This document shows positions 1-64,000 of a DNA stretch of 64,000 nucleotides, piece by piece. The notes below the pieces were generated by a model. It was not told the DNA's origin. It worked only from the letters and a program-made list of their open reading frames with translations, and ran no database searches. This stretch comes from Mya arenaria (Eukaryota > Mollusca > Bivalvia > Myida > Myidae). A program made the position numbers and the translations under genes. The stretch covers positions 48,864,949 to 48,928,948 of the forward strand of contig NC_069123.1 in assembly GCF_026914265.1 (NCBI RefSeq). The letters run 5' to 3'. Numbering within the stretch: the first letter of the stretch is position 1; each line of letters begins with the position of its first letter.

Positions 1-1965
1 ATACGTATACTTAACATGTTATTATTCAAGTAAATATATGTTATTATTCAAGTAAATAAATTTTTGGGGGTGATCTACATGCATTTTATTTGTTCTGTTT
101 TTATCGCGCCGACTTTTATGCATCATCGTTTCGTGTTACATTTTACTCTCTCGAATACAATGCCTTCTTGTTACCCATGGCAACTTCTGACTGAACGAAA
201 GCAAAGAAAACCATCTGACGCAGCTCGCCTTAGAAAATATTTAAAGCAAAGTCTGGCTATGACTAAATCCTAGTTCAAAAGAGTGAAAATAAATAAAAGC
301 TGAAAATGTATCAATCTCATTTCAATGGAAGTGGTTGTATGCAACGTTCGAATGAAATTGCGCTGATCATTTCACCTCGGTAAGAAGACGAAGGCAACAG
401 TTAAACGAAATTGAGTAAAATATCGCTACTAATAAACATAATTTAGTTGTCGCGTTGTACCTCATATGGGTATCTAAAGTTTATAACATGCGCAAATTTG
501 TGCATTTTCATGAACCTTTGAATCGAAGTGTACAATGGTAGGTAGCCTAAAATGACCCCAAACACCATAAGCCGTTATAATGGTTAACAAAGACATTGTA
601 CGTTATTTTACTTCAATATACGGTATACTTGTTGCAATAAGTGCTGAGTTTGCGCTTTTTTGACTTCCATGTGTTTTATGTTCGGTAAAACAGTTAATGT
701 TATCGGATCGAACATAGAACATTTATGGAAGATAAATTAGGTTAGGTGTTTAAAGTTAAAATATTGTTCATTATCAAGTTTAGCAATTTTATCAATCGCC
801 TTATTGTTGTAAAATACTCGCCTTGTAATAACTTAGCCCAATTGAGTTTCTTAAATATAACTTGTTACACACTTAAATGATACTACGAAATAAACATACT
901 CATTTTTGACAGGTCTGTTATACAGTATTTAAATCCTGTGGTGGAGCAATCGAACACACAGAAAACGCACGGTTATCATCATGACATAGAACACACATCT
1001 GTGCACTATGGCTCTGAAATATCTATCAGGTAGAAACGAAATGGATAGTTTTTAAACGACTGCTCCTTTTTTAGTCGATCTATTGATGATCCGCATTCAC
1101 TACAACAACTATAAGATCTCCTTTAATATAAATTATTCAAATTTATTTATGTTAAGTCTTAATTTTAAGTAATATATTAAGACTTACACCTTTTAAAATT
1201 CAATGGAGGAGGCTATAAGAACAAGCTCATAGTGTAGGTAATGGTCCAATTACCATTCTAGGAGTATTGAAAAATGATCACCTATTATTTTGATTAAGTA
1301 ATAAAAGCATCAATACATCAAGTTGTTGACACTCCCCACATTTAAATAATCATATTTAATTTCAAAGTGCATTTGTTTTCACATACTATCGAAACCCTAA
1401 GAATATTCATCCCTCAAGAAATGCTTAAATCATGTCTATTATTCATACAGAGATAACGAGGTAAAAGGGAATATGGTTCGCTCTCCGGGACTTAACCGTC
1501 TGATGAATTGATGTTTTTTTTCAGGCTCAACTGTTGTTACAAAATTGTCCTCAAGACAAATCATTTTTTTCGTTTAATCAAAGTTTATTAAAATTAGAAA
1601 GTAAAAACTTTAATTTAACTCACGACACTAACTTTTTCATGCATAGATCGAATCTGTAGGTTAACTTAATTATTTATATAATTCTAATATGATATATATA
1701 TTGATATAGATTCTCTAGTTATATTTCTAGACTCGATTTATAGATATATAATATTAGCGGGCGGTATAGCAATCGAGGTCCAGGGATGTGTTGCATCTTT
1801 ATTCACGAAATTGATACATGATTAAAGATACACACAGTAAAATAACCATAATAATGTTAATTTGAAAATATTTATTAGCAAGGGCAATAGTATCAAATTA
1901 AACGAAAATAATAAGTTGAACAGAAACAACATAATGAATTAGTATTGTAATAGCATACAACGCGT
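1..1965. other. AT-rich stretch with nothing recognised
   Basis: I see no convincing gene, RNA or mobile element here. Reading frames are short and carry no recognisable motif. The only link to the rest of the window begins at its right edge, where the upstream block of a duplicated unit starts. Confidence 0.5.
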
Positions 1966-1969
1966 AAGG

Positions 1970-2330
1970 AAGTTTACAATATTTAGTCAGGTTTGATGTG
2001 ATGTCATTAGACCTCAGTTTTACTGGTACCCTGCACCTTTGCCGTTGGACTACTTTGATCATCCATGAAGAAACTGTCACAACATCTAAGAGCTAGTCGT
2101 TGGATTTATTTGCAGTTATATCTCTTGAAATACGAATTAATATGATATCGAAAAAAAGAGTTGCATATATTCATTTTAACACTAGCAGGATTAGAACGTC
2201 TAGTGGTTTTTGTATTGCTAACTTCGAAATTTGGAAGGTCTGAAGAACACAAATCGACGAGTACTGTTGTCAACTGATAGATTGGCAACACTTCCATGAA
2301 CATCACAGCGTTTTCAACGTATTGTCATTT
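1970..2330. repeat. Remnant upstream block of a duplicated unit (copy 1)
   Basis: This block matches 10060-10470 and 48390-48780 in the same orientation. Shared landmarks include TTTAGTCAG, GATGTGATG, TTAGACCTCAGTT, CATCCATGA, and GATATCGAAAAA followed by ATTAGAACGTCTAG. In units A and C the block lies upstream of a cysteine-rich gene. Its presence just beyond the 3' end of gene A suggests that another unit lies, or lay, to the left. No protein function can be given. Confidence 0.7.
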
Positions 2331-2432
2331 TATATTCATTTTCATGATTAATTATTGCGTAAACTGAGAAAGATTTCCGTGAGAGCTTTTCTTTAATTGT
2401 TAATTTCATTTAAATAATATAATTTAGGTAGT

Positions 2433-2438
2433 TTTATT
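2433..2438 (-). terminator. Poly(A) signal of gene A
   Basis: AATAAA on the minus strand, about 140 bases after the gene A stop codon. The same position in gene C (32127-32132) is also AATAAA, and in gene B it is ATTAAA. The conserved place and flanking sequence (TAGTTTTATTAC on the plus strand) support its use. Confidence 0.65.
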
Positions 2439-2577
2439 ACTATAAAGGGAAATGATGGAGAAAAACATGTGAGATCGACAAAGGTTAATATTATAATGGT
2501 ATAATGATACCGCTATACAAAACTACCATATGTTTTCACAAAAGTTTACAATCACGTGTTGGGTCCCAGCCTCAGGA

Positions 2578-5500
2578 TCAGTTGTATCCTCCGAAAGGGC
2601 GGCGGGAGCTACACCTGTTGGAGAAAAAATAAACGCTGCTTTTTTGTATTCAGGTTTTCTTCCTATCATAAGGTAAACACCAATGAACATTTGACTGCTA
2701 ATCTGTTATTATGCACCAGCTGAACACCGGCCATGGTTAGAGAAAGAAATTTCAGCTATATGATTTTAAAATAGTTCTATATAAAAATGAATTTAGTGTC
2801 AAGATACCATTAACTGAATTATGCATCTGAGACGTCTTGTAATGACTGTGTGGTATAACGTGACTTAGACTTCCGATACTTACTTGCCAAGCTCCCCGAG
2901 CGGGATGTCTCTGATGCCAATGCCAAGGCATGTTAGAGAGTTGCTGCACGGACAGTGGAGCTCCGCCACGCCCTTGGGTCGCCCGGAACCATTAGACACC
3001 AGGCAGTCTATAACAAGCACTTACACTACAATATTACCATTACACACAAATAACCTGACATGGAAGCACTTACAATACAACATTATCATTACACACAAAT
3101 AACCTGACATGGAAGCACTTACACTACAATATTACCACTACACACAAATAACCTTAACCTGACATGGAAGCACTTACAGTACAATATTACCATTACACGC
3201 AAATAACCTGACATGGAAGCACTTACAATACAATATTACCACTACACACAAATAACCTAACATGGAAGCACTTACAATTACAATATTACCACTACACACA
3301 AATAACCTGACATAGAAGCACTCACAGAACAATATTACAATTACACACAAATAACCTGACATGGAAGCACTTACACTACAATATTACCACTACACACAAA
3401 TAACCTTAACCTGACATAGAAGCACTTACAGTAAAATATTACCATTACACACAAATAACCTGACATGGAAGCACTTACAGAACTATATTACAATTACACA
3501 CAAATAACCTGACATAGAAGCACTTACACTACAATATTACCACTACACACAAATAACCTTAACCTGACATAGAAGCACTTACAGTACAATACAATATCAC
3601 CATTACACACAAATAACCTGACATAGAAGCACTTACAGAACAATATTACAATTACACACAAATAACCTGACATGGAAGCACTTACACTATAATATTACAA
3701 CTACACACAAATAACCTTAACCTGACATAGAAGCACTTACAGTACAATATTACCATTACACACAAATAACCTGACATGGAAGCACTCACAGAACAATATT
3801 ACCATTACACACAAATAACCTGACATGGAAGCACTTACAATACAATGTTACTATTACAGACATATAACCTGACATGGAAGCACTTACAGAACAATATTAC
3901 CATTACACACAAATAACCTGACATGGAAACACTTACAGAACAATATTACCATTACACACAAATAACTTGACATGGAATCACTTACAGAACAATGTTACCA
4001 TTACACACAAATAACCTGACATGGAAGCACTAACAATACATTGTTACCACTACACACAAATAACCTGACATGGAAACACTTACAGAACAATATTACCATA
4101 ATACACACATAACCTGACATGGAAGCACTTACAATACAATATAACCATTACACACAAATAACCTGACATGGAAGCACTTACAATACAATGTTACCATTAC
4201 ACACAAATAACCTTAACCTGACATGAAAGCACTTACACTACAATATTACCACTGCACACAAATAACCTGACATGGAAGCACTTACAATACAATATTACCA
4301 CAACACACAAAAAACTTACATGGAAGCACTTACAATACAATATTACCACAACACAAAAAAAACTTACATGGAAGCACTTACAATACAATGTTACCACAAC
4401 ACACAAAAAACTTACATGGAAGCACTTACAATACAATGTTACCATAACACACAAAAAACTTACATGGAGGCACTTACAATACAATGTTACCATTACACAC
4501 ACATAACCTGACATGGAAGCACTTACAATACAATGTTGCCATTACTCATAAAATAATTGACATGGAAGCACTTACAATACATTGTTACCACTACACACAA
4601 ATAACCTTAACCTGACATGGAAGCCCTTACAATACAATATTACCATTACACACAAATAACCTGACATGTAAGCAATTACAATACAATGTTGCCATTACAC
4701 ATAAATTAACTGACATGGAAAAACTTGCAATACAATGTTACCATTTAAATAAATAATTGGATTGAACCATTTTCCCACTTCTTACTTGAGTTATAGGTCC
4801 CCATGGGTTTGCAGGTTCCCGGTTGGTTAGTGCTGTCGAGGGAGCGCTTGCCTCTGCGTCGGAACTTGCTTACACAACACTCGTCTTTCTGGCAATCATC
4901 CGATTGGGAACATTCCCTCTCCCCACAGGTGCCTGCACATTGAACGAAGTAGAATATCATTTTATGATAAACAACACCAATGATGTTGAAAACAACAACA
5001 ACAAGAACAACAACCACAATAACCGCTACCCCATTATCAACTACAACAGTGGCCGTCACATTATAAACAGTCAAAATGTTTTCGCATTAAATGTCGGTGT
5101 GGTATTATAAGAATATGCTCAACATTCACACACATTTGAGGATAGCAGGAACAAGCAACTAGCTGTAGCTATCAATTAGATCAGCGTTTTGTGTTAAAGT
5201 CACTGCGACCAAGATATTTGACGTAATGATCTTAAAATCAATATGGGTTATCTGCTGTCTTGATCAACTTCCCGAATACATTTGAGGACCGTAGGACGAA
5301 GCATACTGTCGCTATCAATTCGACAAGTTTTTTATGTCCATGTTACCGCGACCATGACTTTTGACCTACTGACCTAAAATAATCAATATGGGTCATTTGC
5401 TGGTCATAACGAACCTCGCTGCCAAGTTTGAGGAACTTATGCCCAAGCGTATTCTAGATATCAATCTGACATGGTTTGGTTTACCGACGTACCGACATGT

Positions 5501-8272
5501 GCAAAGCCATCACTGTCGTATCTTTGAATGGGAGGGGGGAATAATACTAATAAGCACGTATAACGTATACAATAGAAATATATATATAGGATAACGCATT
5601 TATCTTATCAAAACTAAAGGTGGCCATTTTGCTGGAAAAACAGCACCAAGTATTACCGAAATACTTCAAAGAATACTGGTGAATTATTTTGTCCTTGATA
5701 TAAACCAATAGATACATGTATATCAAATATATCAGGGAAAGAATTCCAATGTTTGACACACGATTTTACTTACGAGGATTTAAAGATTTCACTATCTAAC
5801 CCCTTTTTTTATAACAGTGCCTTTTTGGCGTCTATAAATGCACAAGGCAATCGTCACTTAACAAAAGGGGCATGTTTAATTACATTCTGTACCGGATCCC
5901 TTCTGAAACCCAAACTGAGCATCCGGATGCAAGTTATTTTTTATCGAAACATTTGACGGCTCTTTTAGAGAGCACACGCGTAAATATTTCTCTAGATAAC
6001 TAAGGTAATGCCCCTGTTATTGCTGGTGACATTTACGCCACCTTTCTAATGTATCGGCATAACCAGGATAAAGGTAACCCCTGTAATTGCTGGTGTCATT
6101 TACGCCACCTTTCTAATGTATCGGCATAACCAGGATAAAGGTAACAAGTTCCGTCGAGGAGCACGTATCCATTCAATGACCGACCAAAATGTCAATAGTT
6201 TCGATTCAAATTTGATATGGTAAATTATCTTTCAGACATGAGGACTTCTGTTACCGGCAATATAACCTTTGATATAATCATGATAATATTAAAACGACTA
6301 ATTTGCATAATATCACAAATACAAAAACATGAATCAAGATACGCCTTCAAATAATTTTACGCGTGTACGTATACCTGTCCGGCCTTTTTGCGGTAGATAT
6401 ACTCCGTCCAGATTGCAGTTGATATCGCTTTTGCAGGGACAATAGCCTCCCAACAGTGGAATCATGACATTTAAAACCGTTTCCAAAGTTAAAAGATGAA
6501 AATTTGTGGATTTTGAAATTGTCGGTGAAACTATGGAAGAACACGGGGTCATCATGATCAAAAAGTCCAATCTTCATTTAGTGTTCTTTGACCTTTTATC
6601 CATATTTAAACTTCGAAGTTAGTTTTGATAAAACACATGGAATAATGGTAGGATCTCACAAGTACAATACAGTTGATACAAAACAAAGTTGAAACTACTT
6701 TAGGGGACATGTTTTGTTAAAATTTATAGAATTTATTTTTCATGTTAGATACAACCAACATTTTCAGCCATTGAAACGACTCATCGGCTTGTACTAAGTA
6801 CTACGCTTAATTTTCAACGATCAGCTGACATTTTAATCTCCGCCTAGCGTTCTTGTCACCGTATTTGGAAATGTACTTATCCTTTCCTAACTTTACGATA
6901 GTTTCCGAAAAGGTTAGGTTAAATAGATTTTGTTTCATGAAAAGGTTTAAATGAATACGCATTTTTACGAATAAAATTCCCCTAAGAGTAACAAATTATA
7001 CATAATTATTGTTCTTTGTAACTCTTAATGTTTAATGAAATTTATAATTTCGTACTCCTAAGGCAACATATCTTAAGACATTTTTATTCTATTATTTCAC
7101 TTCAACGTAGAAGTTATTCTTACCGAACGCATTGTGTATATACGGTTAAAGTAGATTTGTTATACATAGTGTCAGACGTGTCTTCAGTAGCTCTGGAGAA
7201 AAATCAACGGCATACGAAATACTTCAACATCTATTAATGCGCTGCACTTATTTTATCCATACACAATATAAGTGCCCAAAAGGTTTTCACTTGAATGATA
7301 TACAAACACAATCAATTCAAAAAGTAATTATTATTATAAAAGCTATTGACACACCTTTACCCATTATTTTAAAGTGCAGATGTTCGAAAGAGAAATGAAA
7401 TAGAATTATGCGCTCACTGTCTCCGACGGAGCCCAACTGCTCGCATTTTCCGTCGACGAACTTTCGGAGGTCGGGGGAGAGGGCAACGCTTTTGCCATTG
7501 AAGCTGATGCAACACTCGCCCTTCTTACAGTCATCGCTCGTTATACAGTATCCTTTCAATGCGCCTCGACCAGGAGCAGGAACGGCCTTCGCAACATATA
7601 AATAATTGTCTCTTTCTGTTGTTGCAGTAGCACCAAATTGAGCACCCACAACAACAACCACTAAAATACGTATTCACAAAGAAATCGGTATGTTTATAAA
7701 AATATCACTTAATATTTTGTTTTGGAGACAAAACAGTCTAGATCGAGCGATTTGGGTACTTTTATGTCTTGCTCCTGAATAAGGAGGGGCTGGCTAGCCA
7801 TGATGAATCAGTCAACCCGCAGGTCTATAAAATATTTTATGTCGGCATTATATTAAATTTTGGTATTGTTTCTGAATAAGGAGGGGCTAGCTTTGACAAG
7901 TTCAACTGAACTGGCAGACGTGACTAATAAACCACAGTGAGTGAAATGGACATTTATTCAATGTCAAATTAAATACGAATTTGACATCCTCGTAACTAGC
8001 ATATTGGGTGTCCAAACAACCGCCAGTGTAAAAACCGGGTACTTTTGTGAGCAATATTAGGTATGGTCTCACGTGCCCAATGATGTTGCTGTTGTGCTAA
8101 ACAACACAAGTATACGCGAGACAAAGTACGATTTTTATATTTAAAACATAAATGTCAGTAATTATAAAACATCTTTGCCTTTGCTAATGTTTGGTTGATT
8201 ACAGTAGCGATTTACCTGCACCGAGATGAAAACGAATCCAAGAAATAAAAACAGCATTTCATACCCATCCAT
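2578..8272 (-). CDS. Gene A: secreted two-domain prokineticin/astakine-like protein, domain 1 shortened
   Basis: Six exons read on the minus strand: 8216-8272, 7418-7586, 6375-6446, 4786-4932, 2884-3007 and 2578-2614, giving 606 bases and 201 residues. Exon 1 is a signal peptide (MDGYEMLFLFLGFVFISVQ) ending at a phase-0 intron, and the mature chain would start AVPAPGRGAL. Exon 2 carries the C, C, CC, C half of domain 1 (GYCITSDDCKKGECC). Exon 3 is shortened. Exon 4 opens with the tenth cysteine of domain 1 (TCGE) and then starts domain 2 (ECSQSDDCQKDECC). Exon 5 has HCPC, and the last exon reads KCSSRRPFGGYN then stop. Introns 2-4 are phase 1 and intron 5 is phase 2. Likely a secreted ligand or cytokine-like protein; the astakine/prokineticin assignment rests on cysteine spacing only, and colipase or DKK-type folds are alternatives. 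Domain 1 has lost cysteine 6, so it may fold poorly. Confidence 0.8.
3015..4745. repeat. Minisatellite in intron 4 of gene A, 49/55-base unit
   Basis: About 34 head-to-tail copies of a unit containing CCTGACATGGAAGCACTTAC and ACAATATTACCATTACACAC. The unit length is about 49 bases, or 55 where CCTTAA is added. The array fills the intron from next to the exon 5 acceptor almost to the exon 4 donor. Open frames inside it, such as a Cys-rich minus-strand frame at 4233-4514, are products of the repeat. Confidence 0.95.
5120..5520. repeat. TGACCT-containing dispersed repeat, intron 3 of gene A
   Basis: Two to three diverged units of about 170-200 bases. Each carries AACAAGCA...TAGCTATCAATTAGA, a block like GACCATGACTTTTGACCTACTGACCT, then AATCAATATGGGTCAT, ending at GGTTTACCGACGTACCGACATGTGC. 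The same repeat sits in intron 3 of B (17010-17420) and C (33980-34630), so it predates the gene duplications. I infer it is a common dispersed repeat; no coding capacity is seen. Confidence 0.75.
6004..6144. repeat. 67-base tandem duplication in intron 3 of gene A
   Basis: CCCCTGTTATTGCTGGTGAC at 6011 recurs almost exactly at 6078, each copy ending in CATAACCAGGATAAAGGTAA. Gene B (near 17910) has only one copy, so the duplication is specific to A. Confidence 0.9.
6375..6446 (-). CDS. Gene A exon 3, shortened by a deletion
   Basis: The exon reads YCPCKSDINCNLDG and ends in a GTATACG donor. In gene C the same exon is 120 bases and starts KCYVNPLSPGESGLFYDRC. In A the 5' part, including cysteine 6 and the original TTTTGTGTAG acceptor, is gone, and the sequence jumps into downstream intron sequence (CCCAACAGTGGAAT, also seen in B near 18427). 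A substitute AG (TTGGGAG) happens to keep the frame but has a poor pyrimidine tract, so skipping is possible. Both neighbouring introns are phase 1, so skipping would not break the frame. Confidence 0.6.
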
Positions 8273-8437
8273 CTTAAACTCCATGTATATACATATGTTG
8301 TGTATGAAACGTCGGGAAATAAATGTGGTGGAACGGAATTTGCATTTGTTTTCATAGCCTTAAAACTCTAATTTGATTGGCTAAATACATCCGGCTCGTG
8401 ATTGTTGACACGCAGATACATCTTCTTATGTACTGTC

Positions 8438-8445
8438 CTTATATA
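8438..8445 (-). promoter_or_regulatory. TATA box of gene A
   Basis: TATATAAG followed by GACAGTACATAAG on the minus strand, about 166 bases before the ATG. The same motif and flanks occur before genes B (20733-20740) and C (43772-43779). An inverted CCAAT-type motif (ATTGGCT on plus) lies between TATA and ATG in all three copies. Transcription would start near 8410, giving a 5' leader of about 140 bases; this start is inferred. Confidence 0.6.
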
Positions 8446-8899
8446 CTGTATACTTATTAAAGTATCTCTAGCGGCAAAAACGCTAGCAGGGGCTGTATAC
8501 ATGGCTGCCAATCAATTATGTGTTTAACATTTATCATTTGGAGTCATTTATTATGACTATTTATTAATTAAAGGAACTCCTTCACAGATGTTATGTTTGT
8601 AACGGTTTTGTTTTCTTTCATGCTTTTTGATGAAATGTGGAGTTTTATCAATGAAATAACGACAGTGAAAATACTAATTTGATACTTTCACTGCAAACTA
8701 AGGAGTGAAAATGTATGCTTTTAAATCATGTGTAATTACTTACACATGTCAATTCTAAATACATCACCTATGAATCAGAAAATGTTGCTAAAATTAATAA
8801 TTTAATATTAAAAAAGGTTGTATATTTTTAAATTAATTGAAATAAACATCTTATGGTATATATAGATAAATGGTAATCCTGTTTTGTCTCAAACAACTA

Positions 8900-9330
8900 T
8901 TTCGACGTTGTAGAAAGACAGCTACGTGATCGGTGATAAAAACTGAGCGTAATGGGCATACCACGGGTAGCAGCGTAGCAAACAATCCTCTCAAATAGGG
9001 GGTATTTCAAATATAAATTAAAATACATGTTCATAGAAAACTCTGACAAATAGCATAAAATAAACAGATTTTTTTTTTATTTCAGTGTATGACCGTATTA
9101 TACTTCACTCGTGATCATAGAAAAAACTATCATTGCACTCGTGGCTGCGCTAAAATCAACAAATATCATATATTTATCAATATATTTTTTTATATTGAGT
9201 TATTTTAAACAAATACAGAACAGCAACTGGAAAAAAAACTCATTTGAATATAAATTATGTGTATCAATAATACAATGGAAACAGGACAAGCAGTCAATCA
9301 TTCCAAAATGAACCTTGTTCAAAGGCAAAA
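8900..9330. repeat. Upstream block shared with unit C, part 1
   Basis: The stretch with GTAGAAAGACAGCTACGT, GAGCGTAATGGGCAT and CCACGGGTAGCAGCGTA matches 44750-44870. The following stretch with TCGTGATCATAGAAAAA and CGTGGCTGCGCTAAAATCAA matches 47660-47720. In unit C the two halves are separated by the 2.7-kb inverted-repeat element, so unit A shows the empty site. Confidence 0.75.
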
Positions 9331-9489
9331 GGCAATTAACTAAGATCAAGCCTTAAATAGGTTTTAAACCTGATATATGTTGTGGTCTATGGGAATATGG
9401 TTTACAGACAACTGTTAATGATGTGATTGTTAATCCATCGAAGATACCATCCAAATATATTTAGAATGGGCACGTAAAATCTTTTAATA

Positions 9490-9535
9490 ACGCGTTTGAA
9501 GAGAGTGAGTGGAACACACATGTGCTTTGTGACGA
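9490..9535 (-). pseudogene. Mariner-type transposase remnant (unit A)
   Basis: The minus strand reads HMCVPLTLFKRV, which aligns with HTCIPLALFEHVNK next to the NAPSHT motif at 48092-48220 in unit C. The remnant is very short and is recognised only through its better-preserved counterpart. It must have inserted before the units were duplicated. Confidence 0.4.
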
Positions 9536-10059
9536 CTATTTCGAATATTTTAGGGGGCTTTATCCAAACGTCCGTCCATCTATTCTATACAAAGTGTTCA
9601 CACGGCGGGTACAGAAATAAAATGAGCACTTTTGCAAGACATTGGTGCCGCAGTGTTAGATTTTTGAAATTCATTTTTGCGATCTACAGTCGAAAATCGT
9701 AATGTCGAAGTCGTCGGGACCTAGGAAAATACTTCGAGATAACGAACATTCGACATATCATAAAGAACCAAATCGAACACATTTGTGTCCGAATTATGTC
9801 TAATATTTTCATTCGCAATTGAACCGGTCTTGTGATAGATTTGTATGTTTCTTTCCAATGACAGATGTGCTAGTAAATAGTGTAAATGACTGCGTTGCGA
9901 CAGTTATATTACACGCGTCAATTATCTGGACATTCATGTATTTGGGACATGTGTCTAGAAAAGCAAGTGCTATAATATCGAATTCAACGAAAATATATAT
10001 TTCTAACAGAATCAAGCTAAGAAATAAGTTTTTAATTGCCTAATTTCAGAATACAAAGC

Positions 10060-10470
10060 GTTCGGATATTAACCATGTTTAGTCAGTTTGGATGTGATGC
10101 CATTAGACCTCAGTTGTTTTGGTACACTGCGTCTTTGCCACTGGACTACCTTGACCATCCATGACGAAAGTGTCACAACATCTAAGCTAGTCGTTGGTTT
10201 TGGTTGTAGTTATATACTTTTAAATTGGAATTAATTTGATATCGAAAAAAGAGTTACATATTCATTTTAAAACTAGCATGATTAGAACGTCTAGCGGTTA
10301 TATTTATTGGTAACACTCGAAGTTTTAAGGTCTGAAGAACACAGTAGAAACAAAAACAACAAAAAACAAAGAGCACATAAAAAGTAACTTTTCGTTCTGT
10401 TGTCAACTGATAGATTGGTAACGTTTACGTGTACACCACAGCGTTTTCATAATCAGCGTCTCCTCTATAT
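10060..10470. repeat. Upstream block of a duplicated unit (copy 2)
   Basis: Matches 1970-2330 and 48390-48780, from ATGTTTAGTCAGTTTGGATG through GATATCGAAAAAAGAGTTAC to the AACTGATAGATTGGTAAC segment. No reading frame is conserved across all three copies, so I treat it as non-coding duplicated DNA. Confidence 0.75.
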
Positions 10471-11162
10471 AATAATAAACTCATGCAAACCCAACATGTT
10501 TATCACGTAGTGTTGGTGTTTAAAGACCATTCAGCTCAAGGGGCATTCAATTGCAACTTAAGCTCTTTTACGATTTATATTTTATATAATAAACTGATAA
10601 TTCTTCACGTCAGCTATCTATAGTTTAATATATATTTTTTAAATAATAAAATGTCATTAGTTTGAAAATTATATTGCCACTCTTGCACCCACCAAAAGTA
10701 TGCTATAACACCTTTTACGAACACAATACTAGAAGATATCCATATTATGGTTGAAACATAGCCATTGACAAATTCTCTGATTACGGAAGTTGTTTTCGTA
10801 TACTAGAAAAGAATACACTTCTGTTGCAGAATTTGAAAAGTGTTTGATTCGGACATATGTCAACAGCTTTCTTTAACAAAAAGTTCTTGTGTATTGCAAA
10901 TAAGCATAACTAAAGAAGCAATCTTTCAACTCTTTAACACTGACAACCTTCATTCTTTGGTTGCAAGCATGGGTACGTTTTTGTAGTATGCATAAATATT
11001 AAAATTGTTTTCTTTAAGGACTGATTATGGAAAAAGACCTCTACAAAATTATTATAAAAAGCTCGATACCAATTCAAAATATATTTCTTTGAGCTGTGTC
11101 ATTTAAAGATGGCACTATCCTATAGCGAGGCAAAGGTCAAATAATGAAAACCCACCCTCTCC

Positions 11163-11732
11163 CTACGTCAGAGGACCTGTCGTAGTCTCTATCAGTGTCA
11201 GAGGAGCTGTCAAGAAGTCTCTTTCTGTGTCACAGGAGCTATCGTAGTCTCTCCTTGTGTCAGAGGAGCTGTCGTAGTCTCTCCTTGTGTCAGAGGAGCT
11301 GTCGCAGTCTCTCCCTGTGTCAGAGGAGCTGTCGTAATCTCTCCCTGTATCAGAGGAGCTATCGTAGTCTCTCCCTGTGTCAAAGGAGCTGTCGTAGTCT
11401 CTCCCTGTGTCAGAGGAGCTATCGTAGTCTCTTCCTGTGTCAGAGGAGCTATCGTAGTCTCTCCCTGTGTCAGAGGAGCTGTCGTAGTCTCTCCCTGTGT
11501 CAGAGGAGCTATCGTAGTCTCTCCCTGTGTCAGAGGAGCTGTCATAGTCTCTCCCTGTATCAGAGGAGCTATCGTAGTCTCTCCCTGTGTCAGAGGAGCT
11601 ATTGTAGTCTCTCCATGTGTCAGAGGAGCTGTCGTAGTCTCTCCCTGTATCAGAGGAGCTGTCGTAGTCTCTCCCTGTGTCAGAGGACCTCTCATAGTCT
11701 CTCCCTGTATCAGAGGAGTTGTCACGTTGAAA
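11163..11732. repeat. 30-base minisatellite (about 19 copies)
   Basis: Unit CAGAGGAGCTGTCGTAGTCT followed by CTCCCTGTGT, repeated with point differences. Because 30 is a multiple of three and the unit lacks stops in several frames, long frames appear on both strands; the minus one is a decapeptide repeat SSDTGRDYDS. The corresponding place in unit C (near 49150) lacks the array, so it expanded only here. I see no initiation context or splice partner that makes it a credible gene. Confidence 0.93.
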
Positions 11733-11929
11733 AAAGTCATTTGATTGGCATTGCACGTGAGTCGGGGATGCGAAGTTGGGTCGAGGTTTTGTTTCAATGG
11801 AGCTTGTCAAGGGACACAGTATTTAAAGCAAAAAATGTTTGCCTTCGTGAAAATATGCTTAGCGTCTTTGGTAACTAGTTTACCAAGTTGCATTGAGATG
11901 AATTGAATTATGTCAAACTATCAACTCTA

Positions 11930-12700
11930 CGGGAGATTTTGTGTCAGTGGTTGTGAAAACTGCTACTCTGGACGGATCTGTGGTGGTGGTGGCTCCGCTG
12001 AGAATAAATCGACGTTTTAGACGACGTCCCGCGTCTACGATTACCGTTACCATAATGACTTGACGTCCTCTGATCCGGAATCCCATGCGTGTTGTTTTCT
12101 CTCAGCAGGAACGGTTGAATAAGATTCAAGATTAAACACATGATAGTTATTTGAATAAATACCTATTCCTCATTACATAATCAAAATTTAAATTCAATTA
12201 TGCATATATACAACGATAACACAAGGCGAGTATTCTTTTGATCATTTGGAATTGCATGACCGAGGAGATATTAAGGGCAGTGCATCATTCAGAAGATGTA
12301 TGACACAAAGAACGTAATGAACTAACATAAATGAGAACACCTCTCTTAAAATTCATAATATATAAATTACTCTGAAAGAAGCCAGGATTTAAAGATTTGG
12401 TTCTATGAACATCGTTTGTGGTAGATGGAATTGTGTCTATTGAGTTTCGGGTTAGCGTAGTGGATTGCGCACTAGCTTCTTATCAAGGCGACCCGGGTTA
12501 CATTTCTGGCCTGGCGCATATACATTAGATATTTTTTATCACTTAGCCGAAGAAGTGGTTTTACTTCGGATTACCACACTCACGCAACATCGTGTCAACG
12601 AGAACGATTTGTATAATGTTGTTAAAACGTTTTGAAACCGCCCCTTATATCCGTAGATTGGCTTATGTAAACAACCTCTGATAGGGGATGTGCCATTCGG
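11930..12700. repeat. Upstream block shared with 49300-50430 and 59100-60330
   Basis: Three diverged copies share CATCGACGTCC-like and GATCCGGAATCCC-like stretches, then ACATAAATGAGAACACCTCTCT, then GAAGCCAGGAT, and near the end a CTAATATCC...GGCTTAT segment. Within it the minus strand of copy A has an open stretch around RGRQVIMVTVIVDAGRRL (about 12015-12085). This lines up in frame with GRNFIMVTLIIGPGRCL in C and GHQVVLAMVIICAGRLYIIG at 59340-59450. It could be a degenerate exon with a hydrophobic segment; no family is recognised. Confidence 0.55.
12439..12620 (+). mobile_element. tRNA-derived SINE relic
   Basis: The head resembles a tRNA gene: GGGTTAGCGTAGTGGATTGC fits an A-box region, and ACCCGGGTTACATTTC fits a decayed B box. 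The body continues with TTAGCCGAAGAAGTGGTTTT and CGCAACATCGTGTCAACGAG, a layout typical of tRNA-headed SINEs. A shorter decayed counterpart is at 49685-49760 in unit C, so it inserted before the duplication. The family is not certain. Confidence 0.5.
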
Positions 12701-14605
12701 ATATGCACAAGAGAACATTCTGATACAAAAGCAGACAACTCAACACTTTAAATCATTGTCAAGTCGGAAACTAGCTCATCGAGCTACTGTCTATTATATT
12801 GATATCTCATCTAGAATCTGTCATCTTGTATTTATTACAAGAATTAGGACATGCGTTAAGCGGATGTGACCATAAAACAACAGAAACCGTATATGAGCAA
12901 AAAAACCCGTCTTTGAGTCCCCTGGTGCCATGTTAAAATCAACATCGTGATAATGTTTTAAAGCTCTGACTTGAATATACATGTACTCCAAATTTAGACC
13001 ATGGATACTTTAATTAGATGACACGTTTTCGCAATACATTCAATCTGATATTATCATTTACTTTCAACATCTTGTATGCTGTCTCCACACTGGCATCTTT
13101 TACCGAGGATTCCAGCTTGTTAGACCCCTGGGAGAGGAATCACTTAGTGTTGTCATATCTTTTTGATTAGCATAATTCATTAAGCCTTTAGAAGTCTCAA
13201 TCATTTTGGAATGTCATCACGCGATATGATTCTAACCAGAGAGAATTCCGATTATTGAAAGTCTTCAAAAGTTACAAATAAAAAAAATGCGATCATGTAC
13301 AGTCTTCATATTTTACCTTTGAAGTGCAAAATAATTGACATGATACTGATATAGATGGCGTATATGGAAAAGTAGAATTTGTATAAACTATGAACAATTA
13401 AACATATTTGCGGATATGTGTATTATAGACATAAGATTGTCTGATTTTCATTTAAATGTTTATATACCCGATTTCCCAGTCCCCATTTTTGCCAGTGTAT
13501 ATGAGTAACCTACTACATAACCATTCAAGATATTCACGTGGAACATTTTGCACATGTTCCAGTTTCATTTGTACCAATGCCGATAACTGGCTTAAAGAAC
13601 CTTTGAGCTATGCCCCTTGATCATCAAAATCACAAACGAGCATTCACACCCGCTTGCTTTGCTTTCGTTTAGGCCACAACAAAATTAATCAGTTGTTCGT
13701 CGGATTTCCCGCACCTCTTTTTCCGAAATGCAAAAAAGTACTCTAAAGAATGCGCTCGCACCTTGAATGTTGTCAAGACTAACAATTTTTTTTCGTGGTA
13801 TTTCTCAACAAAATAAATGCTAAATATGTGCTTTCAAATTTCAGAGCAAAAATGTAAAATGCCTGTTTGGGAATATCATATATACTTTGTTTTCAAGTAG
13901 TTAATCTTCAAATAAACCAGTAAATTTCATCATCCTCGGGGGGAAGCGGAAGTCGATAACCTGAGAATATCAACAAAAACTACTCGGAAATAAAAGCGCA
14001 TTTTCTTGAGAAAAAAAAAAACGCATTTGCCAAACTGTCTGATTAGTGTGTTTAGTACATGCTGATGGTACTTACTATCCTGAAACTGAACCTGAAACCA
14101 GGTTGATGAAGACCATATGGTAAAGCAGTTAGTGTCATGGTAAATAACTGTCAATCATTTCGGTCATGTTGTGATTTCGAATACCATTTTTTGGTTCGAC
14201 TTATCATGACTAACAGGAGATTGTTTTCCATTTTATTTTAGGAGGCAACCCTAGAAAATGAGTTCTAGGCACACTGAAAGCAGAAAGTGGGATTGTGCTA
14301 AGCAGTTTCATAATGTTTCCTTCTTCTTGGAAAATCAACAAAACAAGAAATTAGATGTGCACTATTTAACAGTCATGGCAGTAAACTGATTGTATTTGAG
14401 AAGAGTGAAGAAAGTACATGAGGGTTCAACCATGATTTTAACATTGGAAACAATAATAATATTGGCTGTCCAGAGAATCTACCCAGTGAGTGCCAGTTGA
14501 CCTTGTGTTTATTCTTATTGTTGTACTGCTTATTTTGCAGTTAAAGTGTATCTTAACATCACCTTGGTACATTATCAAATATAATAAAAAATATAAGAAA
14601 AGAAA
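12700..14605. other. Spacer between units A and B, nothing recognised
   Basis: AT-rich DNA with only short frames and no motif I can name. It ends where unit B begins at about 14610 (TTCATTTTCACTATTAATTA, matching 2330 onward). Confidence 0.5.
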
Positions 14606-14708
14606 ACAAATCGTTCATTTTCACTATTAATTATTGCGTAAATTGAGAAAGATTTCCTTGCATGATAGCTCTTCTAATAGTTAATTTCATTTAATATAAT
14701 TTAGGTAG

Positions 14709-14714
14709 TTTAAT
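14709..14714 (-). terminator. Variant poly(A) signal of gene B (ATTAAA)
   Basis: ATTAAA on the minus strand at the position where A and C have AATAAA, about 160 bases after the gene B stop. ATTAAA is the commonest functional variant of the signal. Confidence 0.5.
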
Positions 14715-14870
14715 TACTGTACAGGGAAATGATGGAGAGAAAACATGTATGTTTGACAAAGATTAATATTATCATGGTATTATAATACCATTTAACAAAA
14801 CTAACATATGTTTACACAAACGTTTACAATCACGTGTTTGGTCACAGCCTCAGGGTCGGATGTATCCTCT

Positions 14871-17800
14871 CTAAGGGCGGGAGCTACACCTGTTGGAGTG
14901 AAAGTAAACGCTGCTTTTTTATATCCAGGATTTCTTTCTATCATAAGGTAAACATCAATGTACATTGGACTGCTAATCTGTTATTATGCACCAGCTGAAC
15001 ACCGTTAATGGTTAGAGAAAGAAAACCAAACAAGCCAAACAAAACAAAAACGTACGGATTTATTGGCGATTTAGAACAAACTGTTGTACCTTAAATTCTA
15101 TCTACAGAGTTTTTGGTCATTCTATTTTTAGTTTTAAATTGCATCTCAGCAAAGCAAATGATTTTAAAATAGTTTCATATAAAAGTGAATAAAGTGCCAA
15201 GCTACCATTAAGAAGCGCCTCAGAATAAAACCTTAGACTCCCGTTGCTTACTTGCCAAGCTCCCCGAGTGGGAAGTCTCTGATGCCAATGCCATGGCATG
15301 TGAGATCGTTGCCGCACGGACAGTGGAGATCCACCTGGCCCTTGGGTCGCCCGGAACCATTAGACACCAGGCAGTCTATAACAATAAATTGACATTGAAG
15401 CGCTTACAATACAATATTACCATTACAGACAAATCTCCTGACATGGAAGCACTTACAGTACAATATTACCATTACACACATATAAACCTAACATGGAAGC
15501 CCTTACAATACAATGTTACCATTACACACAAATAACCTGACAAGGAAGCACTTACAATACAATGTCCGCCCGGTTAGCTCAGTCGGTCGAGCGTTGGACT
15601 GTTAATCGGGCAACCATGGTTCGATTCCCGGGCGGACCAGGTCACTTCAGTTGTGAGTGGTTATGAAATCCTTTCTACGACCATTCGCACTGTACCACTG
15701 CCCCTGGCATGTACAGAAGTTGTCAGTTCCTTGCAGAAGTGAAGGCACCTTGTACTGGTTCACCGCCAAGGATAGGTGTGCGGTGATTGAACTGTCACTC
15801 TTGGACCCTTCAATGTGCTCACGCCGGGACCCGGAGTATAAACTACTAACACTACCACTTACAATACAATGTTACCATTACACACAAATAACCTGACATG
15901 GAAGCACTTACAGTACAATATTGCCATTACACACATAAAACCTGGCATGGAAGCACTTACAATACAATATTACCATTACACACAAATGACTTGACATGGA
16001 AGCACTTACAATACAATATTACCATTACACACAAATAACCTGACATGGAAGCACTTACAATACAATATTACCATTACAGACAAATTACCTGACAAGGAAG
16101 CACTTACAATACAATATTACCATTACACACAAATAACCTGACAAGGAAGAACTTACAATACAATGTTACCATTACACACAAATAACCTGACATGGAAGCA
16201 CTTACAATACAATGTTACCATTAGACACAAATAACCTGACATGGAAGCACTTACAATACAATGTTACCATTACACACAAATAACCTGACATGGAAGCGCG
16301 TACAATACATTGTTACCATTACACACAAATAACCTGACATGGAAGCACTTACACTAGTACAATAACACACAAATAACCTGACATGGAAGCACTTACAATA
16401 CAATGTTACCATTAAACACACATAAACTGACATGGAAGCATTTATAATACACTGTTACCATTAAACACATATAAACTGACATGGAAGCACTTACAAGACA
16501 ATGTTACTATTTAAGACATATAAACTGACATGGAAGCACTTACAATACACTGTTACAACTAAACACATATAAACTGACATGGAAGCACTTACAAGACAAT
16601 GTTACCATTTAAGACATATAAACTGACATGGAAACACTAACAATACACTGTTACCATTAAACACACTCATAAACTGTCGTTAAATGATTGTATTGAACCA
16701 TTTTCCCACTTCTTACCAGAGTTATAGGTCCCCATGGGCTTGCAGATTCCGGGCTGCTTAGCGCTGTCGAGGGAGCGCTTGCCCTTGCGTTGGAGCTTGC
16801 TTACACAACACTCGTCTTTCTGGCAATCATTCGATTTGGAACATTTCCTCTCCCCACAGGTGCCTGTACATGTACATAGAACGAAGAAGAACACCAATTA
16901 TGTTGAAAACAACCACAATAACCACAATGACCACTACACCATCATCAACTACAACAGTGGCCGTCACATTATAAACAGTCAAGATGTTTTCGCATTAAAT
17001 GTCGGTGTTGTAGTTTAAGGTTATGATCAACATTCCCACACATTTGAGGATAGCAGGAACAAGCATACAAGCAGTAGCTATCAATTAGACCAGCGTTTTG
17101 TGTTAAAGTCACCGCGACCGTGACATTTGACGTACTGATCTTAAAGTCAATATGGGTCATCTCCTAGTCTTGATCAACTTCCTTAATACATTTGTGGACC
17201 GTAGGACGAAGCATACTGTCGCTATCAATTAGACAAGTGTTTTTTGTGACCATGTTACCGTGACCATGACTTTGGACCTACTGACCTCAAAATCAATAGG
17301 AGTCATTTGCTGCCCATGACAAACCTCCCTGCCAACTTTGAGGAACTTATGCTCAAGCGTATATTAGCTTTCAATCGCACAAGGTTTGGTTTACCGACGG
17401 ACCGACATGTGCAAAGCAATATACTGTTGCGAACGCCGGAGGGGGGGGGGGGGTGATGGCATTATAATAAGCACGTATAACGTATATAATACAAAATATA
17501 CATATGATAGCGCCTTTATCAAAACTTAAGGTGACAATTTTGCTGGAGAAACAGCTCCAAGTATTACTGAAATACTTAAAAGAATACTGGTGAATTATTT
17601 TGTCTTTGACATAAACCAATAGCTATATCAAAGATATAAGAGAGGGAATTCCAATGTTTGACACACAATTTTATTTAATAGGATTTTAAGATAATACCAT
17701 CTAACCCCTTTTTTAAAACCGTGTACGTAACAGTGCATTGTTGACGTCTATAAATGCACACGGCACTCGTTACTTAGAAAAAAGGGGCATATCTAATTAC

Positions 17801-20573
17801 ATTCTGTGCTAGATCCCTTCCGAAACCAAAACTGAGCATCCGGATGCAAGTTATTTTTATCAAACCAGTTGACGGCTCTTTTAGAGAGCACACTTACTAA
17901 GGTACTGCCCCTGTAATTGTTGGTGACATTTACGCCACCTTTCTAATGTATCGGCATAACCAGGTAATGGGAACAACTTCCGTTGAGGAGCACGTGTCCG
18001 TTAAATCACCGACCAAAATGTCAATAGTTTCGATTCAGATTTGATGGAGTAAAGTATCTTTCAGACATGAGGACTTCTGTTACCGGCAATATAGGCTTTG
18101 ATTTAATCATGATAATATTTAGAACGACTAACATTTGCATAATATCACAAATACAAAAACATGAATCAAGATACGCCTTCAAACATGTATAGGATAATTT
18201 TACGCGTGTGCACCTGTCCAGCCTTTTTGCGGTAGAAATATTCCGTCCAGTTTGAAGTTGATATCGGCGCAAAACTACACGACACAAATATCATGAAATA
18301 AGTCAGCTTAAAACAATAGTGCCATTGATCACTCACAGGAATCAGTGAGTTACGCATGACATTGATCAACTTCTTTGAACAAATAGCATATAGCTACCAA
18401 AATATATATATTGTTTTAGCTCCCAACCCCAACAGTGGAATTATGACATTTAAAACCGTTTCCAACGTTAAAATATGAAAAATTGTGGATTTTGAAATTG
18501 TAGGTTAGAACTATGGAAAAGCATGAGGGTCATCACGGACAAAAGTACAATCTTGCATGATTAAATGCTAAATCGTGCATTTTGATAAAAACAAATAATT
18601 AAAATTTCAATCAATTAATAGCTAAATTCTGTTCAAACAGACAAGTAAAAGTGATTTGAAATGAAAAATGTAATAAAATAACTTATTCTCACACTAAAAC
18701 AGATTTTGACAGTGGTGATGGATATTTTCAAAGGCCTTTTAAATCTTCAGTTTTTGCAAATGAACTTCAATTCAAACTTTGCTTTACTTGGAAATGATTT
18801 TTAATAAAAATAATAATTATTTTTTTATCAAAAAGTAGAAAGGGTTATCTCAAAACGCAAATTCCATCAATTCGGAGGTGACTTCTCAGTGTGATACACT
18901 AGAAATCAGTGATACATCGCCTGCAATTGGCCAATTGACTTTAGAATATATCGGAACCTTATTAAGTGGTCTCTGACCTTTTTCTCCATAATTAAACTTC
19001 AAATTCAGCTTTGATAAAACACATGCAATATGGTTAGGATCTCACAAATACAGTACAGTTGATACAAAACAAAATGAAAAATACTTTAAGGAACATGTTT
19101 TGTTAAACTTAATGAAATTATTTTTCATGTTAGATACAACCAACATTTTCAGCCAATGAAACGACTGATCGGCTTGTACTATGTACTACGCTTAATTTTC
19201 AACGATCAGCTGACTTTTTAATCTCCGCCTAGCGTTCTTGTCACCGTATTTGGAAATGTACTTATCCTTTCCTTACTTTGCGTTAGTTTCCGAAAAGGTT
19301 AGGTTAAATATATTTTGTTTCATAAAAAGGTTTAAATGAATACGCATTTTTACGAATAAAATTCCCCTAAGAGTAACAAATTATACATAATTATTGTTCT
19401 TTTTAACTCTTAATGTTTAATGAAATTTATAATTTCGTACTCCTAAGGCAACATATCTTAAGACATTTTTATTCTATTATTTTATTTCAACGTAGAAGTT
19501 ATTCTTACCGAACGCATTGTGTATATACGGTTAAAGTAGATTTGTTATGCATAGCGTCAGACGTGTCTTCAGTAGCTCTCGAGAACATTCAACGGCATAC
19601 GAAATACTTCAACATCTATTAATGCGCTTATCTTATCTTATCCATTCACCAAAGGTTTTCACTTGAATAATATACAAACACAATCGATTCAAAAAGTAAT
19701 TATTATAATAAGAACCGTTTACACACATTGAACCATTATTTTAAGGGGCAGATGTTCGGAAGAGAAATGAAACAAAAGTTTGCACTCACTGCCTCCGACG
19801 GAGCCTAACGGCTCGCACTTGCCGTCGACGAACTTGCGGAGGTCGGGGGAGAGGGCAACGCTTTTGCCATTGAAGCTGATGCAACACTCGCCCTTCTTAC
19901 AGTGCTCGCTCGTTATACAGTATCCTTTCAATGCGCCTCGACCAGGAGCAGGAACGGCCTTAGCAAATAAACACTGGATGTTAAATTGTCTCTGTCTTGT
20001 TTTTTTGCAGTAGCGCAATATGAACCCCCACAACAACAACCCCTCCTAAATGCAAATGAATCTGTATATTTATAAAAATATCATTTGATATTTTCTTGGA
20101 GACAAAACAGTCTAGATCGAGCGATTTGGGTACTTGTCTTGCTCCTGAATTAGGAGGGGCTAGCCATGACAAGTTCAACTAGAATGCGTGACGCGAATAA
20201 TAAACCACAGTGAGTGAAAATGACATTAATTCAATGTCAAAACTAAATACTAAATACGAGTTTGACATCCTCATAACATTTTATTCACGACTAGTATATT
20301 GGGCGTCCAAACAACCGCCAAATGTGTAAGACACCGGGTATTTTTGTGTGTAATATTGAGTGTGGTCTCGCAAGCGCAATGGTGTTGCTGTTGTGCTAAA
20401 CTACACAAGTATACCTGGGACACAGTACGGTTTTAATATCTTAAACATAAATGTTACAGTAATTATGAAAAATCTATGCCTTTGCTAATGTTTGGTTAAT
20501 AAAAGTAGCGATTTACCTGCACCGAGATGAAAACGAATCCAAGTAATAAAAACAGCATTTCATACCAAGCCAT
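14871..20573 (-). CDS. Gene B: two-domain prokineticin/astakine-like paralogue with a ruined exon 3
   Basis: Minus-strand exons: 20517-20573 (signal peptide MAWYEMLFLLLGFVFISVQ), 19790-19958, [exon 3 remnant 18214-18274], 16717-16863, 15252-15375 and 14871-14889. Leaving out the remnant gives 516 bases and 171 residues in frame; including it shifts the frame. Exon 2 reads GYCITSEHCKKGECC. Exon 4 reads TCGERKCSKSNDCQKDECC and QPGICKPMG. Exon 5 has HCPCGNDLTC. The last exon is only KCSSRP then stop. Domain 2 keeps all ten cysteines, while domain 1 loses cysteines 6 to 9. The splice sites of the other exons are intact. Either a truncated but functional secreted protein or an early pseudogene. 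Its promoter has a 4.9-kb insertion directly upstream of TATA. Confidence 0.7.
15385..16675. repeat. Minisatellite in intron 4 of gene B, about 49-base unit
   Basis: The same unit family as 3015-4745 in gene A, about 20 copies, interrupted by a SINE at 15565-15855. Toward the right end the units diverge to a TAAACTGACATGGAAGCACT form. No 55-base variants with the extra CCTTAA are seen, unlike in A. Confidence 0.93.
15564..15855 (+). mobile_element. tRNA(Asn)-headed SINE inserted in the minisatellite
   Basis: The head 15564-15638 folds like a tRNA: acceptor arms GTCCGCC and GGCGGAC, A box TTAGCTCAGTCGG, B box GGTTCGATTCC, and anticodon GTT at 15601-15603. A body of about 215 bases follows, ending in ACTACTAACACTAC. 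It is flanked by a 16-base target duplication, CACTTACAATACAATG, at 15549-15564 and 15856-15871. A G-G mismatch in the anticodon stem and the attached body argue against a working tRNA. The exact conserved head and duplication suggest a fairly young insertion. Confidence 0.85.
17010..17420. repeat. TGACCT-containing dispersed repeat, intron 3 of gene B
   Basis: Counterpart of 5120-5520, with ACCGTGACCATGACTTTGGA, CTACTGACCTCAAAATCAAT and the GTTTACCGACGGACCGACAT end, followed by a run of G. Confidence 0.75.
18214..18274 (-). pseudogene. Gene B exon 3 remnant
   Basis: The 61-base remnant keeps an acceptor-like TGTGTCGTGTAG and a GTGCACACG donor, but has lost the middle of the exon present in gene C (the part holding cysteines 6 to 8). 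Its INCN motif has become INFK. Its length is not a multiple of three, so inclusion would throw exon 4 out of frame. Exons 2 and 4 both use phase 1 here, so skipping restores a continuous frame. Confidence 0.75.
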
Positions 20574-20732
20574 CTTAAACTCAATACATATGTTGTTTAT
20601 GAAACGTCGGGAAATAAATGTGGTGGAACGGAACTTGCATTTGTTTTTATAGCCTTAAAACTCTTATTTGATTGGCTAAATACATCCGGCTCGTGTTTGT
20701 TGACACACTGATACATCTGCATACGTACTGTC

Positions 20733-20740
20733 CTTATATA
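20733..20740 (-). promoter_or_regulatory. TATA box of gene B, cut off from its upstream DNA
   Basis: TATATAAG with GACAGTACGTATG downstream, about 160 bases before the ATG. Homology to A and C stops about 8 bases upstream of TATA, at 20748, and resumes only at 25655, so everything between is inserted. Confidence 0.6.
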
Positions 20741-20748
20741 TTGTATAC

Positions 20749-21445
20749 ACTGAGTCAATTTTTAAAAGATCACTTTAAACAAACCTTCATCCCATCTTAT
20801 TACACTTGTGGAGAACGTCGCTTCTCGGTAACATGCGCGACTTTGACACTTTTCCAGTGACCTAAATTCCGACTTGTTTATCAACCACCTTCGAGACTCT
20901 CCACTATGTATTAATTGCAATGTAGATGAAGATGCTGAACGCTTCTTATTTCGGTGTTCAATATTCGCCGACCAGCGATTAAATCTTTCCAGAAAGACTC
21001 GAAAATTCCATCAGCTCTGTACAGATAAACTGCTTTTGGTTTTAACAACCCTTCAGAAGAGGACAACGTCCTGATCGTTTTATTAAGACTTCCCAACGTT
21101 TTAGCCAAGTTCACAATCGAAATCAGGACCTCATCATCTCTCGATCTCTCTTTCTCTCACACGTCTTTCACTTCAAGTTTTACTGTAGTATCATGTTTTT
21201 CCCACTTAAACAATGCAATAAACATAAGATATTACTCTTATTGTGTGTTTTTGCTTATAAAACACCTTTGCTTGGTATAGAATGTGACGTTTCGGGAGAG
21301 GGCCGTAACTGATGTTGGCATAACTCGTGGCCCAATCCCTTTGCATGCTTAATTTTTTGTCGGTTTAAATATTGTGTTAAAATTTGCATTGTTATTCTCA
21401 TTGTCAACTGTGTTCTCATGCAATAAAATATTATTAAATCAATAT
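20749..21445 (+). mobile_element. 3' end of a LINE (non-LTR retrotransposon)
   Basis: A short 5'-truncated piece. Around 20877-21000 a reading frame has LRDSPLCINCNVDEDAERFL followed by FRCSIFADQRLNL, the C-terminal zinc-finger-like region that follows reverse transcriptase in several LINE clades (the usual H is R here). A 3' UTR follows, and the element ends near AATAAAATATTATTAAATCA. The clade cannot be fixed from this piece. Confidence 0.6.
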
Positions 21446-21913
21446 ATGTAAAGCAACCTTAACTCGTCAGTGTCTTTAAGGACAATAGGACAGGTAACTG
21501 GGTTTGCGTGGTATATAGCGAAGGAACGTGGAAAGGGTGACGTTTTCAAGAAAACAGGCCCATCGAAAAAGTGGTGGCGAGGATTTAAACAACGGCACCC
21601 CGAACTCCGTCTGCGAAGACCGGACTCCCTGGATCGTGGTCGAGACACCATGTGGAATGTTCATTCCAATAGAGAATATTTTACGATCCTGAAGGAGACT
21701 CTCAACTACATCTTATATTTAACTGCGATGAGGCGGCAAATTTGAATAAATCGGCTGGTCAAAGGGTAGTTGTCCCAAGCAGTCAAAAACATGCTCATTC
21801 GGTCGCGGCAGCGACCAATGGACACATTACCGTGCATTGCTGTGTGAGCGCGGCAGGCGGCACAATACCCCCAATAGTTATTTTTACCAAAAGTTTTCCG
21901 GGGGGACCTTACC

Positions 21914-22364
21914 GAAGGGCAATAATGTCACCTAGGTTCTAAAATAGTACAGAATGAACCAGCAGCATTTTCGTAAATGAGCCGATTTATCTCCAAAATT
22001 GGCTGACTGCATTCGGAAAACAATAGCAATACTGTTATTGTCCAAAACAAAGCATCGGGTTTGGTTTGTACGCAAGAGAACGGTATTAAATAGTTGTTTT
22101 GAAGCAAAAATGCATTGAGTGAGTCGGGAAGCCTAGTAAGAACGTGCATTGTTTTCACGAGATATTTTAAAACATACATTATTTTGATCTAAAACAAACG
22201 CCTTCGTAAACGAGCAATTGCTCTTCATTCGGTGCACAAGGTCGTTTCTAAAAATTATCGTTGAAACATATAAAAAACAGTGGTAATACTCACCGAATCG
22301 AGGACGTTTATCACTCAAAACAATGAACCGGGAAGCATGGACGCACCTGACATTACTGCCCTTG
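21914..22364. mobile_element. MITE 1 inside the pogo transposase
   Basis: 451 bases flanked by TTACC (21909-21913 and 22365-22369). The ends are inverted repeats: AAGGGCAATAATGTCA on the left and TGACATTACTGCCCTT on the right. Across the empty site the transposase would read GGPYHKKGP and on to YAVSETGFMDS, which confirms the borders. No coding capacity. Confidence 0.8.
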
Positions 22365-22788
22365 TTACCATAAGAAGGGTCCTGTAAACACCACATACTA
22401 GTATGCTGTGTCGGAGACTGGTTTCATGGACAGCAACTTGTATTTCCAGTGGTTCGAGAAGACATTTTTAAAATTCGCACCATCTGAACGCCCCTTACTG
22501 CTTATACAGGATGGTGCGTTTTCTCATGTGAGTTGCCCGCTTATTAAGAGCGCCATAGCCAGTGACGTGATCTTGCTGTCCTTGCCGACAAAGACAACGC
22601 ACATAACACAACCTTTGGATGTTGCTGTCTATCGTAAAATGAAAATTGAGGCGGCAGGAATCATGAGCCATGCGAAGTTGATCAAATCTGACGTTTGGGT
22701 ATCGAAAAAGAACATCACGTCCATGTTCCGATTGATTTATGAAAACAGCTTTACGATGCGCTGTATTTCTGAAGGGTTTAGGAAATGC

Positions 22789-23255
22789 TGTAGCGTTATG
22801 CTACTGTTCACTTAACTTGTTGGAAGTCTTTAAGCTAATAAACAACAACCGTTCGAATGTTAGTTCTTTATTGTTCAACGTTCTTTATAAGTATTGTAAT
22901 CAGTTCTAACTACAGCATGACATTTAAGGTAATCCCACAACCCAACTCTTGTCCATTAAGGACCCAAGGCCGCTTTCCTTGCCTTCTCTAGCCCCCCTCT
23001 TTACATCCAAAATCCTCTCTGTTAAATACTATGAAGATGACAGCTTTACAACCCAAAGCATACACGTTTTAGTAATTAACATGACCATTTATGAATAACT
23101 GTACATTTGTACCAGGTCGGCTGTCAACCCCTTCCATATTCAAATGACTTCCAAATATGCCCTACATTACTAAACATACAGTATGTAGACACATATCCAT
23201 TTAATTAACATCTAACTATATCTTAAATATAACCTTAATAAACGCATTATGTGAC
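22789..23255. mobile_element. Insertion 2 inside the pogo transposase
   Basis: 467 bases flanked by AATGC (22784-22788 and 23256-23260). Across the empty site the coding sequence runs EGFRKCGIHPFNPNA. The terminal inverted repeats are weak (GTAGCGTTATGC against GTCACATAATGC), so the class is unclear. Confidence 0.65.
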
Positions 23256-23290
23256 AATGCGGTATTCATCCGTTCAACCCAAACGCTATA

Positions 23291-24070
23291 CTGGTTGAGA
23301 AGCAGTTTCCGACAGTTTTTATACGTTTTTATTGAATTATTTATACGTGTTTAAATACCTACTAAAATTGTTCACAATTTAGATAACTACAGCTCAAGCT
23401 GCTATTGTCGATATATTTTTCACATGTGTGACGTCACACACAGTGTATCTAATAGGGGCGCAAAGAGGGTACTTACACTGTTCTAATTAGCTTGTGATGA
23501 GAAGCAGTTTCCGACAAATCGAATGCAGGGCGGATTTAGGTGCCTATTGTGTGTTTGTATTATCCGTTTATTTAATATACTAAATATAATACTTTAATAA
23601 GAGAAATATTATTTAATTTTTCAGCATTTACGAAAAATTTAAACCTTAAAATTTACGACAGTCAATTCATACTCGAAATCAGGCAGACACTGAATATCAA
23701 TGATATTTTGATTCATTTCTGATATAAACTTTAATATAAGTGAATGTGGGTGCGAAACAAGCATGACACCAGTGTTCACAAATATGTACACAATGATCAT
23801 CGTTTGTATAAGTCATTTAAGGAAAACCTTCTAGCTATTCATAGATATGCAAATTAGGTTCACACGCATGCGCAATACGCGGCGCGTGCCGATCCCCCAC
23901 GTGCAAGTTTGTGTACAAAATGAAAAATAAACATTAAACATTAAATAATAATAAAAGTAACTTACGTGTCTCGGTAAGAATTTCAACTTTTGATTGCCTA
24001 GTTACCACATTGTTGAATTACAGTACCTTTGTCGGAAACTGCTTTCCGTCGGGAACTGCTTCTCAACCAG
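23291..24070. mobile_element. MITE 3 inside the pogo transposase (TA target)
   Basis: 780 bases flanked by TA (23289-23290 and 24071-24072). The ends are inverted: CTGGTTGAGAAGCAGTTTCC on the left and its reverse complement on the right, the right copy interrupted by a 17-base internal repeat. A further copy of GAGAAGCAGTTTCCGACA lies at 23499. The empty site reads NPNAIDKSLLL. The TA target suggests a Tc1/mariner-type non-autonomous element. Confidence 0.8.
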
Positions 24071-25654
24071 TAGACAAATCACTTCTTCTCCGCTCATGCG
24101 ATGTAATTGATGAGGAAGACATTGACCTCTCGATCAGCTCACAGAATCTAAATGCTAGCGAGTCGGTAGAATGCAACAACAGTACGACCTCTAACCCATT
24201 TCCAACTGAACCATTGGCATCATCAAGTCCGTAGCAGATAGGATTTCAGAATCATGATGATTATGAACCATGTCTAAGTGCTGAATCTATCGATATGCAA
24301 TTTGATGACATTACTTTCATTGTCGGAGAAGATGGTATTCTTAACCTTGCCACAACTCAAAAGGGTCCCGTTATTAATGATGTTGATGTGGCAATCGCTT
24401 CTGACTCAGGCACAAGCACAGGATGTCCACCTGAACTAGCTCTTGCCGCGGTGGAATGTGCGCTAACACCAAGAAAGAAGAGAAAATACAGTTAATGTCT
24501 GAACTTTAATGTAGATCTACCAGAAGATACAGTCAACCAAATATGGAAAGTGTTGAAACTAAAGGTTGTAGACAATGCATTTCAAGCAACTGGCAATGGA
24601 AAAATTACCGCGATTCCAGAATACACAGCCACAAAATTACCGGCAGAAACCCTAACACAAACAGAAGAAACAAAACAGGACACTAAAGTGTTAGATACAG
24701 CTCCTAAACCAGCCACTGTTCACCCGCTTATAAAAGCAGGGTTGATTTCGGCAGATCTCGCTGCAATTCTTGTTACGCCATGTTTTGATACAAAGCCAAA
24801 ACCAGCCTCCGTAAACGGAAAGAAAAAGGCAAGGGTATTGACCTCACAGGAAGTACAGGAGGAATTGGTTGTAAAAGAAAATCAAAAGAAGGAGAAAGAG
24901 GAGAGGATCAGGAGAAACAAAGAGGAGGGGGAACTGAAAACAATAGAGCAGGCTATTGCAGTAGCAAAGAAAAAAGAAGAAATGGGAATGAAAAAGTTAT
25001 AGGGAGAAAAAACAAAAGCTAAAAAAGAGAAGATAAAGAAAGAAAAGGAAGAAGCAAAACACAACAACAGAAAATTAAACTCTGTTAATGTGGAGTAAAT
25101 AATAAAAAACTTGTTTACATATATATATATGTATTGCATCTACATATACATGAACTTGACAAGCATATATTTCCTTTGTTGTTAATTAGTTGTTTTTCAA
25201 AATGATTGTCAGTTTGTGTTATGTTACGTTATAAATAGCTTTGGGGGGGGGGGGTAAAGCGACGATATTGTTTAGTAAATGAAAATCGTTAAGTGCTAGC
25301 ATTTGTTGGTAACGTTAATAGAATTTCATGATTCAATGTTCAATACTTGTAAGTTGACAGGTTCATTGTTGTTGGGGTTTTTAAAAAAAATAAATAAATG
25401 ACGACTTAAAGACCACAGTTCCGACCTATGGGCATTACTGTTGACGAGTTATGGTTCTAGTTGTCTATGAGTCGTCAGTGCTGTATATTACATCTTTAAA
25501 GGTTCTTTTCACTATGTTATCCTCCAGACATCAGTTAGGCAAAAGATAACATACGTGCCAAAGATGTATTTTTACAATTTGGGATACAAAAAAACTGCCT
25601 TTAAACTTGATAGATTTTAGGATCGACATTAAATGTTTCTGAAAGTGACGACTC

Positions 25655-26480
25655 ATACTTATTAAAGTCTCTCTAGCGAAAACAAACGCTTGGGTGGTGT
25701 CATTCTGTATATAACACAACAATACAATCAGTGAAGTATGCTTTCAATTTCAAATATACTGCTCATGCAAAACTACTGCTATGGTGATTTGATTTAATGT
25801 TGTACATGTATTAATAATGATTAAATGCTAACTAAACCTGCATACATTAGAGTAAAATGTGTTTTGCATCAAATATGTGAAGGTCAATAATATTTACAAC
25901 ATTTTGAATGCCTTCAGAATGCTTTTTTTATAAATCTGTTATCAAAATCGATATTTATTAAAGTTATTCATATTGTGTGTAGTGTAGGTAAGATTAATGT
26001 CAAGGTTATATTTGCTAAAAAAAGAAGGAAAATGAGTCCTTGATTTATAATATCGATGAAATAGCAAGCCTTAAGTATTTTCGATAAAGTGATACATATA
26101 AATATACTGTGGTGACGTCATAACGTTGTTTTACTGCTTTTGAAGAGAAAACACATGTTATAAATATATTATCTCATTTGTGCCCATTGTTTTTTTTAAA
26201 ATAATAAACTTGTTGATAATGCTTGATAGAGTGCGCTAAGTATCAATCTGTGCAACTTGTTTAACACTTTCAATTAACATATATAGCTTATCCTCTATTT
26301 AGCATTGTCATAATATGGACCCGAAACTTCATGATAATTGGCACAAATTGCAATTGGTTCGAGTTCTTGGATCAAATTCAGTATTTGCTTGAAGTACATA
26401 AATGTATAAGGTCAATAAATCCAGTAAGAATTGACATTATGTTGTGATATTGCAATTATTGGAACTACTATTGACCAATT
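25655..26480. other. Displaced upstream DNA of gene B
   Basis: CTTATTAAAGTCTCTCTAGCG at 25658 matches the sequence just upstream of the TATA box in gene A (near 8453) and C (near 43786), marking the far side of the insertion. Similarity fades after about 25690, and nothing else is recognised. Confidence 0.6.
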
Positions 26481-26489
26481 ACAATAATT

Positions 26490-27190
26490 CACCGTGGTAG
26501 CACAATCCATGTCAAGAAGTCGTCTGTATAAGGCAAGGGAATCACTACAGAGTTTGTATATACATGGTCGATCATTCCTCCCTGGACGTGAGTGGACTGA
26601 TTATGTTGCCACAACAAAAGTGGGTCACTCAATGAGGACAACATTTGTACTAAGTTATATGGTAATCCATCAATGCATAAGTAAGTAATAGCGCGGACAC
26701 GAGTATGTGTACTAATACCTTTAAATGTTAGATGTGACCTTGACCATTGAGGTATGGACCCGGGTCATGTTCACTGCACATCGTCTCAATGAGGACAACA
26801 TTTGTACCAAGTTATATGGTAATCCATCATTGCATAATTAAGTTATTAATATAGCGCGGACACGAGCATGTGTACTCTGACCTTTAAATGTCTCGTGTGA
26901 CCTTGACCATTGAGGAATGGACCCGGGTCAAGGTCACTAAACATCGTTTCAATGAGGGCAACATTTGTACCAAGTAATATGGTAATCCATCAGAGCATAA
27001 TTAAGTTATAGTGCGGACACGAGCATGTGTACTCATACCAAGTAATATAGTAATCCATTAGTGCATAAGTAAGTTATAGCCCAGTGACGAAATGTACAGA
27101 CAGACAGACAGACAGACCGACAGACGGACGGACGGGCGGACAGACTGACAGACGGACGAAGTGCATTCCTATAATCCCCTCCCCACTCCC
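26490..27190. repeat. Tandem repeats of about 160 bases ending in a GACA/GACG run
   Basis: About four diverged units, each with GGTAATCCATCA, AAGTTATAG..CGGACACGAG and TGTGACCTTGACCATTGAGG. The block ends with ACAGACAGACAGACAGACCG and a CCCCTCCCCACTCCCTTGCG-like palindromic tail near 27180. Confidence 0.85.
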
Positions 27191-27342
27191 TTGCGGGGGA
27201 TTAACAATGGAAAAACATGAGTTGGAAAAAATGGAGTTTTATTATTTTCTCGCTCGCTATTTAAAGATATTTATTAAACACTAAACATTTATTGTTTTTT
27301 CTTTACCAAATAATTTATTCGTAACCGTATATGCTGCCTTAA

Positions 27343-27679
27343 AGCTGCACTCTCACAGATTGAACCTTTTGATAACTTTTTTTATTGTTTGTCTTGGAAT
27401 GAGCCTATTTATGCGAAAATGATATAGGACTGGTGACAAAAATCATATCGCAGATTTTCATATGGTTCAAAAATTGACGTTTTATGCATTTTTCTTAAAC
27501 CGTTAGTAACGCTTTTAGCCATAAAACATTAATTTTCCAATGGAAATATGAAAATCTGCGATCTGATCTTTTTTCAACAGTCTTATATCACTGGTTAGCT
27601 GATATTTACGCAAAAACTGGCTCATTCAAAGACAAAAAAATATAAAAATCTAAAACGGCAAATCTGTGAGAGTGCAGCT
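27343..27679. mobile_element. MITE with TTAA target duplication
   Basis: 337 bases between TTAA at 27339-27342 and TTAA at 27680-27683. The ends are inverted repeats AGCTGCACTCTCACAGATT and AATCTGTGAGAGTGCAGCT, and inside is a larger imperfect palindrome (CAGATTTTCATATGG against CCAATGGAAATATGAAAATCTG). TTAA targets are used by piggyBac and Kolobok transposons, so this is a non-autonomous relative of one of them. Confidence 0.9.
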
Positions 27680-28069
27680 TTAATGGCAGCCAATTTGTCA
27701 TTTCACATTATTTTTTTGTAGTATTTGATGACCTTTAGGTTATGACCAATATTAATGCGAAAACCTTTGAGAATAGCTAGCTATTGAGAAGTTTTAATTG
27801 CTGTTATAGGAGAAGGCAATTTATATTTTCCAGTTAAACATGTATACGTCCTATTGATAGGAGTGAATTAGTTGAATCCATGATATTCAGTTAAGATGTG
27901 CAATGCAAGTTATACAGGTATACAGATAGCTGTTCCAAGGTCATTTTAAGTAGTTACCAGTATGTTTTTAATAGGGTCGTATTTCTAGGCTAGCTCTTTA
28001 TATAGTCCAAACAAGGTTTGTTTGTTTAAGTTAACTGTGACCTTGATCTACTGCTTGTTCTTCAACGCA

Positions 28070-31000
28070 GCATGGTAGGTCAGCATGTCCACAGTCAAAT
28101 TTCACGACAGGGTCAAGTTCTGATACTGCTGATAGGCATGCTGGCCCTTATCCTTTTCAATCTCAATACAGAGGCCAGCAGTTTCGTAGGGGTGCAAGAC
28201 GCATGTTCGGACGCCTGGGCTCGTACTCAAGGCAGTAAAGACTCAATCAATAATGTTTTGACATTAGCTCCCTCCCCAATCATATTAGATAATTTAGAGC
28301 GTGAGCTTTTACATTACAATAAAGATGAGGCAGGGATTTTACTTAGCGGTTTTAAGTTTGGCTTTCCATTGTGTTATAGCGGTCCTAGGCTGGCCTAAGA
28401 TGCGAAAAATCTTAAGTCTGTGCAGTTAAATACGGGTATCGTGCAGGACAAAATTATGAAAGTAGTTTCTGAAGGTAGGGTAGCAGGTCCTTTTCCATTT
28501 AGGCCATTGTCAAACCTGCGAGTGTCACCTATAGGTTTGGTCCCCAAAAAATCAGTAGGCGAGTTTAGGCTGATACACCATTTGTCATATCCAGCCGGCA
28601 ACTCCGTCAATGACTTCATTGATCCTGCTTTGTGCTCTGTTCAATATACACACTTTGACAAGGCCGTCGAAATGGTGCAAGCACTAGGGAAAAATGCATT
28701 GCTCTTTAAGCTAGATGTAAAAAATGCTTTCCGTTTGTTACCAGAGAAACCCAATGACTTCGAGCTGCTTGGTTTTCAGTTTCAGGGTAAATGCTATTTT
28801 GATAAGTGTTTACCGTTCGGATGTAGTATTTCTTGCAGCACTTTTGAGAAATTTGCAACTGTTTTGGAATTCTGTGTTCGTAGGAGGGCGTTAAACAATA
28901 GCTTGTTCCACTATTTGGATGATTTTTTGGGTGGTGGTAGGCCAGGCACAAATGAGTGTCAGCATCTCATGTCTGTTTTCATTGAATGCATGGGTGATTT
29001 GGGAGTACCATTGTCAGACGAAAAAGCTGAGGGCCCAACGACAATATTGTGTTTTCTTGGCTTGGAGCTGGACTCCGTAAAGGGCGAAGTCCGCATGCCC
29101 ACCACAAAATTTCAAGAAATAGTAGCAAAAATAAAAGGGATCTTGGCAAAATCAAGAACAACATTACGTGAGATGCAGTCGCTCATTGGCGTCCTGAACT
29201 TTGCATGCAGGGCGATATTGCCAGGGAGGCCATTTTGTCGCCGTCTTATTAATTCGATTTGTGGCCTATCAAAACCCCATCACCATCTTAAGATTTCTAA
29301 AGCTATAAAAGCTGGTTTGAACATGTGGTTGGAATTTTTTGAGAGTTATAATGGCATATCTGTGTTTCACGATCGCTTCTGGGAGTCTAATGCTGATATC
29401 GAGCTGTTTTCTGACAGTGCAGGAGGTTTGGGACTTGGGTTTGGTGTTTTATTGCAGGAAATTGGTGTTATGCTGCATGGCCCAGTAGTTGGCATGAGCA
29501 AGAGTGGACAAGCGATATCACACTTTCAGAGATTTTCCCAATGTTGGTAGCCTTAAAGTTATGGGGTAAACAGTTGCAAAACAAGAAGCTGCTATTTAAT
29601 TGCGATAACCAAGCAGTGGTGTGTGTTATCAACTCTATGACTTCCAGAAACGATCGTGTGATGACTATCGTTAGAAATATTACACTAGAATGTTTAGCTC
29701 ATAATATTGCAATTAAGGCTGTTCACCTGCCGGGCGAAAGGAACCAAATTTGTGACAGTTTATCTCGTTTACAGGTCAGTCGTTTCAGAGCGTTGGCACC
29801 AGAAGCAAAGCCGGAACCAGATCCAGTACCAAAGTGTCTTTGGAACATATTGAAAAACGAGCAAAGCAATTAGTGGCAGCGGCGTTTCACAAAATACAAT
29901 GGGTGTTTATTGTAGGTCATTTAAGGCGCTGAATGATTTCCGTGACGAGTACGGCATACCTTGTATTTGGCCAGCCCCAATTACTCACATTGTTCTTTTT
30001 ATAGCTGGCTGTTTTAAAATGGCTCGAGCTGCTTCAACAATCAGTACATATGTGTCTGGCTTGAGCTTTTCCCATATGATGAGAGGATGGAAAGACCCCT
30101 CTGCATCATTCATAATAAAGAAAATGTTGGAAGGATGTCGTCGCACTAGGGTACAATGTGACACCAGAGCTCCCATTACTCGACCCATTTTGGTTTTGTC
30201 TGGTTTTAGGGAATGTTTGTTATTCTGATTATGAATCGAAGCTATTTAAGGCCGCATTTGTATTAGCCTATTTTGGATTATTCCGCATAAGTGAGATAAT
30301 TAAAACACAACATTCACCAGAACCGCTCAGTTTGGCTGATATCAAGTTTCAAGGTTCAAATGAGGCGGTTCTAATTACAGTTCAGACATCAAAAACAAGC
30401 CGTACGCCAATAACTTTACGAATCCCTAAGGAGGATTCGCATATATGCCCAGTGGTGACGTTAGCCAAATACTTGGCGATCAGGTCTCCAATCAAAGGTT
30501 GTTTGTTTGTAAATCAGAACGGGAAGGCAGTCAGTAGGTCACAGTTTTCTGGCGTTTTGAGTAAGACTATTGGGCTGGTCGGTATGTCACACGCTAATTT
30601 TAAGTCTCATAGTTTCCGTATCGGCCGGGCGACACAGTAAGCACCAGACGGGGTGTCCTGTGAAGCCATTCAGACAATGGGCAGATGGCGTTCAAATTTT
30701 TACAAATCATATATTCGACTCGTCCCAATACAGTCCTAATTGTCATTTTCAGATATCTGGATATTTGGGGACTCGCTGGTCTCTGAAGCATGTCAAATGG
30801 GTGGGCGCGGTCTGGAGAGTGAAAACTGTGCCTTCCACTGGTTAGGAGTTCCTGGAATGAGGTGGAGGGATTTTTTGTCAAAATTCCAGTTAAAGACGAT
30901 GTCTAGCAAGCCCCCATATATGGTGGTTTTTAACTTGGGGGGGGGGGGGCAATGATTTGGCGGATATTGAGTTGTCTGAATTTAAAGCCAATGTGGATCA

Positions 31001-32100
31001 CGATATTAGTTACGTTAAAAGTGTGCTGCCAAGTGCCTTGGTAGTCTGGTTGGATATTTTTTCCGCGATTGCATTGGCGTGGCGTACATGACTCTTGTGC
31101 AAAGCAGATGGACCTTAAGCGTAAGCGGGCCAATAGATTCGGGAGGCGTGCAGTTTGCTGCAGTCCGAATGGAATAATTATAGCGCCAAATATTGACAGG
31201 TAAACTCCAGGTTTTTACTCTCCGGATGGTGTCCACTTATCTCGTGTTGGCTATCAAATGTACTTGTTAATCCTTAAGGAGGCAATCGACAAATTCCGAT
31301 GCTATCCTGATTACATTAAGTCTGTTGAAAAATAGGCCTTAGAATTTTGGGGGACAAATTTTGTAAATTTGCTGTGGCGGAAAATTCTGGGGCGGCATGC
31401 GGCTGTCATGTGCTGGCATTAAGGTAACGATCTTAACTATGGGATAACCTAGCAAGATCGTTTTGTCCTAAGTGATAAAAGTGGATTATGCGAGTAATGC
31501 GGAGGAACATGTTTAAAAAATGCTGTAATTCTTATTCCAAATTTTATATAATGTAATTAGGGGCCAGGGTTAAGCCCGAATAGTTCATATACTAGGTTGA
31601 TCCCGTGTATCCCCTAATTTTTGGCTTTAACAGAAATGCAGTTTGGATATTGATATTGCAAAATGGAATGCTTGGATGATATTGCGGAATTGAATGCGTG
31701 CGGATAAAGTTGCAGGCGAAATGCGTAAAGCGTTATTCAGTAACAAAAGCAGGCTGCACATGTTGGCCGGGTGTCGCTTCGGAATTTTGAGCCACTTTTC
31801 TTTGACTATGGAACAACCTAGCATAGACTTTATTGCGACCAACAAATGCCACTTTTTATTATGTTTTTGTTAACCATTGTACTATGTTTTTGTTAGTTGT
31901 GTTATAACATGTTCGTTTGCCATATTAGTATTATTTCATTGATAGCGTTTGCGACTATGGATAAACCTAGCGTAGACTATATTCTATGATAAAGACAGTA
32001 TTGTGTTATTTGAATACTTTATTTTGATGTCATGTATTATGGAGATTGTTATGCCAGTATTAAATCGAATCTAGTCTATTTTGTCTTGTGTTGTTTAATA
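28070..32100 (+). mobile_element. Broken tyrosine-recombinase retrotransposon (Ngaro/DIRS-type fossil)
   Basis: The parts, in order: a short gag-side tail; reverse transcriptase with RNase H (about 28420-29870; recognisable FKLDVKNAFRLLP, HYLDDFLGG, FNCDNQAVV); a tyrosine recombinase (about 29900-30720; FGLFRISEI and HSFRIG boxes); an SGNH-hydrolase-like part (about 30740-31335; IFGDSLVSEA and DGVHLSRVGY); and a non-coding end region with repeated boxes. SGNH parts are known in Ngaro-type elements, which favours that family. The element is broken, with roughly four or five breaks, but long stretches are still open, so it is of modest age. The left end is uncertain; the right end abuts unit C. 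Confidence 0.8.
31430..31985. repeat. Repeated boxes in the end region of the Ngaro/DIRS-type element
   Basis: A box close to ACTATGG..AACCTAGC appears three times (near 31437, 31806 and 31954), the last two followed by .TAGACT.TATT. Elements of this order carry split or inverted terminal repeats rather than ordinary LTRs, which such boxes may represent. Confidence 0.5.
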
Positions 32101-32126
32101 AATTTGATTTAATTTTATTTAGGTAG

Positions 32127-32132
32127 TTTATT
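32127..32132 (-). terminator. Poly(A) signal of gene C
   Basis: AATAAA on the minus strand about 140 bases after the stop, in the same sequence context as in gene A. Unit homology ends only a few bases further, next to the retrotransposon. Confidence 0.65.
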
Positions 32133-32267
32133 TACTGTACAGTGAAATGATGGAGAAAAAACATGTATGTTTGGCAAAGATTAACATTATTATGGTATTA
32201 TAATACCACTATACAAAACTAGCATATGTTTTCACAAAATTTTACAATCACGTGTTGGGTCCCAGCC

Positions 32268-35200
32268 TCATGGTAGGAAGGGTCCTCTGAAAGGGCGGCG
32301 GAAGCTACACCTGTTGGAGAAAAAATAAACGCTGCTTTTTTGTATTCAGGTTTTCTTCCTATCATAAGTTGAACATTATTTTTTGTGCACACATAAACTT
32401 CTTTATGTCATTGTGCAACGAATATTTCATTAGCAGTGCCTTTATCAGTCAGCTGACCGCGATCAGTCAATCAGGAGATTTGTTAAGGCACGCGGGCTTA
32501 TCAGGTCACTTGGCCTCTCTGTAAATCTCTGTTAATCAATCAGATTGCTTCAGCCATCTCCTTTGTTTACTTCGGCATGATAGAAACGTTCGACAATTTG
32601 GTTTAATGTTTTCAACTAACCACCACCTCCATCTCCCCCCCCCCTCTTTTTCATCTTGAAAAAAAGGAATTTGACTGTCTAGGGTGCCACTCATTTAACT
32701 TTGTATCACTTGATTCTTTGTTACCTGTGTTTCATCAAAATATATTATTTCCCTGTTTATACATGTACTGCCATAATATTACGTTATTTACAACTTTGTA
32801 CTTTTCTGTCTATCATAACGGGGGCGGTTTACCCACCCAGATATTGTATTACGGGAAACATAACGTATTCGTGTACATTCGACTGCTAATCTGTTATTTG
32901 CAACAGCTGAACACCGGCCATGGTTAGAGAAAGAACACATAGAATTGTGCCAAAACAAAAACAATGTACGTATTTAGTGGTAATTAAGAAAAAATGACCA
33001 TGACCTTTGACCTACTTGCCTTTAATTCTATCTACAGAGTATTTGATCATTCATTTTTCAGTTTTTAATTGCTTTCCAGCTGGATGCTTTTAATTAAGTT
33101 CTTCATTAAAAAGAAGTGTCAAGCTACCATTTACAGAAGTATGCAGACTTAGACATTTGCTTATCAATTTGTGGTATAACGTAACTTTGTTTGTTCCAAG
33201 ATACGGCCGGAGGATAAACCCTAAGACCCCCGTAACTTACTTGCCAAGCGCCCCGAGCGGGATGTCTCTGATGCCAATGCCACGGCATGTGAAAGCGTCG
33301 CCGCACGGACAGTGGAGGAACACCCGGTCCTTGGGTCGCCCAGAACCATTAGACACCAGGCAGTCTATAACAACAAAAAGACACGGAAGTACTTACAATA
33401 CAATATTACCAGTATACAAGTATAAACTGTAATTAAATAATTCGTTTGAACCCTATCCCATTTCTTACCAGAGTTAGTGGTGCCCATGGGCTTGCAGATT
33501 CCCAGCTGGTTAGCGCTGTCGAGGGAGCGCTTGCCAATTGGCCGGAACTTGCTTACACAACACTCGTCGTTCTGGCAATCATCCGATTGGGAACATTCCT
33601 TTACTCCACAGGTGCCTGCACATTAAACAAAGTAAAATACCATTTGATATTAACAACAAAAATTATGCTAAAAAAACCCCACAACATTTTTTATTACACC
33701 AGCATTAAATACAACACAACAGTGGCAGTCACACTATACACAGTCAACATGCTTTTTGTTTGAAATTCATCCGCAGTTGATACATTTCATTTAGTTTGAT
33801 AGTTATATAAAATAGTCAGATGTTCATCCTGATAAAATGTACTATGCACATGCAAGTATATACTTTTATGTCTCGTACTGGTGGAAATAGCCAAACCATT
33901 TTTAGAGCAGAAGAGATGCTTATCAAACTTTCATTTCCCACTTAGTGCGTACATTTCGTCATTTCACATTGAAAGTCTGTGGGGTAATTTAAGATTATGA
34001 TCAACATCCGGTCACGTTTGAGGATGGCGGGAACAAGCATACTAGCTGTAGCTATCAATCAGACAAGCTCTTTGTGTTCAGAGTCACCGTGATCGTGTCA
34101 TTTGACAAATTGATCAGGGACGGGTGCATAATTTGACGATAGAGGATGTGTAACGTAGGGGTCGTAAGCTTTTGACTTACGTCCATCCCTCATAACCGAA
34201 CCTTATTTGGGATTAAGTGTTGGCAGGATTTACCCCTTCCCAACAAAGTTTGTTCTACAATTTCTAGTCTGAAATGGGAAATTTAAGGCGTAATAATGGA
34301 CGAGTTTAGGGGAGGGGGAGGGTGCGCCCCCTGGACCCGCAAGTGTTGATGCTTAAAATAAAGGTGGGTCATCTGCTGGTCATGACCAACATCCCTAACA
34401 CATTTGATGTTCGTAAGCACATCGTAGCTGTCAATTATACATTTATTTTTGTGTCCATATGCAACGCGACCATGACCTTTGACCTGCATACCTAAAATCA
34501 ATAGGGGTCATTTGCCAGTCATGAGCAACAACCCTGCCGAGTTATAGGACATAAGGCCCAAGCGTTTTCTAGTTGTAAATCGGACAAAGTTTGGTTTACC
34601 GACGGACCGAAATGTGCAAAGCAATATATATGTGATATATTTGGCTAACAGTTTTTGTACAAATGATTTGCTCATTTTCTACAAGCCATTTACAAAACTT
34701 AAGGTGAACATTTTGCTAGTAACAGCTCCAAGTCTCCCAAAAATAGTGCAAATAATTCTGGGAATTATTTAGTTCATAGACATATTAAAAATATCAGAGA
34801 GGTAATTCTAATGTTTGACACACAACTTTACTACAGAGTACGATGCTCGAAATGAAATAAGGACGTAAAGTGTCTTTTTGAGTTCTATAAATCGTTACTT
34901 AGAAAAAAGGGCAAGTTTAATTACATTATGAAGAATGAAATTTGCCTCTTTTGTGCTGGATCCATTCTGAAATCCAAACTGAGAATCCGAATTGAATATT
35001 TTTTTCATCAAACCAGTTGTCGGCTCTTTTAGTGACATGCAAATATTTTCCCTAGATTACTAACTAATGTAAGGCCGCTGTAGTCGTTGGTCTCATTTAC
35101 GTCATCCTACATATGTATTAGCATGACCAGGATTAGAAGAAACAAGTTCTGTCGAGAACCATCTTAAACGTTTTCGTTAAATGACCGACCAAAATATCAA

Positions 35201-38200
35201 TAGTTTCGATAAAGAAATAATTTATTAAATTATCTATCGGATATGATTATTACTGTTACCGGCAATATAACCTTTTATTTAATCATGATTGTAAAGGAAC
35301 ACCTGCATAATGACAAAAACACAAGATACGCCTTCAAACATGTAAAGGATCATTTTACGTGCGTGTACCTGACAAGCCTATTGGCGGTAGAATTATTCCG
35401 TCCGAATTGCAGTTGATATCGCTGCTGCAGGGACATCGGTCATAGAACAGGCCCGACTCCCCGGGGGACAACGGATTCACATAGCACTCTACACAAAACA
35501 AATATCACGCATTAAGTCAGCTTAAATCAATAGTGCCATCGAATAAGGAATAAGTGAGGTGAGCTTTGAACAAATAGCAAATAGGTCTAGAGCATATTAC
35601 ACCAATTCGGAAGTGCTACTCAGTGGTAAATGCCTTTTTGCTTTTCATCTATACATGGTAGAGAATCAAAGCATGGTTATACCATCTCAGTGGATGACCA
35701 TTGGCTACTTATAGATTTATAAGTTTTAAAGCTGAATTCGTTGTGATTTCAAAAACAGGCTGAAAATGCTAGACCTACTTTTTTGTTTCCATTTTACCGC
35801 ATTGTTTGTACTCCAACACCAGTTGTAGCCACTATCGAATCAACAGTGGTTACGTTCAACCAGTTTTATTTATTTTCTTGTAGAATACCTTTGTTCAATG
35901 TTAAGTTCAAAAGGTTTAACTTTTTTCCCATATAAGATGTTGGGGGTCTTGAAACACTAGAATTCAGTGTTTTCGCGTGCACACTGGTCAACTGACTATA
36001 GAATCTACAGGACTTTTTAGTTGTCTCTGACCTTTAAGGGTAAACTCGGGGTTACTTAAAACTCGTTGTTTTAGCATTTTTGACCCCCAACAGTGGAATT
36101 GTACATTTAGAACCGTTTCCATCTATTAAATATGAAAAACTGCCATCTATTAAATATGAAAAACTGTGGGTTTTGAAAATGTCGGTTTAAACTATGGAAG
36201 GGCATGGGGTCGGGCATTGGAGTCATCGTAGGCTTAAGTATTTTCTTGTATGATTTTATGTTTAATCGTTTGTTTTGATAACAAATAATTTCAATCAATA
36301 ATTAGCTAAAGTCTGTTCAGACTGAAAAGTAAAAATGATTAAAAGTGATTTTTTTTAAAACACAAACAAACCTTTTGGGCTACTTTTTTGTACTTTTATC
36401 CTCCTAAAATTTTCAAAGGTCTCCAAAATTTCAGGTTTTCAAGACAACTTCAAATCAAACCATGCTTTTCTAAGACAGTTTATTTACACAAAGAGTCAAC
36501 ACGATCATAATTATCAACTCTGGAGAGATTAAATATTTTCTGTCGTTATTATTAATGATAAAGTGTTTCCTGTTTATAAAATTTCTATTTTTAGTTTTTT
36601 TGCGTCTTCTAACACGGATTTTTAATTTAACGAATTTACTGGTACATTTATAAAAACATCAACAAACTAAACATACTACACTAAAAATGACACTTCGGTT
36701 ATGTTTTTACATGTTTTATTTAATATCTGTTACAATAAGGGAATTGTTCCGTCTATTTGGAGTAAATCGATTATAAATCCAATCCCAAAGTCTTCAGCCA
36801 CTGACCTAAGAGAACCTATGTCTTACAGAGGCATTGCACTTGCTTCCGTCATATATAAGCTGTATTGTAATATTTTAGATGCACGCCTCAGTGGTTGGGT
36901 GGAGTCGAATAATCTGCTTGTTGATGAACAAAACGGCTTTCGGAAACATAGGAGCACCACTGACCATATTTTATCTTTAACCTCTCTCATTGATAATAGA
37001 AGAAAAAAGTAATTAAGTACATTATGCTCCTTTATTGACTTTTGTAAAGCGTACGATTTTATTAACAGAGATAAACTTTGGGCTCGGCTTAGGGATTGTG
37101 GCGTGTCGGGTAAAATGTTGATAGCTATTAAGTAAATTTATTCATCTGTTCTATCTTGTGTAAGAATTAACGGTTATAAAACTTATTGGTTTGAGACACA
37201 CTGCGGTCTCAGTCAAGGTTGTATTTTGTAACCACTGTTGTTTAACATGTACATCAATGATCTTGCTGTATATTTGAAATCATTTGGTAAAGGTGTAACA
37301 CTCGACAACGAATGTATATGTATTATGTTATACGCAGATGATATTGTTTTGTTAACTGAAAATTCAGCTGGTTTTTATTAAGTGAGTGCCTTATATGACT
37401 GGTGTTGTATGAATGACATGGAGATAAACTCTAGTAAAAGCAGTGTTGTTCATTTTAGACCAAAGGCTCATGAAAGAACAAGTACAATTTTCAAATGTGG
37501 TCAAAATACTATTGGTGTTGTTGAGAGATACACATATCTTGGTTTAGTTTTGCATGAGTTCTTAAACTGGAATATTACTGCCAAGGCAGTAGCTCAGAGT
37601 GCAAGCCGGGCATTGGGCCTGGTTATTGCCAAGTGCAAGTTAATTGGGGGGGGGGTCCCTTTGATGTCTACACTAAGCTTTTTTTATTCTGTTGTGTGGC
37701 CTGTTATTAACTATAGGATAGCTATATATGGTAATAAGTCTTTTCCTGTATACATGCTGTATTTAACAGAGCCATGCGGTTTTTCCTTGGTGTGGGTAAA
37801 TATACTACCATTGCTGCAGTTATAGGAGAAATGGGGTGGTTGCCATTAGAAGTCCGACATTGGAAATCTATATGTACCTACTGGTCGCGCCTTTCCAACC
37901 TTGGTGTGTCACGGCTCAATAAACGTATTGCACTCTGGGCTGGTGCAAAGGGGAGTAACTCATGTCGTAACTGGTTTTATTTGGTTAAGCAGAAACTGTG
38001 TTCTCTGAACCTGGATATTTATTGCAGTATTGAAACCGTTATACCTAAACATGCTATTTTAAGTAAAGTAGAGGAGTTGTTGCTGCATCAGTTTACGCAG
38101 GGCTGGTTGGCTCAGATTAATAGTACAGTTGATACATCAGGTAAAGGGCGCAACAAATTGCGTACATATTGTTTGTTGAAAACTGAATTTGTTACAGAAA

Positions 38201-41200
38201 AGTATTGTAAAAAAATCAAGCCGCTGCATCATAGGTCGGCAATGAGTAAATTTAGAAGTGGTGTAGCTCCTCTACGAATTGAAACTGGCAGATATGAAAA
38301 CTTACCGGTTGAAGCTAGAAAATGCCCTTTTTGTGATACTGTAGAAAACGAGGCTCATGTTATCCTTGATTGTAGAGCATATGATGATTACCGTGTTACA
38401 TTGTTTGCTAAGGCCGTTGAAACTGATAACTTATTTCTAACTGTGAGTAATACTGAAAAGTTGAAATTTATACTCTGTAATTCTGCATTGCTACGACTTG
38501 CTGCCAAAACCTGTAATTTGATTTTAAAGAGAAGACAGTTTTATCTGTGTAAATAGTCATTGCGTTCATGTATATACTTTTAACTATGTAGATGTTTACT
38601 TATTGTACTTTGTGATATTCTAATAGGTCACACAAATGATATTGGCTCCTTGTTATTAGATGAACCTCCTATATAATGGTCGGTAAATCCAATTTCACCT
38701 GCTTGTTTTAATGTTTCTTGGAGCTTTTGTCAGTATTTAGTCGGTTGTTTCACTTTTTTCTATGGGCTTTTAAAGCAAATTTTATGCTTATTGATGGACA
38801 AAAATTGTTTGTGTGGCATATTAGTGTTTAATTTGTAAGTACAGTTGTTGTTTTTTACCAGTCAGTATCAGTCACATATTTTATAACAATTCAGTATTTA
38901 TTTTGTATTAATATGTTCTGTGTATTTGTCAAATAGTCTCTTGTAATTCTGTATAGAATGGCCATATACTTGTTTTATGTGTTGCATGTAACTTTTAGTA
39001 TGTATATGGACGATACTCTAATAAAGATATAAACCTACTAAATCACTTCATTCATTTCAAAATTAATGAAAAATCAATTAACAAGTTTGTTGATCAGTTG
39101 TTCACAGTTAGTTTTTAAGGGTCGGCAGCGAGGCAAAGTCGATTAATGGACACAATTTTAAATGTTTTAAACAATCAATTTCAAAACATTCTATTTAGTC
39201 TTGAGGTTCAATATTTAACAAGCATGATTCATATATCCGTTGCAACATGAAAAGCTGTAATTGAGAGTTGAGCATTTTTTACGAAATAATATTTTATCAG
39301 ATTTCCAATAAAAAAGCATTTACGTTTTCCCGGAAATGTCTTAATACAAAAAGAATACATTTGTGAATCAAATTTATCGGAACCGCCCAATCAACAATGT
39401 CTTGTGGCTTTGTGTTGATTGCAGCTATTTAAAAAAAAAAAAGATATATGCATTTTTGTAACTCGGAAATGAATTTTACCACGAATTGTCATTATTTTTC
39501 TGAATAACTTTCTTATTTGACAAGATATCATCGAGGTCGCTCAAGACATTGTTGAATATGAAGTCTGGGGCATTTTGACATTAAAACGAAGTACTGATGT
39601 CGACAGACTTTTTTCGTAATGATGTGAATGCTATTTTATCCAAAATCTGATAAAATCTTCTTTTGTAAAATTTGTTAAACTCCTAACTGACCCAAAACAT
39701 GTCGCCAAGAATAAATGGTTTACTCCCCAAAAAGATCGTTTCTCGAAACTTAATAAAACATGTATTTTTATAAATGTTTTAGTTTTTGACCTTTCTCACC
39801 CACTTTTGCATTACTGCTGGCCTTTAAAAAGGGAGTAAGTTGTTTGTCCAAAAGTCTATTTTCTACAAAAAAATCAGCGCGATTTATTAGAAATAATTCT
39901 AAGTGGCTATATTTAGACCCACGCGAGGGTAACACTAATAATATCACCCGGTGTACAGGGTTATAACAGGATAACAGCACGGATTGGCTAATGTCGTGCA
40001 AATGAGAATATAACATGGGCAGGTCTGAGGTATAATAAAATATGTTACCCTATGAAACAATATTTTATATAATAATTTAACATTTTCCGACATTCTTAAA
40101 ATGCTACAATTGAATGTTATTTCGCGGTAGATCGTTGTTACAAGTTAATTGTATATACTCAAATCTGAAAAAAGCAGCTTTTAGGTCAAATGTCGCTACA
40201 TTTTACATGTCAAATGGCAATAAAGGAAATAATTGTCATAACGCGACTAGGTAAATGCATACATTTATACATCGGGCACTGTTTTGAATATGTCATTCAT
40301 TTATAACAACTCAAAATGGTAATCACTTTGACATTAAATAAGTGTACACAAATGGTGCAAAATAAAACAAAGACGAAATTATAGTTATGATGAAATAGTT
40401 GGTATGATTAATGACAATGTTAACCATTTAACCCATGTAAGCTTGATCTGTGGAAAAACGGTACGGGAGAAATACTACTAATAATTTGATTTAAAGAAAA
40501 TATTGTATATGTTTAAACATAGATTTGGTTTGGAAATAAACCAAACTTAACGTTTATTAAAACTTTCGTTTATTAGAGAAATAGCAAACTTCTTCTTAAA
40601 AGGTTTTCTTGAAGCTGAATGTTCAAACATAAATATGCCTCTCGCTTGAACAATGTACAAACAAATAACAAGGGAAAACACAAAAGCTCGAACACAAAAG
40701 ATTAAGAAAGTTAATGAAATAAAAATTAGAGGGACAAGCCCGGTTTTCAAAACACTTCAAACGTTTAGCACATTCAACACTTCAAACGTTTAGCACATTC
40801 AACATTCAACACTTCAAACGTTCAGCACATTCAACACTTCAAACGTCCAGCACATTCAACACTTCAAACGTTCAGCACATTCAACACTTCAAACGTTCAG
40901 CACATTCAACACTTCAAACGTCCAGCACATTCAACACTTCAAACGTTCAGCACATTCAACACTTCAAACGTTCAGCACATTCAACACTTCAAACGTTCAG
41001 CACATTCAACACTTCAAACGTTCAGCACATTCAACACTTCAAACGTTCAGCACATTCAACACTTCAAACGTGCAGCACATTCAACACTTCAAACGTTCAG
41101 CACATTCAACACTTCAAACGTTCAGCACATTCAACACTTCAAACGTTCAGCACATTCAACACTTCAAACGTTCAACACAACAACGTTTATCAAACTATTA

Positions 41201-43612
41201 TTCATCATTTACGGTTGTAATTGTTAGATAAATATCATTAGAGAAAATTCTTTCCTTAGAAATCTCAAACATGAAATTCATCGCAGAGACTACTTGAAAT
41301 ATATAAGGCATAAAATTATCACCTGGCTGTAGTAAAAACAACTCTACCCTTATTTGCTTGCGCGACTTTTAGCTGGACTATTTTCAGTGAGATTCGTCAG
41401 TCATTTTTTAGCGCGCTTTCGGAACTTTGTGTTACTTTCCGAAGTGGTTTGGTTTAACATATTTATTTCATTAAAAGGATAAATTGGATGTTATTAATAT
41501 GTTTTTTCATGAATAAAATCCCCCTTAGTGGTACAAATATTCACTTTCGTTTGTTAACTTGTGTTTGATTTTGTAACTATGAATAATTCTTACATTTTAT
41601 TGTTTTTACTATAACTTTTAATGTTTAATGAATTTTGTAATTTCGTACTCATAACGCAACATATCTAAATGTCTTTAACATTCTTATTCCTTTATTTCAC
41701 TTCGACGAAGAAGTAAATAAATTATTTCTGAAGGCATTGTGTATACATTGTATACGGTCAAAGTAGATTTGTTCTGCACATTGTGACAACAATAGATTGT
41801 CAAAAGTGTCTCTAGACACTCTTGGGAACCAGCAACGGCAAACGAAATACTACAACATGTATTATGCGGCTACATTAATCTTATCCATACACAAATAAAG
41901 TGTCCAAAAGGTTTTCACTTATACAAAATATAAACACAATCAATAGAAAGTAATTATTATAATACATTTACACACAATACACATTTACCAATTATTTAAA
42001 ATGGCAGATATTCGGAAGAGAAATGAAACATAATTATGCGCTCACTGTCTCCGACGGAGCCCAACTGCTCGCATTTTCCGTCGACGAACTTGCGGAGGTC
42101 GGGGGAGAGGGCCTCCCTCTTGCCACGGGGGGTGTTGAAGCTGATACAACACTCACCCTTCTTACAGTCATCGCTCGTTATACAGTATCCTTCCAGTGCG
42201 CCTCGACCAGGGGCAGGAACGGCCTTAAAATTAAACAGTTGATGTTTTATTGTTTTTTGTTCTTTTTGTAAGCAACAGTAGCGCTGAAATACAAACAACA
42301 AAAAACACCAAAATACTTATCTACAACACAATTGGTAAATGTCTTTAAAGCCTCAGTGCCACTTAGGATGAAATAAGTAAAAGTGAGTATATAACTATGA
42401 TAGAGTCTGATATGATGTCTGATAAATTCCCGAGGTCCTCACGATGCTATACTTAACAGAAATGTATGGGAAATACCAACGAAATTTCAAACTGGTTCAC
42501 TAACTTACTTTGAGATAATTAAGCAGATAAGTGGGCGGAGAATGGCAACAAGGTTTTATTGAAAAATAGCAGATAGGTATTCGCTCATGTTTGTGTAAAA
42601 TGCACTATTGGTGTATGACGAAATAAAGTGTGGCAAATCCTTAGTTAACGCCAAGATGTTAAATTTGGAACTGTTCAGCAAATGTTGATATTTGCTTAAA
42701 TATTCATTTTGAAGACCACATTTTTATATATTCAACAGCTTTGTTGTTGCGTAATTGGTTTATAGACATTATCACGTGATGTTATCAATGACCAATATAT
42801 CAAATTATCCATGTTAATCTAAGCAAGACTTCGTGGTCTAGTGGATTTTTGTATAATATGTTTGTAAGATTGCCCTTTGTTTCATTTAAAATGGTGGTGT
42901 CAAAGAAAAGTTTAAGTGTTCATTTTAAGCTAAATGCTGCCTTCCGACATAGCATATATGACATAATTTATCACGTGGTATACACACACTGTTTTCTGCA
43001 ATTTCGATGTCATAAAGTTAACTTATGATGGAATAAGTGTGCACAGATTCATTGACGGGAAAACTATTTTAGTTAAAAAATGCAAATCATCAGTATATAA
43101 AGCAACATAGAATCTAAGTCATTCATAAGTCACGTGATATGCAAACTTCGTAATGACGTTGTGTGCGCTAAATTTAGATTTGCTTTCTGTTTTGTTGCAT
43201 TTTGTAATTGCGATAAATGCATTTTTTAAATTATAATTCTCGGTGTTAATAAAGGTCTAGAAGTTCAAAGACGTCATTTGGATGTGCATACAAATAGATA
43301 AATCACTAAAACAAAATGAGACTTTAAATATCATTTTATACTTTCCACGAGATAAACAGGCTAGATCGAGCCATTCGGGTACTTTTGTGGGCAATATTGA
43401 TATGCTCTTAAACGTGCGCAATTGTGTTGCTGTTGTGCTAAACTACACACGGTAACGTGTGAGACACAGTTTTAATATCTTAAATATAAATGTTACAGTA
43501 ATTATGAAACATCTTTGCCTTTGTTAATGTTTGGTTAATAAAAGTAGCGATTTACCTGCACCGAGATGAATACGAATCCAAGAAATAAAAACAGCATTTC
43601 ATACCCAGCCAT
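32268..43612 (-). CDS. Gene C: intact secreted two-domain prokineticin/astakine-like protein
   Basis: Exons on the minus strand: 43556-43612, 42046-42223, 35369-35488, 33469-33615, 33241-33364 and 32268-32310, totalling 669 bases and 222 residues. All have GT donors and AG acceptors in matching phases (0, 1, 1, 1, 2). Signal peptide MAGYEMLFLFLGFVFISVQ; the mature start AVPAPGRGAL falls on the first exon border. Domain 1 cysteines: GYC, DDC, ECC, GKC, KCY, RCPC, INC and the TC that opens exon 4. Domain 2: KEC, DDC, ECC, GIC, DC, HCPC, FTC and the KC of the last exon, so ten each. Both domains have GKR in the loop after CC (RGKREALS, IGKRSLDS). The tail is KCSFRRPFRGPFLP. Probably an extracellular signalling protein; receptor and role are unknown. 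This is the reference copy of the array. Confidence 0.87.
33365..33468 (-). other. Gene C intron 4 with a single minisatellite unit
   Basis: Only 104 bases long. It contains one unit resembling the A and B minisatellite (GACACGGAAGTACTTACAAT, then ACAATATTACCA). This is the probable ancestral state from which the arrays in A (about 1.7 kb) and B (about 1.3 kb) grew. Confidence 0.8.
33980..34630. repeat. TGACCT-containing dispersed repeat, intron 3 of gene C
   Basis: Counterpart of 5120-5520 and 17010-17420, longer here with about three units. CATGACCTTTGACCTGCATA lies near 34470, and the block ends at GGTTTACCGACGGACCGAAA. Confidence 0.7.
35369..35488 (-). CDS. Gene C exon 3, the only full-length copy
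   Basis: Codes for the second half of domain 1, KCYVNPLSPGESGLFYDRC followed by PCSSDINCNSDG. The acceptor is TTTTGTGTAG and the donor GTACACGC. The pattern C, C.C, C matches cysteines 6 to 9 of the ten-cysteine fold, and the exon is phase 1 at both ends. Confidence 0.85.
36690..39050 (+). mobile_element. LINE (non-LTR retrotransposon), 5'-truncated, in intron 2 of gene C
   Basis: Lies antisense to gene C. The reverse transcriptase part has IINPIPKSSATDLREPMSYR, DEQNGFRKHRSTTDHILSL, SQGCIL and LYADDIVLL (YADD at about 37331-37342), then ERYTYLGLVLHEF of the thumb. A C-terminal part (37774-38556) ends with the zinc-finger-like CPFCDTVENEAHVILDC. The endonuclease half is missing. Stops interrupt the RT at several points (for example just after 37010 and near 37230), so it is dead. 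A 3' UTR ends near TCTAATAAAGATATAAACCT. Clade not determined. Confidence 0.85.
40751..41180. repeat. 25-base minisatellite in intron 2 of gene C
   Basis: About 17 copies of CATTCAACACTTCAAACGTT plus CAGCA, with T/C and C/G variants. Absent from the corresponding introns of A and B, so it arose in unit C. Confidence 0.95.
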
Positions 43613-43771
43613 CTTAAACTCCATACATATGTTGTGTATGAAACGTCGGGAAATAAATGTGGTGAAACGGAACTTGCATTTGTTTTCATAGCCTTAAAAC
43701 TCTAATTTGATTGGCTAAATACATCTGGCTCGTGATTGTTGACACGCAGATAAATCTTCATACGTACTGTT

Positions 43772-43779
43772 CTTATATA
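43772..43779 (-). promoter_or_regulatory. TATA box of gene C
   Basis: TATATAAG followed by AACAGTACGTATG, about 160 bases before the ATG. Upstream homology to gene A continues here without interruption (TTATAAAAGTATCTCTAGCG). Confidence 0.6.
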
Positions 43780-44878
43780 CTGAATACTTATAAAAGTATC
43801 TCTAGCGGAAAAAAACGCTAGCAAGAGTATTAAATTTATACATGGCTCTGTCAACCATACCGAAACTGCTGTACATATGTGGTGTTTAACATCTGTCATT
43901 TGGAGTCATTATTGTGACTATTGATATTTACACTGCGTACTACGGAGTGAAAATATATGCTTCGGTGTTCTATAGTAAATGTAGCTATCAATTATCTTTT
44001 TAAACTGTTTGTCTTTGAAATATGAACACAACAATTAACTGATTTTTTACCCCATCACGCCTCTAAATTTGTCAACAACCTAGCGTGGTCTTCGCTCTTT
44101 ATCTGGAAAATCATCCGTCTTCAAGCGAATCAAACTGATCCTTGACAGTGAGGGGTTATTGAATACCCGTGTATTATGAAAGAAACTCTACAACTAAACT
44201 TGGATTTTTAACCAATGTTAATCCACGTTTGTTTTGCTTACACGTCCGACCTTTCAAATGTCCATTCGGTAAATGGCGACCTGTGTAATTCGGTCTTTTA
44301 TTTAAGCCCTGTTTTGTTCAAAAATACAATCGTGCAATAACGAGACTCGCTGATGTTTTTTGACCAAAACTTTGTTTCCCGGTTATGAATCTGAAAACAC
44401 TTATTTTTTAATTACTTTATTGTTTGATATCGAAATTTCAGAACAAAAACACAATTGAAGAATAATAAAATATCTGGTTGTAGTTGGGAGTGAACATACA
44501 CCGTTACAGTCATTTTCCAGGCCACAGAAACGTACACAATAGCTGAATTGTGAAAATAACGTTATTCAAAAATGATGGACTCCTAAGACGATATTTTGGT
44601 CGAATATCAACATTTGTTGTGGGTTTCAGCTGTCAATATCTTGGATTGACATTCCTAATAATTTCCCACACGTTATGCCACGTGATTTCTTTCCAATATA
44701 AAGTGCATTCACACGAGTAAATAATAATCTATAAAACAACTTTTGTACGTTGTAGAAAGACAGCTACGTCATCAGTAATCAAATCTGAGCGTAATGGGCA
44801 TCCCACGGGTAGCAGCGTAACAAACAAACTTTTTGAAAAGGCGGTATTTCAAAACTAAATTGAAATGCATGAACATAG

Positions 44879-47589
44879 ACAGGGTGAGGAATCACGTGAC
44901 TTCAACGGGGTTCTCACATGTGTCACCACGGTTCAAAACCGATGCAAGAAAGTGACAGTTATTTCTAAATAACTTTTTAGTGAGAAAAGATAGGAAAATA
45001 TTTCTTAGCCTATAAAAGACTATGCTATTTTCTGCTTCTACAAGTGTGAAATATTTTGGATTTGCTTGTATTTTAACGATGGAATCCTTGGCCAAAATTT
45101 CGATTCGACGGGATTTTTAGAACGATGCAACGCTGTGTAAGCCGTGAGTCTTTGTATTGTATACATTTTTTAGTAATAAGTTATATTTAAGAACTCATGC
45201 ATGTGTTAAAATGTTCATTTTATTAATTTGATTCATTAAACGAATTGTTTGTAAAATTTATTTTAGTTCTTTTAATAAATATCGATATTTCAAGCAAGGC
45301 TGTTGTTAACGTGAATTTTATATTTGCTGTTGTTTACGTGAATTTTTCTCATAACATGCTTAATTTATTTAATAATTAGTTTGAACTACTCTCTCAACTG
45401 TGACGATTTTGCATTCAACATTGAACTTTCATTTCGATATTTCTTTTATAAAATGAATGTATATCCATCCATTTGATCGATTTTAAAAAGTTAAATTTAT
45501 GTTTTAGGTTGGCCGTCATGGTGATACGTCCAAATTATCCATTATCCATTGTTCTTGTACTTAGTAATCATTCAACTATAGAATATAAGAAAAAATGATT
45601 ACAATTTTTTTGCTGGTTGGATCCATTTTATTTGTATATGACGTCATTATAAACTACTTATTTCTTTTTCATGATACAAGACAAACCCTTTGCGTGAGAT
45701 GATTCAAAACGTTCAACCCTTTTAAGTTGGATGTAATGGATGCAATAACAATTTCTTTGATATATGTTTGCATATTACATAAGGCAAGGTGTTGTTTACA
45801 TAAATATATTCATATACCATTATTGTTTGACATGGCCCGGTTCGTTCAACTTTGAATACATTATACATCGGAAATGTGTACACAAATGACAAGACTATCT
45901 GAGTTTTGAAAATAGGTGTAGTTTTTTTCACAAAGGAAACGTATTGAGGGCACTCTATTTTATCAGAATATGAAAGTGAGTTACAAAATAATCTGTTGTT
46001 GTTAAAAGATTTCTGTTATAGATAGTTTTTTTTCACATTAATATTAGTGTAAATGCAAATAAAACAAACGTATTTTTTAAAAAGAGGCTGAAACATTAGG
46101 CGAAATTATTTTTTGTATCAAGAGCTCGAGTTAGAAGTTGTGAATAAATTTACTTATCTAGGAATAGTATTTAGCACTGGTGTGTCATTTCGCACAACGT
46201 TTGACACTTGAGCTGGACAAGCTATGAAGACTTTTTACAAGCTTAATTCAGACCTAGTAAAATTTCATGGTATAGCAACATGCCAGTATTTGTCTTTGTT
46301 TGATGAATACATATATCTTGCTTTAAACTATGGTTGTGAAGTTTTCGGTCTACAAAATAGCATTAAGTTAGAAAGAGTTTATTCAAACTTCTGTAAAGAA
46401 ATACTGGGTGTAAGAACCCAAACTAAAAACAATTGTGTGTATAGAGAACTTGGTAGAATACCATGAATAATTATAGGAATTGTAATGTGATTTATTATTA
46501 CACTTCCGCATAATACGCTAGGCTCGGGCTGGGATGAACCTTTTTACACGAAAGGCCATGCCAGATACAAATTATCATCTTGCTAGTGAATGCCATTTTC
46601 ATGGTAGTCAATTTCGTTTTCAGTGCTTCTTATTATTTCCTGATTTCTTATGGATAAAGATATTTTGACCATATTCAAAGCATGGGATTTAACTGGAACG
46701 TCGGTAGATTTATGATTAACCTCTAGTAATGGAGATTTTGTTATTAAATTGTTATTGTTATTTGTTGTTTCTTGGGGGTTGAATTTCTCTCATTTTGGAA
46801 CGTACATGAGACGGGTTTGGCTGAAGTGAATTTTGCCTTCCTTATTAGTGTATCTATTACCTCATCCATTTAATTTATCCATCTTTGTTAACATTTGATG
46901 AAACTGCAGAAGGATACTGAGTATTTGGAAGAATCCCTTTGATGGCCTTCAGGCAACATAAATTGAACATTTTCAAATCGATCAAATTGGTGTAAACTCA
47001 TACCATGAATAATTGTTTAATACATTCTCGTCAGAAAAGAGGGGGCAATACAAACCATAAAATAGAATAAACTGATCATGTAATGATAAATTTGTTAAGC
47101 ATACCGACTTAACATAGTCAGCTTTATTTATATGAGAAGAAGTTTACGTTTACAACAGCACTTCATAAAAATTCGATATTTATTGAAAAAAACTAAAATA
47201 ACATATATCAAACAATTCGTTTTATGAAAGTAATGAGCAAAACTAACTTTTCAACCCATGTCTGATTTCTTAACCATAACAAATGACTAAGAAATATGTA
47301 CAAAACAAAGAATCACGGCGCACACAGCGTTGCATCGTTCTACAAAATCCTGTCGAATCGAAATTTTGGCCAAGGATTCAATCGTAAAAATACAAGTAAA
47401 TCCCAAATATTTCACACTTGTAAAAGCAAAAAATAGCTAAGTCTTTTATAGGCTAAAAATATTTTCCAATGTTTTCTCTAAAAAAGATTATTTAGAAATA
47501 ACTGTCACTTTTTTGCTTGTTTACATCGCTTTTGAACCGTGGTAACACATGTGAGAACCCCGTTGAAGTCACGTGATTCCTCACCCTGT
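44879..47589. mobile_element. 2.7-kb element with terminal inverted repeats of about 330 bases
   Basis: The left arm 44879-45207 and right arm 47262-47589 are inverted copies. Both start ACAGGGTGAGGAATCACGTG, and they share CATGTG, TTTTGGCCAAGGAT (or its match) and AACGATGCAACGCTGTGT. Unit A has the empty site (CATAGAAAAC near 9036). The target duplication is only 2-3 bases (AG or TAG) and ambiguous. The middle contains a LINE fragment and AT-rich filler but no transposase I can recognise. Class unknown; probably a non-autonomous DNA transposon or foldback element. Confidence 0.75.
46125..46466 (+). mobile_element. LINE reverse-transcriptase fragment inside the inverted-repeat element
   Basis: The frame reads NKFTYLGIVFSTGVSF, then NYGCEVFGLQNSIKLERVYS and CKEILGVRTQTKNNCVYREL followed by GRIP. 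This is the thumb and post-RT region common in LINEs. One in-frame stop occurs near 46210. It differs from the LINE at 36690-39050, so a separate family member was captured. Confidence 0.75.
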
Positions 47590-48091
47590 AGAAAACACCG
47601 AAAATTGGCACCAATTAAACAGAAAAAATGTTGATTTCAGTGTAAGGCCGTGTTTTACTTCATTCGTGATCATAGAAAAACTTTATTTGCATTCGTGGCT
47701 TTGCTGAAATCAACAAAAAACATCCTTTTATAAATATATTTTTTACATTGAGTTATTTTAAACAAATAAAAAACAGCAACTGGAAAATACTCATTTGAAC
47801 ATAAATAATGTATTTCAATAAAACAATGAAAACTTCAAGGAGAGGCCAAGTAGTCAAACAATCCAAAATGAACCCTGTTCAGAAGCAAAAGGCAATTAAC
47901 TACGATCAAGCGTTGGATTATCATTTTTTAAAAGCGTAACTCACGTTTTTCGCTATAGTTTTTGTATGTTTCACACGTTGAAACTCACATGTATGGTTTC
48001 GTACCTGATATATGTTGTATTTTATGTAAATATGGTTTACAGACAACTGTTAATGATGTGATTGTTAATCCATCGAAACTACCATCCAAAT

Positions 48092-48260
48092 CTATTTGGA
48101 AGCGCTACGTAAAAATCTTTTGTTTACATGTTCGAAGAGAGCGAGTGGAATACAGGTATGGCTTGGGGCGTTGTCCTGGTGCAATACTACGTTTTCAATC
48201 TGAGCTGCCATGTCTGGGCGCTTCTCGTATATGTGACATTCTTGTAATTGGGATTCAATC
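48092..48260 (-). pseudogene. Mariner-type transposase fragment (unit C)
   Basis: The minus strand reads IENVVLHQDNAPSHTCIPLA, holding the HQDNAPSHT box around the second catalytic aspartate of mariner transposases. Only this fragment is left; the flanking sequence belongs to the duplicated unit. Confidence 0.7.
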
Positions 48261-48389
48261 CTTTGCGGACTTATTGTATCTAGAATAGCTAGTGCCATAA
48301 TATAGAATTCCACGAAAATATATATTTCTAACAGAATCAAGCTAAGAAATTAGTTTTGTAAATGCATTATTTCAGAAAACACAACGTTA

Positions 48390-48780
48390 GGATATTATTC
48401 ATGTATAGTCAGTTTAGATGTGATGCCTTTAGACCTCAGTTGTAATGGTACCCTGCATCTTTGCCACTGGACAACTTTGACCATCCATGAGGAAACTGTC
48501 ACCAAATCGAAGAGCGAATCGTTGGATTTGATTTAAGTTATATCCTTTTGAATTAAAATTAACATGGTAGTGAAATAATATTTTCACATTCCTTTTAACA
48601 CAAGGATAAAAATAATGTCTAGCGGCTCGCTCGGAGTTTTTAAGATCTTAATCACAAAGTAATAAAACCACAAAATCAACCAGCATCAAAAAAGTATGAA
48701 ATGTTTTTAAGTCGTCAACAAGATTGGTTACTCCTCCATTAACATCAGTGCGTTATTAACGTATTGTCTCCTCTATATAA
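48390..48780. repeat. Upstream block of a duplicated unit (copy 3)
   Basis: Matches 1970-2330 and 10060-10470 (TATAGTCAGTTTAGATGTGA, TAGACCTCAGTTGTAATGGT, CCATCCATGAGGAAACTGTC). Confidence 0.7.
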
Positions 48781-49299
48781 TAATATGACTGGTCCGGGCC
48801 TGGTGTCGAAGTGACAAAGGTTGATCACTAAGACAGGGAGTTCAAACAAACCTAACATGTAGATCATGTAGTGTTGGTGTTTCAATAACAAGTTCGAGGG
48901 GCATTCGTTTGCAACCATAACTACTTTATGATTTTGTTCTGTACGCCAGGGTTCTATATTTTAGAGTTTCAATATTATAAAAAAAAACAATTTCAAGCAG
49001 TTTGATAAATTTATTGGCCACATTTGTAACCAACAAAAGTATGATGTAACACCGCTTTTACGGACAAAAATATACATTGTATACTTAAAACAATGAAGTA
49101 TAGTCATAGACGGTTTCTCTGACATTTATAAGGAAGTATTGTATTGGGTAGAGGAATTAGGTATATAGAGCTAGTCAAGGAACAAAACGATACTTTAAGC
49201 AAAAGTTATATGCCCTGGTACTTATATGCTAGGCGTCATTGATAACATGTGTACCAAGTTGTATGAATATATATTTAAATATATCAAACGCTTAATGAT

Positions 49300-50430
49300 G
49301 GATGATGTGCTGATGGCTTTCGCAATTTTTATGAAAATTGCATCTTTAACGGGACCTCTGGTGGTTGCTCCGAACAGAGGATAGTTATAGACAACGTCCT
49401 GGGCCTATGATTAGAGTAACCATGATGAAGTTTCGTCCACTGATCCGGCGTCCCAGTAGTGCTTTTATTTTCCCCTCCCGAACGAACAGTTTCTTGCGAT
49501 CATTTCAAACTGCATGAACAGAAGAGATCTGAAGACTTAAAAAGATCTTTGACAAATGGGACGTAATAATCTAACATAAATGAGAACGCCTCTCTGAGAT
49601 TTCATTATAGAGAATGACTAAGAAAGCAGCCTGGATTATTATAACTTGACTACAGATTTTTTTATGAAAATTGTTTTGAGAAATGGAAACATATCTTTTG
49701 TGTTTCCTGCAAGAGGAGTGGTTTGCGCACTCGCTTCTCACCTAGGGGGTTCGAGTAAAATTCACTCAATTCATTCAGTAACGACTCTGCATTCCACAAA
49801 AATATTCAAAATCGTTGTAAAATAAATCATTAATTAATTCAATTTGGCAATATGATGCTTTAAATTGCAACGACTCTGCATTCCACAACAAGATTTTTTT
49901 ATCATAGCAAATCCATTTTGTTATTAAAGTAATTGTCAGAAAGAGCTTTATAGTCTGGCAGGAAAGCGCAGCAAGATGAGTGCATACTAATCAAATTGGC
50001 TGCACACGGTTGTCAGTTTCCCTAGTGCGCTTAATTGCGAAATTATCATTTAAGAGGCACAGTGTTATCCGTATTATTGATTGGAAATTTGCAAATAAAA
50101 TTAAGCCTTTCAGAATGCATATATTGCATCTCAGAAATTCGTGACGATTTTCCGTGACGAGCCATTCCTTTTTTGAAGTTAATATCCGAGAAACAATTTA
50201 AGTTTTGAACTAATCAAGACTATAATGGCTAAATCTATCCTTTAGAACGACCACAAACTCTAACTAGCTCATAACAACCTTGTAGTGTAAGTATTTTAGT
50301 AAAGGTTGCGATCTTTCTTAGTTGCGCCCCGAAAGTGTGCGCCCACAAATACCTGAAACCACCCCTAATATCCCTGGACAGGCTTATTGTTAAACGCCCT
50401 TGATACGGGATTTCCTGCTATTATTCAGCC
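49300..50430. repeat. Upstream block shared with 11930-12700 and 59100-60330
   Basis: Second copy of the three-copy block. It ends with GATTTCCTGCTATTATTCAG and CATATTTGATTGTTATCATG, matched at 60250-60290 by GATTTCCTGTAATTACTCAG. A decayed SINE head (GAGTGGTTTGCGCACTCGCT) lies at about 49710. Confidence 0.65.
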
Positions 50431-50499
50431 ATATTTGATTGTTATCATGTTCTTTTTACCACAATTTATAATATTGTTTTAATATTCCAGAAAGGATGA

Positions 50500-53400
50500 A
50501 TAAATGTAAAAAACAATGGTACTTATGAAGGATATCGAGTTTAATTTGAAAGAAATGAGCATAAAACACAGTATTTCTACCTTATGAGACTATAGTAGAC
50601 TACAGTAAATCTTTTAGCATTCACCAATCATTTAATATTTTTGCGCTTTATGATATTAAATTCACGGTTACAATTTTATTATCAGTAGTAAAACATTTTG
50701 ATAAATGCATTATTTAGTAAGTTGTTAAAGGTTTATCAGTCAAAATTTATGTTTGTTATACATGTGTATGTTTTGATTTTGAATAAGAGTGTCACTTTAA
50801 GTAACTGTCGTATGCTGTCAATGACACACACTGCAGTAGCTCGCCTTACAATGTCATCCGACATAAATGATGTTCTTAGAAGTTTGAGATTTAGAAAGTG
50901 CGAGGTGATTGTCAGTCGGCTGAAATATTATCCAAACAATTTGATTATTTTTATAGAAGTTTTGAGGTTTTATTTGCAAATCTAAAAAGGATGAAAAGTA
51001 AATAACTTATTCATACACTAAAACACCATCTTGCAAACTGTTGATGGTCGTATTGTTCTGAATTATCAGCGATAATTTGGTGTTTCTGAAAGCCGACAGC
51101 GCTGTGATTTAAAGGCTATGAAATAACAATAATGCACGTAGCGTAATTGAATACCGGAGTTGTGGTGTCTTTATTAGCAAATATCTTAACATGATATTAA
51201 GAGATGATTCAAGAAAATGTACATTGTGTTCATGAATGATGCAAAAAAACACACACAAAAACCTTTGGCACAAACACATTAATACATTAATCCAAGCCTG
51301 GACAAATGATTCCATTACAGAAAAATGCATGCATTTATACTCGCTACATAAGAAATAGAAAAAGGTTCACTATGAAAGTAGCTGATATCTGATAAAAACG
51401 TTTGACCGCGAATCTAAGGTTGATTATTTTGACATGAACTTAAATTGGCGGTTATTCGATAATGACCTTCTCAATATGTAGGAGCAAGAACAATGAAAAA
51501 AACAAGAGCAACATGAGCAGATATGAACATTTATAAAAGGTCAGAGCTACATTTTATGACTTGTGGACAATAAAAGTGCACTGGCACATGAACTAATGCT
51601 TTTTAGACGGGAACTAAAATTTCGATATATTCATACAAGTATATATTGTTGTTGAATACATAGGCAATTTTTTCTTAAACAGTACCTTTAAGTTAGTGAG
51701 AAACAGTGTAAAATTTGAATAAAAAATACATTACATTTGCTCTTCTCTCTTTATACTTGCTTTTGTAGCCTGTATCAGTTTTGTGTGTAAATAATACGTG
51801 AAAACACGATTAGATCCGGCTGAAAGAAAGTCCGATCAAATGTTACAATCTCGCTATCGGCTGGGCCTCCTAAGTTGGTACATGGGTCTACTTGGAAGGC
51901 TTGGGAAGTCTAAAGCTCGGCCATTATCATTATATGCAAGGCCAGCCTTTCCTTAGTTACGAGCAGTAGTAGAACTTTTGTACTCCTATCTTCGAGAATG
52001 GTCAATCCCGAAATTAGCAATTTCAACACATGGATACAGCATCTGAACCAAACACGTTAAAGTGATATTCATTGTTCTGGTGTTATAATTTTTTTCGAAA
52101 CAATGAGATCTTGTTTGATTCATTATCTGCTATTTGGCATTTTCCCTTGAGGTAAAACAACGGGGAAACAAATACAGATTTACTGGTACAATGTATCAAG
52201 CATTTTATAATCTCATGATATAAAAGAGGCAGACTGCAGCCGAGGTAATTATTAATTCAATATTCCTAAAGCCAGATTGAGTTAATTGATACAAATGTTT
52301 AGTAATGATTATGGCTTTCATCTGTTTTGACATGCAATGGTTGCTGCCAGGCACGGTGCCATATTGTCCCCTGCTTGTTGCATCATGTATCCATGAGCTC
52401 AATATGCAGTTTCTTAAAGCGCAATTAATATGTACATATTTGCTATTGACATCAACATAGCTTGGTTGATAAGGAAAATATTTACATTAACGCAGAAACA
52501 TAAGCATAATACGACCCTTTACAGGAGCGCGTTTCAAAAGAAGATAGTCAGGCTAACGATCGTAAATTTCCAGGCGTAATCCTTTTTGGGGCGTCAATTG
52601 TGTGTCAATAAAAAATATTACATCGTAAGGACATTTATAGCATAGATTTTACCCGTATCATTACAGGTGTTCCCGGGCTTTCTAAAGCACCATTGGGTTT
52701 ACGACTAAGAAACGCCGGTGTAAGTAAAGTTTTTCTGAATTGATATCACGGATAACGTTAGGCCTCTTAAAAATTAACATTTTCAACAAATGTAATACAA
52801 CGCATTTAATACTGTCGATGTTCCTTTACAGTTGTAAATAAATAGTTCCAAATATGAAATTTTGAAGATAAAAAAGAAACGTTAGAAAAAGAAAAAGCAG
52901 GATTTATCGTAGACACATGTGGAGTCTCTGAGTAACAATTAAATACGTTTCTTTTTGCAGTCTTGTCTTGAAATATGACATTTCATTTGCAACCTAATTA
53001 CCTTTCTAAGCTTGAAGAAAATTGTGTTAACTGAGAGTGTAATTATTCGCATGCCCTATTTGTTATTTAATATCATCTTTGATTATAAATAATTACGTCA
53101 CTTATTCTTTACAACTGTGACTCAAAATATCCAATATCGAAAAAGACGTTACGAATATTTTACAAGTTTTGATTCGCATATTATGTCTAAATTAAAAAAA
53201 ACAAAACATTGGAAAGCCTGCTGCAATTATTAATTTCGGACCTGTAAACGGGAGAGGAATTATTTCAGCAATAAATTGAAACCAAATAATGCTTTAATTG
53301 GCTATATTCTGTGACGACAGGGCACGCGATAACAACGTAATTTCCGCTAAGCTGAACACTATAAATGACGTCTTATTATACCTGTAGCCTTATAATCTGA

Positions 53401-54140
53401 GAATTACATTTCCTTTCCTTTTATAACGATGGAAATGAGAACTTTTGACAAAATATAATCGCTGTTGAATGTCACACAGGCAGGTAAAGGTGAAGCATAA
53501 AATGTGACGTCATTGTCGTTAATCGCAACTGATATTATGAAACGATTTACACCGCACATTCCCCGCACAATGGTTTAAATCCGCACGTCTGGTTTGAAAG
53601 GTTTAAGAAGCTTTGACACGGAATCACATGGGAATGAGAATTTGTTTTGATATTTTTTGAAATTGTTGTCAGGCCCCCAATTTGAAAATATAAATAATGG
53701 ACTGGCGAGCATAAAAGAGCAAAAAGCTAGCATGCACTTAAATCTTCTACACGTACACTGATTGGTTATGTGCCGTCTTCACGCTTTTATTAAATATCTG
53801 CTCATGGCTGTGTCGGACAGTCACTTAGACAATTGAATTATGGTAGAAGAAACATAAAAAAATGTATGTTAAGACCTGAAATCAATATTTCTTTTGTGAT
53901 TGTAATTATGCTTGAATATATGTTAACATTGAGTGGGATCTACATGTGAATATTTGTTGTTGTTTTTCAGCCATAGTTAGTTAGAACTCAAATGTAACAC
54001 GTATTAAAACAGCTGCTAGTCATTATTTGAATGTGTTCTTTTTCCCAAAGAATACCCATTTTCGTTATTTCAGTACATGACTCATGTTTCTGTTACATCT
54101 AATATATACACTTGGTAGCAAGGTAGTTGTTACAACTGAA
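50500..54140. other. AT-rich region, no gene recognised
   Basis: Frames are short and without motifs. A perfect CRE-type palindrome TGACGTCA sits near 53507. A short piece at 50985-51030 (AATAACTTATTC, CACTAAAACA) resembles gene B intron 2 near 18680. Otherwise nothing is seen. Confidence 0.45.
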
Positions 54141-54149
54141 TATATATAT

Positions 54150-54330
54150 TGACTGGTATAACATGTCGGGTCGAATGGACACGTTTAGATCACCAATACA
54201 GAGAAAGTTCCATTAAATCCAACATGAAAAGGCCTTCCTACCACGTTAAAGTACAAGCAGTTTACGAAGTGTCGGAACAAAACACATTATTTTTACATAA
54301 ACACCGAAGGTCACATAATTATAATATATA
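54150..54330. repeat. Direct repeat, copy 1 (partner 56948-57130)
   Basis: GGTATAACATGTCGGGTCGA through GAAAGTTCCATTAAATCCAA to ACCGAAGGTCACATAATTAT recurs almost unchanged 2.8 kb downstream. Frames within it differ between copies, so it is duplicated DNA and not an evident gene. Confidence 0.9.
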
Positions 54331-55329
54331 TTTTAAGGTTTGACGTAATATGTCCTAAGAGTGACGTTGAACATGTATTTAATTATTTTGTATATTATGC
54401 TTGTAATTTCTATTTGTAAAATTGATATTATACATGAATGAATGTTTGCATTTGTCAACACTATTTTCATATGATTATGGCCTACCGGTAAAAAGATCTT
54501 CTGTCCAGATCTTTTCTGTTATGTTCTTTTCTGTTATGTTCATATATACGTGCTCATTTAGTTTTACATTCATACATTCATCTATGTGCAAATGATTATA
54601 GTGTGAAATCGGTACGTACTTTCGCTAATAGAATGTATCTTTGTAATTATATATAACGAATAAGAAGAATATTCATTGAAGGCCTTTAAATTCTGATCAC
54701 ATTATTATTATTTAAATACCTTTACTGTCAAGTTTTCAAATTTGAAATCGGGTTCTGATATGTCACTATCAAGATAAACAAAGTTGGCATAAAACATACA
54801 TAAATAGTATATTAAATCATGACGTCGCATAAGTATGTTATATCTTAATGCAAAGACGTCATACTCAACTTTATATTTTCTATGAGGAATTCTTCACCAA
54901 AAACAAGAAGCCAAATTATCTTCAAAGTATGCCGTTATATTCACGGTTCAAATACGATCCAATCAATTCATTGAGTCTATCTTCCCAACTAGCTGCTGAA
55001 AGCATTGTAATTTTACGAATTGTCTTTAAAACGTCACCATAAAAATCGGTATGAGCAATACTACTAGCATTCACCGATTTAAGACTACTATTGTAATATA
55101 ATACAATATTAGAATGACCATAAACACATTTTGTGAACGTTTCCTTAATTTATGATATCTGAAACCCTGTTTCAGAAGTTTTTTCCGTCATAACTTTACT
55201 TAATAAACTTCACATTTGTTCTTGTCATCATGCAGCACAATGTTGCGAAGCACTCATCGTTGTTACATGTTTATGGTTTACCAGATATTAATCGACATCG
55301 TAAATAGAAAAAACAATTAAGCATGATGA

Positions 55330-55490
55330 CATGACTCAGCGCTGTTTTCTTCCATTTTACGCTCGTGCTGTAGATAATTGTATTGCAATGAAAGACATCC
55401 TTGTCCCAAACATATCGGTCGACTATGACCGCCAGACATCAACAAGTCCATACAATCATAAACAAATGAAGACAACATATTTTAACTAGA
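55330..55490 (+). other. Inverted partner of 58000-58200 with a conserved frame
   Basis: Reads RCFLPFYARAVDNCIAMKDI then LVPNIS on the plus strand. The partner on the minus strand reads RCFLPFYVRSVDYCIAMKDV then LVPNIS. In the first 24 codons about half the differences fall at third positions, hinting at past selection. No family is recognised; it may be an exon or part of an unknown mobile element. Confidence 0.5.
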
Positions 55491-55719
55491 TGTGATTCAA
55501 AAACTTTGCTTTTTACAGAAGCTTAATTACTTGCAAAATACTTATCCCATATCGCAGATGGTAGCAATTGTTATTGTTTTGCGATAACAACATTGATATC
55601 ATTGAAATTGGAATAATTAAACAATATCAGTTATATTTAAAACAAGAAAAGAAAAAAATAATTAACTTCTGTTTTCTACGTCAATTACATGAACGGAAAT
55701 GCTATGTTCAATCTAAAGA

Positions 55720-56870
55720 TTGCCTTTCTATTCTAGGGTAGTATTGATTATATGACCTGGGACCATTCACTTATTTCTAGGTAACTCTATTGCTATCATC
55801 TAAAAATGCTTGGTTGGTATATAGCTCTTCCATATTGAAGAACATGTGAGCATTGTACACAAGTACTTGAAAAATTTATTTAACAATATCAAACAGTGAC
55901 TCGGACACAAACGAGTCTATTCCTATTTCTATTCAACATTCAAAATGTAGTACTAAATTCAGGGTAAATGGAATTACTAACACGAAATATACAATACAAT
56001 ATTTTAATTTATAATTTCGAAATTCTACGTGTAATGATATTTACAAGTTTTAAGCCAGTTTGAGTTAAAGTGTTTAATAATACCAATGTAATGGAGAAAA
56101 ATATAACACTAAGGAGTTCATTTTTTATCAACTTTTCTTATCACAACAGAAAATTGAGCCAAGTCAATCTTCCTGATAGCACCCTCTCCCAAAACACACA
56201 CGCACGCAGCTTTTTAATTAAAATAGTGAGGAGATATTTTAATTTTCATACAAGAGCTATTGTTTCTTAAATCTCTTAAATATTTTAATTTTCATACAGC
56301 AGCTATTGTTTCTATTCTAGGGTAGTATTGATTATATGACCTGGGACCATTCACTTATTTCTAGGTAACTCTGTTTTTATTTGACCTTAAGTAGGAGTAG
56401 TCAAGGCTAACCATTAATATTGCTATCATCTAAAAATGCTTGGTTGGTATATAGCTCTTCCATATTAAAGAACATGTGAACATTGTACACAATTACTTCA
56501 AAACTTTATTTAACATTTCTATTCAACATTCAAAATGTAGTACTAAATTCAGGGTAAATGGAATTACTAACACGAAATATACAATACAATATTTCAATTA
56601 ATAATTTCGAAATTCTACGTGTAATGATATTTACAAGTTTTAAGCCAGTTTGAGTTAAAGTGTTTAATAATACCAATATAATGGAGAAAAATATAACAAT
56701 AAGGAGATCATTTTTTATCAACTTTTCTTATCACAACAGAAAATTGAGCCAAGTCAATCGTCCTGATAGCACCCTCTCCCAAAACACACACGCACGCAGC
56801 TTTTTAATCAAAATAGTGAGGAGATATTTTAATTTTCATACAGCAGCTATTGTTTCTTAAATTATACTAA
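55720..56870. repeat. Tandem duplication of about 590 bases
   Basis: 55720-56270 and 56310-56870 are near-identical (GGTAGTATTGATTATATGAC, ATGCTTGGTTGGTATATAGC, CACACACGCACGCAGCTTTT). The second has an extra piece near 56370-56410 and the first an extra piece near 55880-55915. The matching 66-residue frames in each are carried along by the duplication. Confidence 0.92.
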
Positions 56871-56947
56871 GAATGAAACTGAAAAATAAAGATTAAAGCA
56901 AATGAACGTAAATAAGAAAAAAATACTGTAACTGAAAATCTAAGGAT

Positions 56948-57130
56948 TGAATGGTATAATATGTCGGGTCGAATGGACACGTTTAGATCACCAATACAGA
57001 GAAAGTTCCATTAAATCCAACATGAAAAGGCCTTCCTACCACGTTAAAGTACAAGCAGTTTACGAAGTGTCGGATCGAAACACCTTATTTTTACATTAAC
57101 ACCGAAGGTCACATAATTATAATACACACA
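56948..57130. repeat. Direct repeat, copy 2 (partner 54150-54330)
   Basis: Near-identical to the first copy, with a few substitutions, and ending at the same GGTCACATAATTATAATA. Confidence 0.9.
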
Positions 57131-57993
57131 TTTATTTCACTCGTCCAAGACATATGTTATTAAGCTCACCAAAGGCTCGCTTACTTACACATTTCCTGAA
57201 CTCGTTGATTAGAATTATGTATTATATAATTTTACACGCACTCCCGCTTTTCCAAAGAACATATACGTATATGCCTGTAGTTTCTACTGTAGCGAAGGCG
57301 AAATTAACGTTTGTCGTTATAAAAAAACAGAATCCTGTTCCGGTGCGCTCAGTTGCGATCACTTGTTATATAGAAATATGCAGAAACAAAAGGAACGGAA
57401 GCCATGTTAATTGGATGAATTATAAATGAAACTTTTTGAATGGATATTCCAGGCATGTTACTGCTCTAGTTGGTGGAAAATGGGACCGAAGAACAGTGTT
57501 TATTGATGCAAGTTTAATATGCCTAGATGGGTTGATTGGTATGTATGATCTGTTTTTCTGCTGCAGTAGTCAAATAAGTGAATTGGCGGTCATGTTTCCC
57601 GTATGATGCGCATATTTGGATTCCATTGTGATTTTCCGAATAAAAGTGCATCTGACAACTGCTTTTACTGCTGTTAACCTGTCAATCTTCTGCATGTTTC
57701 ATGTCCTTAACTGATACATGAAAGATGAACTCCATTTAAGACTGAACATTTTTATGTTATATAAGTTAAACGACATAGCCACACAAAACATTTTGTTTGC
57801 TTTATTGTAACATGCAGCATATTTTATAAATGAAGTTCGCAGGTTTGTGAAAGTACGAATAATTAAAAAAACCTTCTCTTGTTAACAGATGTTGATATTT
57901 TCCATGAAGTGCAACGTTGTTAGCGCAAAATAATACAGTCTTTTGAAAGTTGTAAAGTTCCTGTGAAGGCATAGGTTTAATACTATATCTAGT

Positions 57994-58209
57994 TTATATA
58001 TGGCGGGTACTAGTCTTTCTTTGTTCATGAGTGTGTGGCCTTTTCGATATCTGTTGGTCATTATTGTCCGATATGTTTGGAACGAGGACGTCTTTCATTG
58101 CAATACAATAATCAACAGAACGAACATAAAATGGAAGAAAACAACGTGGAGTTATTTCATGATCTGGAAGATCATAAAACATGTTACAGCAATGAGTTTT
58201 TCGATACAT
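57994..58209 (-). other. 71-residue frame, inverted partner of 55330-55490
   Basis: The minus-strand frame holds DHEITPRCFLPFYVRSVDYC and the same LVPNIS segment as the partner, and ends at a similar place. It has no signal peptide or known motif. Not assigned. Confidence 0.35.
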
Positions 58210-58377
58210 TTTGTTGCATGGTGACTGAACAAGACTGTGAAATTAAGCCTTAAAATAATATATAATATAAGGTTTATGCTTGATTTGATGAAATGATAAA
58301 ACCCAAAGTTTTTCTTTTACAACTGTGGAGGTATATGTGGTTATGACATATTTCCAAGAACGCGTAGTGCTCCTGTA

Positions 58378-58520
58378 CACAACAACAATAACAACAACAA
58401 CAACAACAACAACAACAAAAACAATATCATCAACAACAATAACCACTACTATTACTACTGCTACTAATGCTGCTGCTGTTTCTGCTTCTACTGCTGCTTC
58501 TGCTGCCACTACGGCTACTA
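58378..58520. repeat. Trinucleotide microsatellite (AAC, then ACT/GCT)
   Basis: A run of AAC units, followed by ATCAAC and ACTACT, then CTGCTGCTGTTTCTGCTTCT. The alanine/valine or threonine runs in overlapping frames come from the repeat. Confidence 0.9.
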
Positions 58521-59099
58521 AAATGTTCTTTTGTTCTACGTATATAATATTTCTGTAGCAAAACGTGTTAAACGTGACATTTCTACAGTTGCGTTTCGGG
58601 ACACTTATGTCACGCCGTCATGCCTAATGATTCACTTTTACCTGCCAGCCAGGCATTCACCGGCGATTATGTCTTACCACAAGTTGTACTTTCCACCTCT
58701 TTCAAGGTCATTATTGAAAAACTGTGATTGTTCGAATAGGCGGTCGTTCGAGAACTGGCGATCGGTGTAGAGGCTCATTCCCGCCCATTATACCTTCTAT
58801 GTTCATATAAACTATAATGACGATGGATCGAAACCTAAATAAATCGAGGACTCGAGCATCATTGCCACACAATACACAAATAAAGAGCGAAACCTTATGA
58901 TTACACATTTTTTCCGGATAGCATGTTCCTAAATACACAAACAAATGCCAGGTGTTAAAAATTTACAAATTTTAAAAATTCCAATGACAAATGAAAGGAA
59001 ATTTAATAAGGTGTAAAAATCGATTATCGATTATCACCGTGTACGCATGACCGTTAATACTTAATAAGGGCATTTGAGAAGATAATTGTGAGAAGCTAA

Positions 59100-60330
59100 G
59101 AATTCAAATTTAAATTGGGAGAAAAGTTAGTGAGTAATAAACCCATTCCATAACGTACAACATCGGTAACTGTGACATAAAAATGATATTCTATTGAACA
59201 GTTCCGCGAGACAGACAAAATACGCAAATTTTCCATTCTCTTCCTGAGTCATATGCGATATCGTGCTAACAAAGTCCTCTTTATTGCATTTGTGCATATA
59301 GGGGGAGGCGGAGTAATGGTTGTAGACTGGGTTGGGAGATATTGGGGACGACTGTTGCAATGGCTGTGCAATGCCAATAATATATAGACGTCCTGCGCAT
59401 ATTATTACCATTGCCAAGACGACTTGATGTCCGCTAACCTGTCGTCCAGGGATCGATGCTTAGTCGCCACTCAGGCACGCACTAATTGTTCCATCGTTTG
59501 AAATGACATGAGCCGATAAGCGGATAGGAATGCAAAGGCAAAACTTTAAGAGATAAAGAAGATAATACGGATCCAATAAGCTTACATAAAGGAGAAAGCC
59601 TCTCTAAAAAAACATAATATACAATGAATATAAAAGAAGCCAGGATTACAATGATTTAGTTAAGGGCAATCTTCTGTGGAAATAGCTTTCAGGATAAAAA
59701 TCATATCTAAAAGAGATGGAAGTAGATCCATTTTGATTACAAAGTGTTCGTTTTATATGCAAATGCTAGCAGGAAAATCCTACGGAAATTGTATCTATCA
59801 ATTTTGTAATAATTATTAAACGAATCTCTTATGGTGAAACGTTTCAGAGACAATCCATTTTAAAAATGCATCGTAAAGATAAGCTATATTGCCAGAAATA
59901 TACATCTTGATTATGCTTGCTACAAATTTTTATACATCAAACTTCTTTTGAGTAATATTGATCGAAATGAAAGTTAGCAAATAAAATTTTCTATTTTAAA
60001 AGGCATACAATTTCAAAGGTCTTAAATTGTATCTTCGAAAAGCGTTTAACGTCATCACGCGCCAAGCAATATTCCCTACCGCAATCACTGCCACAGCAAT
60101 ATCCCAATAATAGGAGAAGAAATCCCACGAATGTTTGCACCGCAAACAAAACCCAGACAACCTTCTTTCCCGACTAACATTTCTCCAGGGTTAGTCTCCC
60201 TACCGTCTATAACTATTATCGCTAGACAGCCTATATAAACGTCTAAGATACTGGATTTCCTGTAATTACTCAGCCATATTTAATTATTATAGTGTTCTTT
60301 TTTATACTGATCGCCGTAATCATATTAACC
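59100..60330. repeat. Upstream block, third copy (unit remnant D)
   Basis: Matches 11930-12700 and 49300-50430 in order (AAGACGACTTGATGTCCGCT, GAGAAAGCCTCTCT, AAAGAAGCCAGGATTACAAT, GATTTCCTGTAATTACTCAG). No cysteine-rich gene is attached on its left within the window, so a unit here lost its gene or was rearranged. Confidence 0.6.
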
Positions 60331-60339
60331 AAGACATTT

Positions 60340-63300
60340 CCTTCATCAAGATGCTGGCAACGACTGGGCAACACAATTATCCTTGTAAGATTTATGGGAT
60401 GCAGGTTCGCATTGTTCAGCTTGCTATGTACTTAGACATTTAAGACGTTCCTGGAACTTGAGATGGAGATTAACCGCAGCTGAACATTATAAAATACATA
60501 ACACATATATCATTCAATATTTGCCATACATTTTTGAAAAGAGGATATAGGGGAGAAAACAAGCATTTAAATTACACAAACTAAAACTATTATCTTGTTA
60601 AATGTAGAGGGTCGTATTAGTAAGATGAATCTGCGTTATTTCTTTTTCTATATTTCTATAATCAAACAAGGCTCAATGTCAATGGCTCAATTGCTTCATT
60701 TCATGTTAAAAACAACGATGTACATTTTTATTATGTTTTAAGAAACAGCGTATTGACTTCATGAATGATTGAGGCAAGCAGGAGACGACAACTTTGCACA
60801 AAAAGATTCATACAATTGACACATACGACTTTTTTTAACCATTTGCGTGTCAAAACATGAAAGCAGACAAATACTCCATATACATGTATATATTTGGAAA
60901 TATTGAATCAATTTATTCTTCGGTTGCAGTCTGCCTCTTTCATATTTAGAGAAGTGTTTAATGTATTGCGCCATTAATTCTTTAATTGCTTCCGCGTTGC
61001 TTCATCTCAAGGGAATATGCGAAACTGCAGATTTAAAATCAAACAAGATCATATTGTTAATACAAAAATAAAAATACGAGAACAGTGATTTAACGTGTTT
61101 GGTACAGAATATGTATCGTATTTATTGAAGCTGCCAATTGGTGGGATCTACCATTCACGTGGACAGGATGACTTAATATCCCAACAGTTTAACTCGTGAT
61201 AAAGGATGGGGTTGATGGTGTAGAATGACATTGATCGGGGTTTAGACTCCTTTACCACCGACTATAGAGGTGCAGCCGATGACGTAACTGGCTGTCTTGA
61301 GTACATGTTATAATAAAATATTATTTCAAGCAATTCGTTTAATCAGTGAATAATTTTCACTACAGTCTGAGCAGTGAAAATAACAATTTTAAGATAAACT
61401 TTAAAAACATTTGTAGTTACTTCCCTTTGATCAAAATGGAGCAAGCTTTATGTCAAAATAATCATTTGATATAACAATTTTTGGGTATGTTTAAAAATGG
61501 ATTATTTTGCAAAACAAAACTTACCGTTTAGTAGGGAAATTGTTATCCTATCTTCCAAATGTTTTATTAAGTTAAATGTACAAATATATGCTCAAGTTTG
61601 ATAAACCTCAAATTAAATTACAAACAAAAAAAGCAACAAATTGATTGAAAATTAATTCGTTTTTATACTATCTATTTAATATTGTTTTCATTTTAACCTG
61701 TTTGACTTTGTAATACGAAATTAACATAACAATCAATAAACTCAAGTACTCTACCATGAATCTGAAACACGTCATTGATGATCAACGATGCGTGATCTGC
61801 AGCTGGAAACTAAACCGTCTAAAAGCGATCAGACTTATGTTTTACAGTGGGATCGATTGGATACCATGAAACAAATTCATAAACGTGTAAAAATTAACAC
61901 ATCAATCCACTGTTTGTGAATACCCACTACCAAATTAGTTCCCAAACTAGCGTAAATGAAACAGTAAATTTGATTGTTAATATACAATAGCAGTCAGGGA
62001 CAAGTCAAAACATGTAAAAGCAGTTGAGGCTTTAGCAATGATTTATTTAAATTTGCATCACAGATTTGGGAAAAACTACAACAGAAATCTAGTGATCCAG
62101 CGCCTTTTTTATTTAGACAGTTTTTTTTTTTATCAACATTCCTTTTGCTATATTTAAAGACAATTTTAATTCTTTATTATTATATTTTTAATTTGTTTTT
62201 CGAACTTTGATGTACCTGTCCAGCTAGATGTATCTCAACAGCGTTCTCCGGTTGCAAACATCACGAACATCATGTACAATTCATTTACTCGGCTGTTTGT
62301 GTTTCCTTTTCAAAACAATATACGCGGATAAATTCGTACTCGAAAGTTAATGTAATACCATTTTGCTTGAATGCAAGCAGTAGTTAAGTAGTTAAGTTCT
62401 GTTGAAATATCTATGTCAATATTTGATTTCGAACAAATCAATAAAAACCTCATCAAGAAAAAGCCATTTTGTAGCGTTATATCGCCATACCCATTGAACA
62501 GACTTACAAGTTTTCTGTTTCTAACCACTCATCAATATCATGTAACGACATTATTTGCAGACCATTCTCGTTTGCGACACCATCTATCTCAATTACATCA
62601 AACAGTCCTTATAATAACCGGAGCGAACTATAATAAAACCAGACAAATATGTAAAAAGCTAGGACTGGTAGTCGAAATAACAATACGCACTTATAAAAGG
62701 TATCATTGAATAGCTAAGATCAGTATAAAAATCAAACATCAATGAGAAAGCCAGAAAAAGAATGACATTATTTCTGCCATAAGAACTCTAAACCTAAACT
62801 CAACACCCAAATAAATGCCGATACAAAAGTGTGTTCAAATTGGAGTTTGTGTATTCGTGAAGGTTATATTGTCTGGATATATTAATGAAAAGTCACAGAA
62901 AAATGTAGTTACAGAAGGGTATTACAAAGGAAAAGCAGTCATGCTGAAATATATCTTCTAGAATTCAAAGTCATGTGTTATACAATGACAAACGTTTATC
63001 TGCTATTGAAAGGAAGCAGATAGTTGTACAGACATGTTAATGACCTCTGGCCTTGAGTGAGATATACGAGGGGCGACAAAACTTATTTATGACTCAAGTG
63101 TCCTCAAGTTAATGCATATTTGATAAGATTTGCCTTTTACGTTTTTACTTTATTCAGGATTGTCGAGATAAGAGTGAGGTTGTGCAAGCAAACTGGTGTT
63201 AACCCTCAGTAAATTTGCATTTTACTGACCGTTCGAAGGCGATACCCAACAATCCTTGATAAACACACGTTTTTTTTAATATAGTATTTATACACTGTGT

Positions 63301-64000
63301 TGTTTGTGGAGTTTTGTGCTGTTGTTCTCTTTTCTTGATTGTGATGTTTTGTTTATGTGTTCTATGTCTTTGGCTTTAAACCTGTGCCACTAAACGGGGT
63401 TTATGTTTAAACGTTTGGCTGCTGAGCTTGTTTCTGTAGTTTTCATATAAAGATTGTCTTTGAAGAATTGCGGCTGCATTTAAAAAAATCCTTTCCTCCT
63501 GTTTTTTTTTTCGTTTAAACTCCTGCGTTGTTTACGGATTCAATATTATTATTAAATTATCAGGTAATATGGTTACGTAGTTTAAGTAATGCAATGGAAA
63601 CTTCAGGGATAAACCCATAAGCCCAACAAAATATAACCGCGTCTACAGGTACTTGGCCACTGAACGAGAGACACTCAGAGTATAAACGACACAGACAGAC
63701 CACACGTGCATCAACATATAATAATAATTGTTTATCAATGATATTTGGATAACTGTTAGAATGACTTCTGTCTGTTTTGTTCGATATACGTATCGGTGAG
63801 TCTTTAAACAATGTCGCATATCCACAAAAGGTCGTTTGGCCAAATATTTTAGGGTTTATAATTCATGTAACGATAAAGGACGATTCTTTAAGAAGTCAGA
63901 TATAAACAAGTTGTATTCACTTCACCAAATACTTATATCTTAAAAAATATAAAAAAATCTTAATACAATACCTTAAAAATGATAAAATGTTGCCATTTTC
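60340..64000. other. AT-rich region, nothing recognised
   Basis: Only short, motif-free frames on both strands. No repeat shared with the rest of the window was noticed. Confidence 0.5.

Follow-up and report, generated by a model that had tools for sequence, protein, structure and literature searches.

A doubled prokineticin/colipase-type domain predicted in a tandem gene array and a diverged paralogue of the clam Mya arenaria

Do the cysteine-rich frames on the minus strand of this Mya arenaria locus encode secreted proteins with two ten-cysteine domains in a row, and what could such proteins do? A first-pass annotation of the window –the whole stretch of 64,000 nucleotides analyzed here– had proposed three minus-strand paralogues, each with a doubled ten-cysteine domain. 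The paralogues were confirmed: a six-exon gene occurs on the minus strand in three copies in tandem, the homologous units A, B, and C, and the exon layout of A and B is that of gene C. The doubling held for gene C only. One of the three copies encodes an intact two-headed protein, and A and B are damaged copies, with exon 3 deletions that leave domain 1 incomplete. Many further cysteine-rich minus-strand frames (3.0-4.7 kb and 15.4-16.6 kb) belong to a 49-bp minisatellite and so are not genes.

Gene C spans 43612..32268 (-), and GT/AG splicing gives one open frame through its six exons, from signal peptide to stop. Exon 1 (43556..43624) encodes the signal peptide and ends in a phase 0 donor. 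The frame measures 681 nt from the first ATG (43624) and 669 nt from the second (43612), both counts including the TGA. The second ATG is the likelier start; its context, AAGATGG, is common to A, B, and C, and the upstream ATG is absent from gene B. It had been claimed that gene C closes at 669 bases without a stop: the length and the lack of internal stops stand, but the 669 bases do end in TGA, with 32268 as its last base. Exon 2 (42046..42223) encodes Cys1-Cys5 of domain 1 with a PRGKR loop, and exon 3 (35369..35488) Cys6-Cys9. Exon 4 (33469..33615) carries Cys10 of domain 1 and then Cys1-Cys5 of domain 2 with an IGKR loop, exon 5 (33241..33364) Cys6-Cys9 of domain 2, and exon 6 (32268..32310) its Cys10, a basic tail, and the TGA stop. 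The encoded protein, 222 residues long, has a signal peptide followed by two ten-cysteine domains (20 cysteines) almost without linker, since four residues separate Cys10 of head 1 from Cys1 of head 2. Both domains show the expected order C,C,CC,C,C,CxC,C,C. It is also present in domain 2 of A, B, and a fourth paralogue, gene D (in D with Cys10 read from a candidate exon), and absent from domain 1 of A, B, and D.

Both A and B have a deletion in exon 3, which encodes the second half of domain 1, but not the same one. Gene A (minus strand) comprises exon 1 (8216..8284, signal peptide), exon 2 (7418..7586, domain 1 Cys1-Cys5), an exon 3 remnant (6375..6446), exon 4 (4786..4932, domain 2 Cys1-Cys5), exon 5 (2884..3007, domain 2 Cys6-Cys9), and exon 6 (2578..2614, Cys10 and stop). 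About 53 nt of the 5' end of its exon 3, including the acceptor and Cys6, have no counterpart, and the remnant has an open frame only via a weak internal AG, where we place its probable 5' end. Gene B (minus strand) comprises exon 1 (20517..20573, signal peptide), exon 2 (19790..19958, domain 1 Cys1-Cys5), an exon 3 remnant (18214..18274), exon 4 (16717..16863, domain 2 Cys1-Cys5), exon 5 (15252..15375, domain 2 Cys6-Cys9), and exon 6 (14871..14889, Cys10 and stop). Its exon 3 keeps the acceptor and measures 61 nt vs. 120; it has lost Cys6, Cys7, and perhaps Cys8, and Cys9 is Phe in the frame of its relatives. Including this remnant shifts gene B into stops. When exon 3 is omitted, both A and B stay open to their stops. 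A and B have lost part of head 1 since their duplication, and would be either decaying or making an exon-3-skipped form that is mainly head 2. Across the three gene pairs, exons 2, 4, and 5 were more conserved than the 150 nt on each side in 9/9 comparisons, the marginal case being A-B exon 5 (91% vs. 90% upstream), and repeats or insertions in some flanks depress the flank values.

Gene D is a diverged two-domain paralogue on another contig (C3), outside that of the window. We describe it from four recognized exons, whose phases match A, B, and C at the shared borders. Its signal exon is a weak candidate present twice, its last exon is a candidate, and its exon 4 has two possible donors, six bases apart and in the same phase. 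The existence of such a diverged two-domain paralogue makes the doubling old. In a tree of the domains, domain 1 of C joined domain 1 of D at 0.995, and therefore the doubling is older than the C/D split. The tandem array would be younger than the split from gene D, a product of local duplication. Domain 1 of D has eight cysteines, with exactly Cys3 and Cys7 missing, which form a disulfide in the MIT1-like fold according to the available passages of PMC9918498. Two lost cysteines match one of five bonds by chance with probability 5/45, and the clue is therefore modest. Their joint absence fits the disulfide plan C1-C4, C2-C5, C3-C7, C6-C9, C8-C10, which we infer for the clam protein together with the fold itself and its secretion.

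Are these domains related to known folds? Domains 1 and 2 are homologous to each other (hhalign probability 98.3%, E 1.7e-14). Against the PDB, their joint profile best matched U33-theraphotoxin-Cg1b (2n8k, E 4.8e-5), which we take to be a member of the MIT-like atracotoxin group, with MIT1 (1imt, E 0.09), Bv8 (2kra, 1.2), and Dkk2 (2jtk, 6) further down. Four of the seven rows belonged to the AVIT/colipase group, and the other three were two SART3 chains and one short salivary protein. Two shuffles preserving the cysteine columns, the only ones run, returned no AVIT/colipase match (an unrelated chain at E 0.52 in one, nothing in the other), which disfavors a resemblance from cysteine spacing alone. 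PDB matches other than 2n8k were weak. The gene C sequence alone reached E 0.071 at best, and an unrelated evasin came second (0.17). A profile search with each domain, proposed earlier as a check, gave E 0.15 for domain 1, with this fold in 2/2 rows, and E 0.0096 for domain 2, with this fold in 1/4.

At the family level, gene C and its two domains reached no Pfam family at cutoff. MIT-like atracotoxin (PF17556) gave 15.8 bits with gene C domain 1 (cutoff 27.5), Colipase_C 18.3 bits (cutoff 23.7), and Prokineticin (PF06607) was not listed for gene C or either domain. When the six domains were searched singly, a plant family, SCRL (E 0.0072), came ahead of MIT_LIKE_ACTX (0.0099), followed by EB (0.13), CBM_1 (2.3), and Prokineticin (4.8), each family with one of the six domains and ranked by E value rather than cutoff. 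NCBIfam gave 0 families. Whole-genome searches had nothing over cutoff for PF06607 (no match), PF04706 (15 matches, best E 0.137), or PF17556 (6, best 0.77); these six-frame searches took each exon on its own and were positive in 0, 0, and 1 of 14 control genomes, and therefore say little on absence. AVITG is an essential prokineticin feature, and Trp24 binds the receptor (PMC8877203, available passages). In gene C, the AVITG(A) N-terminus is absent, AVPAPGRG follows the signal-peptide exon, and the protein has no Trp anywhere. By Pfam cutoff, N-terminus, and Trp alike, gene C falls outside formal prokineticin membership.

Taken from sequence, a doubled prokineticin/colipase-type domain is supported in gene C and gene D. 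We give about even chances to gene C being a secreted two-headed prokineticin/astakine-like ligand with tandem AVIT/colipase-type domains. It could be a bivalent extracellular signal, addressed for instance to hemocytes or digestive tissue, and its two heads might engage a single receptor twice or a pair of receptors simultaneously. To our knowledge, protostome prokineticin-like peptides have no agreed receptor. In the passages available, such peptides are reported in nearly all sampled lophotrochozoan phyla (PMC6425005), oyster and crustacean astakines promote hematopoiesis (PMC8398477), and clade signature motifs are described for astakines and lophotrochozoan prokineticins (PMC11521371). 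Prokineticins and astakines normally have a single domain, as stated earlier and in line with the available passages, but in Dickkopfs this fold occurs twice (PMC6078440, in part). No doubled prokineticin was found in the literature reached, judged on listings and passages and with most subscription journals outside it, and the accessible part of the report on the Platynereis prokineticin precursor (PMC3890597) makes no mention of doubling.

The main rival to this ligand is a two-headed serine protease inhibitor, in which each basic G-[KR]-R loop would be a reactive site plugging a trypsin-like protease, as proposed for NcTI; we consider it possible and rather unlikely. The motif lies between Cys4 and Cys5 in 6/6 aligned domains, and 2n8k, the best match in the PDB, comes from a spider. 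NcTI, an MIT1-like spider inhibitor, inhibits trypsin (KD ~30 nM), and its site is, according to docking, a Lys-Arg loop (PMC9918498, passages available). However, domain 1 of A and B has GKS in a shortened loop, and dibasic sites would also suit proprotein cleavage.

Such cleavage is the next alternative, and we find it unlikely: a convertase would cut at GKR/GRR inside each head, leaving disulfide-linked chains or short active peptides. RGKR or RGRR, presumably a furin-like consensus, is found in domain 1 of C and D and domain 2 of A, and GKR in domain 2 of B, C, and D. Nevertheless, the site is in a loop of a domain expected to be held together by disulfides, and domain 1 of A and B no longer has this site.

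Less probable still, the whole array, gene C included, might be a decaying tandem duplication without present function. The distinct exon 3 lesions of A and B would fit, and so would dN/dS values of 0.40-0.57 among A, B, and C. In exon 5, dN exceeds dS in 3/3 of these pairs, on few changes, and therefore constraint there is relaxed or diversifying, a point against the ligand reading. Gene C, however, is fully open, with splice sites and all cysteines intact, and C-D divergence (dN ~0.44, dS ~2.7, ratio ~0.16, over 139 codons of exons 2, 4, and 5, with dS near saturation) suggests long constraint.

Finally, we regard a Wnt antagonist of Dickkopf type, diverged and with two cysteine-rich domains, as very unlikely. 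Weak Dkk1 and Dkk2 matches appeared among the PDB searches, and the bivalve Ennucula tenuis is reported to have a dkk1/2/4 orthologue (PMC6425005, in part). However, Dkk4 CRD1 pairs C1-C3, C2-C4, C5-C8, C6-C9, C7-C10 and has a flexible unstructured linker before CRD2 (available passages of PMC6078440), whereas the AVIT order, including the early vicinal CC, is seen in both clam heads. The gene C protein had no Dickkopf_N match listed, and neither of its heads is, by cysteine order, of the CRD1 type.

Building on the two-headed ligand, we tentatively propose, as a speculative extension, a family, found in this clam at least, of bivalent AVIT-fold ligands apart from Dickkopfs. It would derive from an old intragenic doubling, with heads under different selection and one partly dispensable –a disulfide is missing in gene D and part of a head in A and B– and would bring together two receptor or protease molecules. 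A two-headed form, together with a paralogue without one cysteine pair, would offer a handle on which head and loop works, and point to a doubling of the colipase-type domain in proteins other than Dickkopfs too.

Compared with known systems, gene C shares with the prokineticin/AVIT family (PF06607; MIT1 1imt, Bv8 2kra) secretion –predicted for gene C–, the same ten-cysteine order, and profile similarity, but it differs in having two heads and a longer basic C4-C5 loop, and in lacking the AVIT N-terminus, any Trp, and a Pfam match at cutoff. Astakines and lophotrochozoan prokineticins resemble it by their published description: as far as the available passages go, oyster Cragi-prokineticins 1-5 and 35 transcripts of the monoplacophoran Laevipilina are ten-cysteine proteins, mostly with signal peptides and without an AVIT start, and no doubled form is mentioned. 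The MIT-like atracotoxin group (PF17556), NcTI, and 2n8k –the best profile match– have the same cysteine order, but are single-head spider peptides, whereas gene C has two heads. Dickkopfs 1/2/4, like gene C, have two homologous colipase-type domains, in their case thought to be duplication-derived (PMC6078440, in part); their CRD1 follows another disulfide plan with a flexible linker after it, whereas both heads of gene C have the AVIT order and are adjacent.

The doubled ten-cysteine protein is real and old: a variant with two heads within a known fold family, present in the window as one intact copy (gene C) and not three. The first-pass annotation had described three doubled-domain genes; the minus strand does carry three homologous units (about 2.4-8.5, 14.6-20.7 and 32.1-43.8 kb), and exon 3 is damaged in genes A and B. 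Gene C has six exons with GT/AG borders and a spliced length of 681 nt, or 669 nt from its second ATG (43612). Its frame, earlier said to run 669 bases without a stop, ends in TGA. Translation more likely begins at the second ATG, because gene B lacks the first one and all three genes carry AAGATGG at the second. The predicted product has a signal peptide (judged by eye) and two domains of ten cysteines each: exons 2 and 3 encode domain 1 except for its Cys10, which the beginning of exon 4 supplies, and exons 4 to 6 encode domain 2. Between Cys10 of the first domain and Cys1 of the second lie four residues.

Genes A and B are both open in exons 1, 2, 4, 5 and 6, and their exon 3 lesions differ. 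Gene A has lost the acceptor and Cys6; gene B keeps the acceptor and lacks Cys6, Cys7 and Cys9, with Cys8 doubtful, and the remaining 61 nt of its exon 3 cause a frameshift. Without exon 3, both frames stay open to their stops, which would make an exon-3-skipped product possible. The two genes are mutually closest (dS 0.12 for A-B, 0.21 and 0.22 for A and B against C), and in both the C4-C5 loop of domain 1 is shortened. Over exons 2, 4 and 5, the dN/dS ratios were 0.57 (A-B), 0.40 (A-C) and 0.48 (B-C); exon 5 taken alone had dN above dS in all three pairs, on few changes.

In genes A and B, intron 4 holds 49-bp minisatellite arrays (3015-4745 and 15856-16600), the source of numerous spurious cysteine-rich frames on the minus strand; the gene C counterpart of this intron is short, with no such array and at most a fragment. 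Other tandem arrays have 30-bp (11148-11878) and 25-bp (40723-41231) units. The stretch 28399-30640, between genes B and C, resembles a DIRS-type element: a reverse transcriptase matches RVT_1 at E 3.2e-14, and after it comes a frame similar to tyrosine recombinases, whose Phage_integrase match (E 2.7e-5) is below cutoff. Upstream of gene B are transposase remnants, pogo/Tigger-like by eye (21452-22815; DDE_1, E 1.1e-10 for 22402-22812). Frames in gene C intron 2 (36671-38556) resemble a non-LTR reverse transcriptase; a Pfam scan of one piece, 37738-38553, gave no match.

The genome comprises 1.216 Gb in 18 contigs: 17, including C2 with the window, and a 17,947-base mitochondrial genome (C18). 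The latter has its long protein frames, as read from sequence, on one strand; a COX2-like frame (L026, 2947-4395) is unusually long, at 482 aa with an internal insertion. We searched the whole genome with the exon peptides of gene C (exons 2 to 5) and gene D (exons 2 and 3), scoring the best candidates only, so locus counts are lower bounds. Beyond A, B and C there is at least one further locus, gene D (contig C3, 17419254-17422224). Its exon 3 escaped the search with gene C exon 3; we read it directly in the stretch between the matched exons, and as a query it matched only itself among the best candidates scored. Exons 2 to 5 share the gene C phases at common borders; the first and last exons are candidates. 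Identity was 46% between the first domains of C and D (42/92 columns), 53% between the second (43/81) and 35% between the two domains of C (30/86). The tree grouped C1 with D1 (support 0.995), which places the domain doubling before the C/D split.

For the fold, we built a profile from six domains (C1, C2, D1, D2, A2 and B2), omitting domain 1 of A and B because it is damaged. It matched U33-theraphotoxin-Cg1b (2n8k) at E 4.8e-5 and, more weakly, MIT1 (E 0.09), Bv8 (1.2) and Dkk2 (6). The AVIT/colipase group made up four of its seven matches, and neither of two shuffled profiles with the Cys columns kept matched that group. Profiles of domains 1 and 2 aligned with 98.3% probability. In domain 1 of D, ETC stands in place of ECC and PLC in place of RCPC, so that Cys3 and Cys7 are absent and the other eight cysteines present. 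The absent two form a disulfide pair in the MIT1-like fold, according to PMC9918498; two random losses would fall on one of the five bonds with a chance of 5/45.

Prokineticins and astakines are secreted signals with ten cysteines. The best reading of the gene C product is a putative two-headed signal, with protease inhibition, also putative, ranked second. After the cysteines, the most conspicuous common feature is G-[KR]-R between Cys4 and Cys5, found in 6/6 aligned domains; domain 1 of A and B has lost it. The motif could serve as a receptor contact, as a convertase site or, as has been proposed for the spider trypsin inhibitor NcTI, as the reactive site of a protease inhibitor. According to PMC6425005, nearly every lophotrochozoan phylum sampled has prokineticin-like peptides, and one monoplacophoran has 35 such transcripts.

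Finally, neither gene C nor its separate domains matched any Pfam model at cutoff, and the gene C protein has neither the AVIT start nor any Trp; we do not class it as a prokineticin. The AVIT cysteine order of both heads, with no linker of note between them, speaks against a Dickkopf reading. The gene C protein resembles the AVIT/colipase group and is probably related to it.
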